Source of the DNA: Borborobacter arsenicus
GTDB taxonomy: Bacteria > Pseudomonadota > Alphaproteobacteria > Rhizobiales > Rhizobiaceae
Assembly (NCBI RefSeq): GCF_003934165.1
Contig: NZ_ML133514.1
Span: 281-51,123 of the forward strand
Direction of reading: 5' to 3'
Length of the DNA stretch: 50,843 nucleotides
Under the pieces are notes generated by a model. That model worked only from the letters and a program-made list of their open reading frames with translations, did not search any database and was not told the DNA's origin. The position numbers were made by a program, and so were the translations under genes. Below, piece after piece: positions 1-50,843 of the stretch. Each line of letters opens with the position of its first letter. Within the stretch, counting starts at the first letter, position 1.

Positions 1-248
1 TCGCCCGCAAATTCGTTGACCGCCAAGCCGGCGGCAGCGGTCGGTTTAGTCCCCTCGGGCCATGGATCGGCTTTAGCAATATTGACTGTTGGCAGCCAAG
101 TTGGATTGGGTGGCGGCAACTTCGGATTTGGCCCATAACCGTCTTCGATCGCGACGGTTGCCTGCTCCTGAGATCGCAAGAGGGCCGCACAACCTGCCAT
201 CAAGAAGAGGGCTATGACCCCAAGTACAAAGCCAAGAAGGTTTTTCAT
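1..248 (-). CDS. PQQ-type sorbosone/glucose dehydrogenase-like lipoprotein (N-terminus only)
   Basis: Partial gene: about 82 codons are present and the rest lies left of the window. The N-terminus is a lipoprotein signal, a short Lys/Asn start followed by a hydrophobic stretch ending in a lipobox (L-M-A-G-C, Cys at residue 20), so the mature protein should be lipid-anchored outside the inner membrane. After it comes the segment GYGPNPKLPPPNPTWLPTVN and then a WPEG...PTAAAGLAVN stretch, which I recognise as the conserved entry into the beta-propeller of the L-sorbosone dehydrogenase family (soluble-glucose-dehydrogenase-like, PQQ-dependent). The catalytic part is outside the window, so activity cannot be judged. 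No operon partner is visible upstream of it within the window. Confidence 0.75.
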   Translation of the reverse strand, partial: MKNLLGFVLGVIALFLMAGCAALLRSQEQATVAIEDGYGPNPKLPPPNPTWLPTVNIAKADPWPEGTKPTAAAGLAVNEFAG

Positions 249-857
249 AAGTCGCACCAAGCAGCCGTTGTCATACCCGAACGCAGTTAAAGCTCACAGG
301 TTGCGGCGGCGGATTCGATCGAGCCTCATGCGCCCCTATTATCAAATAGACCGCTTATATCGTTGCTAGGTGCGTGCCGTGTCCGCCTGGCATGCGCCTG
401 CCGACACCTTAGCTCCATAGTCGTGCGGCCTTGTCGCTGATCCCTTTCTTTTTATTTAGAGGCGATGTCCCGCTCATCATTGCGAAGCGGCAGCGCCGCC
501 GCGTCGGCCGGCAAGAACGATCTTATCGGCCGGCAGGACGATCTACCGCAAGGATTCCTACCTCGCGAACCTGATCACGGCGGCGGAGGAACGGAACTCG
601 TCCGCCAGCTTCAGCATCTGCCGTTCAAACCGTTCGACTTTCACGGCCATCTTGCGAACCGCCGCATGGTAGGCTTCGGTCTTCGTTACGATTATGACCG
701 TCGGACGGTGGTCGAGGCACAGCCGATTCCGGATCAAAAAGCTGCAACACATCCTGCTGCGAGTAACGGCACAGGACAGCACCGTCACCTTCGATGCGAA
801 ACCGCCAAGGTGATTTCCACCAGCCTTCGCGATGAACGAAGGCCCGACATCCTCAAT
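249..857. other. Gene-poor interval
   Basis: About 600 bases between the start of the lipoprotein gene and the end of the cupin gene. The part next to 248 must hold the promoter of the lipoprotein gene. A minus-strand open frame at 558-788 (76 codons, Arg/Cys-rich first half, helical second half) has no recognisable family, no clear ribosome binding site and no operon partner; a longer plus-strand frame across the same bases is compositionally implausible. I see no convincing gene, repeat or RNA. Confidence 0.5.
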
Positions 858-1160
858 TCATTTCGGCGCGGCCGAGGCCTTCAGTTCGATCTCGACGAAG
901 GCAATCTCGGCGTTGGTGTCATTGATGATGTTGTGCTCGGTGCATTTCGGCCGGGCATAGCTGACGGCCGCGGCGATCGGGTAGGCAGCGCGGCCGCCGC
1001 CATGGGTTTCGACCGTCAGCGTGCCGCCCTGAACCGGCACCACTACATAGTCGAACTCATGAATATGCCAGCCGGTTTCCGTGGAAGGAGGAAATCGCCA
1101 TAGCGTGACGCGCACGGCGTCGTCCTCATGCTGGAGTTCGGCGATAGCCGGTTCAGTCAT
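858..1160 (-). CDS. Small cupin-domain protein
   Basis: A 100-residue single-domain cupin. The first cupin motif is visible as GWHIHEFDYVVVPVQGG (two His and a later acidic residue as likely metal ligands), followed by beta-strand-rich sequence. An upstream in-frame ATG at 1172 exists, but GGAG lies 7 bases before the ATG at 1160, which decides the start. It is the last gene of the minus-strand liv/hyu operon, about 115 bases after the M20 gene. Small cupins of this kind at the end of catabolic operons often bind a metal or a pathway ligand, or assist an isomerisation; nothing here fixes the reaction. Confidence 0.8.
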   Translation of the reverse strand: MTEPAIAELQHEDDAVRVTLWRFPPSTETGWHIHEFDYVVVPVQGGTLTVETHGGGRAAYPIAAAVSYARPKCTEHNIINDTNAEIAFVEIELKASAAPK

Positions 1161-1277
1161 GGTTTTCTCCATTGTTTGTCCACCAATCCTGGGAGGGCAA
1201 GCTGTCCACTTCGCCGATCGCCAGCTGTGAAAGCAGAGGCGTTAAGTCTGACCTTTTGCGCGAGCGCCCGCGCCTGT

Positions 1278-2459
1278 TCAGCCCAGCGCCCGTTCATTGA
1301 ACGCGGCCGAAGTCAGCATGGCGTGGAAAAGTGCTGCGCGCGGCGCGATGGTTGAGAACAGGATATGCTCGTGCAGCGCATGCGCGCCGGCGCCATTGCA
1401 GCCCAGCCCATCGAGGACGGGCTTGCCGAGAGCGGCGGCAAAGTTGCCGTCCGAGACGCCGCCGCGCGTGGTCTCGCCGAGTTCCAGTCCGAGTTCCCGC
1501 CCCAGCTCGCACGTCGCCTCGTAAAGCTTCACGACCGCACCCGAACGCTGGAACGGCGGACGGTTGAGGCCGCCCTCAACCTCCAGCGTGATGTCCTTGC
1601 CTTTGGCAGTACGCGCTAGCATTGCCGCGATATGGCGCTCTGCCGTTTCCATGTCGTTGGCGCGCATATCGACGTCGATGGCGGCAAAGTCCGGCACGAC
1701 ATTGGCGCGTGTGCCGCCATTGACCGTGCCGACATTGAAGGTCGCAGCCGTTTCGGTCTCGTTCAGGGCCTCGATCTCGACGATGTGGCGGGCGATCTCG
1801 AGGATGGCGCTGCGGCCGTCGAACAGGTTACCGCCGGCGTGAGCCGAGACGCCGCGCGCCGTCAGGCGGAACCTGCCCCAGCCCTTGCGAGCGGTGATGA
1901 GGGTGCCGGGTGCTTCGAAGGAGGGCTCCGGCACCAGAACAAAGGCTGCGGCTGCGGCAAGCTCCTCGATCTTGGCGCGCGAGGTGATGCTGCCGATTTC
2001 CTCGTCGCCGTTGAGATAGACCGTGATCGGTCGCGGCGGCACGATGCCGGCGGCGGCGATGCGGCGCAGCGCCTCGGTGGCGAGGAACGAGCCTGCCTTC
2101 ATATCGAAGATGCCCGGACCATAGATGCGGTCGCCCTCGTAGCGCACCGGGCGTTTTTCCAGCGTGCCGGCGTCCCACACCGTGTCGATGTGGCCCATCA
2201 ATAGCGCCGGCGCGCCCACAGCACCGGCTGGCGCATAGTGCAGCACGAGCTGGCCGCCGCAACCATTCCTGCCGGGAATACGCTCGACAGTGATCGGAAG
2301 GCCGGCGAAGGATTCGACGACATGGTCGAGTAGGAGCTCGATCAAATCGGGCCGGTCGGACGGCGTCTCGAACTCCACCCAGCGGATGATACCGGCGGCA
2401 AGCGCCTCGGCATCGAAGGTCTCGGGCTTCGGCAGGTTGTTCTCAAATGGTGCTAACAT
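1278..2459 (-). CDS. M20-family metallo-amidohydrolase (carboxypeptidase G2/ArgE-like)
   Basis: 393 residues, usual length for a di-zinc M20 hydrolase. Zinc-site motifs are intact: GHID with His90 and Asp92, the bridging Asp119 in GIFDMKAG, the catalytic Glu pair 153-154 in NGDEEIGS, the VPEP segment, and a C-terminal His in the GAHALHEHI region. A dimerisation domain lies between the two catalytic halves. The family cleaves amide bonds of N-acylated, N-carbamoylated or peptidic amino acids. It follows the hydantoinase pair by about 45 bases, so it probably acts on the linear product of ring opening or on an N-acyl amino acid. A second M20 gene of similar architecture lies at 14056-15213 beyond the regulator. 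Confidence 0.88.
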   Translation of the reverse strand: MLAPFENNLPKPETFDAEALAAGIIRWVEFETPSDRPDLIELLLDHVVESFAGLPITVERIPGRNGCGGQLVLHYAPAGAVGAPALLMGHIDTVWDAGTLEKRPVRYEGDRIYGPGIFDMKAGSFLATEALRRIAAAGIVPPRPITVYLNGDEEIGSITSRAKIEELAAAAAFVLVPEPSFEAPGTLITARKGWGRFRLTARGVSAHAGGNLFDGRSAILEIARHIVEIEALNETETAATFNVGTVNGGTRANVVPDFAAIDVDMRANDMETAERHIAAMLARTAKGKDITLEVEGGLNRPPFQRSGAVVKLYEATCELGRELGLELGETTRGGVSDGNFAAALGKPVLDGLGCNGAGAHALHEHILFSTIAPRAALFHAMLTSAAFNERALG

Positions 2460-2504
2460 GGTTGGATACCGTCTTGGGAGGCTGGAAGGGAAAGCGATGC
2501 TCGG

Positions 2505-4187
2505 TCAGGCGGGCGCGTCGGCTTCGAAGGCATAGATCTCGCGCGCGGCGCGGACGGAAGTCATGCCGTCTTCGAGATCGCGGGCGACGGCTTCGCGGTC
2601 GCGCATATGCGGCGCGCCCCAGCCGCCGCCGCCGGGCAACCTGATCTCGACGACATCGCCCTTGCGCAATGGGAAGGTGCTGGTGGCGCCGAGCTTAATT
2701 GTCTCGCCGTCGCGCAAGACCTCGAGATGCGCCGGCATTCCGTCGCATGCGCCTTCCCGCCCTTGCGGGCGCAGCCTGAAGCGGTCGGAATACAGGCTGA
2801 GCGTCACATCGTCGGTGAGGATGCGGTAGCGCCGGAAAATACCCATGCCGCCGTTGAACGCACCCTCGCCCCACGAATCCTGGATCAGCCCGAAAGCCTC
2901 GATGCGGACATGCGGGTTGAGCTGTTCGATGGATTCGGTGGGCGTCAGCCGGCAGGAGGACAGGACATGGTCGGTTGCGTGAATGCCGTCATAATCCTTG
3001 GCGCCGCCCCAGCCGCCGCCGAGTACGTCGAGATGGATCGCCATCTTTCCCTGCGGCGGCGCATAGGCGAGGAAGAAGCCGGTGGTCGAGTTCGCACCCT
3101 GCCCCGGCACACGTCCGCGAATGATCTTGCCCAGTGCGTCGTGCACGGCATCGAGCGCGCGACAGGCCGCCGTGGCGCGGGCACGCACCGGCGCGCCCTT
3201 GCGCGGGTTGAGAAGCGTTCCCTCGGGAATGACGATCCTGAGCGGCCGGTTACAGCCGTCATTCGCAGGCATCCCGGTATCGTTGAGGATGCTGCGCAGC
3301 GCCGTCACCGCGCCGGCGACGGAACTAGCCAGCGGCGAGTTGAACATCGAGCGTACCTGCGGGTCCGTGCCGGTGAAATCCATCTCGGCCTCGGCGCCGC
3401 GGATTGTGACGGTGACGAAGATGCGGATCGGCTTGGCGTCCTCCGACAGACCGTCGCCGTCAAGGAAAGATTCGCCCGTCCAAACGCCGTCAGGAATGTC
3501 GGAAATCGCCGCACGCATGCGCCGCTCGGAATAGTCGAGCGCCCCGGCCATGGCCGCGCGCACGGTCGGCGCGCCATAGCGCCGGGCAAGATCAAGTACG
3601 CGGGTCGCGCCGGTCTGGTTGGCGGCAAATTGCGCATCGACGTCGCCCATGCCGATGACGGGCGTCCGGACATTGGCGAAGATCAGCCGTTCGGCCATGC
3701 CGCCGTTCCAGTCGCGGCTGCGCTCCAGCAGCAGCGGCGGGATGATGAGCCCTTCCTGTATCAGCTCGGTCGCGCCGGTGTTGACGCCTGCCGCCCCACC
3801 GCCGATGTCTAGATGGTGCGCGGTGCTGCCGCTCCAGCCCAGAAGCTCTCCTTCATGGAAGATCGGCGTGAACAGGATGATGTCGTTCAAGTGCTGGCCG
3901 CCGCTGTAGGGATCGTTCATGATGATGAAGTGATCCGGACCGACCTGCGACAGGTCGAGCTGTCGTGCCGCCGCAGCGAAGGAGGCACCGAGCGCTGCCG
4001 TCTGCATCGGAATCATTTCGGCCTGGGCAACGACGTTGCCCTGCGCGTCGAGGAGCGCCGTTGAGCAGTCGCGCGCCTCGCGCACCACCGCCGAGAATGC
4101 CGAGCGGATCAGGTTGGCGGCCATTTCGTCCGAAGCGGACTGCAAGGCCCGTGCCATGATGTTCAAAAGCGTCGGGTCGTTGCTCAT
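2505..4187 (-). CDS. hyuB: Hydantoinase/oxoprolinase subunit B (HyuB family)
   Basis: 560 residues, full length for HyuB. Family signatures seen: NDPYSGGQHLNDIILFTPIF near residues 90-110, a DFTGTDPQ segment around 275, and a Gly-rich C-terminal run (RLPGGGGWGAP) typical of the subunit. With subunit A it forms an ATP-dependent ring-opening enzyme acting on 5-oxoproline, hydantoins or related cyclic amides; some members are acetone or acetophenone carboxylase relatives. The start codon overlaps the stop of hyuA by four bases (ATGA at 4184-4187), so the two are translationally coupled and should be made in equal amount. The exact substrate cannot be read from sequence. Confidence 0.92.
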   Translation of the reverse strand: MSNDPTLLNIMARALQSASDEMAANLIRSAFSAVVREARDCSTALLDAQGNVVAQAEMIPMQTAALGASFAAAARQLDLSQVGPDHFIIMNDPYSGGQHLNDIILFTPIFHEGELLGWSGSTAHHLDIGGGAAGVNTGATELIQEGLIIPPLLLERSRDWNGGMAERLIFANVRTPVIGMGDVDAQFAANQTGATRVLDLARRYGAPTVRAAMAGALDYSERRMRAAISDIPDGVWTGESFLDGDGLSEDAKPIRIFVTVTIRGAEAEMDFTGTDPQVRSMFNSPLASSVAGAVTALRSILNDTGMPANDGCNRPLRIVIPEGTLLNPRKGAPVRARATAACRALDAVHDALGKIIRGRVPGQGANSTTGFFLAYAPPQGKMAIHLDVLGGGWGGAKDYDGIHATDHVLSSCRLTPTESIEQLNPHVRIEAFGLIQDSWGEGAFNGGMGIFRRYRILTDDVTLSLYSDRFRLRPQGREGACDGMPAHLEVLRDGETIKLGATSTFPLRKGDVVEIRLPGGGGWGAPHMRDREAVARDLEDGMTSVRAAREIYAFEADAPA

Positions 4188-6205
4188 TCTACATCCACCA
4201 TCATCAGGTCACCGCTCGGCAGGCACTCGACCTCCCAGCCTGGAGGAACGAAAGTGGTCGATGTCGGCTCGCCGAGCACAGCCGGACCGGCCAGTCTCTG
4301 GCCCGGCAGCAACGTGTCGCGGGTAAGCGAGACGCCGGAAACGCGCCGGCCGTCGATGGCGATCTCGATGGGGTGCGCAGCCTTGCCGGTTCCGCTGGGA
4401 AGCGGCGTTTCGACCTGGATGCCCGAGTGGGCGATGATGCGGATTCGGTAGGAAACGACCTCGACGCCGAGGGCGGCGCGCGCATAGCCGTAGCGGCTGC
4501 GATGCTCGGCCTCGAACAGTTCGCGCAGCGCGGCCGGATCGAGCGCCGTCGTGTCGGTCCATATCGTCAGCTCGAACGCCTGGCCGGCGTAACGCATGTC
4601 GATGCCGACCGAGAGTTCGTAGGTGTCCTGCGCAAGGCCGTTCTCCTGTGCGACGAACGCCGCGCGCGCGGAGAGCGCCTCGATGCGGGCAGCGTCGAGC
4701 GACCCCTCGTCCAGCGCATGCAGATCGCTGACCGCCGCATCGATCATGGTGTCGGCTATGAGCAGGCCGAGGGCACTGGCAATGCCAGGTGACCACGGGA
4801 CCAGAACGCGGCGGATACCGAGTTCACGCGCAACCATAGCAGCGTGAAGCGGCCCACCGCCGCCGAATGCGACGATTGTGAAGTCGCGCGGATCGATGCC
4901 GCGGCTGGTCGAGATCAGCCGCACCGCGCTCGCCATGTTGCTATTGACGATACGCAGAATGGAATCGGCTGCGGCTTCCGGACCGCCGGCCAGGCCAAGG
5001 CCGGCAAGAGCCTCGCGCGCAGCATCGGCGGCAAGGGCCATGCGGCCGCCGAAAAAATTGTCCGGCTGCAGCAAGCCGGCGACGACCTGCGCATCGGTGA
5101 CGGTCGGGCGCTCGCCGCCCCGTCCGTAACAGACGGGACCGGGCAGCGCGCCGGCGCTTTCGGGGCCGACCGACAGGAAGCCGCCACGGTCGATGGCCGC
5201 AATGCTGCCGCCGCCAGCGCCTATGGTGCCCATGTCGATGACGGCGGTCCGGATCGGCAGGCCGTCGATCTTGAGTTCGGTCACGGTGCTGGCGATGAGG
5301 CCGGGCGCGATGGCGACGTCGGTCGAGGTGCCGCCCATGTCGAGGGTGATGATGTCGTTGAGGCCGTTGCGGGCCGCTAGCCAGACCGCCGCGCGCACGC
5401 CGGCGGCCGGTCCGGACAGCAACATACGCACGGCGTTGTCGCCGGCGGCGTGGGCTGACATCACACCGCCGTTCGACTGCATGATGCGCAGCACGCCGTC
5501 ATAACCCTGCTCGCGCAGGCCGGCGTCGAGCCGGTCGATATAGGCTTTGACCGCAGGGCCGACGAAAGCGTTGACGACCGTGGTGACGCTGCGCTCATAC
5601 TCGCGGAACTCGGGCGAAACCTCGTGGCTGGCAAAGACCGCGACCCGCGGCGCACGCTCGCGGATCATGGCGGCCAACGCCCTCTCATGTGCGGGGTTGG
5701 CGTAGGCATGCAGCAGGCTGATGGCGATGCCGTCCACGCCCTGCCGCAGGAACGTCTCCACCTCGCGCCAGGCCTGGTCCAGATCGAGGGCCTCGATAAC
5801 GGAACCATCCGGCCCCATCCGCTCGCGCACCTCGCGGATCATACCGCGCCGGATCGGCGGCTTGGGGTGCACGTAGCGCATGTTGTAAATGTCGTGGTCG
5901 CGGTCGGCCCGGCCCAGGATGACGACGTCGCGGAAGCCGGCCGTCGTCAGCAGGCCGGTGGCGCTGCCCTTGCGCATGATGAGCGCGTTGGTGGCAATGG
6001 TGGAGCCGTGCGTGACCTGCTCGATGCCGGCCAGGTCGATCCCGGCCTCGTCGACGATGTTCAGCACTGCTTCATGGATCGCCTTTGGCGTCGAAGGTGT
6101 CTTCCCGGTGTGAAGCACCCCTTCGGCATCGGCCCAGACCATATCGGTGAAGGTGCCGCCGATTTCGACGCCGATGCGGTTGCCGGCGGATTCTCGTCCT
6201 GCCAT
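4184..6205 (-). CDS. hyuA: Hydantoinase/oxoprolinase subunit A (HyuA family)
   Basis: 673 residues from the ATG at 6205, which has GAGGAA about 9 bases upstream; a TTG at 6274 would extend the frame but lacks support. The N-terminal ATPase fold is visible as GVEIGGTFTDMVW, and the second phosphate/adenosine motifs as LSGPAAGVRAA and DMGGTSTDVA, the hallmark of the ASKHA-type A subunit. It supplies ATP-dependent activation of a cyclic amide carbonyl, which the HyuAB complex then opens. It lies between livG upstream and hyuB downstream in the same operon, so the ring compound or a product derived from it probably enters through the Liv-type importer. Confidence 0.93.
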   Translation of the reverse strand: MAGRESAGNRIGVEIGGTFTDMVWADAEGVLHTGKTPSTPKAIHEAVLNIVDEAGIDLAGIEQVTHGSTIATNALIMRKGSATGLLTTAGFRDVVILGRADRDHDIYNMRYVHPKPPIRRGMIREVRERMGPDGSVIEALDLDQAWREVETFLRQGVDGIAISLLHAYANPAHERALAAMIRERAPRVAVFASHEVSPEFREYERSVTTVVNAFVGPAVKAYIDRLDAGLREQGYDGVLRIMQSNGGVMSAHAAGDNAVRMLLSGPAAGVRAAVWLAARNGLNDIITLDMGGTSTDVAIAPGLIASTVTELKIDGLPIRTAVIDMGTIGAGGGSIAAIDRGGFLSVGPESAGALPGPVCYGRGGERPTVTDAQVVAGLLQPDNFFGGRMALAADAAREALAGLGLAGGPEAAADSILRIVNSNMASAVRLISTSRGIDPRDFTIVAFGGGGPLHAAMVARELGIRRVLVPWSPGIASALGLLIADTMIDAAVSDLHALDEGSLDAARIEALSARAAFVAQENGLAQDTYELSVGIDMRYAGQAFELTIWTDTTALDPAALRELFEAEHRSRYGYARAALGVEVVSYRIRIIAHSGIQVETPLPSGTGKAAHPIEIAIDGRRVSGVSLTRDTLLPGQRLAGPAVLGEPTSTTFVPPGWEVECLPSGDLMMVDVE

Positions 6206-6254
6206 CAGTCGAACTTCCTCACGAACAGACGATGAAGGGGAGCAGGCGAAGCCG

Positions 6255-6992
6255 TCAGGCAGCCGGCTCCTCAATGGGCGCGCCGAGATAGGCGGTGATC
6301 ACGTTGGGGTTGGAGACCACTTCGGCAGGCGTGCCTTCGGCGATCTTGCGGCCGGCGTCGATGACGAGAATGCGGTCGCAGATGCTGGTCACCGCCTTCA
6401 TGTCGTGCTCGACGAGCCAGACTGTGATGCCCTTGCCGCGGACGTTGCGTAGGCAGTTGACCATTTCCTGCGTCTCGGTCGGGTTGAGGCCAGCGCATGG
6501 CTCGTCGGCGAGCAGAAGGCTTGGCCGCGTGGCGATGGCGCGGGCGATCTCCAGCTTGCGCAGCGTGCCGACGGTCAGCCCCTCGGCGGTGCGGTCGGCG
6601 ATATCGGCGATGCCGGTGATTGCCAGCGCTTCGTCGACTACCTTTTCATGATCCACCTTTTCCGGCCGACCGAATATCGCGCCGACGCGGATGTTCTCGC
6701 GAACGGTAAGCGCCGGGAACGGCTTGGAGATCTGGAAGGCGCGGGCGATGCCCATCTGATTGCGGCGATAAGTAGGAATACCGGCAAGCGAAGTTCCCTT
6801 GAAGCGGATTTCGCCGCCGGTCAGGTCGTAATAGCCCGTGATGAGGTTGAACAGCGTCGACTTGCCGGCGCCATTGGGGCCGATCAGGCCGTAGATCGAG
6901 CCGGCCGGGATATCGAAATCGACATTGTCGGTGGCCGTCAAGCCGGCGAAATGCTTGACTACGCCGCGACCGGAAAGAATGATTTCGTTCAT
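6255..6992 (-). CDS. livG: Branched-chain-type ABC importer ATPase (LivG-like)
   Basis: 245 residues. Walker A is GPNGAGKSTLFN, Walker B is LLLADEP, and the switch His lies in VEHDMK. The ABC signature is unusual: LTVGT instead of LSGGQ/LSYGE, in the segment before RKLEIARAIA. That variation occurs in some Liv-type ATPases specialised for amides and aromatic acids, but I cannot say how common it is. It is one of two ATPases of the importer (the other is at 12195-12950) and follows the permease gene livM by three bases. It acts on the inner face of the cytoplasmic membrane. Confidence 0.92.
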   Translation of the reverse strand: MNEIILSGRGVVKHFAGLTATDNVDFDIPAGSIYGLIGPNGAGKSTLFNLITGYYDLTGGEIRFKGTSLAGIPTYRRNQMGIARAFQISKPFPALTVRENIRVGAIFGRPEKVDHEKVVDEALAITGIADIADRTAEGLTVGTLRKLEIARAIATRPSLLLADEPCAGLNPTETQEMVNCLRNVRGKGITVWLVEHDMKAVTSICDRILVIDAGRKIAEGTPAEVVSNPNVITAYLGAPIEEPAA

Positions 6993-6995
6993 GGC

Positions 6996-7967
6996 CTAGG
7001 CCTCCACGCTCTTCCGGACCGCCGCGCGTCCGGCGAACTTCTGCTTCAGCGCTCCAAGTATGCCGCCCGGCACCAGAAGGATGATAGCGACGACGAGCGC
7101 ACCCGTTATTAGCAGGTGGATGTCGAGGAAGCGTGACAACAGCACCTGCGTCAGGAACAGCATCACGGCGGTGCCGATGACCGGTCCGAACAGGGTGCCG
7201 ATGCCGCCGATCAGGCAGAACACGATCATGTTGAGACTGAAATCGAGGCGGAAGACGGTGTAGGTTGTGAAATAGCCTACGCTGTAGCCATAGACTGCCC
7301 CTAGGATACCGACCAGCGTCGCAGACAGGACGAAAGCCAGGATCTTGTAGCGTTCGGTGGCGACGCCGAGCATCATCGCCGTATCCTCGTCTTCGCGCAC
7401 GGCAAGCAGCGCATAGCCGAAGCGCGAATTGCGCACGACGACCGAGATGATCAGGCAGGCGACGAGCAGGGCAGCGAAGATGTAGTAGAAGAAGTCTTCG
7501 GGTGGCATGCCGCCTGGCGCCGGAGCGGCGAGGAACACGCCGACGCCGCCCTGGAACCAGCGGATGTTGTTGACCAGTTCGCCGATCACTTGGCCAACGC
7601 CGAGCATGGCGATGGCGAAATAGATACCGCGCAGGCGCAGGATCGGATAGGCGATGACGAGTGCAAACAGCCCACACAGAAGCCCGGCGAACAGGATCGG
7701 CAATACCATCGAGAACGGGCCGGAGCCGATCGGGCCGATCTGGGTGACGAAATGGGCGGCAGCGAACGCCCCCATGCCGATGAAGACGGTATGGCCGAAG
7801 CTCCAGTAGCCCGAAAAGCCACCAAGGATGTTCCACGCGATGGCAAGCGCTGCCGAGAAGAAGAAAAGCTGGGCGACGCGGGTATAGAACGGCCCGATCC
7901 AGACAGGCAGGACGGCGATGACGACGATTGCGGCGAGCCCGAGAAGCAAGGCAAGAGAGCGGTTCAT
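6996..7967 (-). CDS. livM: Branched-chain-type ABC importer permease (LivM-like)
   Basis: 323 residues with multiple hydrophobic segments. The LivM family core is visible as AIAWNILGGFSGYWSFGHTV near residue 42 and the coupling region FCLIGGIGTLFGPVIGTAV near 240. It forms the membrane channel with LivH. Its start overlaps the livH stop by four bases (7964-7967), and livG begins three bases after its end, so livH, livM and livG are a coupled block. The C-terminus carries a short basic tail. Substrate specificity comes from the binding protein at 10938-12161. Confidence 0.92.
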   Translation of the reverse strand: MNRSLALLLGLAAIVVIAVLPVWIGPFYTRVAQLFFFSAALAIAWNILGGFSGYWSFGHTVFIGMGAFAAAHFVTQIGPIGSGPFSMVLPILFAGLLCGLFALVIAYPILRLRGIYFAIAMLGVGQVIGELVNNIRWFQGGVGVFLAAPAPGGMPPEDFFYYIFAALLVACLIISVVVRNSRFGYALLAVREDEDTAMMLGVATERYKILAFVLSATLVGILGAVYGYSVGYFTTYTVFRLDFSLNMIVFCLIGGIGTLFGPVIGTAVMLFLTQVLLSRFLDIHLLITGALVVAIILLVPGGILGALKQKFAGRAAVRKSVEA

Positions 7968-8839
7968 CGGCTTTCTCCGAAAGCGTTGCCCAGCAGGCCG
8001 TTGGGCCTGACCATCAGCATGACGACCAATACGAGGAACATCGCCGCCTGGGTGAGCGAGGGGCCGATATATTGGGCGGTGTAGGCATTGATCAGGCCGA
8101 GCAGCAGGCCGCCGACCAGTGCGCCGGCCGGGCTGCCGATGCCACCCAGAACCACGACGATGAAAGCGTTGAGGGTCCAGGCGACTTCGCTTGCGGCGCT
8201 GAAGGGTTGCACGATGCCGATGATGGCACCTGATGTGCCGGCGAGGGCCGCGCCGAGGCCGAAGGTCAGGCCGTGCAGGTTGCGCACGTTGAGGCCGGAA
8301 AGCTGCGCGGCGAGCGGCTGCTGGGCCGTGGCGCGGATCGCGCGGCCGAAATGCGTCTTCAACAGGATGAGCGCAAGCAGTACCAGCAGGACGAGGCTGG
8401 CACCGAGCGCGACGAGGCGTACGACGTCGATCTGCAACGGGCCGAAAGTCAGGCTGGAGAAGCTGTAGGAGGGCGTGATCGTATGCGTGTCAGGCCCGAA
8501 GACGAGTTGCAGCAGGTTGCGGCCGATCATCGCCACGCCGAAGGTGACGACCAGCGACGCCACCAGCGAGGCGCGCGAAATCGCCCACTGGATGACAGTG
8601 CGCTGATAGGCGTAGCCGACCGCAAACAGCAGCGCCCCGATCGGAAGCATGGCCAGAAGCGGGTCCATGCCCAATTTGGCGTAGAGCACCATCGCCGCAT
8701 AAGCGCCGGCGACGACAAAAATGCCATGGGTCAGGTTGACGATGCCCAGGACACCGAACACCAGCGAGAAACCGACCGCGGCGAGCGAGTATATGCCCCC
8801 CAGTACAAGGCCGTTTAGCGTCGTTTGCAGAAACAGCAT
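7964..8839 (-). CDS. livH: Branched-chain-type ABC importer permease (LivH-like)
   Basis: 291 residues from the ATG at 8839 (start sequence MLFLQTTLNGLVLGG, the standard LivH opening). An Arg-rich upstream extension to 8950 is read-through of noncoding bases and is not used. The segment GVLGIVNLTHGIFVVAGAYA and the loop VVLGGIGSPAGALVGGLLLG are LivH hallmarks. It pairs with LivM as the membrane part of the importer. It begins 13 bases after the deacetylase gene stop, consistent with one transcript. Confidence 0.92.
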   Translation of the reverse strand: MLFLQTTLNGLVLGGIYSLAAVGFSLVFGVLGIVNLTHGIFVVAGAYAAMVLYAKLGMDPLLAMLPIGALLFAVGYAYQRTVIQWAISRASLVASLVVTFGVAMIGRNLLQLVFGPDTHTITPSYSFSSLTFGPLQIDVVRLVALGASLVLLVLLALILLKTHFGRAIRATAQQPLAAQLSGLNVRNLHGLTFGLGAALAGTSGAIIGIVQPFSAASEVAWTLNAFIVVVLGGIGSPAGALVGGLLLGLINAYTAQYIGPSLTQAAMFLVLVVMLMVRPNGLLGNAFGESR

Positions 8840-8852
8840 ATCCCCTCGACCC

Positions 8853-9686
8853 TTACGGCGTCTTCGCCTTGGCCGCCCACGCATTTGCCACTTCCTGCCC
8901 GGTGGCAAACCAGACGTCGGGATAGCGGCGCACAAAGGCGATGAACTCACGCAGCATGGCCAGACGCGACGGCCGGCCGATGATCTGCGGATGAGTGACG
9001 ATGTTGACCAGCCCGCCCCAGCGATAGATTTCCATGAACTCCTGCTTCCAGATGCTCAGGATGTGCTCATTGGTGAAGATCGGCCGCGGCGACTTGATCG
9101 CGAACAGGGCGTAGGGCGCGTCGTCGAGGCTCCAGTGCCAAGGAAGTTCGACCGGCCCATCGGAGCCATCCGGCAGCACATGACGATAGGGGCTGACCTG
9201 ATCCATCAGCGAGCTGTCATAGAGGAAGCCATATTCCTTCAACAGCCCGATCATGTTCTGCGAGGTCTCGCCGGCGGGCGAACGATAGCCGGCCGGCTTG
9301 ATGCCGACGGTCTTGCGCAGCGATTCCAGCCCCTTCTCAAGCGCCTCGCGCTCCTTTTCGGGGAAATCGGGGTCGATCCATTCGTGGAGATAGCCGTGGT
9401 GGCCGATCTCGTGGCCGCCGGCGGCAATCGCCTCGACACGGTCGGCATATTTCTCCGCCGTCCAGCCCGGAACGAAGAATGTCGCCTTCAAGTGCTCCTC
9501 GCGCAGCAGTTCGAGGATCTTCGGCACGCCGGTCTTGCCGCCATAGACGCCCTGCGACAGCACGCCGGGCCGGCGAGCATTGTCGGGATCGCGCGAAAGC
9601 CAGAGCGTTTCGGCATCGAAGTCAAAGGTCAGCATTACGGCGCAGCGGGCGCCGTTCGGCCACTCGACGGGTGTCATATCGTCCAT
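8853..9686 (-). CDS. Polysaccharide-deacetylase-fold hydrolase (PuuE/CE4-like)
   Basis: 277 residues in the NodB/CE4 fold. Metal-binding elements are visible: the Asp pair in LTFDFDAE near residue 20 and the His motif in HEIGHHGYLHEW near 95. Sequence style (RSPAGETSQNMIGLLKEYG; LSIWKQEFMEIYRWGG; a late THPQIIGRPSR) is that of the cytosolic branch that includes PuuE allantoinase and other cyclic-amide or N-acyl hydrolases, not secreted chitin or peptidoglycan deacetylases; there is no signal peptide. An AGGAGG site lies 8 bases before the ATG. In this operon a C-N hydrolase acting on a ureide or imide is more plausible than sugar deacetylation, but that is inference. Confidence 0.82.
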   Translation of the reverse strand: MDDMTPVEWPNGARCAVMLTFDFDAETLWLSRDPDNARRPGVLSQGVYGGKTGVPKILELLREEHLKATFFVPGWTAEKYADRVEAIAAGGHEIGHHGYLHEWIDPDFPEKEREALEKGLESLRKTVGIKPAGYRSPAGETSQNMIGLLKEYGFLYDSSLMDQVSPYRHVLPDGSDGPVELPWHWSLDDAPYALFAIKSPRPIFTNEHILSIWKQEFMEIYRWGGLVNIVTHPQIIGRPSRLAMLREFIAFVRRYPDVWFATGQEVANAWAAKAKTP

Positions 9687-9698
9687 GAAGAATTCCTC

Positions 9699-10844
9699 CT
9701 ATACGGCGCCGGAGCCCGGCCGTTCGGGATAGAGCGGATATGCGACAAAGGGGGCTTCGCTGGGCGGACCGTCGCTCACATGGAGAACACGGTCGTGCAG
9801 GTCGACGATGATGCCGGCCACCGTTATCACCCGCTTTTCGGGCGGCAGCGACAGGTCGGCGAGACGGCAGATGGCGGCCGGCGTCGAGAAGTCGTCCTGC
9901 AGCGCGGCGACGATCTTCGCCTTGTCAAGCTTGCCCAGATCCTTGCGCAGGATACGGTCCAGCCGTGGCCCGCGATAGAGCGTGTTGGCCGAGATGCGCT
10001 CCATCTGAGAGGTCGTGCGCGCCTCCTTGACCAGATGGTTGGCGTGCACGACGAGCCCGTCGACCGGATAGATGTAGGCGCAGAATTCCGGCGTCGCCTC
10101 GATGTCGATGATCTCGCCATCGGCATGGCCGATCAGGAAATTGCTGGAGGCGGTGCGGTCTGTCTGCACAACCGGCGTCAGCGCCTGATCGAAACGCCAT
10201 GCGTCCAGTATTTCGCGGCAGCGGACATGGAACGGCTTGCGCAGTCCGGTCGTGCCGTCCATCGGCGTCACCAGTCCGTTGACGCATAGGCCGATGCCGG
10301 CGGCGTTGACGCCCATCTTGGAACCGACGATGCCTGCTTCGCTGAAGCCGATCATGTCAGGTTTGCCCTCGCCAGGCGTCGAGGACCGGCGAATGCGCTG
10401 GACATAGGTGCGGCCGTGGACCTTCTCCAGCCAGTCCCAGTTCTGGCACAGCAGGGTCTTGCCCGAAGCGGTCGCTTCCGGCATCAGGCCGAAGGAGGTG
10501 CAGCCCTCCTGCTCCAGCTTGCGATTGGCGTCGCGCGCCTCGGTCCCGAAGGCGAGATAGGTGATCTCGAAACGGGCGTTAAGCATCGCGATCTCGGTTT
10601 CCGAGACCCCAGCCGAGGCGGCGATCGCCGCCATTTCTTCGGCATATTCGGCGTTGTCGCCGCGAATGAAGTCGAGCCATTCCTCGCTCTGCTCCAGGAT
10701 CGATGCGCGTGATGCGCCGGCGACCTCGAATCGGGCGAGATAGGTTTCGATATTGTCATGGACAGCCGCGCTTAAGGTTTCGCCGTGAATGCGGCCGCGC
10801 TCCCGCGGGTCGGGACCAAGTTCCAATATGGGGAGCGATGTCAT
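9699..10844 (-). CDS. C45-family autoproteolytic acyltransferase/amidohydrolase
   Basis: 381 residues, similar to the isopenicillin-N N-acyltransferase family (peptidase C45, Ntn-hydrolase fold). The nucleophile should be Cys115 in EGCTSFGL; these enzymes cut themselves just before this Cys to expose it as an N-terminal residue. A typical NWDW segment follows at about 130. Members cleave or exchange side-chain amides of 6-aminopenicillanic acid, beta-alanyl-dopamine or other N-acyl amino compounds. No signal peptide, so it acts in the cytoplasm on an imported compound. It sits between the binding-protein gene and the deacetylase gene. Confidence 0.85.
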   Translation of the reverse strand: MTSLPILELGPDPRERGRIHGETLSAAVHDNIETYLARFEVAGASRASILEQSEEWLDFIRGDNAEYAEEMAAIAASAGVSETEIAMLNARFEITYLAFGTEARDANRKLEQEGCTSFGLMPEATASGKTLLCQNWDWLEKVHGRTYVQRIRRSSTPGEGKPDMIGFSEAGIVGSKMGVNAAGIGLCVNGLVTPMDGTTGLRKPFHVRCREILDAWRFDQALTPVVQTDRTASSNFLIGHADGEIIDIEATPEFCAYIYPVDGLVVHANHLVKEARTTSQMERISANTLYRGPRLDRILRKDLGKLDKAKIVAALQDDFSTPAAICRLADLSLPPEKRVITVAGIIVDLHDRVLHVSDGPPSEAPFVAYPLYPERPGSGAV

Positions 10845-10937
10845 AAAATGTCTCTCTGCTGCTGATCGTCAATAATATTGAGGCCTTCCCCCGCCTCGGC
10901 GCATCGTCGTGACGACCGGGGCAGGGGATTTGCGCAG

Positions 10938-12161
10938 TCAAGCGCGGTCTTGCCAGGAGGGAGCGGGATAGATCGGCTTAGCGGAGGCGACTTCGCCCGG
11001 CGCGATGACCTCGATATCGCCAGCCTGGCGCTGGACGAGAAGCGGGCCGAGCAGCGCGGGATCGCCATCGCCCTCCGGCGTGAAGCGCAGATGGCCGTAG
11101 AAGCAGTTGTAGTCGAGCGCTGAAAGCGCATCGCGAACCGCATCCACATCGAGCGAGCCGGCGATCTTCGCCGCCTGGACATAGGCCAGGATGCAGACCG
11201 CGCCGCTGGCCATGTGGTAGGTCAGAGTGCGGTCGAAATTGGCGGCGTAGTATTCGGCGAACTTGGCCGCCGAGCCGAAATACTCACATTCGAAGGTGGC
11301 GCGCTCCGACCAGTAGGCTTGGGTGACGACGCCGTTGGCATAGTTGCCGAGCGCATCGCGGTAGCCGGCGGTTTGCGGCCCGAGCGTCTGGTAGAGCATC
11401 GGAACGTTGGTGTTGGTCGCCACCATCTGCCGGGTGATAAGTGTCGAGGTCTCGTCATGCGTGGTGCAGACGAGGATGTCGGGCGCATTCTGGCGAATGG
11501 TGGTCAGAACGTTCGATACGTCGCTGACCTGCGCCGGCAGGGCGATGTAGTCGATGACCTCGATGCCGGCCTCTTCGATGGTCTTGCGGGCACCGGTCGC
11601 CTGGAACTCGGAGAAGGCGTCGTTGGTGTACATGATCGAGATCTTGCCGACCTTCGGATCGAGTGTCTTGAACATGTTGACCGAGGAGACGAACTGTAGC
11701 GATGCGCGCGGAAAGATGCCGAATACGCGCTTGCGCCCCTGCGTGAATATCAGGTCGGAACCGCCACCGGCCTGGACCATGATGCGGCCTGCTGCCTCGG
11801 TGATGGCGCAGGTCGGCAGCACGATGTTGGAGCCGAACGAGCCAAGGAAGAAGCCGATACCCTCATCGACCTGACGCTGGATGAGTGTGGTCGCGCGCGC
11901 CGGGTCGGAAGCGTCGTCGAACAGGTTCAAACCGAGCTTATACTTCTGCCCGCCGATCTCGACGCCACCCATCTCCTCGTTGATGTACTTCACCGCGCAG
12001 CGATAGCCATAGAGGACGTTGAGACCGGTTTCGGCCGCTGTGCCGGTCATCGGGATCGAGCCGCCGAAGGTGATGGTACTTTCCTGCGCTCGCGCCACAG
12101 AAGGCATTGCGCCGGCAACGGCAAGCGCCGCGCCCGTCTTCAAGAAACTGCGTCTATCCAT
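10938..12161 (-). CDS. Branched-chain-type ABC substrate-binding protein
   Basis: 407 residues. The N-terminus DRRSFLKTGAALAVAGA carries two Arg before a hydrophobic stretch, a Tat-like signal ending near ARAQ (about residue 26); export may go by Tat or Sec. The mature protein begins with the Peripla_BP_6 pattern (ITFGGSIPMTGTAAETG, then INEEMGGVEIGGQKYKL), as in LivJ/LivK, AmiC and urea-binding UrtA. It should define the importer's substrate. A GGGAG site precedes the ATG. It is the second gene of the operon. Confidence 0.9.
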   Translation of the reverse strand: MDRRSFLKTGAALAVAGAMPSVARAQESTITFGGSIPMTGTAAETGLNVLYGYRCAVKYINEEMGGVEIGGQKYKLGLNLFDDASDPARATTLIQRQVDEGIGFFLGSFGSNIVLPTCAITEAAGRIMVQAGGGSDLIFTQGRKRVFGIFPRASLQFVSSVNMFKTLDPKVGKISIMYTNDAFSEFQATGARKTIEEAGIEVIDYIALPAQVSDVSNVLTTIRQNAPDILVCTTHDETSTLITRQMVATNTNVPMLYQTLGPQTAGYRDALGNYANGVVTQAYWSERATFECEYFGSAAKFAEYYAANFDRTLTYHMASGAVCILAYVQAAKIAGSLDVDAVRDALSALDYNCFYGHLRFTPEGDGDPALLGPLLVQRQAGDIEVIAPGEVASAKPIYPAPSWQDRA

Positions 12162-12194
12162 GATCCATCTCCCGTTGTCTGATCCGGCCCACGC

Positions 12195-12950
12195 CTATGC
12201 GAAGCCGAGATATGCTTCCTTCACCTTTGGATCGACGAGGAGGCTGCGCCCCTCGCCGTGCTGAACTATCTTCCCCTTTTCAAGAACATAACCGTAATGG
12301 GCGATCGCCAGTGTCTGGTGCACATTCTGCTCGACCAGAAGCACGCTGATGCTTTCCTCGTTCAACTTGCGCACGAGCGAGAAAATCGACGAGACGAGAA
12401 TCGGGCTGAGGCCCAGCGACGGTTCGTCGAGAATGAGGAGACGCGGATTGGTCATCAGCCCGCGTCCGATGGCCAGCATCTGCTGCTCGCCGCCGGAAAG
12501 GGAGCCGGCATTCTGGGAGCGCCGCTCGCCGAGACGCGGGAAAAGATCGAATACTCGCTCGAGATTGGACTGCAGGCTGGCGCGCGCGCGGCGGACATGG
12601 CCGCTGACGAGGAGATTTTCGAGAACGGACAGGTGCTGGAAGACGAGCCGCCCTTCCGGCACCAGCGCCAGTCCCATCTCCACCGTCTCATGGGCGGGGC
12701 TTGCGGTGATGTCGACGCCATCGAATCTGATCGAGCCGGATCGCGACCGCAATGCGCCGGCAATCATCTTGACGCTGGTGGTCTTACCGGCGCCATTGCC
12801 GCCGATCAGCGCGGTGATCGCTCCGGCGGGAATGTCCAGCGAGCAGTCGCTTACGGCATTCATGCCCGAATAATCGTAGGAAATGCCGGAGACGCTTAGC
12901 AATGCAGGCGCCCCATCTTTCCCCGCGACCTTTTTCGTCGGCCCCTCCAT
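12195..12950 (-). CDS. livF: Branched-chain-type ABC importer ATPase (LivF-like)
   Basis: 251 residues. Walker A GGNGAGKTTSVKM, a normal ABC signature (SLSGGEQQMLAIGRG) and Walker B LLILDEPSLGLSP are all intact. The C-terminus VKEAYLGFA is the standard LivF ending. It is the first gene of the minus-strand operon, with a GGGG-containing site before the ATG, so the operon promoter must lie between 12951 and about 13135, where a perfect palindrome is found at 12971-12987. Confidence 0.92.
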   Translation of the reverse strand: MEGPTKKVAGKDGAPALLSVSGISYDYSGMNAVSDCSLDIPAGAITALIGGNGAGKTTSVKMIAGALRSRSGSIRFDGVDITASPAHETVEMGLALVPEGRLVFQHLSVLENLLVSGHVRRARASLQSNLERVFDLFPRLGERRSQNAGSLSGGEQQMLAIGRGLMTNPRLLILDEPSLGLSPILVSSIFSLVRKLNEESISVLLVEQNVHQTLAIAHYGYVLEKGKIVQHGEGRSLLVDPKVKEAYLGFA

Positions 12951-12970
12951 GAACGCCCCTTGTTATGACT

Positions 12971-12987
12971 GTATCGTTTAGCGATAC
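12971..12987. promoter_or_regulatory. Palindromic operator candidate upstream of livF
   Basis: GTATCG-TTTAG-CGATAC: a perfect 6-base inverted repeat with a 5-base spacer, only 21 bases before the livF start codon and just downstream of the divergently placed but same-strand iclR gene. Its size fits the 14-17 base palindromes bound by IclR-family dimers. The half-site GCGATACG recurs once at 14042-14049, in the other control region of the same regulator. Binding is inferred. Confidence 0.5.
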
Positions 12988-13135
12988 GATTGAACTGCGT
13001 TTAATGAACTATGCAGCCGAAATCGCCCTTGTCAAGCGGGGCAAGCTCCATTCACGCAACTGATGCGCGAAATACGTCTGTGGATGAGAGGATTTTTGAA
13101 AACCGTCTGCCGGCAACCTGCCGGGCGCGCCGGAC

Positions 13136-13951
13136 CTAGAACTGGCGCAAGCCGGCAGCGGCGGCACTGACCAGCGGACCAGCGCGCGCGACGAAATCGT
13201 CCGGCGCCCACTCGGCCAGAGACCCGGCGACGTGAATCGCGCCGATCGGCACGCCGCTGCGGTCGAGCACGGCGGCGGCGACCGCGACTTCCCCAACGAG
13301 AACCTCCTCGATGGCGAGCGAATAACCCGATGTGCGGACTTCCTCGATTCTGGCCAGTATCTGGTCGATCTCGACAGTGGTGCGTGGTGTCAGCTTGCGC
13401 CGATCCGACCGCAGCAGGATGTCCATCACCTGGTCGTCCGGCAAATGGCTGAGTACCGAGCGGCCGCCGGAAGAGCAGAAGGTGGGTACGCGCCGGCCCA
13501 CCAGATGCGCATAGAACGTGTCGCGCTTGCTTTGCATGCGGACGACGTAATGCATTGTAAGATCATCGAAAAGGCTCAAATCGACCCGCTCTTGAACGGT
13601 GCGGCGCAGATCGGCCAGAACCGGAACGGCCTGCTGGATGATCGGGTTCGAACGCAGATAGTCGAACGAACGATCGAGCAGTTTGCGGCCGAGCGCGGCG
13701 CCTTCCTGTTGCTTGTCGAGATAGCCGAGCTGGACGAGCGTATGCACGATGCGCTGGACGCCGCTCTTGTCGATGCCGGAGATGGAGGCGATCTCGGCAA
13801 GCGACATTGGCCGGGGGGCTTGCGAGAACGCTTCCAGCACTTTGAAGCCACGCGACAACGCCTCCACGAACAATCGATCCTCGCCGGTTTGCGGCTTATC
13901 CTTTGCTTGCGCCCCGCTCCGCTTGCGCCGCGCTCTGGCTTGTTCTTGCAT
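13136..13951 (-). CDS. IclR-family transcriptional regulator
   Basis: About 271 residues from the ATG at 13951; an upstream in-frame start at 14029 would run into the promoter region and is not favoured. The N-terminal winged helix is visible (MSLAEIASISGIDKSGVQRI), followed by the IclR effector domain with its characteristic late segments (GYSLAIEEVLVGEVAVAAAV, then GAIHVAGSLAEW). The N-terminus is very basic. It lies upstream of the livF operon on the same strand and is divergent from the M20 gene at 14056, so it probably controls both, with an amide, carboxylate or keto-acid effector as usual for the family. Confidence 0.9.
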   Translation of the reverse strand: MQEQARARRKRSGAQAKDKPQTGEDRLFVEALSRGFKVLEAFSQAPRPMSLAEIASISGIDKSGVQRIVHTLVQLGYLDKQQEGAALGRKLLDRSFDYLRSNPIIQQAVPVLADLRRTVQERVDLSLFDDLTMHYVVRMQSKRDTFYAHLVGRRVPTFCSSGGRSVLSHLPDDQVMDILLRSDRRKLTPRTTVEIDQILARIEEVRTSGYSLAIEEVLVGEVAVAAAVLDRSGVPIGAIHVAGSLAEWAPDDFVARAGPLVSAAAAGLRQF

Positions 13952-14024
13952 GCTCGCCTCCGCACCCGCCCAGCCTTGCCTAACAAATTGACCAGATACA
14001 TCAAGTGACATATTGTGCACGAAA

Positions 14025-14039
14025 TGCAACCAAATTGCA
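14025..14039. promoter_or_regulatory. Palindromic operator candidate between iclR and the divergent M20 gene
   Basis: TGCAA-CCAAA-TTGCA: a perfect 5-base inverted repeat with a 5-base spacer, ending 16 bases before the M20 start and about 75 bases upstream of the iclR start. The geometry equals that of the palindrome at 12971 although the bases differ; a half-site shared with that palindrome (GCGATACG) follows at 14042-14049. Suggests autoregulation of the IclR protein and control of the divergent gene. Confidence 0.4.
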
Positions 14040-14055
14040 CAGCGATACGGTAATA

Positions 14056-15213
14056 ATGAAAAATGTCATGACGCCCAGTTTCGACGCCGGTTCCCTCGCC
14101 TTCGACAGCAACGACATGGCCAGGGGACTGCGCCGGTGGGTCGAACAGGAAAGCCCGTCCTACGACCCGGCAGCGGTGGAAAAGATGCTGGCTCTGGCAG
14201 CCCGCGACATGGCCGTGCTCGGGGCGGAAATCCAGCCTGTCGCCGGAAGCACCGGCTTTGCCGGTTGCGTGAAGGCCACCTTTCCCCACCCGCGCAAGGG
14301 AGAGCCGGGCATCCTGATTGCGGGCCATATGGATACGGTCCATCCGGTCGGCACGCTTGCCCATTTCGCATGGCGAGAGGAGGGAGAATTCTGCTTCGGC
14401 CCCGGCGTTCTCGACATGAAGGCCGGCAACTACCTGTCGGTGGAGGCGATCCTTCAATTGCAGAGGACCGGCCTGACAACACCCCTTCCTGTAACGGTGC
14501 TTTTCACCGGCGACGAGGAGGTTGGAACGCCTGCCAACCGTGCAATCGTTGAAGCAGAGGCACGACGCAACCGCTATGTGCTGGTGCCCGAGCCGGCGCG
14601 CCGCAATGGCGGTGTCGTCACCGGCCGCTACGCGATCGCCCGTTTCAACGTGACGACGCGCGGCCTGCCCAGCCATGCCGGCTTGAGGCTCGACGAAGGC
14701 CGTTCCGCCGTGCGTGAGATGGCGCACCAGATCCTGGCGATCGAGGCCATGACCGACGCCGAGGCGGGCTTCAATGTCGGCGTGGTGCATGGCGGGCAGT
14801 GGGCCAATTGCGTCGCAACCCACTGCGAGGCAAAGGTGCTGGTCTCGGCTACCACCGAAGAGGTTCTTGCCCGCGCCACCGAAAGAATGATGGCCCTGAA
14901 GCCTGAAAACCCCGTCGTTGAGATTTGCGTCGATCAGGACGTCGTTCGTCCCGTCTGGACGACCAGTGATGAGACGTGGGCGCTCTACAGTCATGCTAGC
15001 GCGCTTGCCCGGGATCTCGGCTTCGAGATTCCGCACCAGAATTCAGGTGGTGGCTCGGATGGAAACTTCACCGGCGCACTTGGCGTCCCGACCCTCGACG
15101 GATTGGGCGCGCGCGGAGACGGACCGCACACGCTGGGCGAATACATCGTCAAGGAGAGCCTTGCCGAACGCGGCCGCCTGATGGCGGCGCTGCTTGCGAC
15201 CCTTGGAGCCTAG
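14056..15213 (+). CDS. M20-family metallo-amidohydrolase (second copy)
   Basis: 385 residues from the ATG at 14056; another ATG at 14068 is possible, and no strong ribosome binding site separates them. Zinc motifs are intact: AGHMDTVH, GVLDMKAGN, TGDEEVGTP and a VPEP segment, with a C-terminal His in DGPHTLGEYI. The architecture matches the M20 enzyme at 1278-2459, including the SGGGSDGNFTGALGVPTLDGLG region, so they are probably paralogues with related substrates. It is divergent from iclR and followed by the GNAT gene. No signal peptide, so cytosolic. Confidence 0.88.
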   Translation: MKNVMTPSFDAGSLAFDSNDMARGLRRWVEQESPSYDPAAVEKMLALAARDMAVLGAEIQPVAGSTGFAGCVKATFPHPRKGEPGILIAGHMDTVHPVGTLAHFAWREEGEFCFGPGVLDMKAGNYLSVEAILQLQRTGLTTPLPVTVLFTGDEEVGTPANRAIVEAEARRNRYVLVPEPARRNGGVVTGRYAIARFNVTTRGLPSHAGLRLDEGRSAVREMAHQILAIEAMTDAEAGFNVGVVHGGQWANCVATHCEAKVLVSATTEEVLARATERMMALKPENPVVEICVDQDVVRPVWTTSDETWALYSHASALARDLGFEIPHQNSGGGSDGNFTGALGVPTLDGLGARGDGPHTLGEYIVKESLAERGRLMAALLATLGA

Positions 15214-15290
15214 AAGATGGGCAGACGAAGCCTACCGTGGCAGGCAGGCTGGACCGACTGACAAATCATTCATCGATGGGAGCGTGGAAG

Positions 15291-15731
15291 ATGAATATCC
15301 GGATGCTGGAAACTGGCGATCGGGCGGCATGGGAGCCGCTGTGGCAGGGCTATCTCGACTTTTACAAGGTCGCGCTTCCGGCGGATGTGACGGAAACGGC
15401 CTGGCAACGGCTTAACGATCCGGCGGAACCTGTGCACGGGCTGGGCGCATTTGACGAGAACGGCCGGCTGCTGGGCATCGCTCACTATATCTTCCACCGC
15501 TCGACATGGAGCCCGACCAGCTACTGCTATCTCAACGATCTGTTCACCGTGCCCGAGGCGCGGGGCAAGGGCGTGGGCCGCGCCCTGATCGAGCGAATTT
15601 ATGCAGAGGCAACTGCGGCCGGCTCCACCCGCGTCTACTGGCTTACCCATGAGACGAACGAAGCCGCCCAGGCACTCTATGACAGGATTGCCGACAAGCC
15701 GGGCTTCATCCAGTACCGCAAGGCGCTTTGA
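15291..15731 (+). CDS. GNAT-family N-acetyltransferase
   Basis: 146 residues from the ATG at 15291 (GGAAG just before it). The acetyl-CoA pyrophosphate loop is visible as [17 protein letters not shown] near residue 85, preceded by the beta-strand region CYLNDLFT, and the C-terminal half has [17 protein letters not shown]. This is the standard small-molecule GNAT layout; members acetylate amino groups of amino acids, polyamines or antibiotics. Located after an M20 deacylase, it may balance acetylation of the same compound. Its stop codon overlaps the beginning of the next open frame by four bases. Confidence 0.88.
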
Positions 15732-16282
15732 GCCGGGATCGACGAGCGTCCGCAGAGGAGGCACATCGCCTAAAGTATCCGCCGATGCGCCGGGCCCTTG
15801 CTCGGGCGCTCGCGGTGGAGCCGGAACTGATCATAGCCGATGAACCGGTGTCGGCTCTCGACGTCTCGGTGCAGGCGCAGGTGCTTAACCTGATCCAGCA
15901 ACTGCAGCGGGATCTGGGGTTGACGATGGTCTTCATTTCGCATGATCTGACTGTCGTGGAGTATCTCTGTGACCAGATCGTCGTGCTCTATCTGGGCAAG
16001 GTGATGGAGAAAGGTCCAGCTCAATCCCTTTACGCTGCTCCTCGCCATCCCTATACCCGCGCGCTACTGGCCACCGCGCCAATTCCCGATCCGACTGCCA
16101 AGCGCGAGCGCGTCATCCTGCATGGCGATATACCGAGCCCGCTCAATCCGCCTTCCGGATGTGTTTTCCGCACCCGGTGCCCGCATGCAACAGAGGCCTG
16201 CGCCCATACGGTTCCACCCAGCGAGGAAGTTGGACCGGGTCATAGCGTCGCCTGCATCCGGCAGGCGGAACTTGCCAATTAA
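15728..16282 (+). pseudogene. Decapitated oligopeptide/dipeptide ABC ATPase (DppF/OppF-like remnant)
   Basis: 184 codons. Homology starts near 15783 at [20 protein letters not shown], which is the Walker B region; the Walker A loop, Q-loop and LSGGQ signature are missing. The rest is a normal OppF/DppF C-terminus: [16 protein letters not shown], the switch FISHDL, and the Cys-containing oligo_HPY tail ([14 protein letters not shown]) that binds an iron-sulfur centre or metal in this family. About 50 bases of non-homologous sequence precede it. A deletion therefore removed the front half of the gene and presumably the permease and binding-protein genes expected upstream. An ATPase without a P-loop cannot function. 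Confidence 0.85.
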
Positions 16283-16294
16283 GGTTCAGAACAA

Positions 16295-16756
16295 ATGACA
16301 CCTTCTTCCCGGTTCAAGGCTCTTGGTCTGGTATTACCACCCCCGCCGGCGCCGATAGCGAACTATGTCCCCTATGTCATCGATGGCGATCTGCTTTATC
16401 TTTCGGGGCAGGGGCAACGCGAAGCCGACGGCAGTTTGCGCACCGGCAAGGTGGGCCGCGATGTCGGGATCGACCGCGCCTATGACGATGCCCGTCTCAC
16501 CGGCTTGAACCTGCTTGCGGTAATCCAGTCGGCACTGAGCGATCTCGACCGTGTGCGACGGATCGTCAAACTGCTCGGCATGGTGAACGCGGTGCCTGAC
16601 TTTGCCTATCATCCAAAGGTCATTAATGGCTGTTCCGACCTGCTGATCGATGTCTTCGGCGACAATGGTCGCCATGCCCGCTCCGCGGTCGGCTTCGGTT
16701 CGCTGCCGGGCAACATCACAGTGGAAATCGAGGCGATCGTCGCCATCAGGACATAA
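16295..16756 (+). CDS. RidA/YjgF-family protein (longer subfamily)
   Basis: 153 residues, longer than the about 130-residue canonical RidA, matching the subfamily that starts with a [SR]RFKALGLVLPPPPAPIANY-type sequence. The later HPKVINGCSDLLIDVFG and HARSAVGFGSLPGNITVEIE segments follow the family's usual order; the canonical catalytic Arg equivalent is replaced by the RSAVG context, so imine deaminase activity is uncertain. It starts 12 bases after the ABC remnant and precedes the frameshifted kinase. RidA proteins are trimeric and remove reactive enamines or imines made by PLP enzymes. Confidence 0.85.
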   Translation: MTPSSRFKALGLVLPPPPAPIANYVPYVIDGDLLYLSGQGQREADGSLRTGKVGRDVGIDRAYDDARLTGLNLLAVIQSALSDLDRVRRIVKLLGMVNAVPDFAYHPKVINGCSDLLIDVFGDNGRHARSAVGFGSLPGNITVEIEAIVAIRT

Positions 16757-16800
16757 GCTCCGGCCACCGGAGCCTGCGGATAAGATAGGAACGGCTGCAG

Positions 16801-17724
16801 ATGGCTGTCACAGACGCATCTTTCGCACTGGTCGATTGGGGACAACGAGCTTTCGTCTGTGGCTTGTCGGCGACGAAGGCAACGTCCTTGAGAGCAGTCG
16901 TGGACGCGAAGGAATGCTTCATGCGGCGGAAACAGGCTTCGAGGCGGTGCTGAAGTTTCATCTCGGCCGCACATCGGCTCCCGCTGGCCTTCGCACTGTC
17001 ATCTGCAGAATGGCCGGCGCCCGGCAGGGCTGGCTGGAAGCCCCCTATCTTTGCGTGCCCACTGGGCTGGACAGCCTTGCCATGCAGGCTGTGCGGCCGT
17101 CAAGCGGACTTGGCGACATACGCATCCTGCCTGGAATGTCTTATTCCGACCCCATCGCGCCGAGCGTCATGCGCGGTGAGGAAACACAATTGCTCGGCCT
17201 TGCCGCAGCGGCAGACGATGCACTCGCGTGCATGCCGGGCACCCACTGCAAATGGGTGGAGATCGGCCATGGTGCGGTGAAGCGGTTCTCAACCTTCATG
17301 ACCGGCGAGCTGTTCGACGTGCTGGGACAACACTCCATCCTCAAACATGCGGTGGAGCTCGAAAACTCCCCGGCGAAGGTGGACGCGGCCTTCCTCACGG
17401 CCATGTCGCGGGCGCTGGCCGAGCCCGATCTGGCCTGGCATGTTTGCGCTGCGAGCTTCCCAACTGCTTGGCGCATCGGACAGGGCCGACGGTGCCTCGT
17501 CGTTATCCGGGCTGCTGGTCGGCGCCGAGGTTGGCGCCGCCCGGCGGCTCTATCCGGCCGGGCGCGATGTGACGCTGGTGGCCTCCGGCCCGATCGCCGG
17601 TCTTTACCGTGCAGCTCTTGAGCAAGGTGGGTTTACGGTTCGTCTGCACGACGCTGAGGAGGCGACTAGACAAGGCTTGATGGCGGCGGCTCGCCAGATC
17701 TGGCAGAAGGGAAACGATCAATGA
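16801..17724 (+). pseudogene. dgoK: 2-dehydro-3-deoxygalactonokinase with two frameshifts
   Basis: The family's start (ALVDWG then TTSFRLWLV) is split between two frames at the G run 16838-16841, as if one G were lost. The middle of the protein (for example MPGTHCKWVEIG and FMTGELFDVLGQHSIL) is read in the second frame. Near 17439-17446 the frame changes back, where the sequence after LAWH continues as FALRASQLLGA in the first frame; that needs one added or two lost bases. The two shifts restore the original frame, and the end (GLMAAARQIWQKGNDQ) overlaps the aldolase start by four bases. Either a decayed gene or sequencing errors. An intact enzyme would phosphorylate 2-dehydro-3-deoxygalactonate in the De Ley-Doudoroff pathway. 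Confidence 0.85.
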
Positions 17725-18380
17725 GCGAAACTTCAGCCACGCCGGTTCAGTGGCGCCGGTCGCTGGTCGCGATCTTGCGCGGCATCCGGCCGGAAGAAAT
17801 CACCGGTATTGTCGATGCGCTGGTGGAAGAGGGCTTCGAAGCGATCGAGGTGCCGCTCAACTCCCCCGACCCCTTTGTGTCTATACGCATCGCCGTGGAG
17901 CGTCATGGCCGCAGTTGCCTCATTGGGGCGGGGACGGTGTTGTCACCCTCGGACGTTGACAGATTGGCGCAAACAGGTGGACGCCTCGTCGTCAGTCCCA
18001 ATGTCGATGCAGCGGTTCTCGAGCGCGCCGGCAGCCATGGCATGGTGACAATGCCAAGTGTCTTCACCGCGACAGAAGCGCTTCTTGCCCTTCGCAGTGG
18101 TGCTTCGGCCCTGAAATTCTTTCCAGCCGCGACACTGGGGGCAGCAGGCATCGCTGCGATCGGCACTGTTTTGCCCAAAGACGCTGTCGTCGGTGCCGTT
18201 GGCGGTGTCGCGCACGAAGATTTCAGGCAATACGCAAAGGTCGGTGTCACTGCCTTCGGGCTTGGCTCCAGCCTCTACAAGCCGGGTGATGACGCCCAAG
18301 CCGTGCGGATGAAAGCGCGTCAGGCGATCGAGGCCGTCGACGCCGTTTTTTGCTGCAATGACGTGTCCGCGGCTCGTTGA
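17721..18380 (+). CDS. dgoA: 2-dehydro-3-deoxy-6-phosphogalactonate aldolase
   Basis: 219 residues, a class I KDPG/KDPGal-aldolase-family TIM barrel. Signatures: LVAILRGIRPEE at the N-terminus, the Glu of AIEVPLNSPDP, GAGTVLS, and the Schiff-base Lys in ALKFFPA. The NSP variant after the catalytic Glu strand is typical of DgoA rather than Eda. It cleaves KDPGal to pyruvate and glyceraldehyde 3-phosphate. Translation is coupled to the kinase frame by an ATGA overlap. With dgoK broken and no galactonate dehydratase in the window, the route is incomplete here unless other copies exist. Confidence 0.93.
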   Translation: MSETSATPVQWRRSLVAILRGIRPEEITGIVDALVEEGFEAIEVPLNSPDPFVSIRIAVERHGRSCLIGAGTVLSPSDVDRLAQTGGRLVVSPNVDAAVLERAGSHGMVTMPSVFTATEALLALRSGASALKFFPAATLGAAGIAAIGTVLPKDAVVGAVGGVAHEDFRQYAKVGVTAFGLGSSLYKPGDDAQAVRMKARQAIEAVDAVFCCNDVSAAR

Positions 18381-18407
18381 CTATTCTGGCACGGCACAAG
18401 GCGGCGC

Positions 18408-18431
18408 CTCGCCATCCGATAGGATGGTGAG
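18408..18431. terminator. Hairpin between convergent genes
   Basis: CTCGCCATCC-GATA-GGATGGTGAG forms a 10-base-pair stem (one G-T wobble) with a tetraloop. It sits in the 98-base gap between dgoA and the convergent XRE gene, where a bidirectional terminator is expected. There is no T run on either side, so intrinsic termination would be weak. Confidence 0.45.
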
Positions 18432-18478
18432 CCTGGTCGCTGAGCCGCATGGTCCGGTCAATCGCCCAGAGGATCACA

Positions 18479-19345
18479 TCAGATAATTCTGGGCATGACC
18501 ACAGCGTCTTCGCGCAGGTTTTCGTTGCCGATAAGATGCAGTAGATCGGTTTCAAGTTCCGGGCTATCCGGTTCAAACGTGCCACAGCGTGCCAGCATTT
18601 TGCGAACGGCGACGTTGGGGCGGATCCGTTCAAGCACGACGCGCGACGCCGCCGGGCGCCCCAGCGTCGTACTCAGCGACGTCTGCAGGCCGAACAGATA
18701 GCGTTGGCCTGGTCTTGGTATGATCGGAAAGACAGCGTTGGCTATGCAGCTTTTCATCAGGCTCTCAAATTCGACTACGAAGATGCAGTTGGAAAGCCCG
18801 GTTGCAAAGCCGCTGTATTTGAATGCGGTTTTGTGCCTTCCCGCACTCGCAGGATGGAAGATGCGCTCGATGTGGCGTGTGACGAAAAAACCCTCGGATT
18901 TGGAAAGTCGGAACAGGCTGCGCACGACGCGCCCCGACAGATCGTAGGCATAATAATATCGGTAATAATATCCCTCATACTTATCCAACGGCTCCGAAAA
19001 TTCCTGTGAGAACAAGCTGATATCGTCAAGCAGTCGGCTGCTGACCGCAATTTTGGTTGCAGCTGGGCTTTTCCTGATCTGGAATATCGCCCGAAGATTA
19101 TTATGCGGCAGACAGATTTCCTCTACCTCCAGCCCGAAAAAATCGGCAATCCGCTTCAGAATGAACAGGGAAGGCATCACGGTGCCCGAAGTGTATTTGT
19201 TGAATTGCTGGCGATTGATACCGATCTGCCGGCAGACCTCCGAGATCGACGGATAGAAGCCGCATAGATATATGAGGTTCCTTGCCAGATCGGGCGGAGA
19301 CTCACGCGTTCCGCCACCAGTTCCGGCTTTGTGTCTTGTCATCAT
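18479..19345 (-). CDS. XRE-type helix-turn-helix regulator with a long C-terminal domain
   Basis: 288 residues. An N-terminal helix-turn-helix is seen at about residues 33-70 (SEVCRQIGINRQQFNKYTSG, then PSLFILKRIADFFGLEVEEI). The remaining 200 residues are not a cupin, the domain expected for PuuR-like polyamine regulators. They contain a Tyr-rich stretch (EGYYYRYYYAYDLSGRVV) and beta-rich sequence that I do not recognise, perhaps a ligand-binding domain of the kind that sits behind HTH in DUF-type regulators. The ATG has no Shine-Dalgarno-like sequence upstream. It is divergent from the flavoprotein/polyamine importer operon and is its likely regulator. Confidence 0.75.
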   Translation of the reverse strand: MMTRHKAGTGGGTRESPPDLARNLIYLCGFYPSISEVCRQIGINRQQFNKYTSGTVMPSLFILKRIADFFGLEVEEICLPHNNLRAIFQIRKSPAATKIAVSSRLLDDISLFSQEFSEPLDKYEGYYYRYYYAYDLSGRVVRSLFRLSKSEGFFVTRHIERIFHPASAGRHKTAFKYSGFATGLSNCIFVVEFESLMKSCIANAVFPIIPRPGQRYLFGLQTSLSTTLGRPAASRVVLERIRPNVAVRKMLARCGTFEPDSPELETDLLHLIGNENLREDAVVMPRII

Positions 19346-19721
19346 TTGAAGTGTGAACTCACTGCCCTTGCGCTAGTTTATACTCTGCAATGCGCTGATG
19401 AGCGTCAAGTGGTGGCCATGTGCGAAATTGTCACCGCTGCGGAGCCGGGTAAAGTCCAGCCCGAGGTAGCGACGCGCAGTGAAGGTAGCGCCCGTCTCCT
19501 TATGGGGGAGGAGTACTCCATGGGCTTGGCCTAATAAGGCTCGGCTCGATTCCGCACTGATGCGGTCGGCGCCTATGGAAGCGCTCATCCTCCTTGTTTC
19601 GGTATTTGAAGCGCGAGGCCTGACGGTCCTGCGGCCATGAAGGCGCATTCACAGTTTTTGGACAAGGGTGTCCGCCGGGCGACGGCGGCTTCATCCGATC
19701 GCGTCCGCGGAGCGAGAGCAG
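19346..19721. promoter_or_regulatory. Divergent control region of the XRE gene and the amine-catabolism operon
   Basis: 376 bases without a gene. It must hold promoters for both directions. Visible elements: a short inverted repeat AGTG-TGAACT-CACT at 19350-19363 immediately before the regulator's start codon, and a GC-rich hairpin CCGCCG-GGCGA-CGGCGG close to the flavoprotein start (about 19672-19688). The length would allow an untranslated leader, but I see no known riboswitch. Confidence 0.4.
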
Positions 19722-21053
19722 ATGTTGAACCAGACCGCCGAACTGGCAGGAGCCGCGCCATCGGGCAGGACGCTGCCGAAGTCCCTCTGGGCTGCCACGG
19801 CTAACCCTCTCGCTGCCCAGCCGGAACTCGAGGGCGGCCATCAGTTCGATGTCGCCATTGTCGGTGCAGGCTTCACCGGGCTGAGAACGGCTGTCGAGCT
19901 CGCCCTTTCGGGGGTGCGGGTCGCCGTTCTGGAAGCGATGGAAGTCGGCTACGGCGCTTCTGGACGCAGCGGCGGCCAGGTAAATCCCATATTGCGCATG
20001 AGGCCGGAGGAGGTGAGCGCCGAAATCGGCCACCAGAACGGCGAAAATCTGGTGGCTGCAACGCTGGCCTCGGGCAATGCTTTGTTCGAAGACATCAGGC
20101 GGTTCGGCATCGGTTGCGATCCGGTGCAGAAGGGCTGGCTCCAGGTGGCGCATACCGACACCGCCATGGGCGGCCTGGAGCGGCTGCAGAAGGCGTGGAA
20201 TGCCGCCGGCGGCGAGATTTCCGTGCTTGATCGGAATGAGTGCCGGGAATGGTCGGGCTCGGCCGATTATGTCGGCGGCCTGTTCCATCCGTCGGCCGGT
20301 CACGTGCAGCCGCTCTCGCTCGTACGCGGATTTGCGCAGACCGCGCTCCAGCATGGTGCGAAAATATTCGAGCACAGCGCCGTCACGGCGATCTCCCGTG
20401 CCGCCAACAACAAATGGATGCTCAGCACCCGGCGCGGCAGCGTGATCGCCGACAAGGTGGTCATCACGACAAATGCCTATACCGGCGATCTCTGGCCCAA
20501 GCTGAAGCGCACGGTCATGCCGCTCGTCAGCCTGCAGGCTGCGACCGAGCCGCTGTCCTTGGTCCAGCGCGCCCAGGTCCTGCCTCGCGAAACCACGATT
20601 GCGGATACGCGCCGGGCAATCATCTATGCCCGTTATGATCGCGATGGCCGGCTGTCGATTGGCTGCATGGGAAGCTATCCCGACCATCCCGACGCATTGG
20701 GTGGCTTCAGCCGTCTCAAATCAGGCACGGAGCGCATATTCCCTACCCTCAAGGGCGTTGAATGGCAGTTCAAATGGGGTGGGCGCATTGCCATCACCCC
20801 GAATTTCCTGCCGCACCTGCATGAGCCGGCGCCGGGCCTGCTGATCGGCCTCGGCTTCAACGGGCGCGGCGTGGCCATGACTTCCGTGATGGGGCGCGCA
20901 TTGGGAGCGAAGCTGCTTGGCGCGCGCGATGGCGATCTGCCTTTCCCGGTCAGCCCCATAAAAGCCATCCCTTTCCATCGTATTCTGGCCGCGATACTGC
21001 CCGTCGCCACGCCGCTTCTGGCAGTGGCTGATCGTATGGACAGGATGAAGTGA
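19722..21053 (+). CDS. FAD-dependent amine/amino-acid oxidoreductase (DAO family, PuuB-like)
   Basis: 443 residues from the ATG at 19722 with GGAGCGAGAG just upstream. The dinucleotide-binding motif is [18 protein letters not shown] near residue 45, followed by [12 protein letters not shown], the segment that marks gamma-glutamylputrescine oxidase and related flavoproteins. The C-terminal FAD contact is seen in [19 protein letters not shown]. The reaction would be oxidative deamination of an imported amine to an aldehyde, feeding the aldehyde dehydrogenase at 25183. Its stop overlaps the potA start (TGATG at 21051-21055). No gamma-glutamylputrescine synthetase is encoded nearby, so the substrate may be a free amine. 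Confidence 0.88.
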
Positions 21054-22198
21054 TGACCAAAACCGCAAATCAAACGGCAAAGGATCCCGACGCCTTGGCT
21101 CTTATCGGCTTCCAGAATGTACGCAAAAGCTTCCGGACCAGCGAAGGCGGCCAGTTCACCGCACTGAACAATGTCAGCCTGTCCGTCAATGCCAATGAGT
21201 TCTTCACGCTGCTCGGTCCCTCGGGCTGCGGCAAGACGACCCTGCTGCGCCTGCTTGCCGGTTTCGAGACGCCGGATGCGGGCTCGGTCACTCTGGACGG
21301 CAAGGACATCACCGGCGATCCCGCCAACAGGCGGCCGGTCAACACGGTGTTCCAGAGCTATGCGCTCTTCCCGCATATGACCATCGCGCAGAATATCGGC
21401 TTCGGGCTGAGGATGCTCGGCACACCGCGCGATACCATTGAGCGCGTGACGAAGGAAATGCTCGATCTGGTGAAGCTCAGCACCATGTCGAGCCGCAAGC
21501 CGGCCCAGCTTTCCGGCGGCCAGCAGCAGCGCGTGGCATTGGCCCGGGCGCTTGCCCCGTCGCCGCGCGTGCTGCTTCTCGACGAGCCGCTTTCGGCGCT
21601 CGACCTGAAGCTGCGCAAGGAAATGCAGATCGAGATGAAGCGCATCCAGCGCGATTCCCACACGACCTTCCTGTTCGTCACGCATGACCAGGAAGAGGCG
21701 CTGACCATGTCCGACCGGATCGCGGTGATGGATCAGGGCCGCGTGCAGCAGGTCGGATCGCCGACCGAAATCTATGAGAATCCGGCCAATGCCTTCGTTG
21801 CCGCCTTCATCGGCGACATGAATTTCGTGTCCGTCAACCAGGTTGTCGGCCGGGAAGGCGACCTTGTCGTTGCAGACACGCCGATCGGCAGGTTGCACGC
21901 GCGCCAAAGCGGCTGCCGCGCAAGCGCGGACACGTCCTCCGTCGCCACCTTCGCCATTCGTCCCGAAAGATGCCGGCTTAAGCTCGCCGGCAAGGAGGCC
22001 GGGAATGGTGTCCGTGCCAAGATCACCAATGTCGTGTTCACCGGACCCTTCGCCAGCGTGATCGTCCGCCCGGAGAATTCAGGCGAGGAGCTGCGCGTTC
22101 GCGTTGCCGCCGACAATCCGGACTACGGGCGCTTCGAGGTCGATGCGGATGCGGTGCTTGAGCTTCCTTCCGACAAGCTGATGGCACTCGCATCATGA
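21053..22198 (+). CDS. potA: Polyamine-type ABC importer ATPase (PotA-like)
   Basis: 381 residues. Walker [17 protein letters not shown], signature [16 protein letters not shown] and Walker [13 protein letters not shown] are all intact, and the C-terminal TOBE domain ([24 protein letters not shown]) is typical of PotA/PotG-class ATPases. The ATG at 21053 overlaps the preceding stop codon; a GTG three bases earlier is unlikely. It energises the importer formed with the permeases at 22195 and 23099 and the binding protein at 24027. Its stop overlaps the next start by four bases. Confidence 0.93.
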
Positions 22199-23091
22199 CG
22201 GCGGCCCGTATCTCTCCAGATGGCGGCTGGCTGCGCGGGGCCGGCCTCTACCCGGCGCTCGGCGTCGTGGGCTTCTTCCTGCTCGTTCCGCTGGCTCTGA
22301 TCCTGGTCTATTCCTTCCTCGGCAAGGGCGACTATGGCGGCGTAGTCTGGTCGTTCAGTACCGCCGCCTATGAGAAGATCCTCTTCGTCAAGAAGCTCGA
22401 CGGCTCGAAGATGCTGAATTGGGCGTTCTTCACCGTGCTCTTCCGCTCGGTCATGCTGGCCCTTGCGACGACGGTGCTTTGCCTGCTGATCGCCTTCCCG
22501 GCGGCCTTCTTCATTTCGCGGCAGCGGGCCTTCGTCAAAGGCGTCCTGCTGCTGCTGATCATGTTTCCGTTCTGGTCGAACCTCCTGGTGCGGACCTCAT
22601 CCTGGATCATCCTGCTGCGCGACCACGGGCTGGTGAACAAGGCGCTGATGTGGCTCGGCCTGACCGATGCGCCGCTTGCCCTGCTCTATACGGATGGCGC
22701 CGTGCTCATCGGGCTGGTCTATGTCTATATCCCCTTCATGATCCTGCCGGTATTCACTTCGGTGGAGCGGCTGGACAAGCGGCTGATCGAGGCTGCCTTC
22801 GATCTCTATGCGAGCCGGATGCAGACTTTGCGGCGGGTCATCCTTCCTTTGACCATGCCCGGCATGGTGGCTGGATCGATCCTCGTCTTCATCCCCAGCC
22901 TCGGCGCCTTCATCACCCCCGATCTACTCGGCGGCGGACGCAAGCTGATGCTCGGAAGCCTGATCCAGCTCCAGTTCACGACCGCTCGGGATTGGCCACA
23001 CGGCGCCGCCATCTCGATCGTCCTGCTCGTGCTTGTCGTCACCACCCTGGTGCTTGCCGCGCGGCGTGGCACGTCGGCCAAGGCGAGGTAG
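22195..23091 (+). CDS. potB: Polyamine-type ABC importer permease (PotB-like)
   Basis: 298 residues with six predicted membrane segments, the first at about residues 18-42. The cytoplasmic EAA loop that docks the ATPase is visible as [20 protein letters not shown]. The sequence [20 protein letters not shown] is characteristic of PotB/PotH. It is coupled to potA by an ATGA overlap and is followed within eight bases by the second permease gene. Confidence 0.93.
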
Positions 23092-23098
23092 AATTGCC

Positions 23099-23980
23099 AT
23101 GACACATGCTCAATCCCTGGCGATGAACGCCGCGATCCCGCAGTCCGGAAGCAAGCGCAGGGCGCGCACGGCCGACCAGAGCCTCAACCGTTTCGCCGGC
23201 TTCGGCACCATCACGGTGCTGCTCTTTGCCTTCCTTTACCTGCCGATCGTCATTCTGGTGGTCTTTTCCTTCAACGCATCCAACACGATCAGCGTGTGGG
23301 AAGGCTTCACCTTCAAATGGTACTGGATCGCCGCCCAGAACACCGATCTGCACAAGGCGGCGCTGAACACACTGTTGATCGGCGGCGTGGCGACCGTGGT
23401 TTCGGTCTTGCTCGCCATACCGGCGGCCCTCGTCTTGTCTGGCCGGGCCGAGACTGGCTCGGGCGGCAAATATCTGCTGATCCTTTCGCTGCCGCTGATG
23501 CTGCCGGAGATCATGATCGCGATCGCGACGCTCATCCTCTTCACCACGATCGGCCTCAATCTGGGCATCGGTAATGTGATGATCGCGCACACGGTATTCT
23601 GCCTGCCCTTTGCGCTGATGCCGATCCTGGCGCGGCTGCGCGGCATGGATCATCGCCTGAGCGAGGCGGCTTATGATCTCTACGCCAGCCGCTGGCAGTG
23701 TTTCCGGCTGGTCGTCCTGCCCTTGCTTGCGCCCGGCATCGTCACCGGCGCGATGCTGGCCTTCATCGTCTCGTTCGACAATTTCATCATTACGCTGATG
23801 GTTTCCGGCGCCGGGGGCACGACGCTTCCGCTCTACATCTACGGTCTCGTGAAGACCCAGATGACGCCGGAACTCAACGCGATTTCGACGGGCGTGCTGT
23901 TGCTGTCGCTCGCCCTTCTCTCGACTGCCTTCGTGCTCACGAAGGGCCGCATCCTTGGCGTTTCGGGGATGTCGGAGTGA
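23099..23980 (+). CDS. potC: Polyamine-type ABC importer permease (PotC-like)
   Basis: 293 residues from the ATG at 23099; an earlier in-frame start inside potB is not credible. The EAA loop is LSEAAYDLYASRWQCFRLVV and the preceding PEIMIAIATLILF and DNFIITLMVSG segments are PotC/PotI hallmarks. A basic N-terminus of about 30 residues precedes the first membrane segment. It is the second half of the membrane channel. Confidence 0.92.
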   Translation: MTHAQSLAMNAAIPQSGSKRRARTADQSLNRFAGFGTITVLLFAFLYLPIVILVVFSFNASNTISVWEGFTFKWYWIAAQNTDLHKAALNTLLIGGVATVVSVLLAIPAALVLSGRAETGSGGKYLLILSLPLMLPEIMIAIATLILFTTIGLNLGIGNVMIAHTVFCLPFALMPILARLRGMDHRLSEAAYDLYASRWQCFRLVVLPLLAPGIVTGAMLAFIVSFDNFIITLMVSGAGGTTLPLYIYGLVKTQMTPELNAISTGVLLLSLALLSTAFVLTKGRILGVSGMSE

Positions 23981-24026
23981 GCGCGAAAGGAAAGCAACGA
24001 CTATCTTGAAAACGGAGGAAGAACCC

Positions 24027-25067
24027 ATGCGAATTTCGAAGATCCTGACGGCGCTTGCCGCGGGCACCATGCTGACGGCGACCACGATGGCGGCTCAGGC
24101 CGAAGGCAAGCTCAACATCTATAACTGGGCCGGCTACACGCCGCCGGAACTGGTTGAGAAGTTCGAGAAGGAAACCGGGATCGATGTCACCATCGATACA
24201 TATGATTCCAACGAGACGCTGCTTGCCAAACTCAAGGCCGGCGGTGGCGGCTATGACATCATCGTCACCGCCCATACCTTCATCGAGGTCAATGCCAAGG
24301 AAGGCCTGATCCAGAAGTTCAATCCGAAGGACCTGCCGAACTACAAATATCTGGACAAGAAGTTCGTCGATCCGTCCTGGGACCCGGAAAGCCAGTATTC
24401 GCTGCCCTATCAGTGGGGCACGACCTCATTTGCGGTCGACACCGCCGTCTATGACAAGCCGATCGACAGTTTCGAGACGCTGTTCAACCCCCCGGCCGAG
24501 CTTGCCGGCAAGGTCGGCATGCTCAAGGGCGGTTCCGACCTGATCGCGATGGCGGAACTCTATCTCGGAGTGCCGCTCTGTTCGGAAGATCCTGCCGAGA
24601 TGCAGAAGGTGCTCGACCTTCTTCTGGCCCAGAAGCAGTCGGTCAAGGTCTATGCGGGTGCTGCTGCCCTGCGCGACCAGATGGTTTCCGGCGAGATCGC
24701 GATGACCAGCAACTATAGTGGCCAGGTCCAGCGCGCCCGCGCCGAGAAGAAGACGGTGCAATATGTCTATCCGAAGGAGGGCGTGATCGCCTGGGTCGAC
24801 GCGCTGGCGATTCCGGCCGACGCAAAGAACCTGGAGAATGCGCGCAAATTTGCCGACTTCCTGCTGGCACCGGAAAATGCCGGCGCACTCAGCAACCATG
24901 CCGGCTATGCCAATGGTTCGGCCGGTTCGGAGGAGTTCATGAAGCCCGAACTGATCGAGGCACCCGAACTTCATGTTCCGGAAGGCATCAAGACCGAGCC
25001 GATGAAAACCTGCTCGCCGGCCGCCAACGAGCTTGAAGCCCAAATCATGACCCAACTGATGCAGTAG
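24027..25067 (+). CDS. potD: Polyamine-type periplasmic binding protein (PotD-like)
   Basis: 346 residues. Sec signal peptide with cleavage expected after AQA (residue 25). The mature start, KLNIYNWAGYTPPELVEKF, is the diagnostic opening of PotD/PotF-type binding proteins, and DIIVTAHTFI lies in the ligand-cleft region. GGAGGAAGA precedes the ATG. It determines the imported amine; residues matching the PotD diamine pocket cannot be assigned by eye. Two strong hairpins lie between it and the aldehyde dehydrogenase gene, which would favour a higher level of this message. Confidence 0.92.
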   Translation: MRISKILTALAAGTMLTATTMAAQAEGKLNIYNWAGYTPPELVEKFEKETGIDVTIDTYDSNETLLAKLKAGGGGYDIIVTAHTFIEVNAKEGLIQKFNPKDLPNYKYLDKKFVDPSWDPESQYSLPYQWGTTSFAVDTAVYDKPIDSFETLFNPPAELAGKVGMLKGGSDLIAMAELYLGVPLCSEDPAEMQKVLDLLLAQKQSVKVYAGAAALRDQMVSGEIAMTSNYSGQVQRARAEKKTVQYVYPKEGVIAWVDALAIPADAKNLENARKFADFLLAPENAGALSNHAGYANGSAGSEEFMKPELIEAPELHVPEGIKTEPMKTCSPAANELEAQIMTQLMQ

Positions 25068-25076
25068 TCCAGGCAC

Positions 25077-25102
25077 GGGCGCGCGCAGAGTTCGGCGCGC
25101 CC
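25077..25102. terminator. GC-rich hairpin after potD
   Basis: GGGCGCGC paired with GCGCGCCC across a 10-base loop, nine bases after the potD stop codon. No T run follows. Its place after a binding-protein gene inside an operon suggests partial termination or protection of the upstream message from 3' exonucleases. Confidence 0.5.
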
Positions 25103-25127
25103 TCCTGCCAGCTTCTGCAATTAGCAA

Positions 25128-25149
25128 CCGGCGTGCTCCCGCACGCCGG
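25128..25149. terminator. Second hairpin between potD and the aldehyde dehydrogenase gene
   Basis: CCGGCGTGC-TCCC-GCACGCCGG is a perfect 9-base-pair stem with a tetraloop, followed by AGAGAACAGCTTTTAC. It is the stronger of two hairpins in this 115-base gap. Intrinsic termination is possible but the T run is short and displaced. Confidence 0.5.
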
Positions 25150-25182
25150 AGAGAACAGCTTTTACTATCGAAAGAGGACAGA

Positions 25183-26619
25183 ATGACCGTCACGCATCGC
25201 AATTTCATCAATGGCCGGTTCATCGAGAATTCCAATGAGGACATGATCCCGGTTCTCAATCCGGCGACGGAGCAGGTGATCTCGCAAATCCCCGATACCT
25301 CCGCGGCGCTGGTCGGTGAGGCGGTCGCTGCCGCAAAATCCGCGCAGAAGGCTTGGGAACGGCGCCCGGCGATCGAGCGGGCGGGCTTCCTGCGCCAGAT
25401 CTCGGCGAAGATCCGCGAAAACGCTCCGGCACTGGCAAGCGCCATTGTCGAGGAACAGGGCAAGATCCAGGGTCTGGCGGAAGTTGAGGTCGCCTTCACC
25501 GCCGACTATCTGGACTATATGGCCGAATGGGCACGCCGCATCGAGGGCGAGATCATCACCTCGGACAGGCCGGGCGAGAACATCTTCCTGTTCCGGCAGG
25601 CCATCGGCGTGGTCGGCGGCATCCTGCCCTGGAACTTCCCCTTCTTCCTCATCGCCCGCAAGCTCGCGCCGGCGCTGGTCACCGGCAACACCATCGTCAT
25701 CAAGCCGAGCGAGGAAACGCCCAACAATGCGGCCATGTTTGCCGAATTGCTGGCCCAGACCGACATGCCTGCCGGCGTCGTCAACCTGGTGTTTGGCAAG
25801 GGCGCCACGACCGGTTCGGCGCTCAGCGACAATGAAGACGTAGGCATGCTGAGCTTCACCGGTTCGGTCGAGACTGGCTCGCGCATCATGGCGGCAGCCG
25901 CCAGGAACATCACCAAGGTCAATCTGGAACTCGGCGGCAAGGCGCCGGCGATCGTCATGGCCGATGCCGATATCGATCTCGCGGTCAACGCGATCAAGGC
26001 CTCGCGCGTCATCAATAGCGGTCAGGTCTGCAATTGTGCCGAACGCGTCTATGTCGACCGCCGCGTGGAAGACGAGTTTGTCGCTAAGCTTGCGGTAGCC
26101 ATGGAAACGACGAAATATGGCGATCCGTCCAAGCAGCGCGATCTCGACATGGGCCCGCTGATCAATCGCGCCGGGCTGGACAAGGTCGACGGCCTGGTAA
26201 AGCGCGCGATCGACGCGGGCGCGGAATGCATCACCGGCGGCGCTGTGGCCGATCTCGGTAGCGGTGCCTATTTCCAGCCGACGGTTTTGCGCGGCTGCAA
26301 GCAGGACGCCGAGATCATGCAGAAGGAGATCTTCGGCCCGGTCATCCCGGTCAATTCCTTCGATACGCTCGACGAAGCCATCGAGCGGGCCAATGATTCC
26401 GCCTATGGTCTGACCTCGTCGATCTATACGCGCGACATCGGCTCGGCCATGCGCGCCTGCAACGAGATCAAGTTCGGCGAGACCTATATCAATCGCGAGA
26501 ACTTCGAGGCCATGCAGGGTTTCCATGCCGGCGTGCGCAAGTCCGGCATCGGCGGCGCCGACGGCAAGCACGGGCTTTACGAATACACGCAGACGCACGT
26601 CGTCTATCTGCAGAACTAA
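25183..26619 (+). CDS. aldA: AldA-type aldehyde dehydrogenase
   Basis: 478 residues, same length class as E. coli AldA and very like it in sequence (for example AEVEVAFTADYLDYMAEWAR and the C-terminal FEAMQGFHAGVRKSGIGGAD). The catalytic Cys is Cys283 in SGQVCNC and the general base is Glu249 in LELGGK; the NAD site includes PWNFPFF and TGSVETG. AldA oxidises lactaldehyde, glycolaldehyde and other short aldehydes with NAD. In this operon it probably oxidises the aminoaldehyde made by the flavoprotein at 19722. Preceded by GAAAGAGGA. Confidence 0.92.
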   Translation: MTVTHRNFINGRFIENSNEDMIPVLNPATEQVISQIPDTSAALVGEAVAAAKSAQKAWERRPAIERAGFLRQISAKIRENAPALASAIVEEQGKIQGLAEVEVAFTADYLDYMAEWARRIEGEIITSDRPGENIFLFRQAIGVVGGILPWNFPFFLIARKLAPALVTGNTIVIKPSEETPNNAAMFAELLAQTDMPAGVVNLVFGKGATTGSALSDNEDVGMLSFTGSVETGSRIMAAAARNITKVNLELGGKAPAIVMADADIDLAVNAIKASRVINSGQVCNCAERVYVDRRVEDEFVAKLAVAMETTKYGDPSKQRDLDMGPLINRAGLDKVDGLVKRAIDAGAECITGGAVADLGSGAYFQPTVLRGCKQDAEIMQKEIFGPVIPVNSFDTLDEAIERANDSAYGLTSSIYTRDIGSAMRACNEIKFGETYINRENFEAMQGFHAGVRKSGIGGADGKHGLYEYTQTHVVYLQN

Positions 26620-26650
26620 GCGCTTGGAAAGACCTGAAAACCGGGTCGTA

Positions 26651-26698
26651 CCATTTCAAAGAAATGGGTCAGGATGATGCAAGATAAAGCGTCATCCT
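26651..26698. repeat. Double palindrome, possible intergenic repeat element
   Basis: Two adjacent inverted repeats: CCATTTC-AAA-GAAATGG (26651-26667) and AGGATGA...TCATCCT (26671-26698), in the gap between the aldehyde dehydrogenase and cupin genes. The arrangement recalls the short palindromic repeats scattered between genes in rhizobial genomes. Only one copy is present in this window, so repeat status is inferred. Confidence 0.4.
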
Positions 26699-26755
26699 AA
26701 CCGGAACATCTTGCAGGCGGGCGCAAGCGCCTGCCGTTCCCTTGAGAGGAAACCA

Positions 26756-27127
26756 ATGACCACCGAAACATCCGCCGGCCCGTCCATGGTTCGTATCCAC
26801 GAGGCCAATGCAGAAAAGGTCACCACCAACGACCTGCCCACACGCACCGACGGCAACCCCGTTCATGATTCCTGGCCTGTGTTCAAAAACGTGAATGAGA
26901 AGGTGCGCTCGGGCATCTGGCAGAGCAGCGCCGGAGCCTGGGTCACCGAAATCTCCGGCTATACGGAGTTCTGCTACCTCATCGAGGGCGAGGCGCTGGT
27001 CACCGACCAGGATGGCCGCGTCAACCATATCAAGGCCGGCGATGCCTTCGTCATGCCCGACGGCTTCACCGGCCGCTGGGAAGTGGCGCAGTTCGTGAAG
27101 AAATATTTCGTCATCGCGAACACTTGA
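26756..27127 (+). CDS. Cupin (DUF861/EutQ-like) protein of the amine operon
   Basis: 123 residues from the ATG at 26756, with GAGAGGAAACC directly before it. A cupin_3 type barrel: WQSSAGAWVTEISGYTEFCY, then LIEGEALVTDQDGR and GDAFVMPDGFTGRWEVAQFV, with the C-terminal KKYFVI. Proteins of this kind, often called ethanolamine utilisation EutQ-like or glycine-cleavage-associated cupins, commonly sit beside amine/amino-acid flavoprotein oxidases and Pot-type importers. Enzymatic role unknown. It closes the operon. Confidence 0.85.
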   Translation: MTTETSAGPSMVRIHEANAEKVTTNDLPTRTDGNPVHDSWPVFKNVNEKVRSGIWQSSAGAWVTEISGYTEFCYLIEGEALVTDQDGRVNHIKAGDAFVMPDGFTGRWEVAQFVKKYFVIANT

Positions 27128-27445
27128 GTTAGCTTATTGCCGGACACGATACCCGGTCGCTGCCGTTCTTGGTAGGAGCGGCAGACCTCCGGCTTCTATC
27201 CCGACAGGAGCGTTGTGCAGGCTGCTGCCCGCGAAGGCGACATTCCACCGGCGGCGTTCGCGCTTGATGCGCTTGAACATGGCTCGCGATAAAAGTTCAC
27301 CAACTCCTTGGCTATCGTGGTGCTAACGATATCCTCGGGAACGCCGATATGAATGGACGTCGTGCCTGCTGGAGGGCCAGGATTCGTCGGGCGTAACAGT
27401 TGGCCGCTGTCGTACGCCTCTGAAAGGCACACCGACCTTGGAGGT
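27128..27445. other. Convergent intergenic region with a hairpin
   Basis: 318 bases between the cupin gene and the convergent dehydrogenase gene. A 10-base-pair stem with two G-T wobbles and a 5-base loop lies at 27160-27184 (CTGCCGTTCT...GGAGCGGCAG), a plausible terminator for the amine operon although no T run follows. Open frames here lack any recognisable family and ribosome binding sites. Confidence 0.45.
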
Positions 27446-28366
27446 CTACGGTCGCTTGACCATCCCGGAAGGCAGCAGGCCGTCGCGCATACGCCGCAGG
27501 TTTTCTGCAACGATCACGGCGCCGGACTTCGGGTCGGGCGAGGTTGCAACATGGGGAGTAAGAATGAGATTGGGCGCTGACCAGAGCGGATTGCCGGGTT
27601 CTGGCGGTTCGGACTGGAGCACGTCAAGCGTTGCGCCGGCAAGGTGGCCCGTCTCCAAGGCAGCGCACAGGTCAGTCTCGACACATTGAGCACCGCGGCC
27701 GATATTGATGAAGTAGGAACCGGGAGGCATCTTCGCGAAGAAGCGCGTATCGAACAGGTTTCGTGTCTCAGCTGTGAGCGGCAGCAGCGCAATCAGGATC
27801 AAGCTGCGCCGCAGAAAGGCCTCAAGCCGATCCCAGCCGCTGAAGATTTTGACGCCTTCCAATTCCCTTGGCTGCCTCGACCAGCCGGCAACGTCGAAAT
27901 CGAGTTCCGCAAGCGCCTGCGCAACAGGTGCGCCAAGTGCGCCCAGGCCCAGGATGCCGACCTTGCGATCGCGCGCGAAGATCCTGGGATGCTCATGCCA
28001 GATGCGCGCGGCCTGCTGGTTGCGGTAGCGATCGAAATGGCGGTGGTAGTCGAGGACCGCGTGCAAGGCGTATTCCACCATGCCCGAGACCTGGGCTGGC
28101 TCGACCAGTCTGGCGACAGGCAACCCTACGGGGATGGAGAGATCGCCGGCAATCTGGTCGGTGCCGGCGCTCAGGAGGTGGATTCCCTTCAGATTGGGAT
28201 AGAGGTCAAGCGATCCGGGCGGGATCTTCCAGACGAGCATGGCATCGATTTCCGCAGGGTCGCCGACATCCGGCCACACGCGTAGTTCCAGCCCCGGGAT
28301 CTGCTCGGCGAGAGCTTTCTGCCACTGCACCGGGTCGGCGGACTCACTATGGAAGACAACCCGCAT
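27446..28366 (-). CDS. D-2-hydroxyacid dehydrogenase (GhrA-like)
   Basis: 306 residues from the ATG at 28366; an upstream start inside the ridA gene is not used. The NAD(P)-binding loop is GILGLGALGAPVAQAL near residue 145, the catalytic region includes NIGRGAQCVETDL, and the acid/base His is in ILTPHVATS. Length and layout match glyoxylate/hydroxypyruvate reductase A. It would reduce a 2-oxo acid to its D-2-hydroxy acid or the reverse. It is the last gene of the minus-strand GntR-led set, 10 bases after ridA, so the 2-oxo acid may be pyruvate, 2-oxobutyrate or 2-oxo-4-methylthiobutyrate; that choice is inference. Confidence 0.88.
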   Translation of the reverse strand: MRVVFHSESADPVQWQKALAEQIPGLELRVWPDVGDPAEIDAMLVWKIPPGSLDLYPNLKGIHLLSAGTDQIAGDLSIPVGLPVARLVEPAQVSGMVEYALHAVLDYHRHFDRYRNQQAARIWHEHPRIFARDRKVGILGLGALGAPVAQALAELDFDVAGWSRQPRELEGVKIFSGWDRLEAFLRRSLILIALLPLTAETRNLFDTRFFAKMPPGSYFINIGRGAQCVETDLCAALETGHLAGATLDVLQSEPPEPGNPLWSAPNLILTPHVATSPDPKSGAVIVAENLRRMRDGLLPSGMVKRP

Positions 28367-28376
28367 AGCGCCGATC

Positions 28377-28727
28377 TCAGACCATGGCGGTTGCGATGAT
28401 CTCGACAAGATAGCGCTCGTCGGCCAGGCGCACCTCGCCGCAGGCGCGGGCAGGCGGATTGTCCGCATCGATCCAGGCGTCCCAAATCTCGTTCATGCCG
28501 TCATAGTCATCCATGCTCTTCAGCCAGATGGTCGCCGAGACCACCTTGGACCGGGAACTGCCGGCCTCTTCCAGCAATTGGTCGATCTTGGCCAGTGTCT
28601 CCCTTGTCTGGACCTTGATGTCAGCCTGCTTGCTGTCACCGACTTGCCCACCGAGATAGACCATGTTGCCCACCACGACAGCGCGACTGCGGCGGCTATT
28701 GGCATCGATTCGCTTCATTTTCTGCAT
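28377..28727 (-). CDS. RidA-family enamine/imine deaminase
   Basis: 116 residues; an internal ATG at 28718 is an alternative start. Visible RidA elements: VGNMVYLGGQVGD, TRETLAKIDQLLEEAGSSRSKVVSATIWL and PPARACGEVRLAD, the last containing the Arg expected in the active site. Family members hydrolyse 2-aminoacrylate or 2-iminobutyrate released by PLP-dependent lyases and dehydratases, giving the 2-oxo acid and ammonia. Lying in the same divergent cluster as a C-S lyase, it fits removal of 2-aminoacrylate. Eight bases separate it from the molybdoenzyme gene. Confidence 0.9.
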   Translation of the reverse strand: MQKMKRIDANSRRSRAVVVGNMVYLGGQVGDSKQADIKVQTRETLAKIDQLLEEAGSSRSKVVSATIWLKSMDDYDGMNEIWDAWIDADNPPARACGEVRLADERYLVEIIATAMV

Positions 28728-28735
28728 TCCGATTT

Positions 28736-31069
28736 CTATTGGGAATTGTGCTGCCGCGCCTCGAAAAGCGGCGGCTGGAAGGCGGTGACTGGGGGCAACT
28801 CACCACGATAGGGCTCGATTTCGACAAGGCAGGTCTGGGCGCTCGGTCCCTGCGCGAGGCGCGACGTGCCCTTGTCGCACGTGAGCACATTCGGGTTGCC
28901 GTGCTTTTCCAGCGGCATTTCTGCAGCCGGATCGGTGGGGTCGTACCAGGCACCGGTGGAAAGCTGGACGACGCCGGGGCGGATCTGATCCGAAAGTATG
29001 GCTGCCGCCAGGCAACTGCCTCTATCGTTGAAGACGCGTACTATATCCCGGTCGGAAATGCCGCGTGCCTTCGCATCCTGCGGGTTGAGTCGGATCACTT
29101 CCCGGCCCTTGATCTTCATGCTCCGGGAATGGCTTGCCGAATCATACTGACTGTGAAGCCGCGAAACCGGCTGGTTGGACATGAGATGCAGTGGAAAATC
29201 CTGTACCTGCGCGCTTCCGAGCCACTCAAAGGGCTCCAGCCATGCTGGATGACCGGGACAGTCATCGTAGCCGAAGCGATTGATCGTCGAGGAGAAGATC
29301 TCGATCCGGCCGGAGGGTGTGCCCAGCCTGTTGGCCTCGGGGTCCTGCCGGAATGTATCGAGCAGGGGGGGCTGGTGGTCGGGTTCGGGCAGGAGGCAAA
29401 AACCGCTCTTCCAGAACGTGTCGAAATCGGGGAGAGCATGACCTGCCGCTGCCGCACGCTGCCGTGCCAATGTGAACAGGTAACGCAACCAGGATTCCTC
29501 GTCGCGCCCATCGGTGAAGCGATGGGCCAGCCCCAAATGTTCCGTGATGCCGCTGAAGACTGAAAAGTCGTCGCGCGCCTCACCTGCAGGATCGGCCAGA
29601 CGATGCGAGGCGGCAATGAAGCGATCCCTGCTCGATGCAGCGATGTCGTTGCGCTCAAGCGCCGTCGTTACCGGGAAAACGATATCGGCATGGCGGGCAA
29701 GCGCGTTCCACCATGAGTCATGGACGATGACGGTCTGCGGCCTCTGCCAGGCGCGGCGCAGCCGGTTGAGGTCCTGATGGTGGTGGAAGGGATTCCCGCC
29801 GGCCCAGTAGACCAGTCTGATATCGGGATAGGTCCGCCGCTCCCCGTTGAAATCGTATGCCCCGCCTGGCTCGAGCAGCATGTCGGCGATGCGCGCGACC
29901 GGGATGAAGTCGCTGACCGCATTGTCGCCTTGTGGCAGGGAGGGCCAGGAAATTTCCGGCGTGGCATGTCCGACACCGTTGACGGAGGCATAGCCGAAGC
30001 CAAAGCCCCCGCCCGGCAAGCCGATCTGACCCAGCATCGCCGCAAGCGTGATTGCCATCCAGTATGGTTGTTCGCCGTGGTCGGCGCGCTGCAGCGACCA
30101 GGCCATCATGAGGATTGTGCGTTTGGCTGCCATGCGGCGGGCAAGATTGCGAATCTCGGCTGCAGGAATCCCGGCAATCGCAGCCGCCCAATCGGCGTCC
30201 TTGGCCACACCATCCGTCTCGCCCAGAAGATAGGCCAGGAACCGCTCGAAACCGGTGGTGTAACGCTCCAGGAATGTGCGGTCATGCAGGCCTTCGGCCA
30301 TCAGCGTGTAGGCAATGCCGAGCATCATCGCGACATCCGTATTCGGACGGATTGCCAGCCAGTACGGCTGCGGGTCGGACACGGTATCGTCGCGGATCGG
30401 GCTGATTGAGACCAGTTCGGCGCCATTGCGCTGCGCCCGGGCAAGGGACTCCTGGAGGATATGGCGCGAAATCCCGCCGGAACTCACTTGGGCATTCTTG
30501 CGCGGCAGCCCGCCGAACATGACGATCAATTCGGAATGCTTCGCTACGACATTCCAGGAAGTATGCTGCGACACCAGCCCGCGCTTGTCGCCGATTACAT
30601 GGGGCACGATCGTGTCGGCTGCAGCGTAGCTATAGTTCTGCACCGACCTGACATAGCCGCCGATGCAATTGAGGAAGCGGTGGATCTGGCTTTGCGCGTG
30701 GTGGAAGCGCCCGGCACTTCCCCAGCCATATGAGCCGCCATAGATGGCGCCATTGCCATGCTGTGTGCGGACACGATCAAGCTCGGCAGCGGCCAGCTTC
30801 AGTGCCTCGTCCCATGAAACCTCCACGAAGGGCTCGGCGCCACGATCTTTGCCGCCAGCGGCATGGCCCTTCTCCAGAAAGGACTTGCGCACAGCCGGGC
30901 GCAGGATGCGACTTGGATTGTCTAGCGCATCGATCATGGCATTGGCCAGCGGAGACGGGTCAGGGTCCTCCTCGATCGGCACAAGGCCGGCGACACGGCC
31001 ATCGGCAAAGCGCGCACGATAGCTCCCCCAATGCGTGACGACCGTGTGGTGATCAGGCTCTGGAAGCAT
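28736..31069 (-). CDS. bisC: Cytosolic molybdopterin sulfoxide/N-oxide reductase (BisC/DMSO reductase family)
   Basis: 777 residues, the size I recall for E. coli BisC, with no Tat signal and no N-terminal Fe-S motif, so a soluble cytoplasmic bis-MGD enzyme. The start has THWGSYRA; the active-site segment GGSYGWGSAGRFHHAQ places Trp116, and Ser147 in NYSYAAAD is the expected molybdenum ligand; both numbers coincide with Rhodobacter DMSO reductase. MPT-binding segments (IVMFGGLPRKN, YWAGGNPFHHHQDLNRL, LMSNQPVSRLHSQYD) are intact. BisC reduces biotin sulfoxide and free methionine S-sulfoxide. GAGGAG precedes the ATG. Placed between ridA and a quinone oxidoreductase, within a sulfur-lyase neighbourhood. 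Other S- or N-oxides are possible substrates. Confidence 0.93.
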   Translation of the reverse strand: MLPEPDHHTVVTHWGSYRARFADGRVAGLVPIEEDPDPSPLANAMIDALDNPSRILRPAVRKSFLEKGHAAGGKDRGAEPFVEVSWDEALKLAAAELDRVRTQHGNGAIYGGSYGWGSAGRFHHAQSQIHRFLNCIGGYVRSVQNYSYAAADTIVPHVIGDKRGLVSQHTSWNVVAKHSELIVMFGGLPRKNAQVSSGGISRHILQESLARAQRNGAELVSISPIRDDTVSDPQPYWLAIRPNTDVAMMLGIAYTLMAEGLHDRTFLERYTTGFERFLAYLLGETDGVAKDADWAAAIAGIPAAEIRNLARRMAAKRTILMMAWSLQRADHGEQPYWMAITLAAMLGQIGLPGGGFGFGYASVNGVGHATPEISWPSLPQGDNAVSDFIPVARIADMLLEPGGAYDFNGERRTYPDIRLVYWAGGNPFHHHQDLNRLRRAWQRPQTVIVHDSWWNALARHADIVFPVTTALERNDIAASSRDRFIAASHRLADPAGEARDDFSVFSGITEHLGLAHRFTDGRDEESWLRYLFTLARQRAAAAGHALPDFDTFWKSGFCLLPEPDHQPPLLDTFRQDPEANRLGTPSGRIEIFSSTINRFGYDDCPGHPAWLEPFEWLGSAQVQDFPLHLMSNQPVSRLHSQYDSASHSRSMKIKGREVIRLNPQDAKARGISDRDIVRVFNDRGSCLAAAILSDQIRPGVVQLSTGAWYDPTDPAAEMPLEKHGNPNVLTCDKGTSRLAQGPSAQTCLVEIEPYRGELPPVTAFQPPLFEARQHNSQ

Positions 31070-31122
31070 GACGATATCTCCTCATGGCAGGACACCTTGC
31101 GACGCCGGCAGCCGGTCCGCGC

Positions 31123-32097
31123 TCATGGCAGGAGGACAATCTGGCCGGTGGTGCGGCGTGATTCCAGATCTCGATGGGCTTGCGCCGCCTCGGCCAGCGG
31201 ATAGGTCTGGTTGATGTCGGCGCGCACGATGCCTTTTCGCATCGCTGCAAACAGGTTCTGTGCCGTCTCCAGCAAGTCGTTGCGGTCGGCTATGTAAGGA
31301 AAGACTTGGGGGCGCGACAGCGCAACGCATTTGGGCGCCAGTACTGCGATGTTGACTGGCGGCACAGCGCCGGACGCATTGCCGAAGCTGACCAGATGGC
31401 CGAATTTGGCGACAGCCTGCAGCGAGGCCTCGAAACTGTCCTTGCCGACGCCGTCATAGATATAGCGGCAGCCACGCCCCGAGGTAATTTCGGCGACACG
31501 ATCTGCAACATTCTCGGTGGTGCTGACGATGACGTGATCGGCACCGGCCTGGCGCACCCCTGCCTCCTTGGCATCGGAGCCTACAGTGCCGATGACCGTG
31601 CAGCCGATCGACTTGGCCCAGGCAGTCAGCAGAAGCCCTATGCCACCGGCGGCGGCGTGGATCAGGACGGTATCGCCGGCAGACGCCTGCGTGGTCTTGT
31701 GCAGCAGGCGCTCTGCCGTCATGCCCTTGAGCATCAGGGCCGCCGCTGCCCTGTCGCCGATATCGTCGGGTAGTGGCACCATGCGCTCGGCCGGCACGTT
31801 GCGCCTTTCGCTATAAGCGCCAGGTGCGGTCATCACATAGGCGACACGCTGGCCGACGGCGAGGCCTGTGACCCCCGGCCCAACTTCCTCGACAATGCCT
31901 GCGGCCTCCATTCCCGGCGTGCCGGGCAGGGTCATCATCGGGTAGGCGCCCTTGCGGACATAGATGTCGATAAAGTTCACGCCGATCGCGGTATGGCGCA
32001 CGGCAACTTCCCCTTCACCCGGTGCGGTGTCCGGGCGCTCCTGCCATTCCAGAACTTCGGGTCCGCCCTGGATGGTCTGGATAATTGCGTGTGACAT
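31123..32097 (-). CDS. qor: NADPH:quinone oxidoreductase (zeta-crystallin-like MDR)
   Basis: 324 residues of the medium-chain dehydrogenase/reductase family without zinc ligands. The GroES-like half shows GVNFIDIYVRKGAYP, and the Rossmann half has HAAAGGIGLLLTAWAKSIG. This is the standard QOR layout; it reduces quinones or enones with NADPH in one- or two-electron steps. A GGGAG site precedes the ATG. It lies between gntR and bisC and could supply electrons or detoxify reactive products; neither is demonstrated. Confidence 0.9.
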   Translation of the reverse strand: MSHAIIQTIQGGPEVLEWQERPDTAPGEGEVAVRHTAIGVNFIDIYVRKGAYPMMTLPGTPGMEAAGIVEEVGPGVTGLAVGQRVAYVMTAPGAYSERRNVPAERMVPLPDDIGDRAAAALMLKGMTAERLLHKTTQASAGDTVLIHAAAGGIGLLLTAWAKSIGCTVIGTVGSDAKEAGVRQAGADHVIVSTTENVADRVAEITSGRGCRYIYDGVGKDSFEASLQAVAKFGHLVSFGNASGAVPPVNIAVLAPKCVALSRPQVFPYIADRNDLLETAQNLFAAMRKGIVRADINQTYPLAEAAQAHRDLESRRTTGQIVLLP

Positions 32098-32148
32098 GGC
32101 TTGTACTCCCGTGTTCTCGATGCCTGCGACCGAACGTGCAGCCGACTT

Positions 32149-32844
32149 TCAGACCTGCTGAGGCTGTTGAAATTTATGAATGATTCCCTGCGTGGAGGAG
32201 GGCGGTGTCCAGGCGCCGATCAGGCGCCAGGCAAAGCCAAGATGTTCCTTCTGGAGATGGGCAAGTTGCTCGCCGTCACGCTCCTTGAGGGCTCGCAACA
32301 GGTCCCCGTGTTCGCCGGCGGCGGCGGTCCACTCCTGCATGGCCATGACCGCAAGATAGCGAATGCGATAAAGCCTGATGTTCAGGTGGCCATGCATCTC
32401 GATCAGGGTCGAATTGTGTGAGGCGGCGATGATCGAAAGATGGAATGCCTGGTTGGCCGCGAAATAAGCAGCACGATCCTCATCGGTGAAGGCCTTGGCC
32501 ATCACGCCGCACCAGTGTTCCACCCTCAGAATGTCCGCCTCGGTCGCCAGCCGGCAGGCGAGGCGCCCGCCGAGCGATTCCAGCTCGGTATAGACGGTCA
32601 GCATGTCCGCGATTTCGGCATCACTGGACTTGGTCACGACTGCCCCCTTGTTCGGGGTCAGATCCACCAGGCGTTCCATTGCGAGAATCTTCAGCGCGTC
32701 GCGCAGCGGGGTGCGCGACACATTCAGCGTATCGGCGATCGCGCGTTCGCGAATCCGCTCTCCGGGCTTCAGCCTGTCATGAATGATGAGGTCGCGAATA
32801 TAATCCGCAACCTGCTGCGGAAGCGGTGCCACTGTCTCCCCCAT
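32149..32844 (-). CDS. GntR-family regulator, FCD subfamily
   Basis: 231 residues from the ATG at 32844; longer in-frame starts run through the control region. The winged helix is ERIRERAIADTLNVSRTPLRDALKIL near residue 40, and the all-helical FCD effector domain follows, with a metal-binding His/Asp pattern (AFHLSIIAASHN; HLNIRLYRIRY). FCD regulators bind carboxylates or amino acids. It is the first gene of the minus-strand set and divergent from the beta-lyase gene, so it probably governs both directions. A direct repeat with family-like half-sites lies in the shared control region. Confidence 0.92.
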   Translation of the reverse strand: MGETVAPLPQQVADYIRDLIIHDRLKPGERIRERAIADTLNVSRTPLRDALKILAMERLVDLTPNKGAVVTKSSDAEIADMLTVYTELESLGGRLACRLATEADILRVEHWCGVMAKAFTDEDRAAYFAANQAFHLSIIAASHNSTLIEMHGHLNIRLYRIRYLAVMAMQEWTAAAGEHGDLLRALKERDGEQLAHLQKEHLGFAWRLIGAWTPPSSTQGIIHKFQQPQQV

Positions 32845-32938
32845 GCCGGATTCCCCTGATCGAACCACCGGAATATCGCTTTGTTTTCGGTCGGTTATCA
32901 AGCTCAAGCCCCGGTCATTCCAAAATCGCGAATAGATT

Positions 32939-32970
32939 TGGCATACAATATTGACGGATGGCATGCAATA
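32939..32970. promoter_or_regulatory. Direct-repeat operator candidate for the GntR/FCD regulator
   Basis: TGGCATACAATA at 32939-32950 and TGGCATGCAATA at 32959-32970: two 12-base copies differing at one position, 20 bases apart start to start, i.e. about two helical turns. On the opposite strand each reads ATTGTATGCCA-like, the kind of site bound by FCD-type GntR proteins. They lie 50-81 bases before the beta-lyase start and upstream of gntR. Confidence 0.55.
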
Positions 32971-33019
32971 CGCCAAACTCTTTCTGTCAACCTTCATGGA
33001 GGAATGGGAAGGTGCAGGC

Positions 33020-34237
33020 ATGAACAGCATCGATGCGCAATCGGCGGCCTTGCGGCCCGAAACGCTTGCCAGCCATTTGGGCCGGCCGGGCAGACGTGGT
33101 GCGCCCGTCAATGCGCCGGTCCATCGCGCATCGACGATTCTCTTCGACAGCGTTCGCGAACTGGAGGAGGCGAAAGCCGCGCGGTTCGAAAAGGGGGCGG
33201 TATTTTACGGCCGCTTCGGGACGCCCGACATATTTGCCTTCGAGGAAGCAATCTCTGCGCTGGAAGGTGGCTATGGGACCATCGCGGTGCCGTCGGGTCT
33301 CGCAGCATGCGTCCTGCCGCTCGTAGCCTTCCTGAGGCCTGGCGACCATGTGCTGGTGACCGATTCCATCTACGAGCCGGCACGCACCAGCCTGTCGGCC
33401 TTCATCGAACGCAATGGCGTCGAGGTTACGTTTTACGACCCTCGGATCGGGCAAGGCATCGAAGCCCTGTTCAAGCCGAATACCCGGATGGTCTATCTGG
33501 AATCGCCGGGCTCGCTCACATTCGAGGTGCAGGATATCCCCGCCATTGCCGCTGTCGCCAGGAAACACAGCGCCGTTACGGTCTGCGATAATACCTGGGC
33601 GACGGCTCTTTTCCATCGCCCGATCTCGCTGGGGGTCGACATTGTCGTGCAGGCGGCGACAAAATACATCGTCGGCCATTCCGATGCGATGCTGGGGCTG
33701 GTCACGGCCGGACCAGAGCACTATCGCGAACTGCGGCAGGCAGCCAACTGGCTCGGCTACCGGGTATCCCCCGATGATGTGTTTCTGGCAGCACGTGGCC
33801 TGCGCAGCCTGGCGGCGCGGCTGCGCCAGCACCATGAAACCGGCGTGTCGCTTGCGCAATGGCTGGAAACATTGCCCGAGATACGCCGTGTCATTCACCC
33901 GGCACTGCCTTCACATCCGGACCACGCAATCTGGAAGCGGGATTTTTCCGGAGCATCGGGCCTGTTTGCGATCATCCTTCGGGCAACCTCGAAGGCGGAA
34001 GCAATCGCCTTTGTCGAGCGCCTGCGTCTGTTTGGAATGGGCTTTTCATGGGGTGGCTTCGAAAGCCTCGTGCTGATCGGCGATCCTGCTCATGCCCGCA
34101 CCGCCACGGACTGGCGGGAGGAAGGAATATTGATCCGCCTTCATGCCGGACTTGAGCATGTCGATGACTTGCAGGCCGATCTAGCACGGGCGATCAACAG
34201 GCTCGCCCAGGCCGATCGGAAACCCGCAGCGGTTTGA
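33020..34237 (+). CDS. metC: Cystathionine beta-lyase-type PLP enzyme (C-S beta-lyase)
   Basis: 405 residues from the ATG at 33020 (GGGAAGGTG upstream). Fold type I Cys/Met-metabolism enzyme. The Schiff-base Lys is Lys215 in ATKYIVGHSDAML, and the wording GHSDAM is that of bacterial cystathionine beta-lyase, not of methionine gamma-lyase or cystathionine gamma-synthase (GHGD). The PLP phosphate contacts include the conserved YGRFGTP and VPSGLAA regions. Beta-elimination gives a thiol, pyruvate and ammonia from cystathionine or other S-substituted cysteines. Being in a catabolic cluster beside an importer, it more likely degrades imported cysteine conjugates than makes methionine. Confidence 0.9.
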   Translation: MNSIDAQSAALRPETLASHLGRPGRRGAPVNAPVHRASTILFDSVRELEEAKAARFEKGAVFYGRFGTPDIFAFEEAISALEGGYGTIAVPSGLAACVLPLVAFLRPGDHVLVTDSIYEPARTSLSAFIERNGVEVTFYDPRIGQGIEALFKPNTRMVYLESPGSLTFEVQDIPAIAAVARKHSAVTVCDNTWATALFHRPISLGVDIVVQAATKYIVGHSDAMLGLVTAGPEHYRELRQAANWLGYRVSPDDVFLAARGLRSLAARLRQHHETGVSLAQWLETLPEIRRVIHPALPSHPDHAIWKRDFSGASGLFAIILRATSKAEAIAFVERLRLFGMGFSWGGFESLVLIGDPAHARTATDWREEGILIRLHAGLEHVDDLQADLARAINRLAQADRKPAAV

Positions 34238-34269
34238 TCCCGTTTTTTCAAAGGAGAGGGGAACTATCA

Positions 34270-35265
34270 ATGGATGGACTGATAAAACACCTTGGAAGAA
34301 CCATAGCGGCTGCAATTATCGGCAGCAGCCTCATGATGGCAGTGCCGAGCCATGCCGACGAGAATCTTGAATGGGCTTCCGGTTCGCCGGGCGGCAGCTG
34401 GTATACGATCGTGACGGGTCTGGCCAACATCGTCATGGAGAAGAATACCGACATCAAGATCCGTATCGTGCCGGGCGGCGGGCGGGACAATCCCACGCTG
34501 ATCGATGGCGGCATCAGCCAGATCGCCATGGGCATCGATTTCCTGGCCGCGGCAGCCAGCAAGGGTGAAGATCCCTACAAGAAGAAGCATGAGACGCTGC
34601 GCTCGCTGGGCGGGACCTGGGCGCCGGCCGAATTCCATGTCATCGTTCCGCAGGACGAGACAAGGACACTTGATCAAATCCTTGCGGATCCGAAGCTCCG
34701 CATCGGCACATCGCCGCGCGCCACGTCGGAGGAATTGACGCTGCAGCGCGCCCTCGAATTTTACGGCAATTCAGGCGAAAAGATCTCTGCCGGCGGCGGC
34801 ACCTTGATCAATGGCAGCTACACCCAGCTTATTTCGGCATTCCAGGACGACCAGATCGACATCCTCTGGGGAGCCGGGAGCGTGCCTACCGGTATTGCGC
34901 TCGAAACCGAAACCGGTCGGCGAGCGGCAAAGCTGATCGCCTTCCCGGAGCCGTTGATGCAGAGCCTGTCTGAGGGCTTCGGCTATGGCAAGGGCGAGAT
35001 TCCGGCGAGTTCCTATGCAACATTGCAGCCGGACGGCGCCGCGGTGCCGGTCACCACTTTGGAAGCGCTCATCCTTATCTCGTCGGATGTCTCCGAAGAT
35101 GCCGCCTACCGCATTACCAAAACCCTGATCGAGAACCGCGAGCGTTTTCCCAACATCTACAAGGTGCTGGCCAAATACGATCCGAACATCGCCTGGCAGA
35201 ACCAGCCGGTGCCGCTGCATCCGGGAGCCGAAAAGGCCTACAAGGAACTAGGCTTCATGAAGTGA
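34270..35265 (+). CDS. TAXI-family TRAP importer solute receptor
   Basis: 331 residues from the ATG at 34270, with GGAGAGGGG upstream. Sec signal peptide cleaved after SHA (about residue 28). The mature start EWASGSPGGSWYTIVTGLANI and the GGGRDNPTLIDGG segment define the TAXI (TRAP-associated extracytoplasmic immunogenic) receptor type. These deliver ligands to a fused TRAP permease; the gene for such a permease follows. Known ligands include amino acids and dicarboxylates, so an amino-acid derivative fits the surrounding enzymes. Confidence 0.92.
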   Translation: MDGLIKHLGRTIAAAIIGSSLMMAVPSHADENLEWASGSPGGSWYTIVTGLANIVMEKNTDIKIRIVPGGGRDNPTLIDGGISQIAMGIDFLAAAASKGEDPYKKKHETLRSLGGTWAPAEFHVIVPQDETRTLDQILADPKLRIGTSPRATSEELTLQRALEFYGNSGEKISAGGGTLINGSYTQLISAFQDDQIDILWGAGSVPTGIALETETGRRAAKLIAFPEPLMQSLSEGFGYGKGEIPASSYATLQPDGAAVPVTTLEALILISSDVSEDAAYRITKTLIENRERFPNIYKVLAKYDPNIAWQNQPVPLHPGAEKAYKELGFMK

Positions 35266-35281
35266 TTTCCGGGTGGCGTTA

Positions 35282-35308
35282 GCGCGTTTCGGCTCTGGCC
35301 GAACGCGC
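35282..35308. terminator. Hairpin between receptor and permease genes
   Basis: GCGCGTTTCGGC paired with GCCGAACGCGC (one bulged T) around a short loop, 17 bases after the receptor stop codon. No T run follows. A hairpin here is typical for keeping binding-protein mRNA above permease mRNA. Confidence 0.5.
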
Positions 35309-35409
35309 AAAGCCGCTTACCAGAACCGGCGCATGGCGTTTTTCCGAAGCAGTGGGATTCGGGTTTATGCGCTGAATGGGTATCCTTCGACAGTTTCTGG
35401 GGAACAAAA

Positions 35410-37329
35410 ATGAGAAAACTTGAAGGGCCGGTTTCGATTGGTGTCTCGCTTTGGCTGGCCGCAACCGCCGCGTTGCATTTCTACTTCAACGGATTCGGAT
35501 TTCCCGAGCCGTTGAAGCTTGCCAGCCTGCACCTGATCCTGGCCGTGCCGCCGGTTTTCCTGCTCTATCCGGCACGGCAGACCTCGCCCCTGACACGCCC
35601 TACAGCACTCGATTGGGTGCTTGCGGCCGCGTCCTTGCTCCCCAGCCTCTATATCTATCTGAATACGTCCCGGGTCTATGACAGAAGTCCGTTCATCGAC
35701 CCGCCGACGCTACTCGAACTGGTGCTCGGCACGGCGCTGGTGATCCTTGTGCTCGAAGCCGTGCGGCGCGCCTTGTCGATCGTCTTGTCGATCCTGGCAG
35801 GGCTGGTGATCTTCTACATGTTCATTTGTCACCTGCTGCCGGGGGTTTGGTACTACCGGAATCTGCCCTACAATCAGGTGGTCGATATCCTTTACCTGAT
35901 GAATGGCAGTGGCCTCTATGGCCAGCTTACGGTGATATCGGCGACCATCGTGGCGGCTTTCCTGATTTTCGGCGCGTTCCTGCAGGGCAGCGGCATGGGC
36001 CGCCTGTTCATGAATGTCGGCACCTTTTTTGCGGGAAGATACACCGGCGGCCCGGCAAAGGTCGTCGTGGTGGAGTCCGGGCTGTTCGGGATGACCAGCG
36101 GATCGTCGGTGGCAAATGTGGTCGTCACCGGATCGGTCACCATACCCGAGATGAAGCGCATGGGATTTCCGGCCTCGATGGCCGGCGGCATCGAGACAGC
36201 CGCGAGCGTCGGCGGTCTGATCATGCCTCCGGTGATGGGCGCCGCAGCCTTCGTCATGGCCGAGATGATCTCGGTTCCCTATGTCCATATCATCGCCGCA
36301 GCTGCCATCGGCGCCGTGCTCTATTATCTGGGTATCTTTGTCGCCGTGCACTTCCAGGCAAAGCGTCTCGGCATCTCGTCCCTGCCCAAGAACGAGATTG
36401 CGTCGCTCAGGGATATCCTCACCGATATCCATTTCGCCATACCGCTGGTCGTGCTGCTGACGCTAATGTCGATGCGCTATTCGCCTTATTTCTCGGCGTT
36501 CTGGGCGACAGTCACTGTGGTCGTGTCGGCGTGGCTGCGTACGCATTCGCGCATGGGATGGCGCAAGGTCTTCGATGCCTTCGTCGATGCCGGCCAGACC
36601 ATCTGCGTCATTGCCGTGGCCATCACCGCAGCCGGCATCATCACGGCAGCACTCACCAATACCGGACTGCTTCTGGCCTTTACCGGCATCATCAAGTCGC
36701 TTGCCGGTGACTCGCTGATCCTGCTGGTGGTTCTGGTCGCCGCCAGTTGCCTTTTCCTTGGCATGGGCGTACCGACGACGCCGGCCTATATCATCACCGC
36801 TGCAATTGGTGCGCCGTTGATTGCCGAGCATGGGATGACCTCGCTGCTCAGCATCCACCTGTTTATCCTCTACTTCGCGGTCATGGCGGATGCGACGCCG
36901 CCTGTCGCAGCCGCATCCTACGCCGCAGCGGCCATCGCGAGGGCCAATCCGATCGCCACCGGCTTCCAGGCATTCCGAATGGCGGTCGGCGGTTTCATCG
37001 TCGGCATCTCTTTTATCTACGAACCGGCGATCACGCTCGACGGAACGCTATTCGAGATCGTCAGCGCCACGCTGGCCATTGCCTCGGGCATCATCCTCAT
37101 CACCATCGGTTATGTCGGATATACTGACGGGCGCCTGTCGTTCTGGCTGCGTTTCGCGCTGGTTCTGCTCGGTATCTCATGCGCTTTGCTGCAGGCAGTG
37201 CCCGACGCCTATCGCGCAGCGATAGGATTCGGTGCGATTGCGGCCGTCATCCTTGCTGGCCGCTGGTACTATAGGGTTTCTTCCGCCCGCAACACGGCCC
37301 CCCAAACTCAAGCGAATAACGGACTCTAG
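35410..37329 (+). CDS. TRAP transporter fused permease (DctQM type)
   Basis: 639 residues with many hydrophobic segments: a four-helix DctQ-like part in roughly the first 170 residues fused to a twelve-helix DctM-like part. The large-subunit signatures are GLFGMTSGSSVANVVVTGSV and GMGVPTTPAYIITAAIGAPL. Fused permeases of this type pair with TAXI receptors. It should drive sodium- or proton-coupled uptake of the ligand across the inner membrane. The next gene starts nine bases after its stop, consistent with one operon. Confidence 0.93.
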   Translation: MRKLEGPVSIGVSLWLAATAALHFYFNGFGFPEPLKLASLHLILAVPPVFLLYPARQTSPLTRPTALDWVLAAASLLPSLYIYLNTSRVYDRSPFIDPPTLLELVLGTALVILVLEAVRRALSIVLSILAGLVIFYMFICHLLPGVWYYRNLPYNQVVDILYLMNGSGLYGQLTVISATIVAAFLIFGAFLQGSGMGRLFMNVGTFFAGRYTGGPAKVVVVESGLFGMTSGSSVANVVVTGSVTIPEMKRMGFPASMAGGIETAASVGGLIMPPVMGAAAFVMAEMISVPYVHIIAAAAIGAVLYYLGIFVAVHFQAKRLGISSLPKNEIASLRDILTDIHFAIPLVVLLTLMSMRYSPYFSAFWATVTVVVSAWLRTHSRMGWRKVFDAFVDAGQTICVIAVAITAAGIITAALTNTGLLLAFTGIIKSLAGDSLILLVVLVAASCLFLGMGVPTTPAYIITAAIGAPLIAEHGMTSLLSIHLFILYFAVMADATPPVAAASYAAAAIARANPIATGFQAFRMAVGGFIVGISFIYEPAITLDGTLFEIVSATLAIASGIILITIGYVGYTDGRLSFWLRFALVLLGISCALLQAVPDAYRAAIGFGAIAAVILAGRWYYRVSSARNTAPQTQANNGL

Positions 37330-37338
37330 GAGAAGCCA

Positions 37339-38052
37339 ATGCCGGCGCAGAAAACATATTACGGTGTCTCGATCGGAATCCTGATGGTGAACAGCACCTT
37401 CAGGCGGTATCTCGGCGATATCGGCAATGCCGAGACCTGGTCCTTCCCGGTGCAGTACAAGATCGTCCATGATGCCGTGCCGACCAGAATGACCGATCTG
37501 CACAATGCAAGCCTGCTGGAACCGTTCAAGCGTGCTGCCGACGAACTGATCGCAGCCGGCGTCGACGGCATAACCACCACTTGTGGCTTTCTCTCCATCT
37601 ACCAGAAGGAGCTCGCGGACCATTGCAGCGTCCCGGTTGCCACGAGCAGCCTGCTCCAGGTGCCGATGGTCGAACGCATGCTGCCCACCGGCAAGCGCGT
37701 TGGCATCCTGACCTACAATGGCGACGTGTTGAACGGGCCTTATCTTGAGGCAGTCGGCATTTCCCAGGACACGCCGGTTATCGGCGTGCCGCAGGATTCC
37801 AACTTCGTGCGCTGGATCAAGGAAGGTGACAATAGCGTCACCTTCGACACGCTCAGGCGCGAAGTCGTTGCCGCTGCCGAAACTATGATCGAGCGGCATC
37901 CCGACGTCGGCGCTATCGTTTCCGAGTGCACCAATCTTGCCCCCTTCACCTATGACATCTCCAAGCGCCTGGGGATTCCCGTTTATGATACTGTGGCGAT
38001 GGTCAATCTTTTCCACGCCAGCCTGCGGCCGCGCCGCTATCAGAACGATTGA
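37339..38052 (+). CDS. Asp/Glu/hydantoin racemase-superfamily protein
   Basis: 237 residues. The two catalytic Cys of the superfamily are plausible in GITTTCGFLS (about residue 79) and IVSECTNLAPF (about residue 196), each in the position expected for the paired-Cys acid/base mechanism. The family includes aspartate/glutamate racemase, hydantoin racemase, maleate isomerase and arylmalonate decarboxylase. The second motif (SECTN) is most racemase-like. In this cluster it may interconvert D- and L-forms of the imported amino acid so that the following dehydrogenase can use it. Confidence 0.8.
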   Translation: MPAQKTYYGVSIGILMVNSTFRRYLGDIGNAETWSFPVQYKIVHDAVPTRMTDLHNASLLEPFKRAADELIAAGVDGITTTCGFLSIYQKELADHCSVPVATSSLLQVPMVERMLPTGKRVGILTYNGDVLNGPYLEAVGISQDTPVIGVPQDSNFVRWIKEGDNSVTFDTLRREVVAAAETMIERHPDVGAIVSECTNLAPFTYDISKRLGIPVYDTVAMVNLFHASLRPRRYQND

Positions 38053-38058
38053 TCTGCC

Positions 38059-39180
38059 GTGCCGGCAGTTGCTTCATCCGACTATGTGGTTATTGGCGGC
38101 GGCATTGTCGGCGCTGCCGTTTCCTATGGGCTGGCCAGGGCCGGCGAGAAAGTGCTGCTGCTGGATGAGGGCGATATTGCCTTTCGCGCCGCGCGGGGCA
38201 ATTTCGGCAATGTCTGGGTCCAGGGCAAGGGTGGCACATCACCGGCCTATGCCGACCTCACCCGCCGAGCCGCGAATGACTGGGCAGACTTCGCACGGGA
38301 ATTGGAGGAACGCACCGGTCAGGACCTTCATTTTCGCCGTCCGGGCGCTTTCTATATCTGTTTCTCCTCGGAAGAACTCCAGCGGCGGGCTGAGACCATG
38401 GCCCGGATCGATAAAAGCGCCACGGTGGCAAGCCCGTTCGAGGTTCTCGATCGGCCCGAACTTGCAAAACGGCTGCCTGAAATCGGGCAGGATGTGGCCG
38501 GGGCCACTTTCTGCCCAAGCGATGGCACCGCAAATCCCCTCCATTTGCTGCGCGCCCTGATTTCCGGGACCATTCTGCTTGGTGGAAGATATTTGCCACG
38601 CCAGGCTGCGCTTGGCTTGCGCGCAGACGGCCAAGGCGTTGCCATCGATACGCAGGCAGGCATCGTCAATGCCGGAAAGGTTGTGCTGGCCGCCGGCCTT
38701 GGAAACGAAAAACTCGCACCGCAACTGGGAATGAGTGCCCCGGTTCGGCCGGTGCGTGGCCAGATCATGGTGACGGAGAAGATCAGGCCGTTCCTGCATT
38801 TCGGCACCAATTTCATACGGCAGACGCTCGAGGGCGGATGCCTGTTCGGCGAATCCTCCGAGGACGCCGGCATGGATGACGCGACGACTTTGCCCGTCCT
38901 AAAGGAGACGGCGCGGCGCGCGATTACCGCGTTTCCGCTGTTGCGCAATGCCCGCGTCGTTCGCGCCTGGGGTGCGCTTCGTATCATGACCAGGGATGGC
39001 GTGCCGGTTTACCAGCAATCGCGTTCCTGCCCCGGAGCTTTTGTCCTCAGCGTCCACAGTGGCGTGACATTGGCTCCGTTTCACTGCGGCGCCATTGTTG
39101 AAGCGCTTCGCGCCGGTGTCCTCGATGCCGGAACATTCGAGCCTTTTTCACCGGAGCGGTTCCATGTTCAGGCTGCTTGA
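38059..39180 (+). CDS. FAD-dependent amino-acid dehydrogenase, DAO-type subunit (OoxB/HcnC-like)
   Basis: 373 residues, starting at a GTG six bases after the previous stop. The FAD motif is VVIGGGIVGAAVSYGLA at residue 10, and the DAO-type C-terminus has LSVHSGVTLAPFHCGAI. With the next two genes (a small 2Fe-2S protein and a second flavoprotein) it makes the three-part layout of opine oxidase, hydrogen cyanide synthase (HcnABC) and D-hydroxyproline dehydrogenase. This subunit would carry the amino-acid oxidation site. The 3' end overlaps the next gene by 17 bases. Confidence 0.88.
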   Translation: MPAVASSDYVVIGGGIVGAAVSYGLARAGEKVLLLDEGDIAFRAARGNFGNVWVQGKGGTSPAYADLTRRAANDWADFARELEERTGQDLHFRRPGAFYICFSSEELQRRAETMARIDKSATVASPFEVLDRPELAKRLPEIGQDVAGATFCPSDGTANPLHLLRALISGTILLGGRYLPRQAALGLRADGQGVAIDTQAGIVNAGKVVLAAGLGNEKLAPQLGMSAPVRPVRGQIMVTEKIRPFLHFGTNFIRQTLEGGCLFGESSEDAGMDDATTLPVLKETARRAITAFPLLRNARVVRAWGALRIMTRDGVPVYQQSRSCPGAFVLSVHSGVTLAPFHCGAIVEALRAGVLDAGTFEPFSPERFHVQAA

Positions 39181-39478
39181 GGCCACAGGCAGGCCGATGA
39201 CCGCAATCAAGGTGGACGGCCGCACCGTGCAGGCCGAGATCGGCGCCAATCTGGCTTCCGTGCTTCTGCGAGCTGGTTTCCAGCCGTTTCGCACCACGCC
39301 GGTGAGCGGAGAGCCGCGCATGCCCTATTGCATGATGGGTGTCTGCTTCGAATGTCTGGCCACGATCGACGGTATCACCAATTGCCAGACCTGCCTTGAA
39401 ACTGTGCGGGAAGGGATGGTGATCGAGCGCCAACTGGGTGCAAGCCCGATCAAACCGGCCGGGGAGGGCGCACCATGA
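39164..39478 (+). CDS. Small [2Fe-2S] ferredoxin-like subunit (HcnA-like)
   Basis: 104 residues, the exact size of HcnA. The 2Fe-2S ligands are in MPYCMMGVCFECLA (C-x4-C-x2-C) with a fourth Cys in the NCQTCL segment. It would transfer electrons between the two flavoprotein subunits of the dehydrogenase. Its ATG at 39164 lies inside the end of the preceding gene and its stop overlaps the next start (ATGA), indicating tight coupling and a fixed stoichiometry. Confidence 0.9.
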   Translation: MFRLLEATGRPMTAIKVDGRTVQAEIGANLASVLLRAGFQPFRTTPVSGEPRMPYCMMGVCFECLATIDGITNCQTCLETVREGMVIERQLGASPIKPAGEGAP

Positions 39479-40875
39479 ACGGCGGAAGCGTCGATCTCGC
39501 CGTGATCGGAGTCGGGCCGGCTGGAATGTCGGCAGCGATCACTGCGCGAAAGCACGGACTCTCGGTTGCGATCTTCGATGAGCAGAATTCTCCCGGCGGG
39601 CAAATCTACCGCAATATAACCGGGCTCGGGTCGGATCGGCTGGCATCGATCCTCGGCGAGGACTATCTGGCGGGGCGCCCGCTCGCCGATGCCTTTGCCG
39701 ACAGCGGTGCCATTTACCGCGCTGGCACGACCGTCTGGCGGATCGGTGAAGGCGGCGTCTCATGGATATCGGCCGCTGACAGCGGCGAAACCGCGGCGCT
39801 GCATGTGCTGGTTGCCACCGGGGCGATGGAACGGCCGTTTCCGGTGAAGGGTTGGACACTGCCGGGGGTGATGACCGCCGGTGCTGCCCAGATCCTTCTA
39901 AAAACGGATCAGACGGTGGTGGACGACGCCGTCTTCGTCGGCTGCGGGCCGCTTCTCTACCTGCTTGCCTATCAATATCTGCAGGCGGGTGTGAGGATCA
40001 GGGCGCTGATCGACACGACCGACAAGAGCAGCCATATTGCCGCCCTACCTAGCCTGCCAGCCGCGCTGCTGAAGCCGTCCTACCTGCGCAAGGGGATGAA
40101 AATGCTTAGCGCCATCCGTCGGTCGGAAACCCCGATCCACCGTGGCGTGACGGAAGTGGATTTTAGCGGAACCGATAGGTTGCAGGCGGTCCGCTGGCGC
40201 GATCGAGTGGGCGAGCATTCCATTGAATGCGACCATGCATTCGTCCATCATGGTGTCATTCCCAATGTCAACGTAACCATGGCGACGCGATGCACGCATC
40301 GCTGGGACGAGGCGCAGACATGCTGGCGGCCCGAGACAGATGCCTTCGGCCGTACCAGCCTTGATTGGCTCACTGTCGCTGGCGACGGGGGCGGTATTGG
40401 CGGTGCCAAGTCCGCCGCACTTTCAGGCGAGATCGCCGCGCTCGGCATCGCGTATGATCTCGGCCGGATAGACCGCTCCGCGTTTGATCGCGCCTCAGGC
40501 CGGCTTCTCTCGAAGCGGCGGCGCGACCTGGCGGTACGTCCTTTTCTTGATCGTCTTTACCGTCCGGCACCACGGTTCCGGGCACCGGTCGATGACGAGG
40601 TTGTCGTTTGCCGATGCGAGGAGGTGCGCCGTGAACAACTCGCCAAGGCGGTCCAGGAAGGGTGCCCGGGCCCGAACCAGCTCAAGAGCTTCACGCGCGC
40701 TGGCATGGGGCCCTGCCAGGGTCGCATGTGCGGCCATACCGTTGTCGAGACGATCGCCCAGCTTTCGGGCCGGTCGCCACAAGACGTCGGATACTACCGG
40801 ATTCGCATGCCTATCAAGCCTGTCACTGTCGGTGAGATTGCCGGATTGACGGCCAGTCAAGGAGAACCATCATGA
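39475..40875 (+). CDS. NAD(P)/FAD-dependent oxidoreductase subunit (OoxA/HcnB-like)
   Basis: 466 residues. FAD motif GVGPAGMSAAITARKHGLSV, the redox-neighbour segment SPGGQIYRNI, a second nucleotide motif GCGPLLYLLAYQYLQAG, and a C-terminal BFD-type Cys cluster (VVCRCEEV, then MGPCQGRMCG) that binds a further 2Fe-2S centre. This is the standard large subunit of opine oxidase/HcnB-type complexes. It overlaps the genes on both sides by four bases. The complex would oxidise an amino acid or opine-like secondary amine and pass electrons to the respiratory chain. Confidence 0.9.
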   Translation: MNGGSVDLAVIGVGPAGMSAAITARKHGLSVAIFDEQNSPGGQIYRNITGLGSDRLASILGEDYLAGRPLADAFADSGAIYRAGTTVWRIGEGGVSWISAADSGETAALHVLVATGAMERPFPVKGWTLPGVMTAGAAQILLKTDQTVVDDAVFVGCGPLLYLLAYQYLQAGVRIRALIDTTDKSSHIAALPSLPAALLKPSYLRKGMKMLSAIRRSETPIHRGVTEVDFSGTDRLQAVRWRDRVGEHSIECDHAFVHHGVIPNVNVTMATRCTHRWDEAQTCWRPETDAFGRTSLDWLTVAGDGGGIGGAKSAALSGEIAALGIAYDLGRIDRSAFDRASGRLLSKRRRDLAVRPFLDRLYRPAPRFRAPVDDEVVVCRCEEVRREQLAKAVQEGCPGPNQLKSFTRAGMGPCQGRMCGHTVVETIAQLSGRSPQDVGYYRIRMPIKPVTVGEIAGLTASQGEPS

Positions 40876-41267
40876 GCAAGCCGAAACCCATCGAATACGC
40901 CGATGCCCCAGCCGAAGTGAAGGCTGTGTTCGACGACATCAAGACATCGCGCAACTTGCAGGACGTCAACAATTTCTGGAAATATCTGGCGAACGATCCG
41001 AAGACGTTGAAGCGGACGTGGGAGAGCGTCAAGGAAGTGATGGCCCCCGGTGCGCTCGATCCTGTCGTCAAGGAAATGGTCTATCTGGCGGTGAGCGTCA
41101 CCAACAATTGCGGCTACTGCATTGCCAGCCACAGCGCGGCGGCGGCGAAGGCTGGCATGACGCAAGAGCAATTCGGTGAATTGATGGCGGTTGTCGGCAT
41201 GGCCAACGAAACCAATCGTCTGGTCAATGGCTACCGGGTTCCGATCGACCCTGCCTTCGAAAAATAG
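40872..41267 (+). CDS. AhpD-like/carboxymuconolactone-decarboxylase-family protein
   Basis: 131 residues. The AhpD peroxidase-reductase motif is intact: CGYCIASHSAAA, i.e. C-x2-C-x3-H, with the upstream Glu of the proton relay in VVKEMVYLAVSV. It overlaps the dehydrogenase subunit by four bases, so it is made with the oxidoreductase complex. A likely role is removal of peroxide or organic hydroperoxide arising at the flavins, or thiol-disulfide chemistry with a sulfur-containing product. Neither is shown by sequence alone. Confidence 0.88.
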   Translation: MSKPKPIEYADAPAEVKAVFDDIKTSRNLQDVNNFWKYLANDPKTLKRTWESVKEVMAPGALDPVVKEMVYLAVSVTNNCGYCIASHSAAAAKAGMTQEQFGELMAVVGMANETNRLVNGYRVPIDPAFEK

Positions 41268-41312
41268 GTCTGGTCACGTATATCGGTATTCCGCAACAAG
41301 GAGATTGGCAGC

Positions 41313-43700
41313 ATGGACGCTGATCGCAGCAAGCAGCTCAAGGCTATCGAAAAGCAGGTCCTCTGGCTTGCCTGCTGGATGATCCACAACGCCAATGCGC
41401 TGCGGGAAAAAGGCGAAGTGAAGGTGGGTGGGCATCAGGCCTCGTCGGCTTCGATGGTGTCGATCATGACGGCACTTTATTTTCATGCGCTGCGAGCCGA
41501 GGACCGGGTAGCGGTGAAGCCGCATGCTTCGCCCGTTTTCCACGCCATACAATATCTGATGGAAAACCAGACGCGCGAGAAGCTGGAGAATTTTCGTGGA
41601 TATGGCGGTGCGCAATCCTATCCAAGCCGCACGAAGGATGTCGACGATGTGGATTTCTCCACCGGCTCGGTGGGTCTTGGCGTGGCGATAACCGCGTTCG
41701 CTTCCATCATGCAGGACTATCTGGCGGCGAAGAAATGGGGCGACGATATCCCTATGGGTCGCATGGTGGCGCTTGTCGGCGATGCCGAGCTTGACGAGGG
41801 CAATATCTATGAATGCCTTCAGGAGGGCTGGAAGCATGACCTGCGCAACACCTGGTGGGTCATCGACTATAATCGCCAGAGCCTCGACGGCGTGGTGCGC
41901 GAAGGCCTGTGGCAGCGCATCGAGGCGGTGTTTCGCGCCTTCGGCTGGGATGTCGTGGTTCTCAAATATGGCGCATTGCAAAGAGCAGCCTTCGAGGAGC
42001 CCGGTGGTGAAAAGCTGCGCGAATGGATCGACCGGTGCCCCAACCAGCTCTATTCGGCACTGACCTTCCAGGGCGGGGAGGCATGGCGCAAGCGGCTCAT
42101 GGACGAGATCGGCGATCAGGGTGATGTCAGCGCGCTGCTGACGCACCGCACCGATGAGGAGCTTTCAGCCCTGATGAACAATCTCGGCGGCCACTGCGTG
42201 GAGAGCCTGGCCGAGGCTTTTGACGCGGTGGACCATGACCGGCCGACGGTTTTCCTGGCCTATACGATCAAGGGATGGGGTACGCCGCTGGCCGGCCACA
42301 AGGACAACCATGCCGGTCTGATGACCGTGCAGCAGATGGCACAGTTCCAGGCAGCCATGGGCGTTGCCGAAGGTGGCGAATGGGAGCCGTTCTCGACCTG
42401 TGCCGGGGATGTCCTCGAGTTGCGCGACTTCCTCGCCGCCGTTCCCTTTTTCGAAAAGGGACGTCGCCGGTTCGCGGCAGCAAAGGTCCCGACGCCGGGC
42501 CCTGTTTTCCTCGATGATAAGGTGTTGTCCACCCAGACAGGCTTCGGCAAGATCCTCGATAGTCTGGCAAAAAGCGACCGTGAGATCGCCGACCGCATCG
42601 TGACCACCGCGCCGGACGTGACCGTATCCACCAATCTGGGGCCGTGGGTCAACCGGCGCGGTCTGTTTGCCCGCGATATCCAGGCCGACACGTTTCGCGA
42701 CGAGCGCGTACCCTCGGCCCAGAAATGGCGGTTTTCGCCGGAAGGCCAGCATATCGAACTCGGCATTGCCGAGATGAACCTGTTTCTGCTGCTGGGTGCG
42801 GCCGGCTTGTCGCACTCGCTGTTCGGGCAACGCGTGCTGCCGATCGGCACCGTCTATGATCCGTTCATCGCGCGCGGTCTCGATGCGCTCAATTATGCCT
42901 GCTATCAGGATGCACGCTTCATGATTGTCGGTACGCCTTCGGGCGTCACGCTTGCGCCAGAGGGCGGGGCGCACCAGTCGATCGGCTCGCAACTCATCGG
43001 CATCAGCCAGGACGGATTGGCGAGCTTCGAGCCGGCGTTCCTCGACGAGCTTTCCGTCATCATGGATTGGGCTTTCGACTACATGCAGCGTGATGGCGAA
43101 GGCGACCCTGATGAGCGCACCTGGCTGCGCGATGAAACGGGTGGTTCGGTCTATCTGCGACTGTCGACGCGGCCGCTGGAGCAGCCGATGCGCCGCAGCG
43201 ACGACCATTTCCGCCGCGGTGTCATCGACGGCGCCTACTGGCTGCGACGCCCGGGTCCCAATGCGGATGTCATTCTGGCCTATCAGGGTACCGTTGCCCC
43301 GGAGGTCATCGATGCTGCCGGGCGCCTGGGCGAGGATCGCCGCGACATCGGCGTCCTTGCCATAACATCGGCGGATCGGCTGAATGCAGGCTGGACCGCC
43401 GCGCAGCGCGCACGCAAGCGGGGCCACAAGAAGGCTGCCGGACATATCGAGACCCTGCTGGCTGATTTGCCGCGCCACTGCGCTATCGTTACCGTCACCG
43501 ATGGCCATCCAGCGACCCTTGCGTGGCTGGGAGGCGTCGCCGGTCACCGGACAATACCGCTAGGCGTGGAACATTTCGGCCAGACCGGATCTATCGCTGA
43601 CCTTTACCGGCATTACGGGATCGACGCAGCCAGCATTGTGCGGACGGTCTCAGGTCTCACTTCAGGCAGGCCGGTCAGTACTTTGGCTATGTCGCAATAG
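41313..43700 (+). CDS. AceE-like homodimeric 2-oxoacid dehydrogenase E1 (transketolase superfamily)
   Basis: 795 residues, shorter than the about 887 of E. coli AceE but collinear with it: KVGGHQASSASMVSIMTALY (AceE GGHMASF region), the ThDP/Mg motif GDAELDEGNIYE...DYNRQSLDG, TIKGWGTPLAGHKDNHAG, and a C-terminal EHFGQTGSIADLYRHYGID. The absence of E2 and E3 genes nearby suggests it uses a housekeeping E2/E3 or acts alone. Pseudomonas putida mdeB, an AceE homologue next to methionine gamma-lyase, is a known precedent for an E1 dedicated to the 2-oxo acid from sulfur amino-acid cleavage. Candidate substrates here are pyruvate or 2-oxobutyrate. GGAG precedes the ATG at 41313. Confidence 0.85.
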   Translation: MDADRSKQLKAIEKQVLWLACWMIHNANALREKGEVKVGGHQASSASMVSIMTALYFHALRAEDRVAVKPHASPVFHAIQYLMENQTREKLENFRGYGGAQSYPSRTKDVDDVDFSTGSVGLGVAITAFASIMQDYLAAKKWGDDIPMGRMVALVGDAELDEGNIYECLQEGWKHDLRNTWWVIDYNRQSLDGVVREGLWQRIEAVFRAFGWDVVVLKYGALQRAAFEEPGGEKLREWIDRCPNQLYSALTFQGGEAWRKRLMDEIGDQGDVSALLTHRTDEELSALMNNLGGHCVESLAEAFDAVDHDRPTVFLAYTIKGWGTPLAGHKDNHAGLMTVQQMAQFQAAMGVAEGGEWEPFSTCAGDVLELRDFLAAVPFFEKGRRRFAAAKVPTPGPVFLDDKVLSTQTGFGKILDSLAKSDREIADRIVTTAPDVTVSTNLGPWVNRRGLFARDIQADTFRDERVPSAQKWRFSPEGQHIELGIAEMNLFLLLGAAGLSHSLFGQRVLPIGTVYDPFIARGLDALNYACYQDARFMIVGTPSGVTLAPEGGAHQSIGSQLIGISQDGLASFEPAFLDELSVIMDWAFDYMQRDGEGDPDERTWLRDETGGSVYLRLSTRPLEQPMRRSDDHFRRGVIDGAYWLRRPGPNADVILAYQGTVAPEVIDAAGRLGEDRRDIGVLAITSADRLNAGWTAAQRARKRGHKKAAGHIETLLADLPRHCAIVTVTDGHPATLAWLGGVAGHRTIPLGVEHFGQTGSIADLYRHYGIDAASIVRTVSGLTSGRPVSTLAMSQ

Positions 43701-43714
43701 CGCTTCAGCATCTG

Positions 43715-44085
43715 GGTGATGAGCGGATCCATCCGATCCAGCGCTTCATGGCAGGCCAGCCGAGCTTGTCGGGATGGCCGACATAGACGCCCGCTTCGAT
43801 CAGCGCGCGTACAGTCTCAACATGGCCGCGTTCGGAGGCAGGTATGAGGGCAGTGCCCCCCGTAACGGTTCATACTTTTTGAGATCGGCACCACCCCTCA
43901 GTGTCATCTTCAGGATTTCAAGGTGCCCGCGTGCGCCTGCAAAGATAGGGCTATTCCCGATATTATCCTTGGCATTGACGTCGGCTCCGGCCTGGATCCT
44001 GTTGCCATGGGTAGCAACTAGAATCGCAGTCGCTCCACTGCCGCAAGTTCGCCCAATGCCGTCATCCTGGCCCTTGTCAGAACGG
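43715..44085 (-). pseudogene. Ankyrin-repeat protein remnant
   Basis: Reading the minus strand gives successive ankyrin pieces: ATAILVATHGNRI, AGADVNAKDNIGN, FAGARGHLEILKM, GGADLK, then in another frame GGTALIPASERGHVETVRAL and DKLGW. Compared with an intact ankyrin protein, a helix is deleted in frame after HGNRI, an extra A lies in the T/A run 43876-43880, and an extra G in the C/G run 43856-43861. Both ends are missing. It lies between the E1 gene and the toxin-antitoxin pair. Boundaries are approximate. Confidence 0.75.
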
Positions 44086-44099
44086 GCTTCATTCTATAT

Positions 44100-44116
44100 A
44101 TGACCACTTTAGTCAT
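44100..44116. promoter_or_regulatory. Inverted repeat in the toxin-antitoxin promoter
   Basis: ATGAC-CACTTTA-GTCAT, a 5-base inverted repeat ending 15 bases before the antitoxin start, next to a TATATA sequence that could serve as the -10 element. Position fits autorepression by the antitoxin/toxin complex, as is usual for Phd-type systems. Confidence 0.5.
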
Positions 44117-44131
44117 TGGGAGTTTCCAGCG

Positions 44132-44383
44132 ATGAAAGAAGCTCAGCTCAAAGATGTAAAAGCGACTTTCTCCCATGTCATCGACAAAGCCGTCGCGGGA
44201 GAGCCGACGGTCGTAACTCGTCATGGAAAAAGAGAAGCCGTCGTCATCGGATATGCAGACTATGAACGTCTATCTCGAGTGCCATCACTCGGTTGGCTAT
44301 TGACGAATTCACCACTGGAAGACGGCGATCTGCCTGCGCGAAGCCGAAAGCCTGCGCGTGCCCTTCGTGATCCGGCATTTTAA
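44132..44383 (+). CDS. Phd/YefM-type antitoxin
   Basis: 83 residues. The N-terminal Phd fold is clear: LKDVKATFSHVIDKAVAGEP, then TVVTRHGKREAVVIGYADYERL. The C-terminus (DLPARSRKPARALRDPAF) is the disordered toxin-binding tail. It neutralises the adjacent PIN toxin and represses the pair's promoter through the inverted repeat upstream. The toxin gene starts three bases after its stop. Confidence 0.92.
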   Translation: MKEAQLKDVKATFSHVIDKAVAGEPTVVTRHGKREAVVIGYADYERLSRVPSLGWLLTNSPLEDGDLPARSRKPARALRDPAF

Positions 44384-44385
44384 CA

Positions 44386-44829
44386 TTGTATCTTCTTGAT
44401 ACGAATGTCGTGAGCATGCTTGCGCCTTCAAAACGTCGGACACCGGCTGATGAGGAATTGGCAGCGTGGATCATAGAGAGGTCATCCGATCTATGGCTGT
44501 CGGTAATCACCGCGGCTGAAATCGAGGATGGGATTGCGAACGCCAAGCGGATGGGTGCGACCAGGAAAGCGGCCGCACTCTCGGAGTGGTGGGGAGAAAT
44601 CCGTCATTACTACGGGAGCCGCATCTTGTCGCTCGATCTCGAAACGGCGACCATCACCGGGCAATTGATGACGACCGCGCGGGCGGCAGGCATCTCACCA
44701 GGTTTCGAAGATATCGCTATTGCGGCCACGGGCCGTCAGCATGATTTGATCGTGCTCACAGAAAATGAAAAAGATTTCCAACCGTTGGGCATAACGTACC
44801 AAAATCCTTTTGCTGGTTTGCCCGGGTAG
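44386..44829 (+). CDS. vapC: VapC-type PIN-domain toxin
   Basis: 147 residues, starting at a TTG codon three bases after the antitoxin stop (TTG TAT CTT CTT GAT). PIN-domain acidic residues are in place: Asp5 in YLLDTNVVS, Glu45 in ITAAEIEDG, Asp109 in FEDIAIAAT and a late Asp130 in ENEKDF. The family are Mg-dependent ribonucleases that cut tRNA or rRNA when freed from the antitoxin. The weak start codon and adjacency keep the toxin level below that of the antitoxin. Confidence 0.92.
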   Translation: MYLLDTNVVSMLAPSKRRTPADEELAAWIIERSSDLWLSVITAAEIEDGIANAKRMGATRKAAALSEWWGEIRHYYGSRILSLDLETATITGQLMTTARAAGISPGFEDIAIAATGRQHDLIVLTENEKDFQPLGITYQNPFAGLPG

Positions 44830-44852
44830 GCTGACGAATGGAGCGCCGTCCG

Positions 44853-44888
44853 GCAGCGGCGGGTTCGATTTGCCGCCGCCGCCGCTGC
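44853..44888. terminator. Hairpin after vapC
   Basis: GCAGCGGCGG (44853-44862) and CCGCCGCTGC (44879-44888) form a perfect 10-base-pair stem with a 16-base loop, 23 bases after the toxin stop codon. The loop contains more CCG units, allowing register shifts. No T run follows. It is the only terminator-like structure before the kinase gene. Confidence 0.5.
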
Positions 44889-45049
44889 GCTACTCGGTTG
44901 AATTAAGTCCAACTCGATCGCTTTCAAAAAGACCGCCCATGGGTTGGCCCTATATCGTCGTGAAAGCATCCGGCACCCGGACGCAATCGCCGCATTTCCG
45001 TGACAACGCTACGAAGTCTTTAGGGAAAGGATAGATTTACCCCGTATCC

Positions 45050-47518
45050 ATGGCGCAAACGGAGGTCAAAAGCGGCATGATGTCGGTCTGGCAGTCACTT
45101 CTGGCGAATCTTGCCCTTGTTTCGATTCTCCTGGTTGCCTGGGATCTACTCTCGGATGCCACCGGACGCTTGTCGAAGCGAATGCAGTCGCTGCTGCTGG
45201 GCCTGGTGATGGGTATCGGCGCAGTCACGTCGATGGCAATCGCGCGCCCAATCGTTTCCGGCTTCATCCTAGATCTGCGTTCTGCCTTCATAGCGGCCGC
45301 TGCCTTCTTCGGGGGAGTTCCGGCAATGGTGGTGGCTACGACGGGAGCCATAGTATATCGGCTTTACATCGGCGGGGAGGGCGCGGTCCCCGGTTCCGCG
45401 GGCATTCTTGTGGCCGCCATCGTCGGACTTGTCTGTCACGGTATCGTGCGGGCGCGCCAGAGGACGATGCTGGATATTTTCGGCTTCGGGGTTGCCGTTG
45501 CATTGGGGACTATCGGCAGCCTGCTGGCGTTTCCTTCCTTGGCAAGGGCCGGTTTCCTACAACAAGCCGCATTACCGCTAACATTATTTGGTTTCCTCAG
45601 TTCAATCGTCGTTGGAGTGCTTCTGGATCGGCAATTGCGCCGGCGTGAACTGTCGGAAGCCAATATGATCTACAGCGCGATGGTACTGGAGCTACCCGAC
45701 TGCCTGAACGTCAAGGATCTTGAAGGTAGATTCATTGCCGCGAACCCGGCAACGGCTGCATTGATGCGCGCGGGATCGGTCGAGAACCTCATTGGCAAGA
45801 CCGATTTCGACTTCTACCCCCGAGACGTGGCGGAACGGTTCAGGGAAGACGAGTTGGCAATGATTCGCAGCGGGGAGACCTTGCGGATCGACCAGCCGAC
45901 GCTGCTTGCCGACGGCCGGCAAGGTTGGCTTTCCTCACTGAAGGCGCCTTTCAGGGACGAAAGCAATCAGATCGTCGGCGTGATAACGCACAATCGGGAT
46001 GTGACCGAGCAGAAGCGGAACGCGCAACTCAAGAACGAGTTTATTTCCACGGTCAGCCACGAGTTGCGCACACCTCTGACCTCCATCCGGGGCTCGCTGG
46101 GGCTGATTGCGGCCGGCGTGGCCGGCGACCTGCCGCCCAAGGCAGCGAACCTGGTGAAGATCGCCCATGCCAATAGTGAGAGGCTCGTTCATCTCATAAA
46201 CGACATCCTCGACATGGAAAGCATCGAGTCGGGCAAGATGACCTTCGAGATCGCGCGCATGCCGATCCGGCCCGTTTTGGAGCAGGCCATCGCCGGCAGC
46301 GCGAATTACATGACCGAGCGGCAGGTGAGGATTGTCCTGGTGGACGATGCACCGCGCGCCGAGTCCGCAATCGATCCGGACCGCCTGCACCAGGTCCTGG
46401 CAAATCTTCTTTCCAACGCCATCAAATACTCGCCGGCGGGCGAAACCGTCACCTTGAAGGTCCAGCGTCAGGCCGGCGGGATGCTACGGATATCGGTGGT
46501 CGATCGCGGCAGCGGCATACCCGAAGCCTTCCGCAACCGTATCTTCGGGAAGTTCGAACAGGCGGATGCGTCGAATACACGCGAGAAAGGCGGCACCGGT
46601 CTTGGGCTTAGCATCGCCAAAAGCATTGTCGAGAGGCTCGGCGGCACGATTTCATTCGAAAGCAAGGAAGGCACCGGCACGTCGTTTCACATGGACCTGC
46701 CCGAAGCTCTTAGGAAGGAGCCGCCACAGCAGGTTGGGATTGAGGAGCAAGAGGTAACGGCTGATCGGCGCATGCGCGTCCTGATCGTCGAGGATGAGCC
46801 CGATGTTTCTACGGTGATAGCGGCACTTCTCGATGCGGAGGGCTTTTCGAGCGACGTGGCACCTGATGTCACTTCGGCAAAGGCCTTGCTGCAATCACGC
46901 GACTACGAGGCGCTGACCCTAGACATAAAGCTGGCGGGGGAATCCGGCATCAAGCTCTTCCGCGACATTCGTGATTCACCAGCTAACCGGGACATTTCAA
47001 TCATCGTGATTTCCGCTGTTGCCGACGAGGCAAGGCGTGTGCTCAACGGGTCGGCTGTTGGCATCATCGACTGGCTGGAAAAGCCCGTCGATCCGGAGCG
47101 GCTCCACACGGCGCTTGGCAAGATCGTTGCGCGCAAAGTTGACCGGAAACCCAGGATACTTCACGTCGAAGACGACGAGGGCATCCTGGCGGTGATGTCG
47201 GAGGGGCTGGGATCGGATGTAGCGATCACTTACGCGCGGACGCTAAAGGAAGCGAAGCAGGAGATTTCCAGCCAGCATTTCGATCTCCTGATCCTCGATA
47301 TCACGCTCCCGGACGGATCCGGCCTCGATCTGCTGTCGGAGTTGCCGCTTGAAACGGGAGTGATCGTCTTCTCGGCTGCCGAATTCGACCAGACGCTAAG
47401 CGATCGCGTCATGAGTGTTATGACGAAAACCAAAGTATCGGAACTGGACGTGGCCAGGTTGGTCGCAAGCTTTCTGCCGCGCGTCTGCAACAGGGCGCAT
47501 ACGAGCCACTCGGACTAA
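45050..47518 (+). CDS. Hybrid sensor histidine kinase with LytS-like membrane domain, PAS and two receiver domains
   Basis: 822 residues. Residues 15-195 are membrane segments of the 5TMR-LYT type (FILDLRSAF, VATTGAIVYRLYIGGEGAVPGSAG). A PAS domain follows at about 205-320 (LPDCLNVKDLEGRFIAANPA, then VITHNRDVTEQ). The phosphoacceptor is His337 in ISTVSHELRTPLTSIRG, with the kinase N-box NLLSNAIKYSPAG and GTGLGLSIAKS. Two C-terminal receiver domains start at MRVLIVEDEPDV and RILHVEDDEG. It senses a membrane or small-molecule signal and probably passes phosphate to its own receivers and to the single-domain regulators downstream. Confidence 0.93.
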   Translation: MAQTEVKSGMMSVWQSLLANLALVSILLVAWDLLSDATGRLSKRMQSLLLGLVMGIGAVTSMAIARPIVSGFILDLRSAFIAAAAFFGGVPAMVVATTGAIVYRLYIGGEGAVPGSAGILVAAIVGLVCHGIVRARQRTMLDIFGFGVAVALGTIGSLLAFPSLARAGFLQQAALPLTLFGFLSSIVVGVLLDRQLRRRELSEANMIYSAMVLELPDCLNVKDLEGRFIAANPATAALMRAGSVENLIGKTDFDFYPRDVAERFREDELAMIRSGETLRIDQPTLLADGRQGWLSSLKAPFRDESNQIVGVITHNRDVTEQKRNAQLKNEFISTVSHELRTPLTSIRGSLGLIAAGVAGDLPPKAANLVKIAHANSERLVHLINDILDMESIESGKMTFEIARMPIRPVLEQAIAGSANYMTERQVRIVLVDDAPRAESAIDPDRLHQVLANLLSNAIKYSPAGETVTLKVQRQAGGMLRISVVDRGSGIPEAFRNRIFGKFEQADASNTREKGGTGLGLSIAKSIVERLGGTISFESKEGTGTSFHMDLPEALRKEPPQQVGIEEQEVTADRRMRVLIVEDEPDVSTVIAALLDAEGFSSDVAPDVTSAKALLQSRDYEALTLDIKLAGESGIKLFRDIRDSPANRDISIIVISAVADEARRVLNGSAVGIIDWLEKPVDPERLHTALGKIVARKVDRKPRILHVEDDEGILAVMSEGLGSDVAITYARTLKEAKQEISSQHFDLLILDITLPDGSGLDLLSELPLETGVIVFSAAEFDQTLSDRVMSVMTKTKVSELDVARLVASFLPRVCNRAHTSHSD

Positions 47519-47526
47519 GGGTGAAG

Positions 47527-47922
47527 ATGATGGCGGCGAAGATCCTCTATGTGGATGATGAGGACGACATCCGGGAAATCGCGAAGATGTCGCTTGAACT
47601 GGAATCGAGGTTTAGCATACGCACCTGCTCGTCAGGTGCAACGGCCTTGGAGGAGGCGGCCGAGTGGCAGCCCGACCTCATCCTTCTTGATGTGATGATG
47701 CCGGAGATGGACGGACCGGAAACGTTGCGGCGGTTGGCCGAAGCGTCCCATACATCATCCATTCCAGTCGTGTTCATCACAGCGCGCACGCAGACACACG
47801 AGGTGGAGCGCTACCTTGCGATGGGGGCGGTCGGTATCATCGCCAAGCCCTTCGATCCAATGACGCTTGCCGGAGACGTAAGAAAGTTGCTCGAAGCGCA
47901 TCAGCGAGAACGGCCAGGCTGA
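47527..47922 (+). CDS. Single-domain response regulator
   Basis: About 131 residues from the ATG at 47527 (AAGGGTGA upstream; ATG 47530 and GTG 47521 are alternatives). Receiver fold: acidic pocket ILYVDDEDDIR, the phosphorylated Asp in LILLDVMMPEMDG, and the conserved Lys in IIAKPFD. No output domain, so it acts through protein contacts or as a phosphate carrier. It begins eight bases after the kinase stop and is probably a partner of it. Confidence 0.92.
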   Translation: MMAAKILYVDDEDDIREIAKMSLELESRFSIRTCSSGATALEEAAEWQPDLILLDVMMPEMDGPETLRRLAEASHTSSIPVVFITARTQTHEVERYLAMGAVGIIAKPFDPMTLAGDVRKLLEAHQRERPG

Positions 47923-47924
47923 TA

Positions 47925-48830
47925 GTGCGGGCGCAGCCGATGCAGGCGCAAGGCGTGGGGAGCTGGATCTGGGACCTGCGGCCATGGCTGGGCCAGCCCG
48001 AGCAGCTTATAACCCGCGCACGACAGCACGGCGTCGGCTCCCTTCTTCTTCAATTGCCCATCGAAGGTGGCGAAATTGCCGACCTGGCGAAAGTGCAACG
48101 CCTTATCGACGTCCTCGCCGCCGCCGGCATTGTGGTACGCGCCGTGGAGGGTGACCCCGAGATGGCCAGCGCAGAAGGCCGAGCCAATGCGCTGGAGCGC
48201 GCTCGCATAATTCGCCGTTTCCGGCAAGCGGGCGCCGGATTGCATTCCGTCCAATATGATATCGAGCCGTATTTGATGGCGGGCCACAAGCATGATCCGG
48301 CTGCTGCCTGGCGGGAATGGACAAAGACGATCGGGCAATTGGCGGCGTGCCTCGGCGCCAAGGTTTCGGTGGCGGTGCCGTTCCGGATGCTGGACGACCT
48401 CTTCGGCGAGGGGGCACTGCTCAAAGCAGCGGGTTCGATCTCCGACATCGTCGTGATGGCTTACCGCACCGACATGGACCAGGTGGAGTAGATCGCGCGA
48501 CATTGGCTGGAGTGGGGTGCGAAGCAGGGCCTTCCGGTTGCCGTTGCCTTGGAAAACGGCCCGTTGCATACGCGGCCGCTCGTAACGGTAAACCCGGTTG
48601 CGGACACCTGTACCAAGCCGACATACTCGGCTAGTGAAGTCGAAGTGGATCCCTCACGAATCAGCTTTTTAGGAAACCGCGAGGCGATTGAGGCGGCACA
48701 AGTGAGACTTGAAAGAAATTTGGGCGCATGGGCCGCTTTTGGTGGGGTGTTGGTCCATGAACTGATCACTCCGGGGGGGCCAATTACATCGAAGGGTGTG
48801 AACCGGAGCGGAACTGGTGGACGGAGTTAA
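47925..48830 (+). pseudogene. TIM-barrel-like protein of unknown function, interrupted by an in-frame TAG
   Basis: One open frame starting at a GTG at 47925 (or ATG 47940) is broken by TAG at 48489-48491 and continues in the same frame to 48830. Changing the codon to TGG would read DQVE-W-IARHWLEWGAKQG, so a nonsense mutation of a Trp codon is likely. Before the stop are alternating strand/helix elements (GSWIWDLRPW, GIVVRAVEGDPE, VQYDIEPYLM, KVSVAVPFRML, DIVVMAYRTDM), with acidic residues after strands as in glycoside-hydrolase-like barrels; after it, LPVAVALENGP and FGGVLVHEL look like the last strands. I do not recognise the family. Two-component genes flank it and the next gene's start overlaps its end. 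Confidence 0.65.
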
Positions 48831-49209
48831 AGCTAAAGTTCTGATTTGCGATGACGATGACCTGCTGCTGGAACTGATGGAATTCAGGCTGCGGGCCAAA
48901 GGCTACGAAGTGGTCAGAGCGATAGATGGGGCGGAGGCGCTTTCCAAGGCAGAAACGGAGACGCCGGATATTGTCGTGCTCGATGCGATGATGCCGAAGT
49001 CGGATGGCTTCGAGGTACTCACCCACATCAAGAACGACCCGGTCTTGGCAGAAACCCCTGTCATCATGCTGACGGCCCGAAAATCCGAGAGGGATATTGT
49101 TTCGGCTCTTGAGAAGGGCGCGGACGACTATCTTGTGAAGCCATTTATCCCTGAGGAGCTTTTGGCCAGGCTTGGCCGCTTGATCGCACGCAAAAACGGA
49201 AAGCGGTGA
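48817..49209 (+). CDS. Single-domain response regulator (second)
   Basis: 130 residues from a GTG at 48817 (GGAG 8 bases upstream), overlapping the end of the preceding frame by 14 bases. Acidic pocket ICDDDDLLLE, phosphorylated Asp in IVVLDAMMPKSDG, Lys in YLVKPFIPEELLARL, as in OmpR-class receivers but without a DNA-binding domain. Shared operon position suggests it is another phosphorylation target of the hybrid kinase. Its stop overlaps the next start (TGATG). Confidence 0.92.
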   Translation: MDGVKAKVLICDDDDLLLELMEFRLRAKGYEVVRAIDGAEALSKAETETPDIVVLDAMMPKSDGFEVLTHIKNDPVLAETPVIMLTARKSERDIVSALEKGADDYLVKPFIPEELLARLGRLIARKNGKR

Positions 49210-50333
49210 TGCGACCAGGCAGATGCGCCGCAATCATCGTCTGTTTGGTTTTCACCCTCGCATCGACTTTCGATGCCGGTGCGCAGACTGCGGACGAGTT
49301 ATACAGCTCCGGCGTCAAGGCGCGACAGGAGCAGCGTTTCGACGAGGCTGTCACGCTGCTGAAACGCGCACTCGCGCTCCGGCCGGACAATGCGGATACG
49401 CTGGTGCAGATTGGCTTTTCCGAACTTGGGCGTAACGATCTCGCTGCCGCGCGCCATGCCTTTTCCAAGGTGCTGGCTCTTGCGCCGAATTATGCGGATG
49501 CGAAATTCGGAATGGCGATGATCGAATTTCGGTCCGGGAAGCTGGATGCCGCGCAGGCGCTGGCCGAACCGCTGGTGCGTGAACATCCAGGTAACAGCGA
49601 CTTTGGCGGCCTCCTTGCCAGCATCCGCAAGGGGCAGCGCAGGTGGCGGCTCGATCTGGGAAGCGAGATAAGCGATCTCTCGGGCGGTCGCAGCGCATGG
49701 ACCGACAGTTCAGCCAGCCTTTCCTATCGGGTCACGCCGGATACGACCGTGGGGGTTCGCTCGCGTGTAGCAAGCCGTTATGGTCAAACCGACCTTCAGA
49801 TCGAAGGCCGTATTGATCAGGCCTTTTCGCCTTTGCTTTCCGGCTACGGACTCGTTGCCGCAACCCCGCAAGCTGCTTTCCTCGCACGGTTTTCGATCGG
49901 CGCGGGCGCGTCCTGGCGGGCGCTTCCTCGTGCGGACGCCTACGGTCCCGTCTTCCTCAACCTTGATGCCCGATACGATCGGTTTGCAGGCCCCGACGTT
50001 GCTACGATCATGCCTTGGGTGCAAGCCTACATGTTTGAGGAAAGACTGGGCATCTCTGCCCGGTGGGTTCATGCGCAGGACGATGAGGGAACCCGTGCGG
50101 ATGGCTACGTCCTGCGCGCCGATTTCGTGGTGACGCCTCGATTGAATGTCTTTGGCGGTTACGCAGACGCTCCGGAAATCTCGGATGGCACACTGGTGCC
50201 GACCCGCTCGGTTTTTGCAGGAGCTTCCTATGATATTTCCGACACTCTGACCCTGCACGGCAGCTTTGCCCATGAGCAGCGTCCTACGTTCGATCGGGAT
50301 ACGTTCGGTTTCAGCCTGACTGCGCGGTTCTGA
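49209..50333 (+). CDS. TPR protein with YaiO-type outer-membrane beta-barrel
   Basis: 374 residues. Signal peptide with cleavage near AGAQ (about residue 25). Residues about 30-135 contain three TPR-like units (ALALRPDNADTLVQIGFSEL, VLALAPNYADAKFGMAMIEF, LVREHPGNSDFGGLLASIRK). From about 140 to the end it is Tyr/Arg/Ser-rich with alternating strands and a terminal Phe (FSLTARF), as in YaiO-family barrels. Such proteins assist surface-polysaccharide export in other bacteria, which fits the HEAT-like/glycan gene neighbourhood usually seen with them; no polymer-synthesis gene is in this window. Confidence 0.82.
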   Translation: MRPGRCAAIIVCLVFTLASTFDAGAQTADELYSSGVKARQEQRFDEAVTLLKRALALRPDNADTLVQIGFSELGRNDLAAARHAFSKVLALAPNYADAKFGMAMIEFRSGKLDAAQALAEPLVREHPGNSDFGGLLASIRKGQRRWRLDLGSEISDLSGGRSAWTDSSASLSYRVTPDTTVGVRSRVASRYGQTDLQIEGRIDQAFSPLLSGYGLVAATPQAAFLARFSIGAGASWRALPRADAYGPVFLNLDARYDRFAGPDVATIMPWVQAYMFEERLGISARWVHAQDDEGTRADGYVLRADFVVTPRLNVFGGYADAPEISDGTLVPTRSVFAGASYDISDTLTLHGSFAHEQRPTFDRDTFGFSLTARF

Positions 50334-50335
50334 CC

Positions 50336-50767
50336 ATGCTGTGGCTGATCTGGTCCATGTCCCTCCTCCTCAGCGCCGTCTCGCTTGCGGTCATGTTGTT
50401 TCTGATCTTGCGCCGCGTCTTGCGACAGCGGCGTTCGCGCGTCGACACCGAAGCACGCCGGTCCGTTTTGAAGGCGCTTATCGCTTTCTCCCAGCACCGG
50501 AACCGGGAGGATTTGCGGCCGATATTGTTGTCGGTGCCTGTCCACGTTGCACTCGAGGCCAGCTTTGAGTTCCTCTCGCTGTTGCGCGGCGAGGAATTCA
50601 AAGAAGTTGTAGCCACGCTCCTGGAATGCGGCCTTCACAATCACGCAGGCGCCCAGCTCGAAAGAGGCAACGAAGCTGAACGCATCCACGCCGCTGAAAT
50701 GCTTGCAGCCTTCGGATCGGCCATGGTGTCAATGACCATGGAATCGGGACCCCGTATTTTCGCGTAA
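50336..50767 (+). pseudogene. Membrane-anchored HEAT-repeat-like protein, truncated at the right edge
   Basis: 143 codons before a stop. An N-terminal membrane segment (WLIWSMSLLLSAVSLAVML) is followed by a basic linker and helical pairs (ALIAFSQHRNREDLRPILL; GNEAERIHAAEMLAAFGS) that resemble HEAT/ARM repeats. After AAFGS the sequence changes to a short tail ending at 50767, where IS-like terminal sequence starts. The gene follows the YaiO-type gene by two bases and would originally have continued with more repeats. Truncation by insertion is the simplest reading. Confidence 0.7.
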
Positions 50768-50843
50768 AAGGGACCCCCTGCTTGGGTTGATGAAGGGCAC
50801 GGCGGTGAGCGCCCGATCAGGCGAAGCTGGTCGGGGTTGCACA
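50727..50843. mobile_element. Probable end of an IS21-family insertion sequence
   Basis: The sequence starts TGTCAATGACC, as IS21-type ends begin with TG, and then has two copies of GGGACCCC at 50746-50753 and 50770-50777, 24 bases apart; such multiple terminal repeats are characteristic of the family. It interrupts the preceding gene. The transposase genes and the other end lie outside the window, so identity and orientation remain inferred. Confidence 0.5.

Follow-up and report, generated by a model that had tools for sequence, protein, structure and literature searches.

A conserved 14-gene cluster of Borborobacter arsenicus, most likely for catabolism of an oxidised sulfur amino acid

The most likely role of the gene set described here is to take up an oxidised sulfur amino acid, strip it of its oxygen, and cut or oxidise it as food. 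In particular, we put at about one half the probability that it is a catabolic island induced by its substrate, an oxidised amino acid of the S-substituted cysteine type, e.g. S-alkylcysteine sulfoxide. The sequence of import, S-oxide reduction, C-S cleavage and an oxidative branch, proposed in the initial annotation, is retained as the best-supported reading, with the substrate still being a candidate. Crucifers, onions and legumes, as well as oxidised biomass, commonly contain S-oxides of sulfur amino acids. All enzyme families of the set are already known; their combination is apparently undescribed, as searches of open-licence papers yielded neither a description of the whole 14-gene combination nor a dedicated bacterial operon for uptake and degradation of sulfur amino acid S-oxides. 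Since the cluster comes with a receptor, a candidate operator and a lyase subfamily that is well delimited, the substrate question can be tested with a few purified proteins.

Gene content of the locus

The window, i.e. the whole analyzed stretch of 50,843 nt, comes from B. arsenicus (GCF_003934165.1, contig NZ_ML133514.1, forward strand 281 to 51,123). Positions 27446-43700 contain 14 genes in two divergent arms (Table 1), the minus arm comprising the hydroxyacid dehydrogenase, Rid, the BisC-type reductase, the quinone-reductase-like protein and the GntR-FCD regulator, and the plus arm comprising the beta-lyase, the TAXI-TRAP importer, the racemase, the three-subunit amino-acid dehydrogenase, the AhpD-like protein and the AceE-like E1. 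Every family named in the initial annotation was recovered by Pfam and NCBIfam at the coordinates given there, but the quinone reductase and the regulator had been omitted there. The gaps between the hydroxyacid dehydrogenase, Rid and BisC genes are 10 and 8 bp, and from the TAXI permease to E1 the successive spacings are 9, 6, -17, -4, -4 and 45 bp, so that the genes overlap or nearly touch. No Rfam family reaches the gathering score in positions 26000-45500. The top NCBIfam match of the hydroxyacid dehydrogenase is GhrA (205.6 bits, under its cut-off), and it is 61-64% identical to the counterparts in genomes G350, G380 and G407.

Table 1. Features of the cluster, in window coordinates
Feature	Coordinates	Strand	Domains and models
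D-2-hydroxyacid dehydrogenase, GhrA-like, 306 aa	27446..28366	-	PF02826; GhrA-type PDB relatives
Rid-family imine or enamine deaminase	28377..28727	-	PF01042
BisC-type molybdopterin S/N-oxide reductase	28736..31069	-	PF00384, PF01568, PF18364; TIGR00509
NADPH:quinone-reductase-like oxidoreductase	31123..32097	-	PF08240, PF00107; PRK10754 324 bits vs cut-off 348
GntR-family regulator with FCD ligand domain	32149..32844	-	PF00392 + PF07729
Operator-like block between the arms, with TGGCATRCAATA repeated directly at 32939 and 32959 (spacing 20 bp)	32938..32972	+	
PLP-dependent beta C-S lyase, cystathionine beta-lyase type	33020..34237	+	PF01053; TIGR01324 above cut-off
TAXI-TRAP solute-binding protein	34270..35265	+	PF16868; TIGR02122 above cut-off
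TAXI-TRAP fused permease	35410..37329	+	PF06808; TIGR02123 543 bits vs cut-off 320.7
Asp/Glu/hydantoin racemase-superfamily protein, two conserved Cys	37339..38052	+	PF01177; PRK07475 above cut-off
FAD subunit of the amino-acid dehydrogenase, related to opine oxidase OoxB	38059..39180	+	PF01266
2Fe-2S dehydrogenase subunit	39164..39478	+	PF13510
FAD/NAD + BFD-like [2Fe-2S] dehydrogenase subunit	39475..40875	+	PF07992, PF17806, PF04324
AhpD-like (carboxymuconolactone decarboxylase family) protein with CxxC	40872..41267	+	PF02627; TIGR00778
AceE-like thiamin-diphosphate E1	41313..43700	+	PF00456, PF17831, PF22613

Conservation of the gene set

Lyase clusters were compared in eight genomes of four families, seven from a sample of 397 genomes of the order and one (G131) from a family sample. 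Conservation as a unit, chosen beforehand as the point on which the proposal could fail, is observed: the GntR regulator, the lyase and the importer occur together in all eight genomes with the lyase subfamily. The full 14-gene set is found in the same order in G407, and, without Rid, in G350 and G380. The racemase (E <= 1e-72) is present in 6 of the 7 order-sample lyase genomes and in 13 of 397 overall (hypergeometric probability 2e-9, uncorrected for kinship, three of the genomes belonging to one genus and two to another, and both counts being assumed to refer to the same 397-genome sample). The most widely shared core consists of the racemase, the three-subunit dehydrogenase and Rid, around which the lyase, BisC, E1 and the hydroxyacid dehydrogenase are variably present. 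Among the exceptions are five genomes with the racemase lacking an adjoining three-subunit dehydrogenase (G281, G356, G386, G514, G981), and G545, where the regulator, lyase and importer lie on a 3.1-kb contig and no racemase is found at E <= 1e-10 in the genome, rated 98% complete.

The anticipated co-occurrence of BisC and the beta-lyase holds in part. In all three Cupriavidus plasmids examined, representing a betaproteobacterial lineage, a BisC (52-53%) is the divergent neighbor of a beta-lyase (53-54%), and in G235 the two are 2.6 kb apart, beside a protein best matching 3-mercaptopyruvate sulfurtransferase (233 bits, cut-off 250). Each is also found without the other: BisC with the racemase module but no lyase in Bosea, G600 and G241, and a beta-lyase without BisC in G349 and G314, where it is MetC-like (72-73% to the MetC of the B. 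arsenicus genome). Moreover, BisC is near none of six other beta-lyases whose surroundings were read (four on plasmids with incomplete gene tables, and those of G176 and G083). Both the conservation as a unit and the BisC gene beside a beta-lyase in the betaproteobacterial lineage agree with a route in which an S-oxide is reduced before the C-S bond is cleaved.

Regulator and candidate operator

The GntR gene is divergent from the lyase gene in 6 of the 8 lyase clusters. The repeat upstream of the lyase is present in at least one exact copy in all eight clusters, and in both copies in five. TKGCATRCAATA has two exact matches across the entire own genome (5.4 Mb), both in the block upstream of the lyase. 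The tandem repeat is a candidate operator, through which the GntR-FCD regulator may control both arms, and the gene set is probably under joint control.

The C-S lyase

The lyase scores 451 bits against the cystathionine beta-lyase equivalog TIGR01324 (cut-off 365.9). According to the alignment with relatives, its likely start is ATG 33020; the 428-aa version of the ORF begins at 32951, within a conserved DNA block. The same genome also encodes MetC, with 642 bits to TIGR01324 and 47% identity to the cluster lyase. Proteins at least 70% identical to the latter occur in 7 of the 397 genomes sampled from the order, the next best being 54%, and by sequence the cluster lyase is a distinct, separate subfamily.

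Positions matching K210, D185, R372, S339 and W340, the PLP lysine, the Asp on the PLP nitrogen, the carboxylate Arg and the Ser-Trp motif, are conserved in the alignment. Those matching R59, D116, Y238 and Y338, presumably pocket positions of the E. coli enzyme, are F, T, N and F in all six aligned subfamily members, and all four differ from the own MetC. The pocket argument for a specialised lyase is limited, since the own MetC shares just R59 and Y338 with the E. coli enzyme at these four positions, and three sequences outside the subfamily likewise carry F at position 338.

Two other identities were considered, and neither fits. For methionine gamma-lyase, the met_gam_lyase model gives 243 bits (cut-off 549.7), and the cluster lyase has Tyr-Glu-Pro where the gamma-lyase of locus L031 has Tyr-Gly-Cys. 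In the canavanine gamma-lyase system, the B3/4 editing protein CtdA adjoins the degradation operon (PMC10018355), and none of the cluster proteins scanned has a B3/4 match.

The beta-lyase would cut the C-S bond of the L-form, yielding thiol and 2-aminoacrylate or 2-aminocrotonate. The expected reaction, beta-elimination of cysteine S-conjugates, is the same as that of PatB/MetC-type bacterial alliinases or S-alkylcysteine lyases; PatB-type beta-lyases cleave cysteine-S-conjugate sulfoxides (PMC13197776). Known alliinase action yields thiosulfinate, whereas in this cluster a reductase could take off the S-oxide beforehand.

The BisC-type reductase

The reductase scores marginally under the cut-off of bisC_fam TIGR00509 (1008.4 bits, cut-off 1017.55), and its best solved relative by sequence is DMSO reductase 1eu1. 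BisC-family enzymes reduce N-oxides too, and the Tyr/Trp motif compared is shared with an annotated TorA, from which it does not separate BisC. The protein is probably cytoplasmic, since no twin-arginine leader is visible by eye in its N-terminus (MLPEPDHHTVV...); the N-termini in G131, G350, G407 and Bosea are similar. E. coli BisC, a member of the same family, reportedly reduces free methionine sulfoxide. It is a cytoplasmic biotin sulfoxide reductase (PMC12096835), and the cluster protein, too, is apparently cytoplasmic, but E. coli BisC serves repair, while the cluster protein probably belongs to a catabolic operon, with an 8-bp gap to the Rid gene and an intergenic control region in common with the lyase. 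As a precedent for the chemistry, an E. coli strain turns S-methylcysteine sulfoxide into S-methylcysteine, the enzyme being left unnamed (PMC8137612). The cluster enzyme would, judging by its family, convert the S-oxide to the thioether, so that later cleavage would yield a thiol and not a reactive sulfenic acid.

It is quite improbable that the food is a different beta-substituted alanine, one carrying an N-O bond or N-oxide (e.g. a heterocyclic legume amino acid), with BisC reducing N-O and the lyase cutting C-N. Plant mimosinase, a cystathionine-beta-lyase homologue, does cut a C-N bond, the pocket of the cluster lyase is changed, and a Vicia nodule is the source of the Bosea relative; likewise, the related MtsZ, which seems made for methionine sulfoxide, reduces N- as well as S-oxides (PMC5122715). 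However, Pfam and NCBIfam recognised no N-specific gene in the window cluster, the Bosea set has no lyase, and the sulfurtransferase-like neighbor in G235 points to sulfur.

The importer

The TAXI-TRAP system, replaced by an ABC importer in one relative's cluster, would take up the amino acid. The likely start of the receptor is ATG 34270, by alignment with relatives. VcGluP, a glutamate receptor of the same family, has Tyr45 and Gln93 as key ligand residues (PMC11574862); in the cluster receptor these positions are Trp and Ile (by eye, via alignment to 1us4), and therefore glutamate is an unlikely ligand.

Racemase, three-subunit dehydrogenase and Rid

The candidate catalytic residues C82 and C197 of the racemase are invariant in all 13 aligned sequences. 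This two-Cys enzyme may epimerise the form that the lyase cannot use, and the three-subunit dehydrogenase may oxidise the lyase-refractory form to an imino acid, likewise a Rid-type substrate. The Rid protein (65 bits to TIGR00004, under the cut-off of 106) would also aid hydrolysis of 2-aminoacrylate or 2-aminocrotonate to the 2-oxo acid; among the 7 lyase clusters whose sequence extends far enough, it was not found in 2 (G350 and G380). The CxxC of the AhpD-like protein reads CGYC in translation. The opine oxidases OoxAB/NoxAB and related three-subunit dehydrogenases likewise combine a DAO-type FAD subunit with an adjoining 2Fe-2S subunit, whereas the cluster dehydrogenase is coupled to a racemase.

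The FAD subunit shares 38% identity with an annotated OoxB, and dehydrogenase-Rid modules accompany many importer types in Agrobacterium pAt, Cupriavidus N-1, Oceanisphaera and Azospirillum, where the listed neighbors include neither BisC nor a lyase. This is consistent with two or more independent modules sharing one importer, where the racemase, the OoxB-like dehydrogenase and Rid would oxidise a D- or N-substituted amino acid, and BisC and the lyase would serve repair or a side product. Such an arrangement is unlikely, as the lyase subfamily (at least 70% identity) is met only in this cluster type, beside the importer, and the stretch from the permease to E1 has overlapping or almost contiguous genes.

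E1 and the fate of the 2-oxo acid

The E1 is AceE-like, yet falls far short of the cut-off for aceE (180 bits versus 860). It is not a cluster-specific partner: cluster-type neighbors occur at one of 80 named E1 loci. Directly upstream of E1 relatives are ACC deaminase (6 of 80 loci) and methionine gamma-lyase (5 of 80), together 11 of 80, which points to 2-oxobutyrate, not pyruvate. Both these enzymes produce 2-oxobutyrate. The initial annotation let the E1 or the hydroxyacid dehydrogenase use the 2-oxo acid, there pyruvate; this has to be corrected, the E1 probably being of 2-oxobutyrate type. It would oxidatively decarboxylate the 2-oxo acid, the likeliest case being 2-oxobutyrate turned into propionyl-CoA with the help of E2/E3 encoded elsewhere; alternatively, the hydroxyacid dehydrogenase may reduce the 2-oxo acid. 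The window E1 itself has no 2-oxobutyrate-forming neighbor unless the cluster lyase makes 2-oxobutyrate.

The same neighbors of E1 relatives suit methionine sulfoxide or a close homologue as the food. Here BisC would yield methionine, and the racemase, dehydrogenase and Rid would form 4-methylthio-2-oxobutyrate, converted by E1 to methylthiopropionyl-CoA or reduced by the hydroxyacid dehydrogenase; or the lyase, acting as a gamma-lyase, would release methanethiol and 2-oxobutyrate. In line with this, the racemase of G981 (65% identical) adjoins a MetQ/NlpA-family binding protein, and on a Pantoea agglomerans plasmid from onion two gene sets flank a BisC relative (52%), each with an annotated MetQ/NlpA binding protein, an ATPase and a methionine ABC permease, of which the one tested matches MetQ/NlpA models under cut-off; the apparent preference of MtsZ agrees as well. 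Still, we consider it rather doubtful, since by model scores the lyase falls in the beta-lyase clade, it has Tyr-Glu-Pro in place of Tyr-Gly-Cys, and the receptor is of TAXI, not MetQ, type.

Within the preferred reading of an S-substituted cysteine-type substrate, a more specific version is of low probability: the reduce-first route would avoid the toxic sulfenic acid/thiosulfinate of alliinase chemistry, the racemase and three-subunit dehydrogenase would handle the uncut stereoisomer, and the 2-oxobutyrate-type E1 would indicate that the true substrate is a beta-methylated or homocysteine-derived conjugate (e.g. methyllanthionine-like). What counts against the preferred reading is that a plain cysteine conjugate yields pyruvate on beta-elimination, whereas the E1 context predicts 2-oxobutyrate.

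The mdeRAB genes of P. putida encode methionine gamma-lyase and an AceE-like E1. As in our cluster, a PLP C-S lyase and an AceE-like E1 (MdeB) share one operon, but the cluster lyase is of beta-lyase type, the regulator is GntR-FCD where mdeRAB has Lrp, and the cluster is extended by genes for import, S-oxide reduction and amino-acid oxidation. It also links the E1 family, members of which directly follow ACC deaminase in several Rhizobium-group genomes, to the disposal of 2-oxobutyrate.

Gene set and its conservation

The cluster lies on contig C23 of the 5.4-Mb genome of B. arsenicus (G000), and its 14 genes form two divergent arms. The left arm (minus strand) comprises, in gene order, a GntR-FCD regulator, a quinone-reductase-like protein, a BisC-type reductase, a Rid protein and a GhrA-like hydroxyacid dehydrogenase. 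On the plus strand, the right arm comprises a beta-lyase, the receptor and the permease of a TAXI importer, a two-Cys racemase, the FAD, 2Fe-2S and FAD/BFD subunits of a dehydrogenase, an AhpD-like protein and an AceE-like E1. Spacing is operon-like both from the permease to the E1 (9, 6, -17, -4, -4 and 45 bp) and from the hydroxyacid dehydrogenase to BisC (10 and 8 bp), and the gene set is probably co-regulated.

Coordinates of the cluster, its lyase gene and other loci (those of the BisC and racemase relatives take in neighbouring genes)
Feature	Sequence	Coordinates	Strand
Cluster	window	27446-43700	
Beta-lyase gene	window	33020-34237	+
Second catabolic-looking set	window	19668-26619	
Histidine kinase and receiver protein	window	45050-47922	
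Racemase relative	L197 (G981)	13609-15153	
Dehydrogenase, RidA and TRAP genes	L203 (Oceanisphaera plasmid)	973-9916	
BisC relative	L201 (Agrobacterium Ach5 pAt)	5328-18050	
BisC relative	L222 (Pantoea agglomerans plasmid, onion)	5481-13709	
BisC relative	L199 (Shinella)	7204-16361	

The lyase subfamily (75% identity or more) is present in two of the 247 genomes of the family sample, G000 and G131, the other three matches at E <= 1e-120 being 52-53% identical. In the order sample it is found in 7/397 genomes at 70-100%, with the next best match at 54%. Both samples together give eight genomes from four families (f1: G000, G131; f28: G350, G380, G407; f13: G305, G341; f16: G545), and the gene neighbourhoods of all eight were examined. 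The regulator, the lyase and an importer occur together in 8/8, the regulator being divergent from the lyase in six. The complete set of 14 genes, in the order of the window, recurs in G407, and G350 and G380 keep this order without the Rid gene. In G131, taken as the same contig as locus L023 (Rhizobiales bacterium 65-79, MKRJ01000035.1), an ABC importer (identified by eye) replaces TAXI, and an MmgE/PrpD-family gene occupies the position of the hydroxyacid dehydrogenase. G305, where the genes are split over two contig ends, and G341 retain Rid, BisC, GntR, the dehydrogenase, the racemase, TAXI and the lyase. These genes share a single strand, the regulator being placed between the dehydrogenase and BisC; the quinone reductase, the AhpD-like protein and the E1 are absent from the stretch examined. 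G545 offers only a 3.1-kb contig with GntR, the lyase, the TAXI receptor and the start of the permease, and its genome has no racemase at E <= 1e-10. All seven clusters with enough sequence contain BisC, the racemase and the complete three-subunit dehydrogenase; Rid, the quinone reductase and the E1 are each present in 5/7.

The gene set proposed in the initial annotation is real and conserved, and the chemistry proposed with it (sulfoxide import, reduction, C-S cleavage and an oxidative branch) stands as the leading but putative reading of that set. What can best be claimed is a putative catabolic island that has a specialised beta-lyase and serves an S-oxidised and S-substituted amino acid.

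Just upstream of the cluster there is a second catabolic-looking set, in which a DAO-family oxidoreductase and an aldehyde dehydrogenase are combined with an ABC importer (ATPase, two permeases and an SBP_bac_8 binding protein). Downstream, the window encodes a hybrid histidine kinase, whose sensor domain is of the 5TMR type, and a separate receiver protein.

Candidate operator upstream of the lyase

In an alignment of the lyase upstream regions from G000, G131, G350, G380, G407 and G545, one block stands out by its long identical runs, the remaining DNA being diverged. The block contains TGGCATACAATA and TGGCATGCAATA, spaced 20 bp, at 32938-32972 of the window. At least one exact repeat copy is found upstream of the lyase in all eight clusters, both copies in five (G000, G350, G380, G407, G545) and a single one in G131, G341 and G305. 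The word TKGCATRCAATA occurs exactly twice in the whole B. arsenicus genome, both times in this block (about 0.8-2.6 occurrences are expected by chance). Moreover, in the f13 genomes the repeat remains with the lyase although GntR has been relocated. A GntR operator of the TNGT(0-3)ACNA type was not found in the six upstream regions, where the tandem repeat was found instead; its natural reading is that of a candidate GntR-FCD operator. Single-mismatch copies (Bosea, G600, G241, G131, G350) were discounted as too close to chance; those of Bosea and G600 sit near the gap between GntR and the permease. No Rfam control RNA reached the gathering score.

Specificity of the lyase

The lyase is a paralogue (47% identical) of the MetC encoded in the same genome, which scores 642 bits to TIGR01324 and adjoins a gene that by eye is AapJ-like. 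The alignment shows that the lyase retains the residues that interact with PLP and with the carboxylate of the substrate. At the positions which we take to correspond, in number and role, to R59, D116, Y238 and Y338 of the E. coli enzyme, all six aligned members of the subfamily have F, T, N and F. Moreover, these six are uniform at 26 positions whose residue the six other aligned sequences do not share; at three of the 26, the latter have mostly gaps. The same genome's MetC has R, N, I and Y at the four positions, two of which differ from E. coli, and F at position 338 is also found in G349, G314 and G235. Read with these differences of MetC and with F338 outside the subfamily, the substitutions suggest a substrate other than cystathionine. 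Canavanine degradation was considered, since a PLP lyase, Rid and an N-O-reducing enzyme would fit it, but it is not favoured, as the lyase is of the beta type and CtdA, the companion gene, was not seen.

Ligand of the importer

In the glutamate receptor VcGluP, a tyrosine and a glutamine are reported to dominate glutamate binding (PMC11574862). In the alignment with solved receptors (read by eye via 1us4), these positions are Trp and Ile in the TAXI receptor, and both residues are conserved in 9/9 TAXI receptors aligned. Glutamate is thus unlikely as the ligand, the key residues being changed. The plasmid collection has one relative of the receptor at E <= 1e-60, from Bosea.

Racemase-dehydrogenase module

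The racemase, the three-subunit dehydrogenase and Rid are also found in a Bosea vestrisii plasmid, G600, G349, G314, G241 and an Agrobacterium pAt plasmid. These six sets lack the lyase subfamily; all have the dehydrogenase and Rid, three have BisC (Bosea, G600, G241), and two a beta-lyase of the MetC type (G349, G314). An RraA-like aldolase is present in Bosea, G600, G349 and G314, and at 34% in G241, and none of these five has an E1 within the stretch examined. Because the racemase, dehydrogenase and Rid recur without the lyase subfamily, the core of the cluster is a module for amino-acid epimerisation/oxidation, BisC, the lyase and the E1 being additions in the lineage of the window.

The racemase stands without the dehydrogenase/Rid module in five genomes (G281, G356, G386, G514, G981). 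Weaker relatives occur in 31/247 family genomes at E <= 1e-40, with surroundings other than this module in the eight examined (L144-L151), and in the class sample the racemase passes 1e-72 in 2/385 genomes, its own and G981. In the latter, the racemase (65% identical) has as its neighbour a binding protein of the MetQ/NlpA family, and no three-subunit dehydrogenase accompanies it. In the Oceanisphaera plasmid, a three-subunit dehydrogenase, RidA and a DctP-type TRAP importer lie near a gene annotated dddP.

The AceE-like E1

The E1 is common, being present in 72/247 family genomes at E <= 1e-30, a count that includes some fragments or AceE-like matches of 28-30%. An Lrp-type regulator lies within 7 kb of it at 47 of the 80 named loci under loose clustering (the codon-usage caller used here predicted no genes at 14 of the 80), versus nine under a stricter rule (35% identity, 3 kb). 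The choice of rule alters Lrp presence only, leaving unaffected the counts of the genes directly upstream of the E1: ACC deaminase at 6/80 loci and methionine gamma-lyase at 5/80. One ACC deaminase scored above the NCBIfam cut-off; one gamma-lyase, in a shortened reading, had methionine gamma-lyase as its best match, below the cut-off. Both enzymes produce 2-oxobutyrate, and because of this shared product the E1 is most likely that of a 2-oxobutyrate dehydrogenase, judging by gene neighbourhood. MdeB of P. putida is also an AceE-like E1. The sulfoxide cluster accompanies the E1 at only one of the 80 loci, L023.

At L022, L024, L025, L026, L029 and L061, from several Rhizobium-group genomes, Lrp is divergent from ACC deaminase, immediately followed by the AceE-like E1. 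Such pairs suggest that ACC breakdown is served by a 2-oxobutyrate dehydrogenase of its own.

Among the matches listed in open-licence literature, no cluster like that of the window is described under BisC with racemase and beta-lyase, S-methylcysteine sulfoxide catabolism, BisC/methionine sulfoxide assimilation, or 2-oxobutyrate dehydrogenase with ACC deaminase; no paper on mdeB was found in that literature. Given this scope, the silence is weak evidence of novelty.

Other contexts of BisC

A BisC (52-53%) lies divergently beside a beta-lyase (53-54%) in three Cupriavidus plasmids; in the one whose other genes were examined (L219, by eye and unscored), DapA-like, SDR, periplasmic binding protein, DadA-like oxidoreductase and further genes follow. 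In G235, the beta-lyase lies 2.6 kb from BisC and adjoins a protein whose best match, just below the cut-off, is 3-mercaptopyruvate sulfurtransferase; in Rhizobium gallicum the two genes are about 12.5 kb apart. The pairing is not general, as none of six other beta-lyases (four on plasmids with incomplete gene tables, and those of G176 and G083) had BisC nearby. The Tyr/Trp motif of BisC, considered as a discriminator of S- and N-oxide reductases, fails to separate them.

Relatives of BisC are found in further surroundings. The one from Agrobacterium Ach5 (56%) is located amid urocanate hydratase, histidine ammonia-lyase and hydrolase annotations, and may serve the breakdown of an oxidised histidine derivative. 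In Pantoea agglomerans it is flanked by two sets annotated as MetQ-family/methionine ABC, and in Shinella (61.5%) its set includes an enolase-superfamily protein and several genes annotated as RraA-type aldolases.
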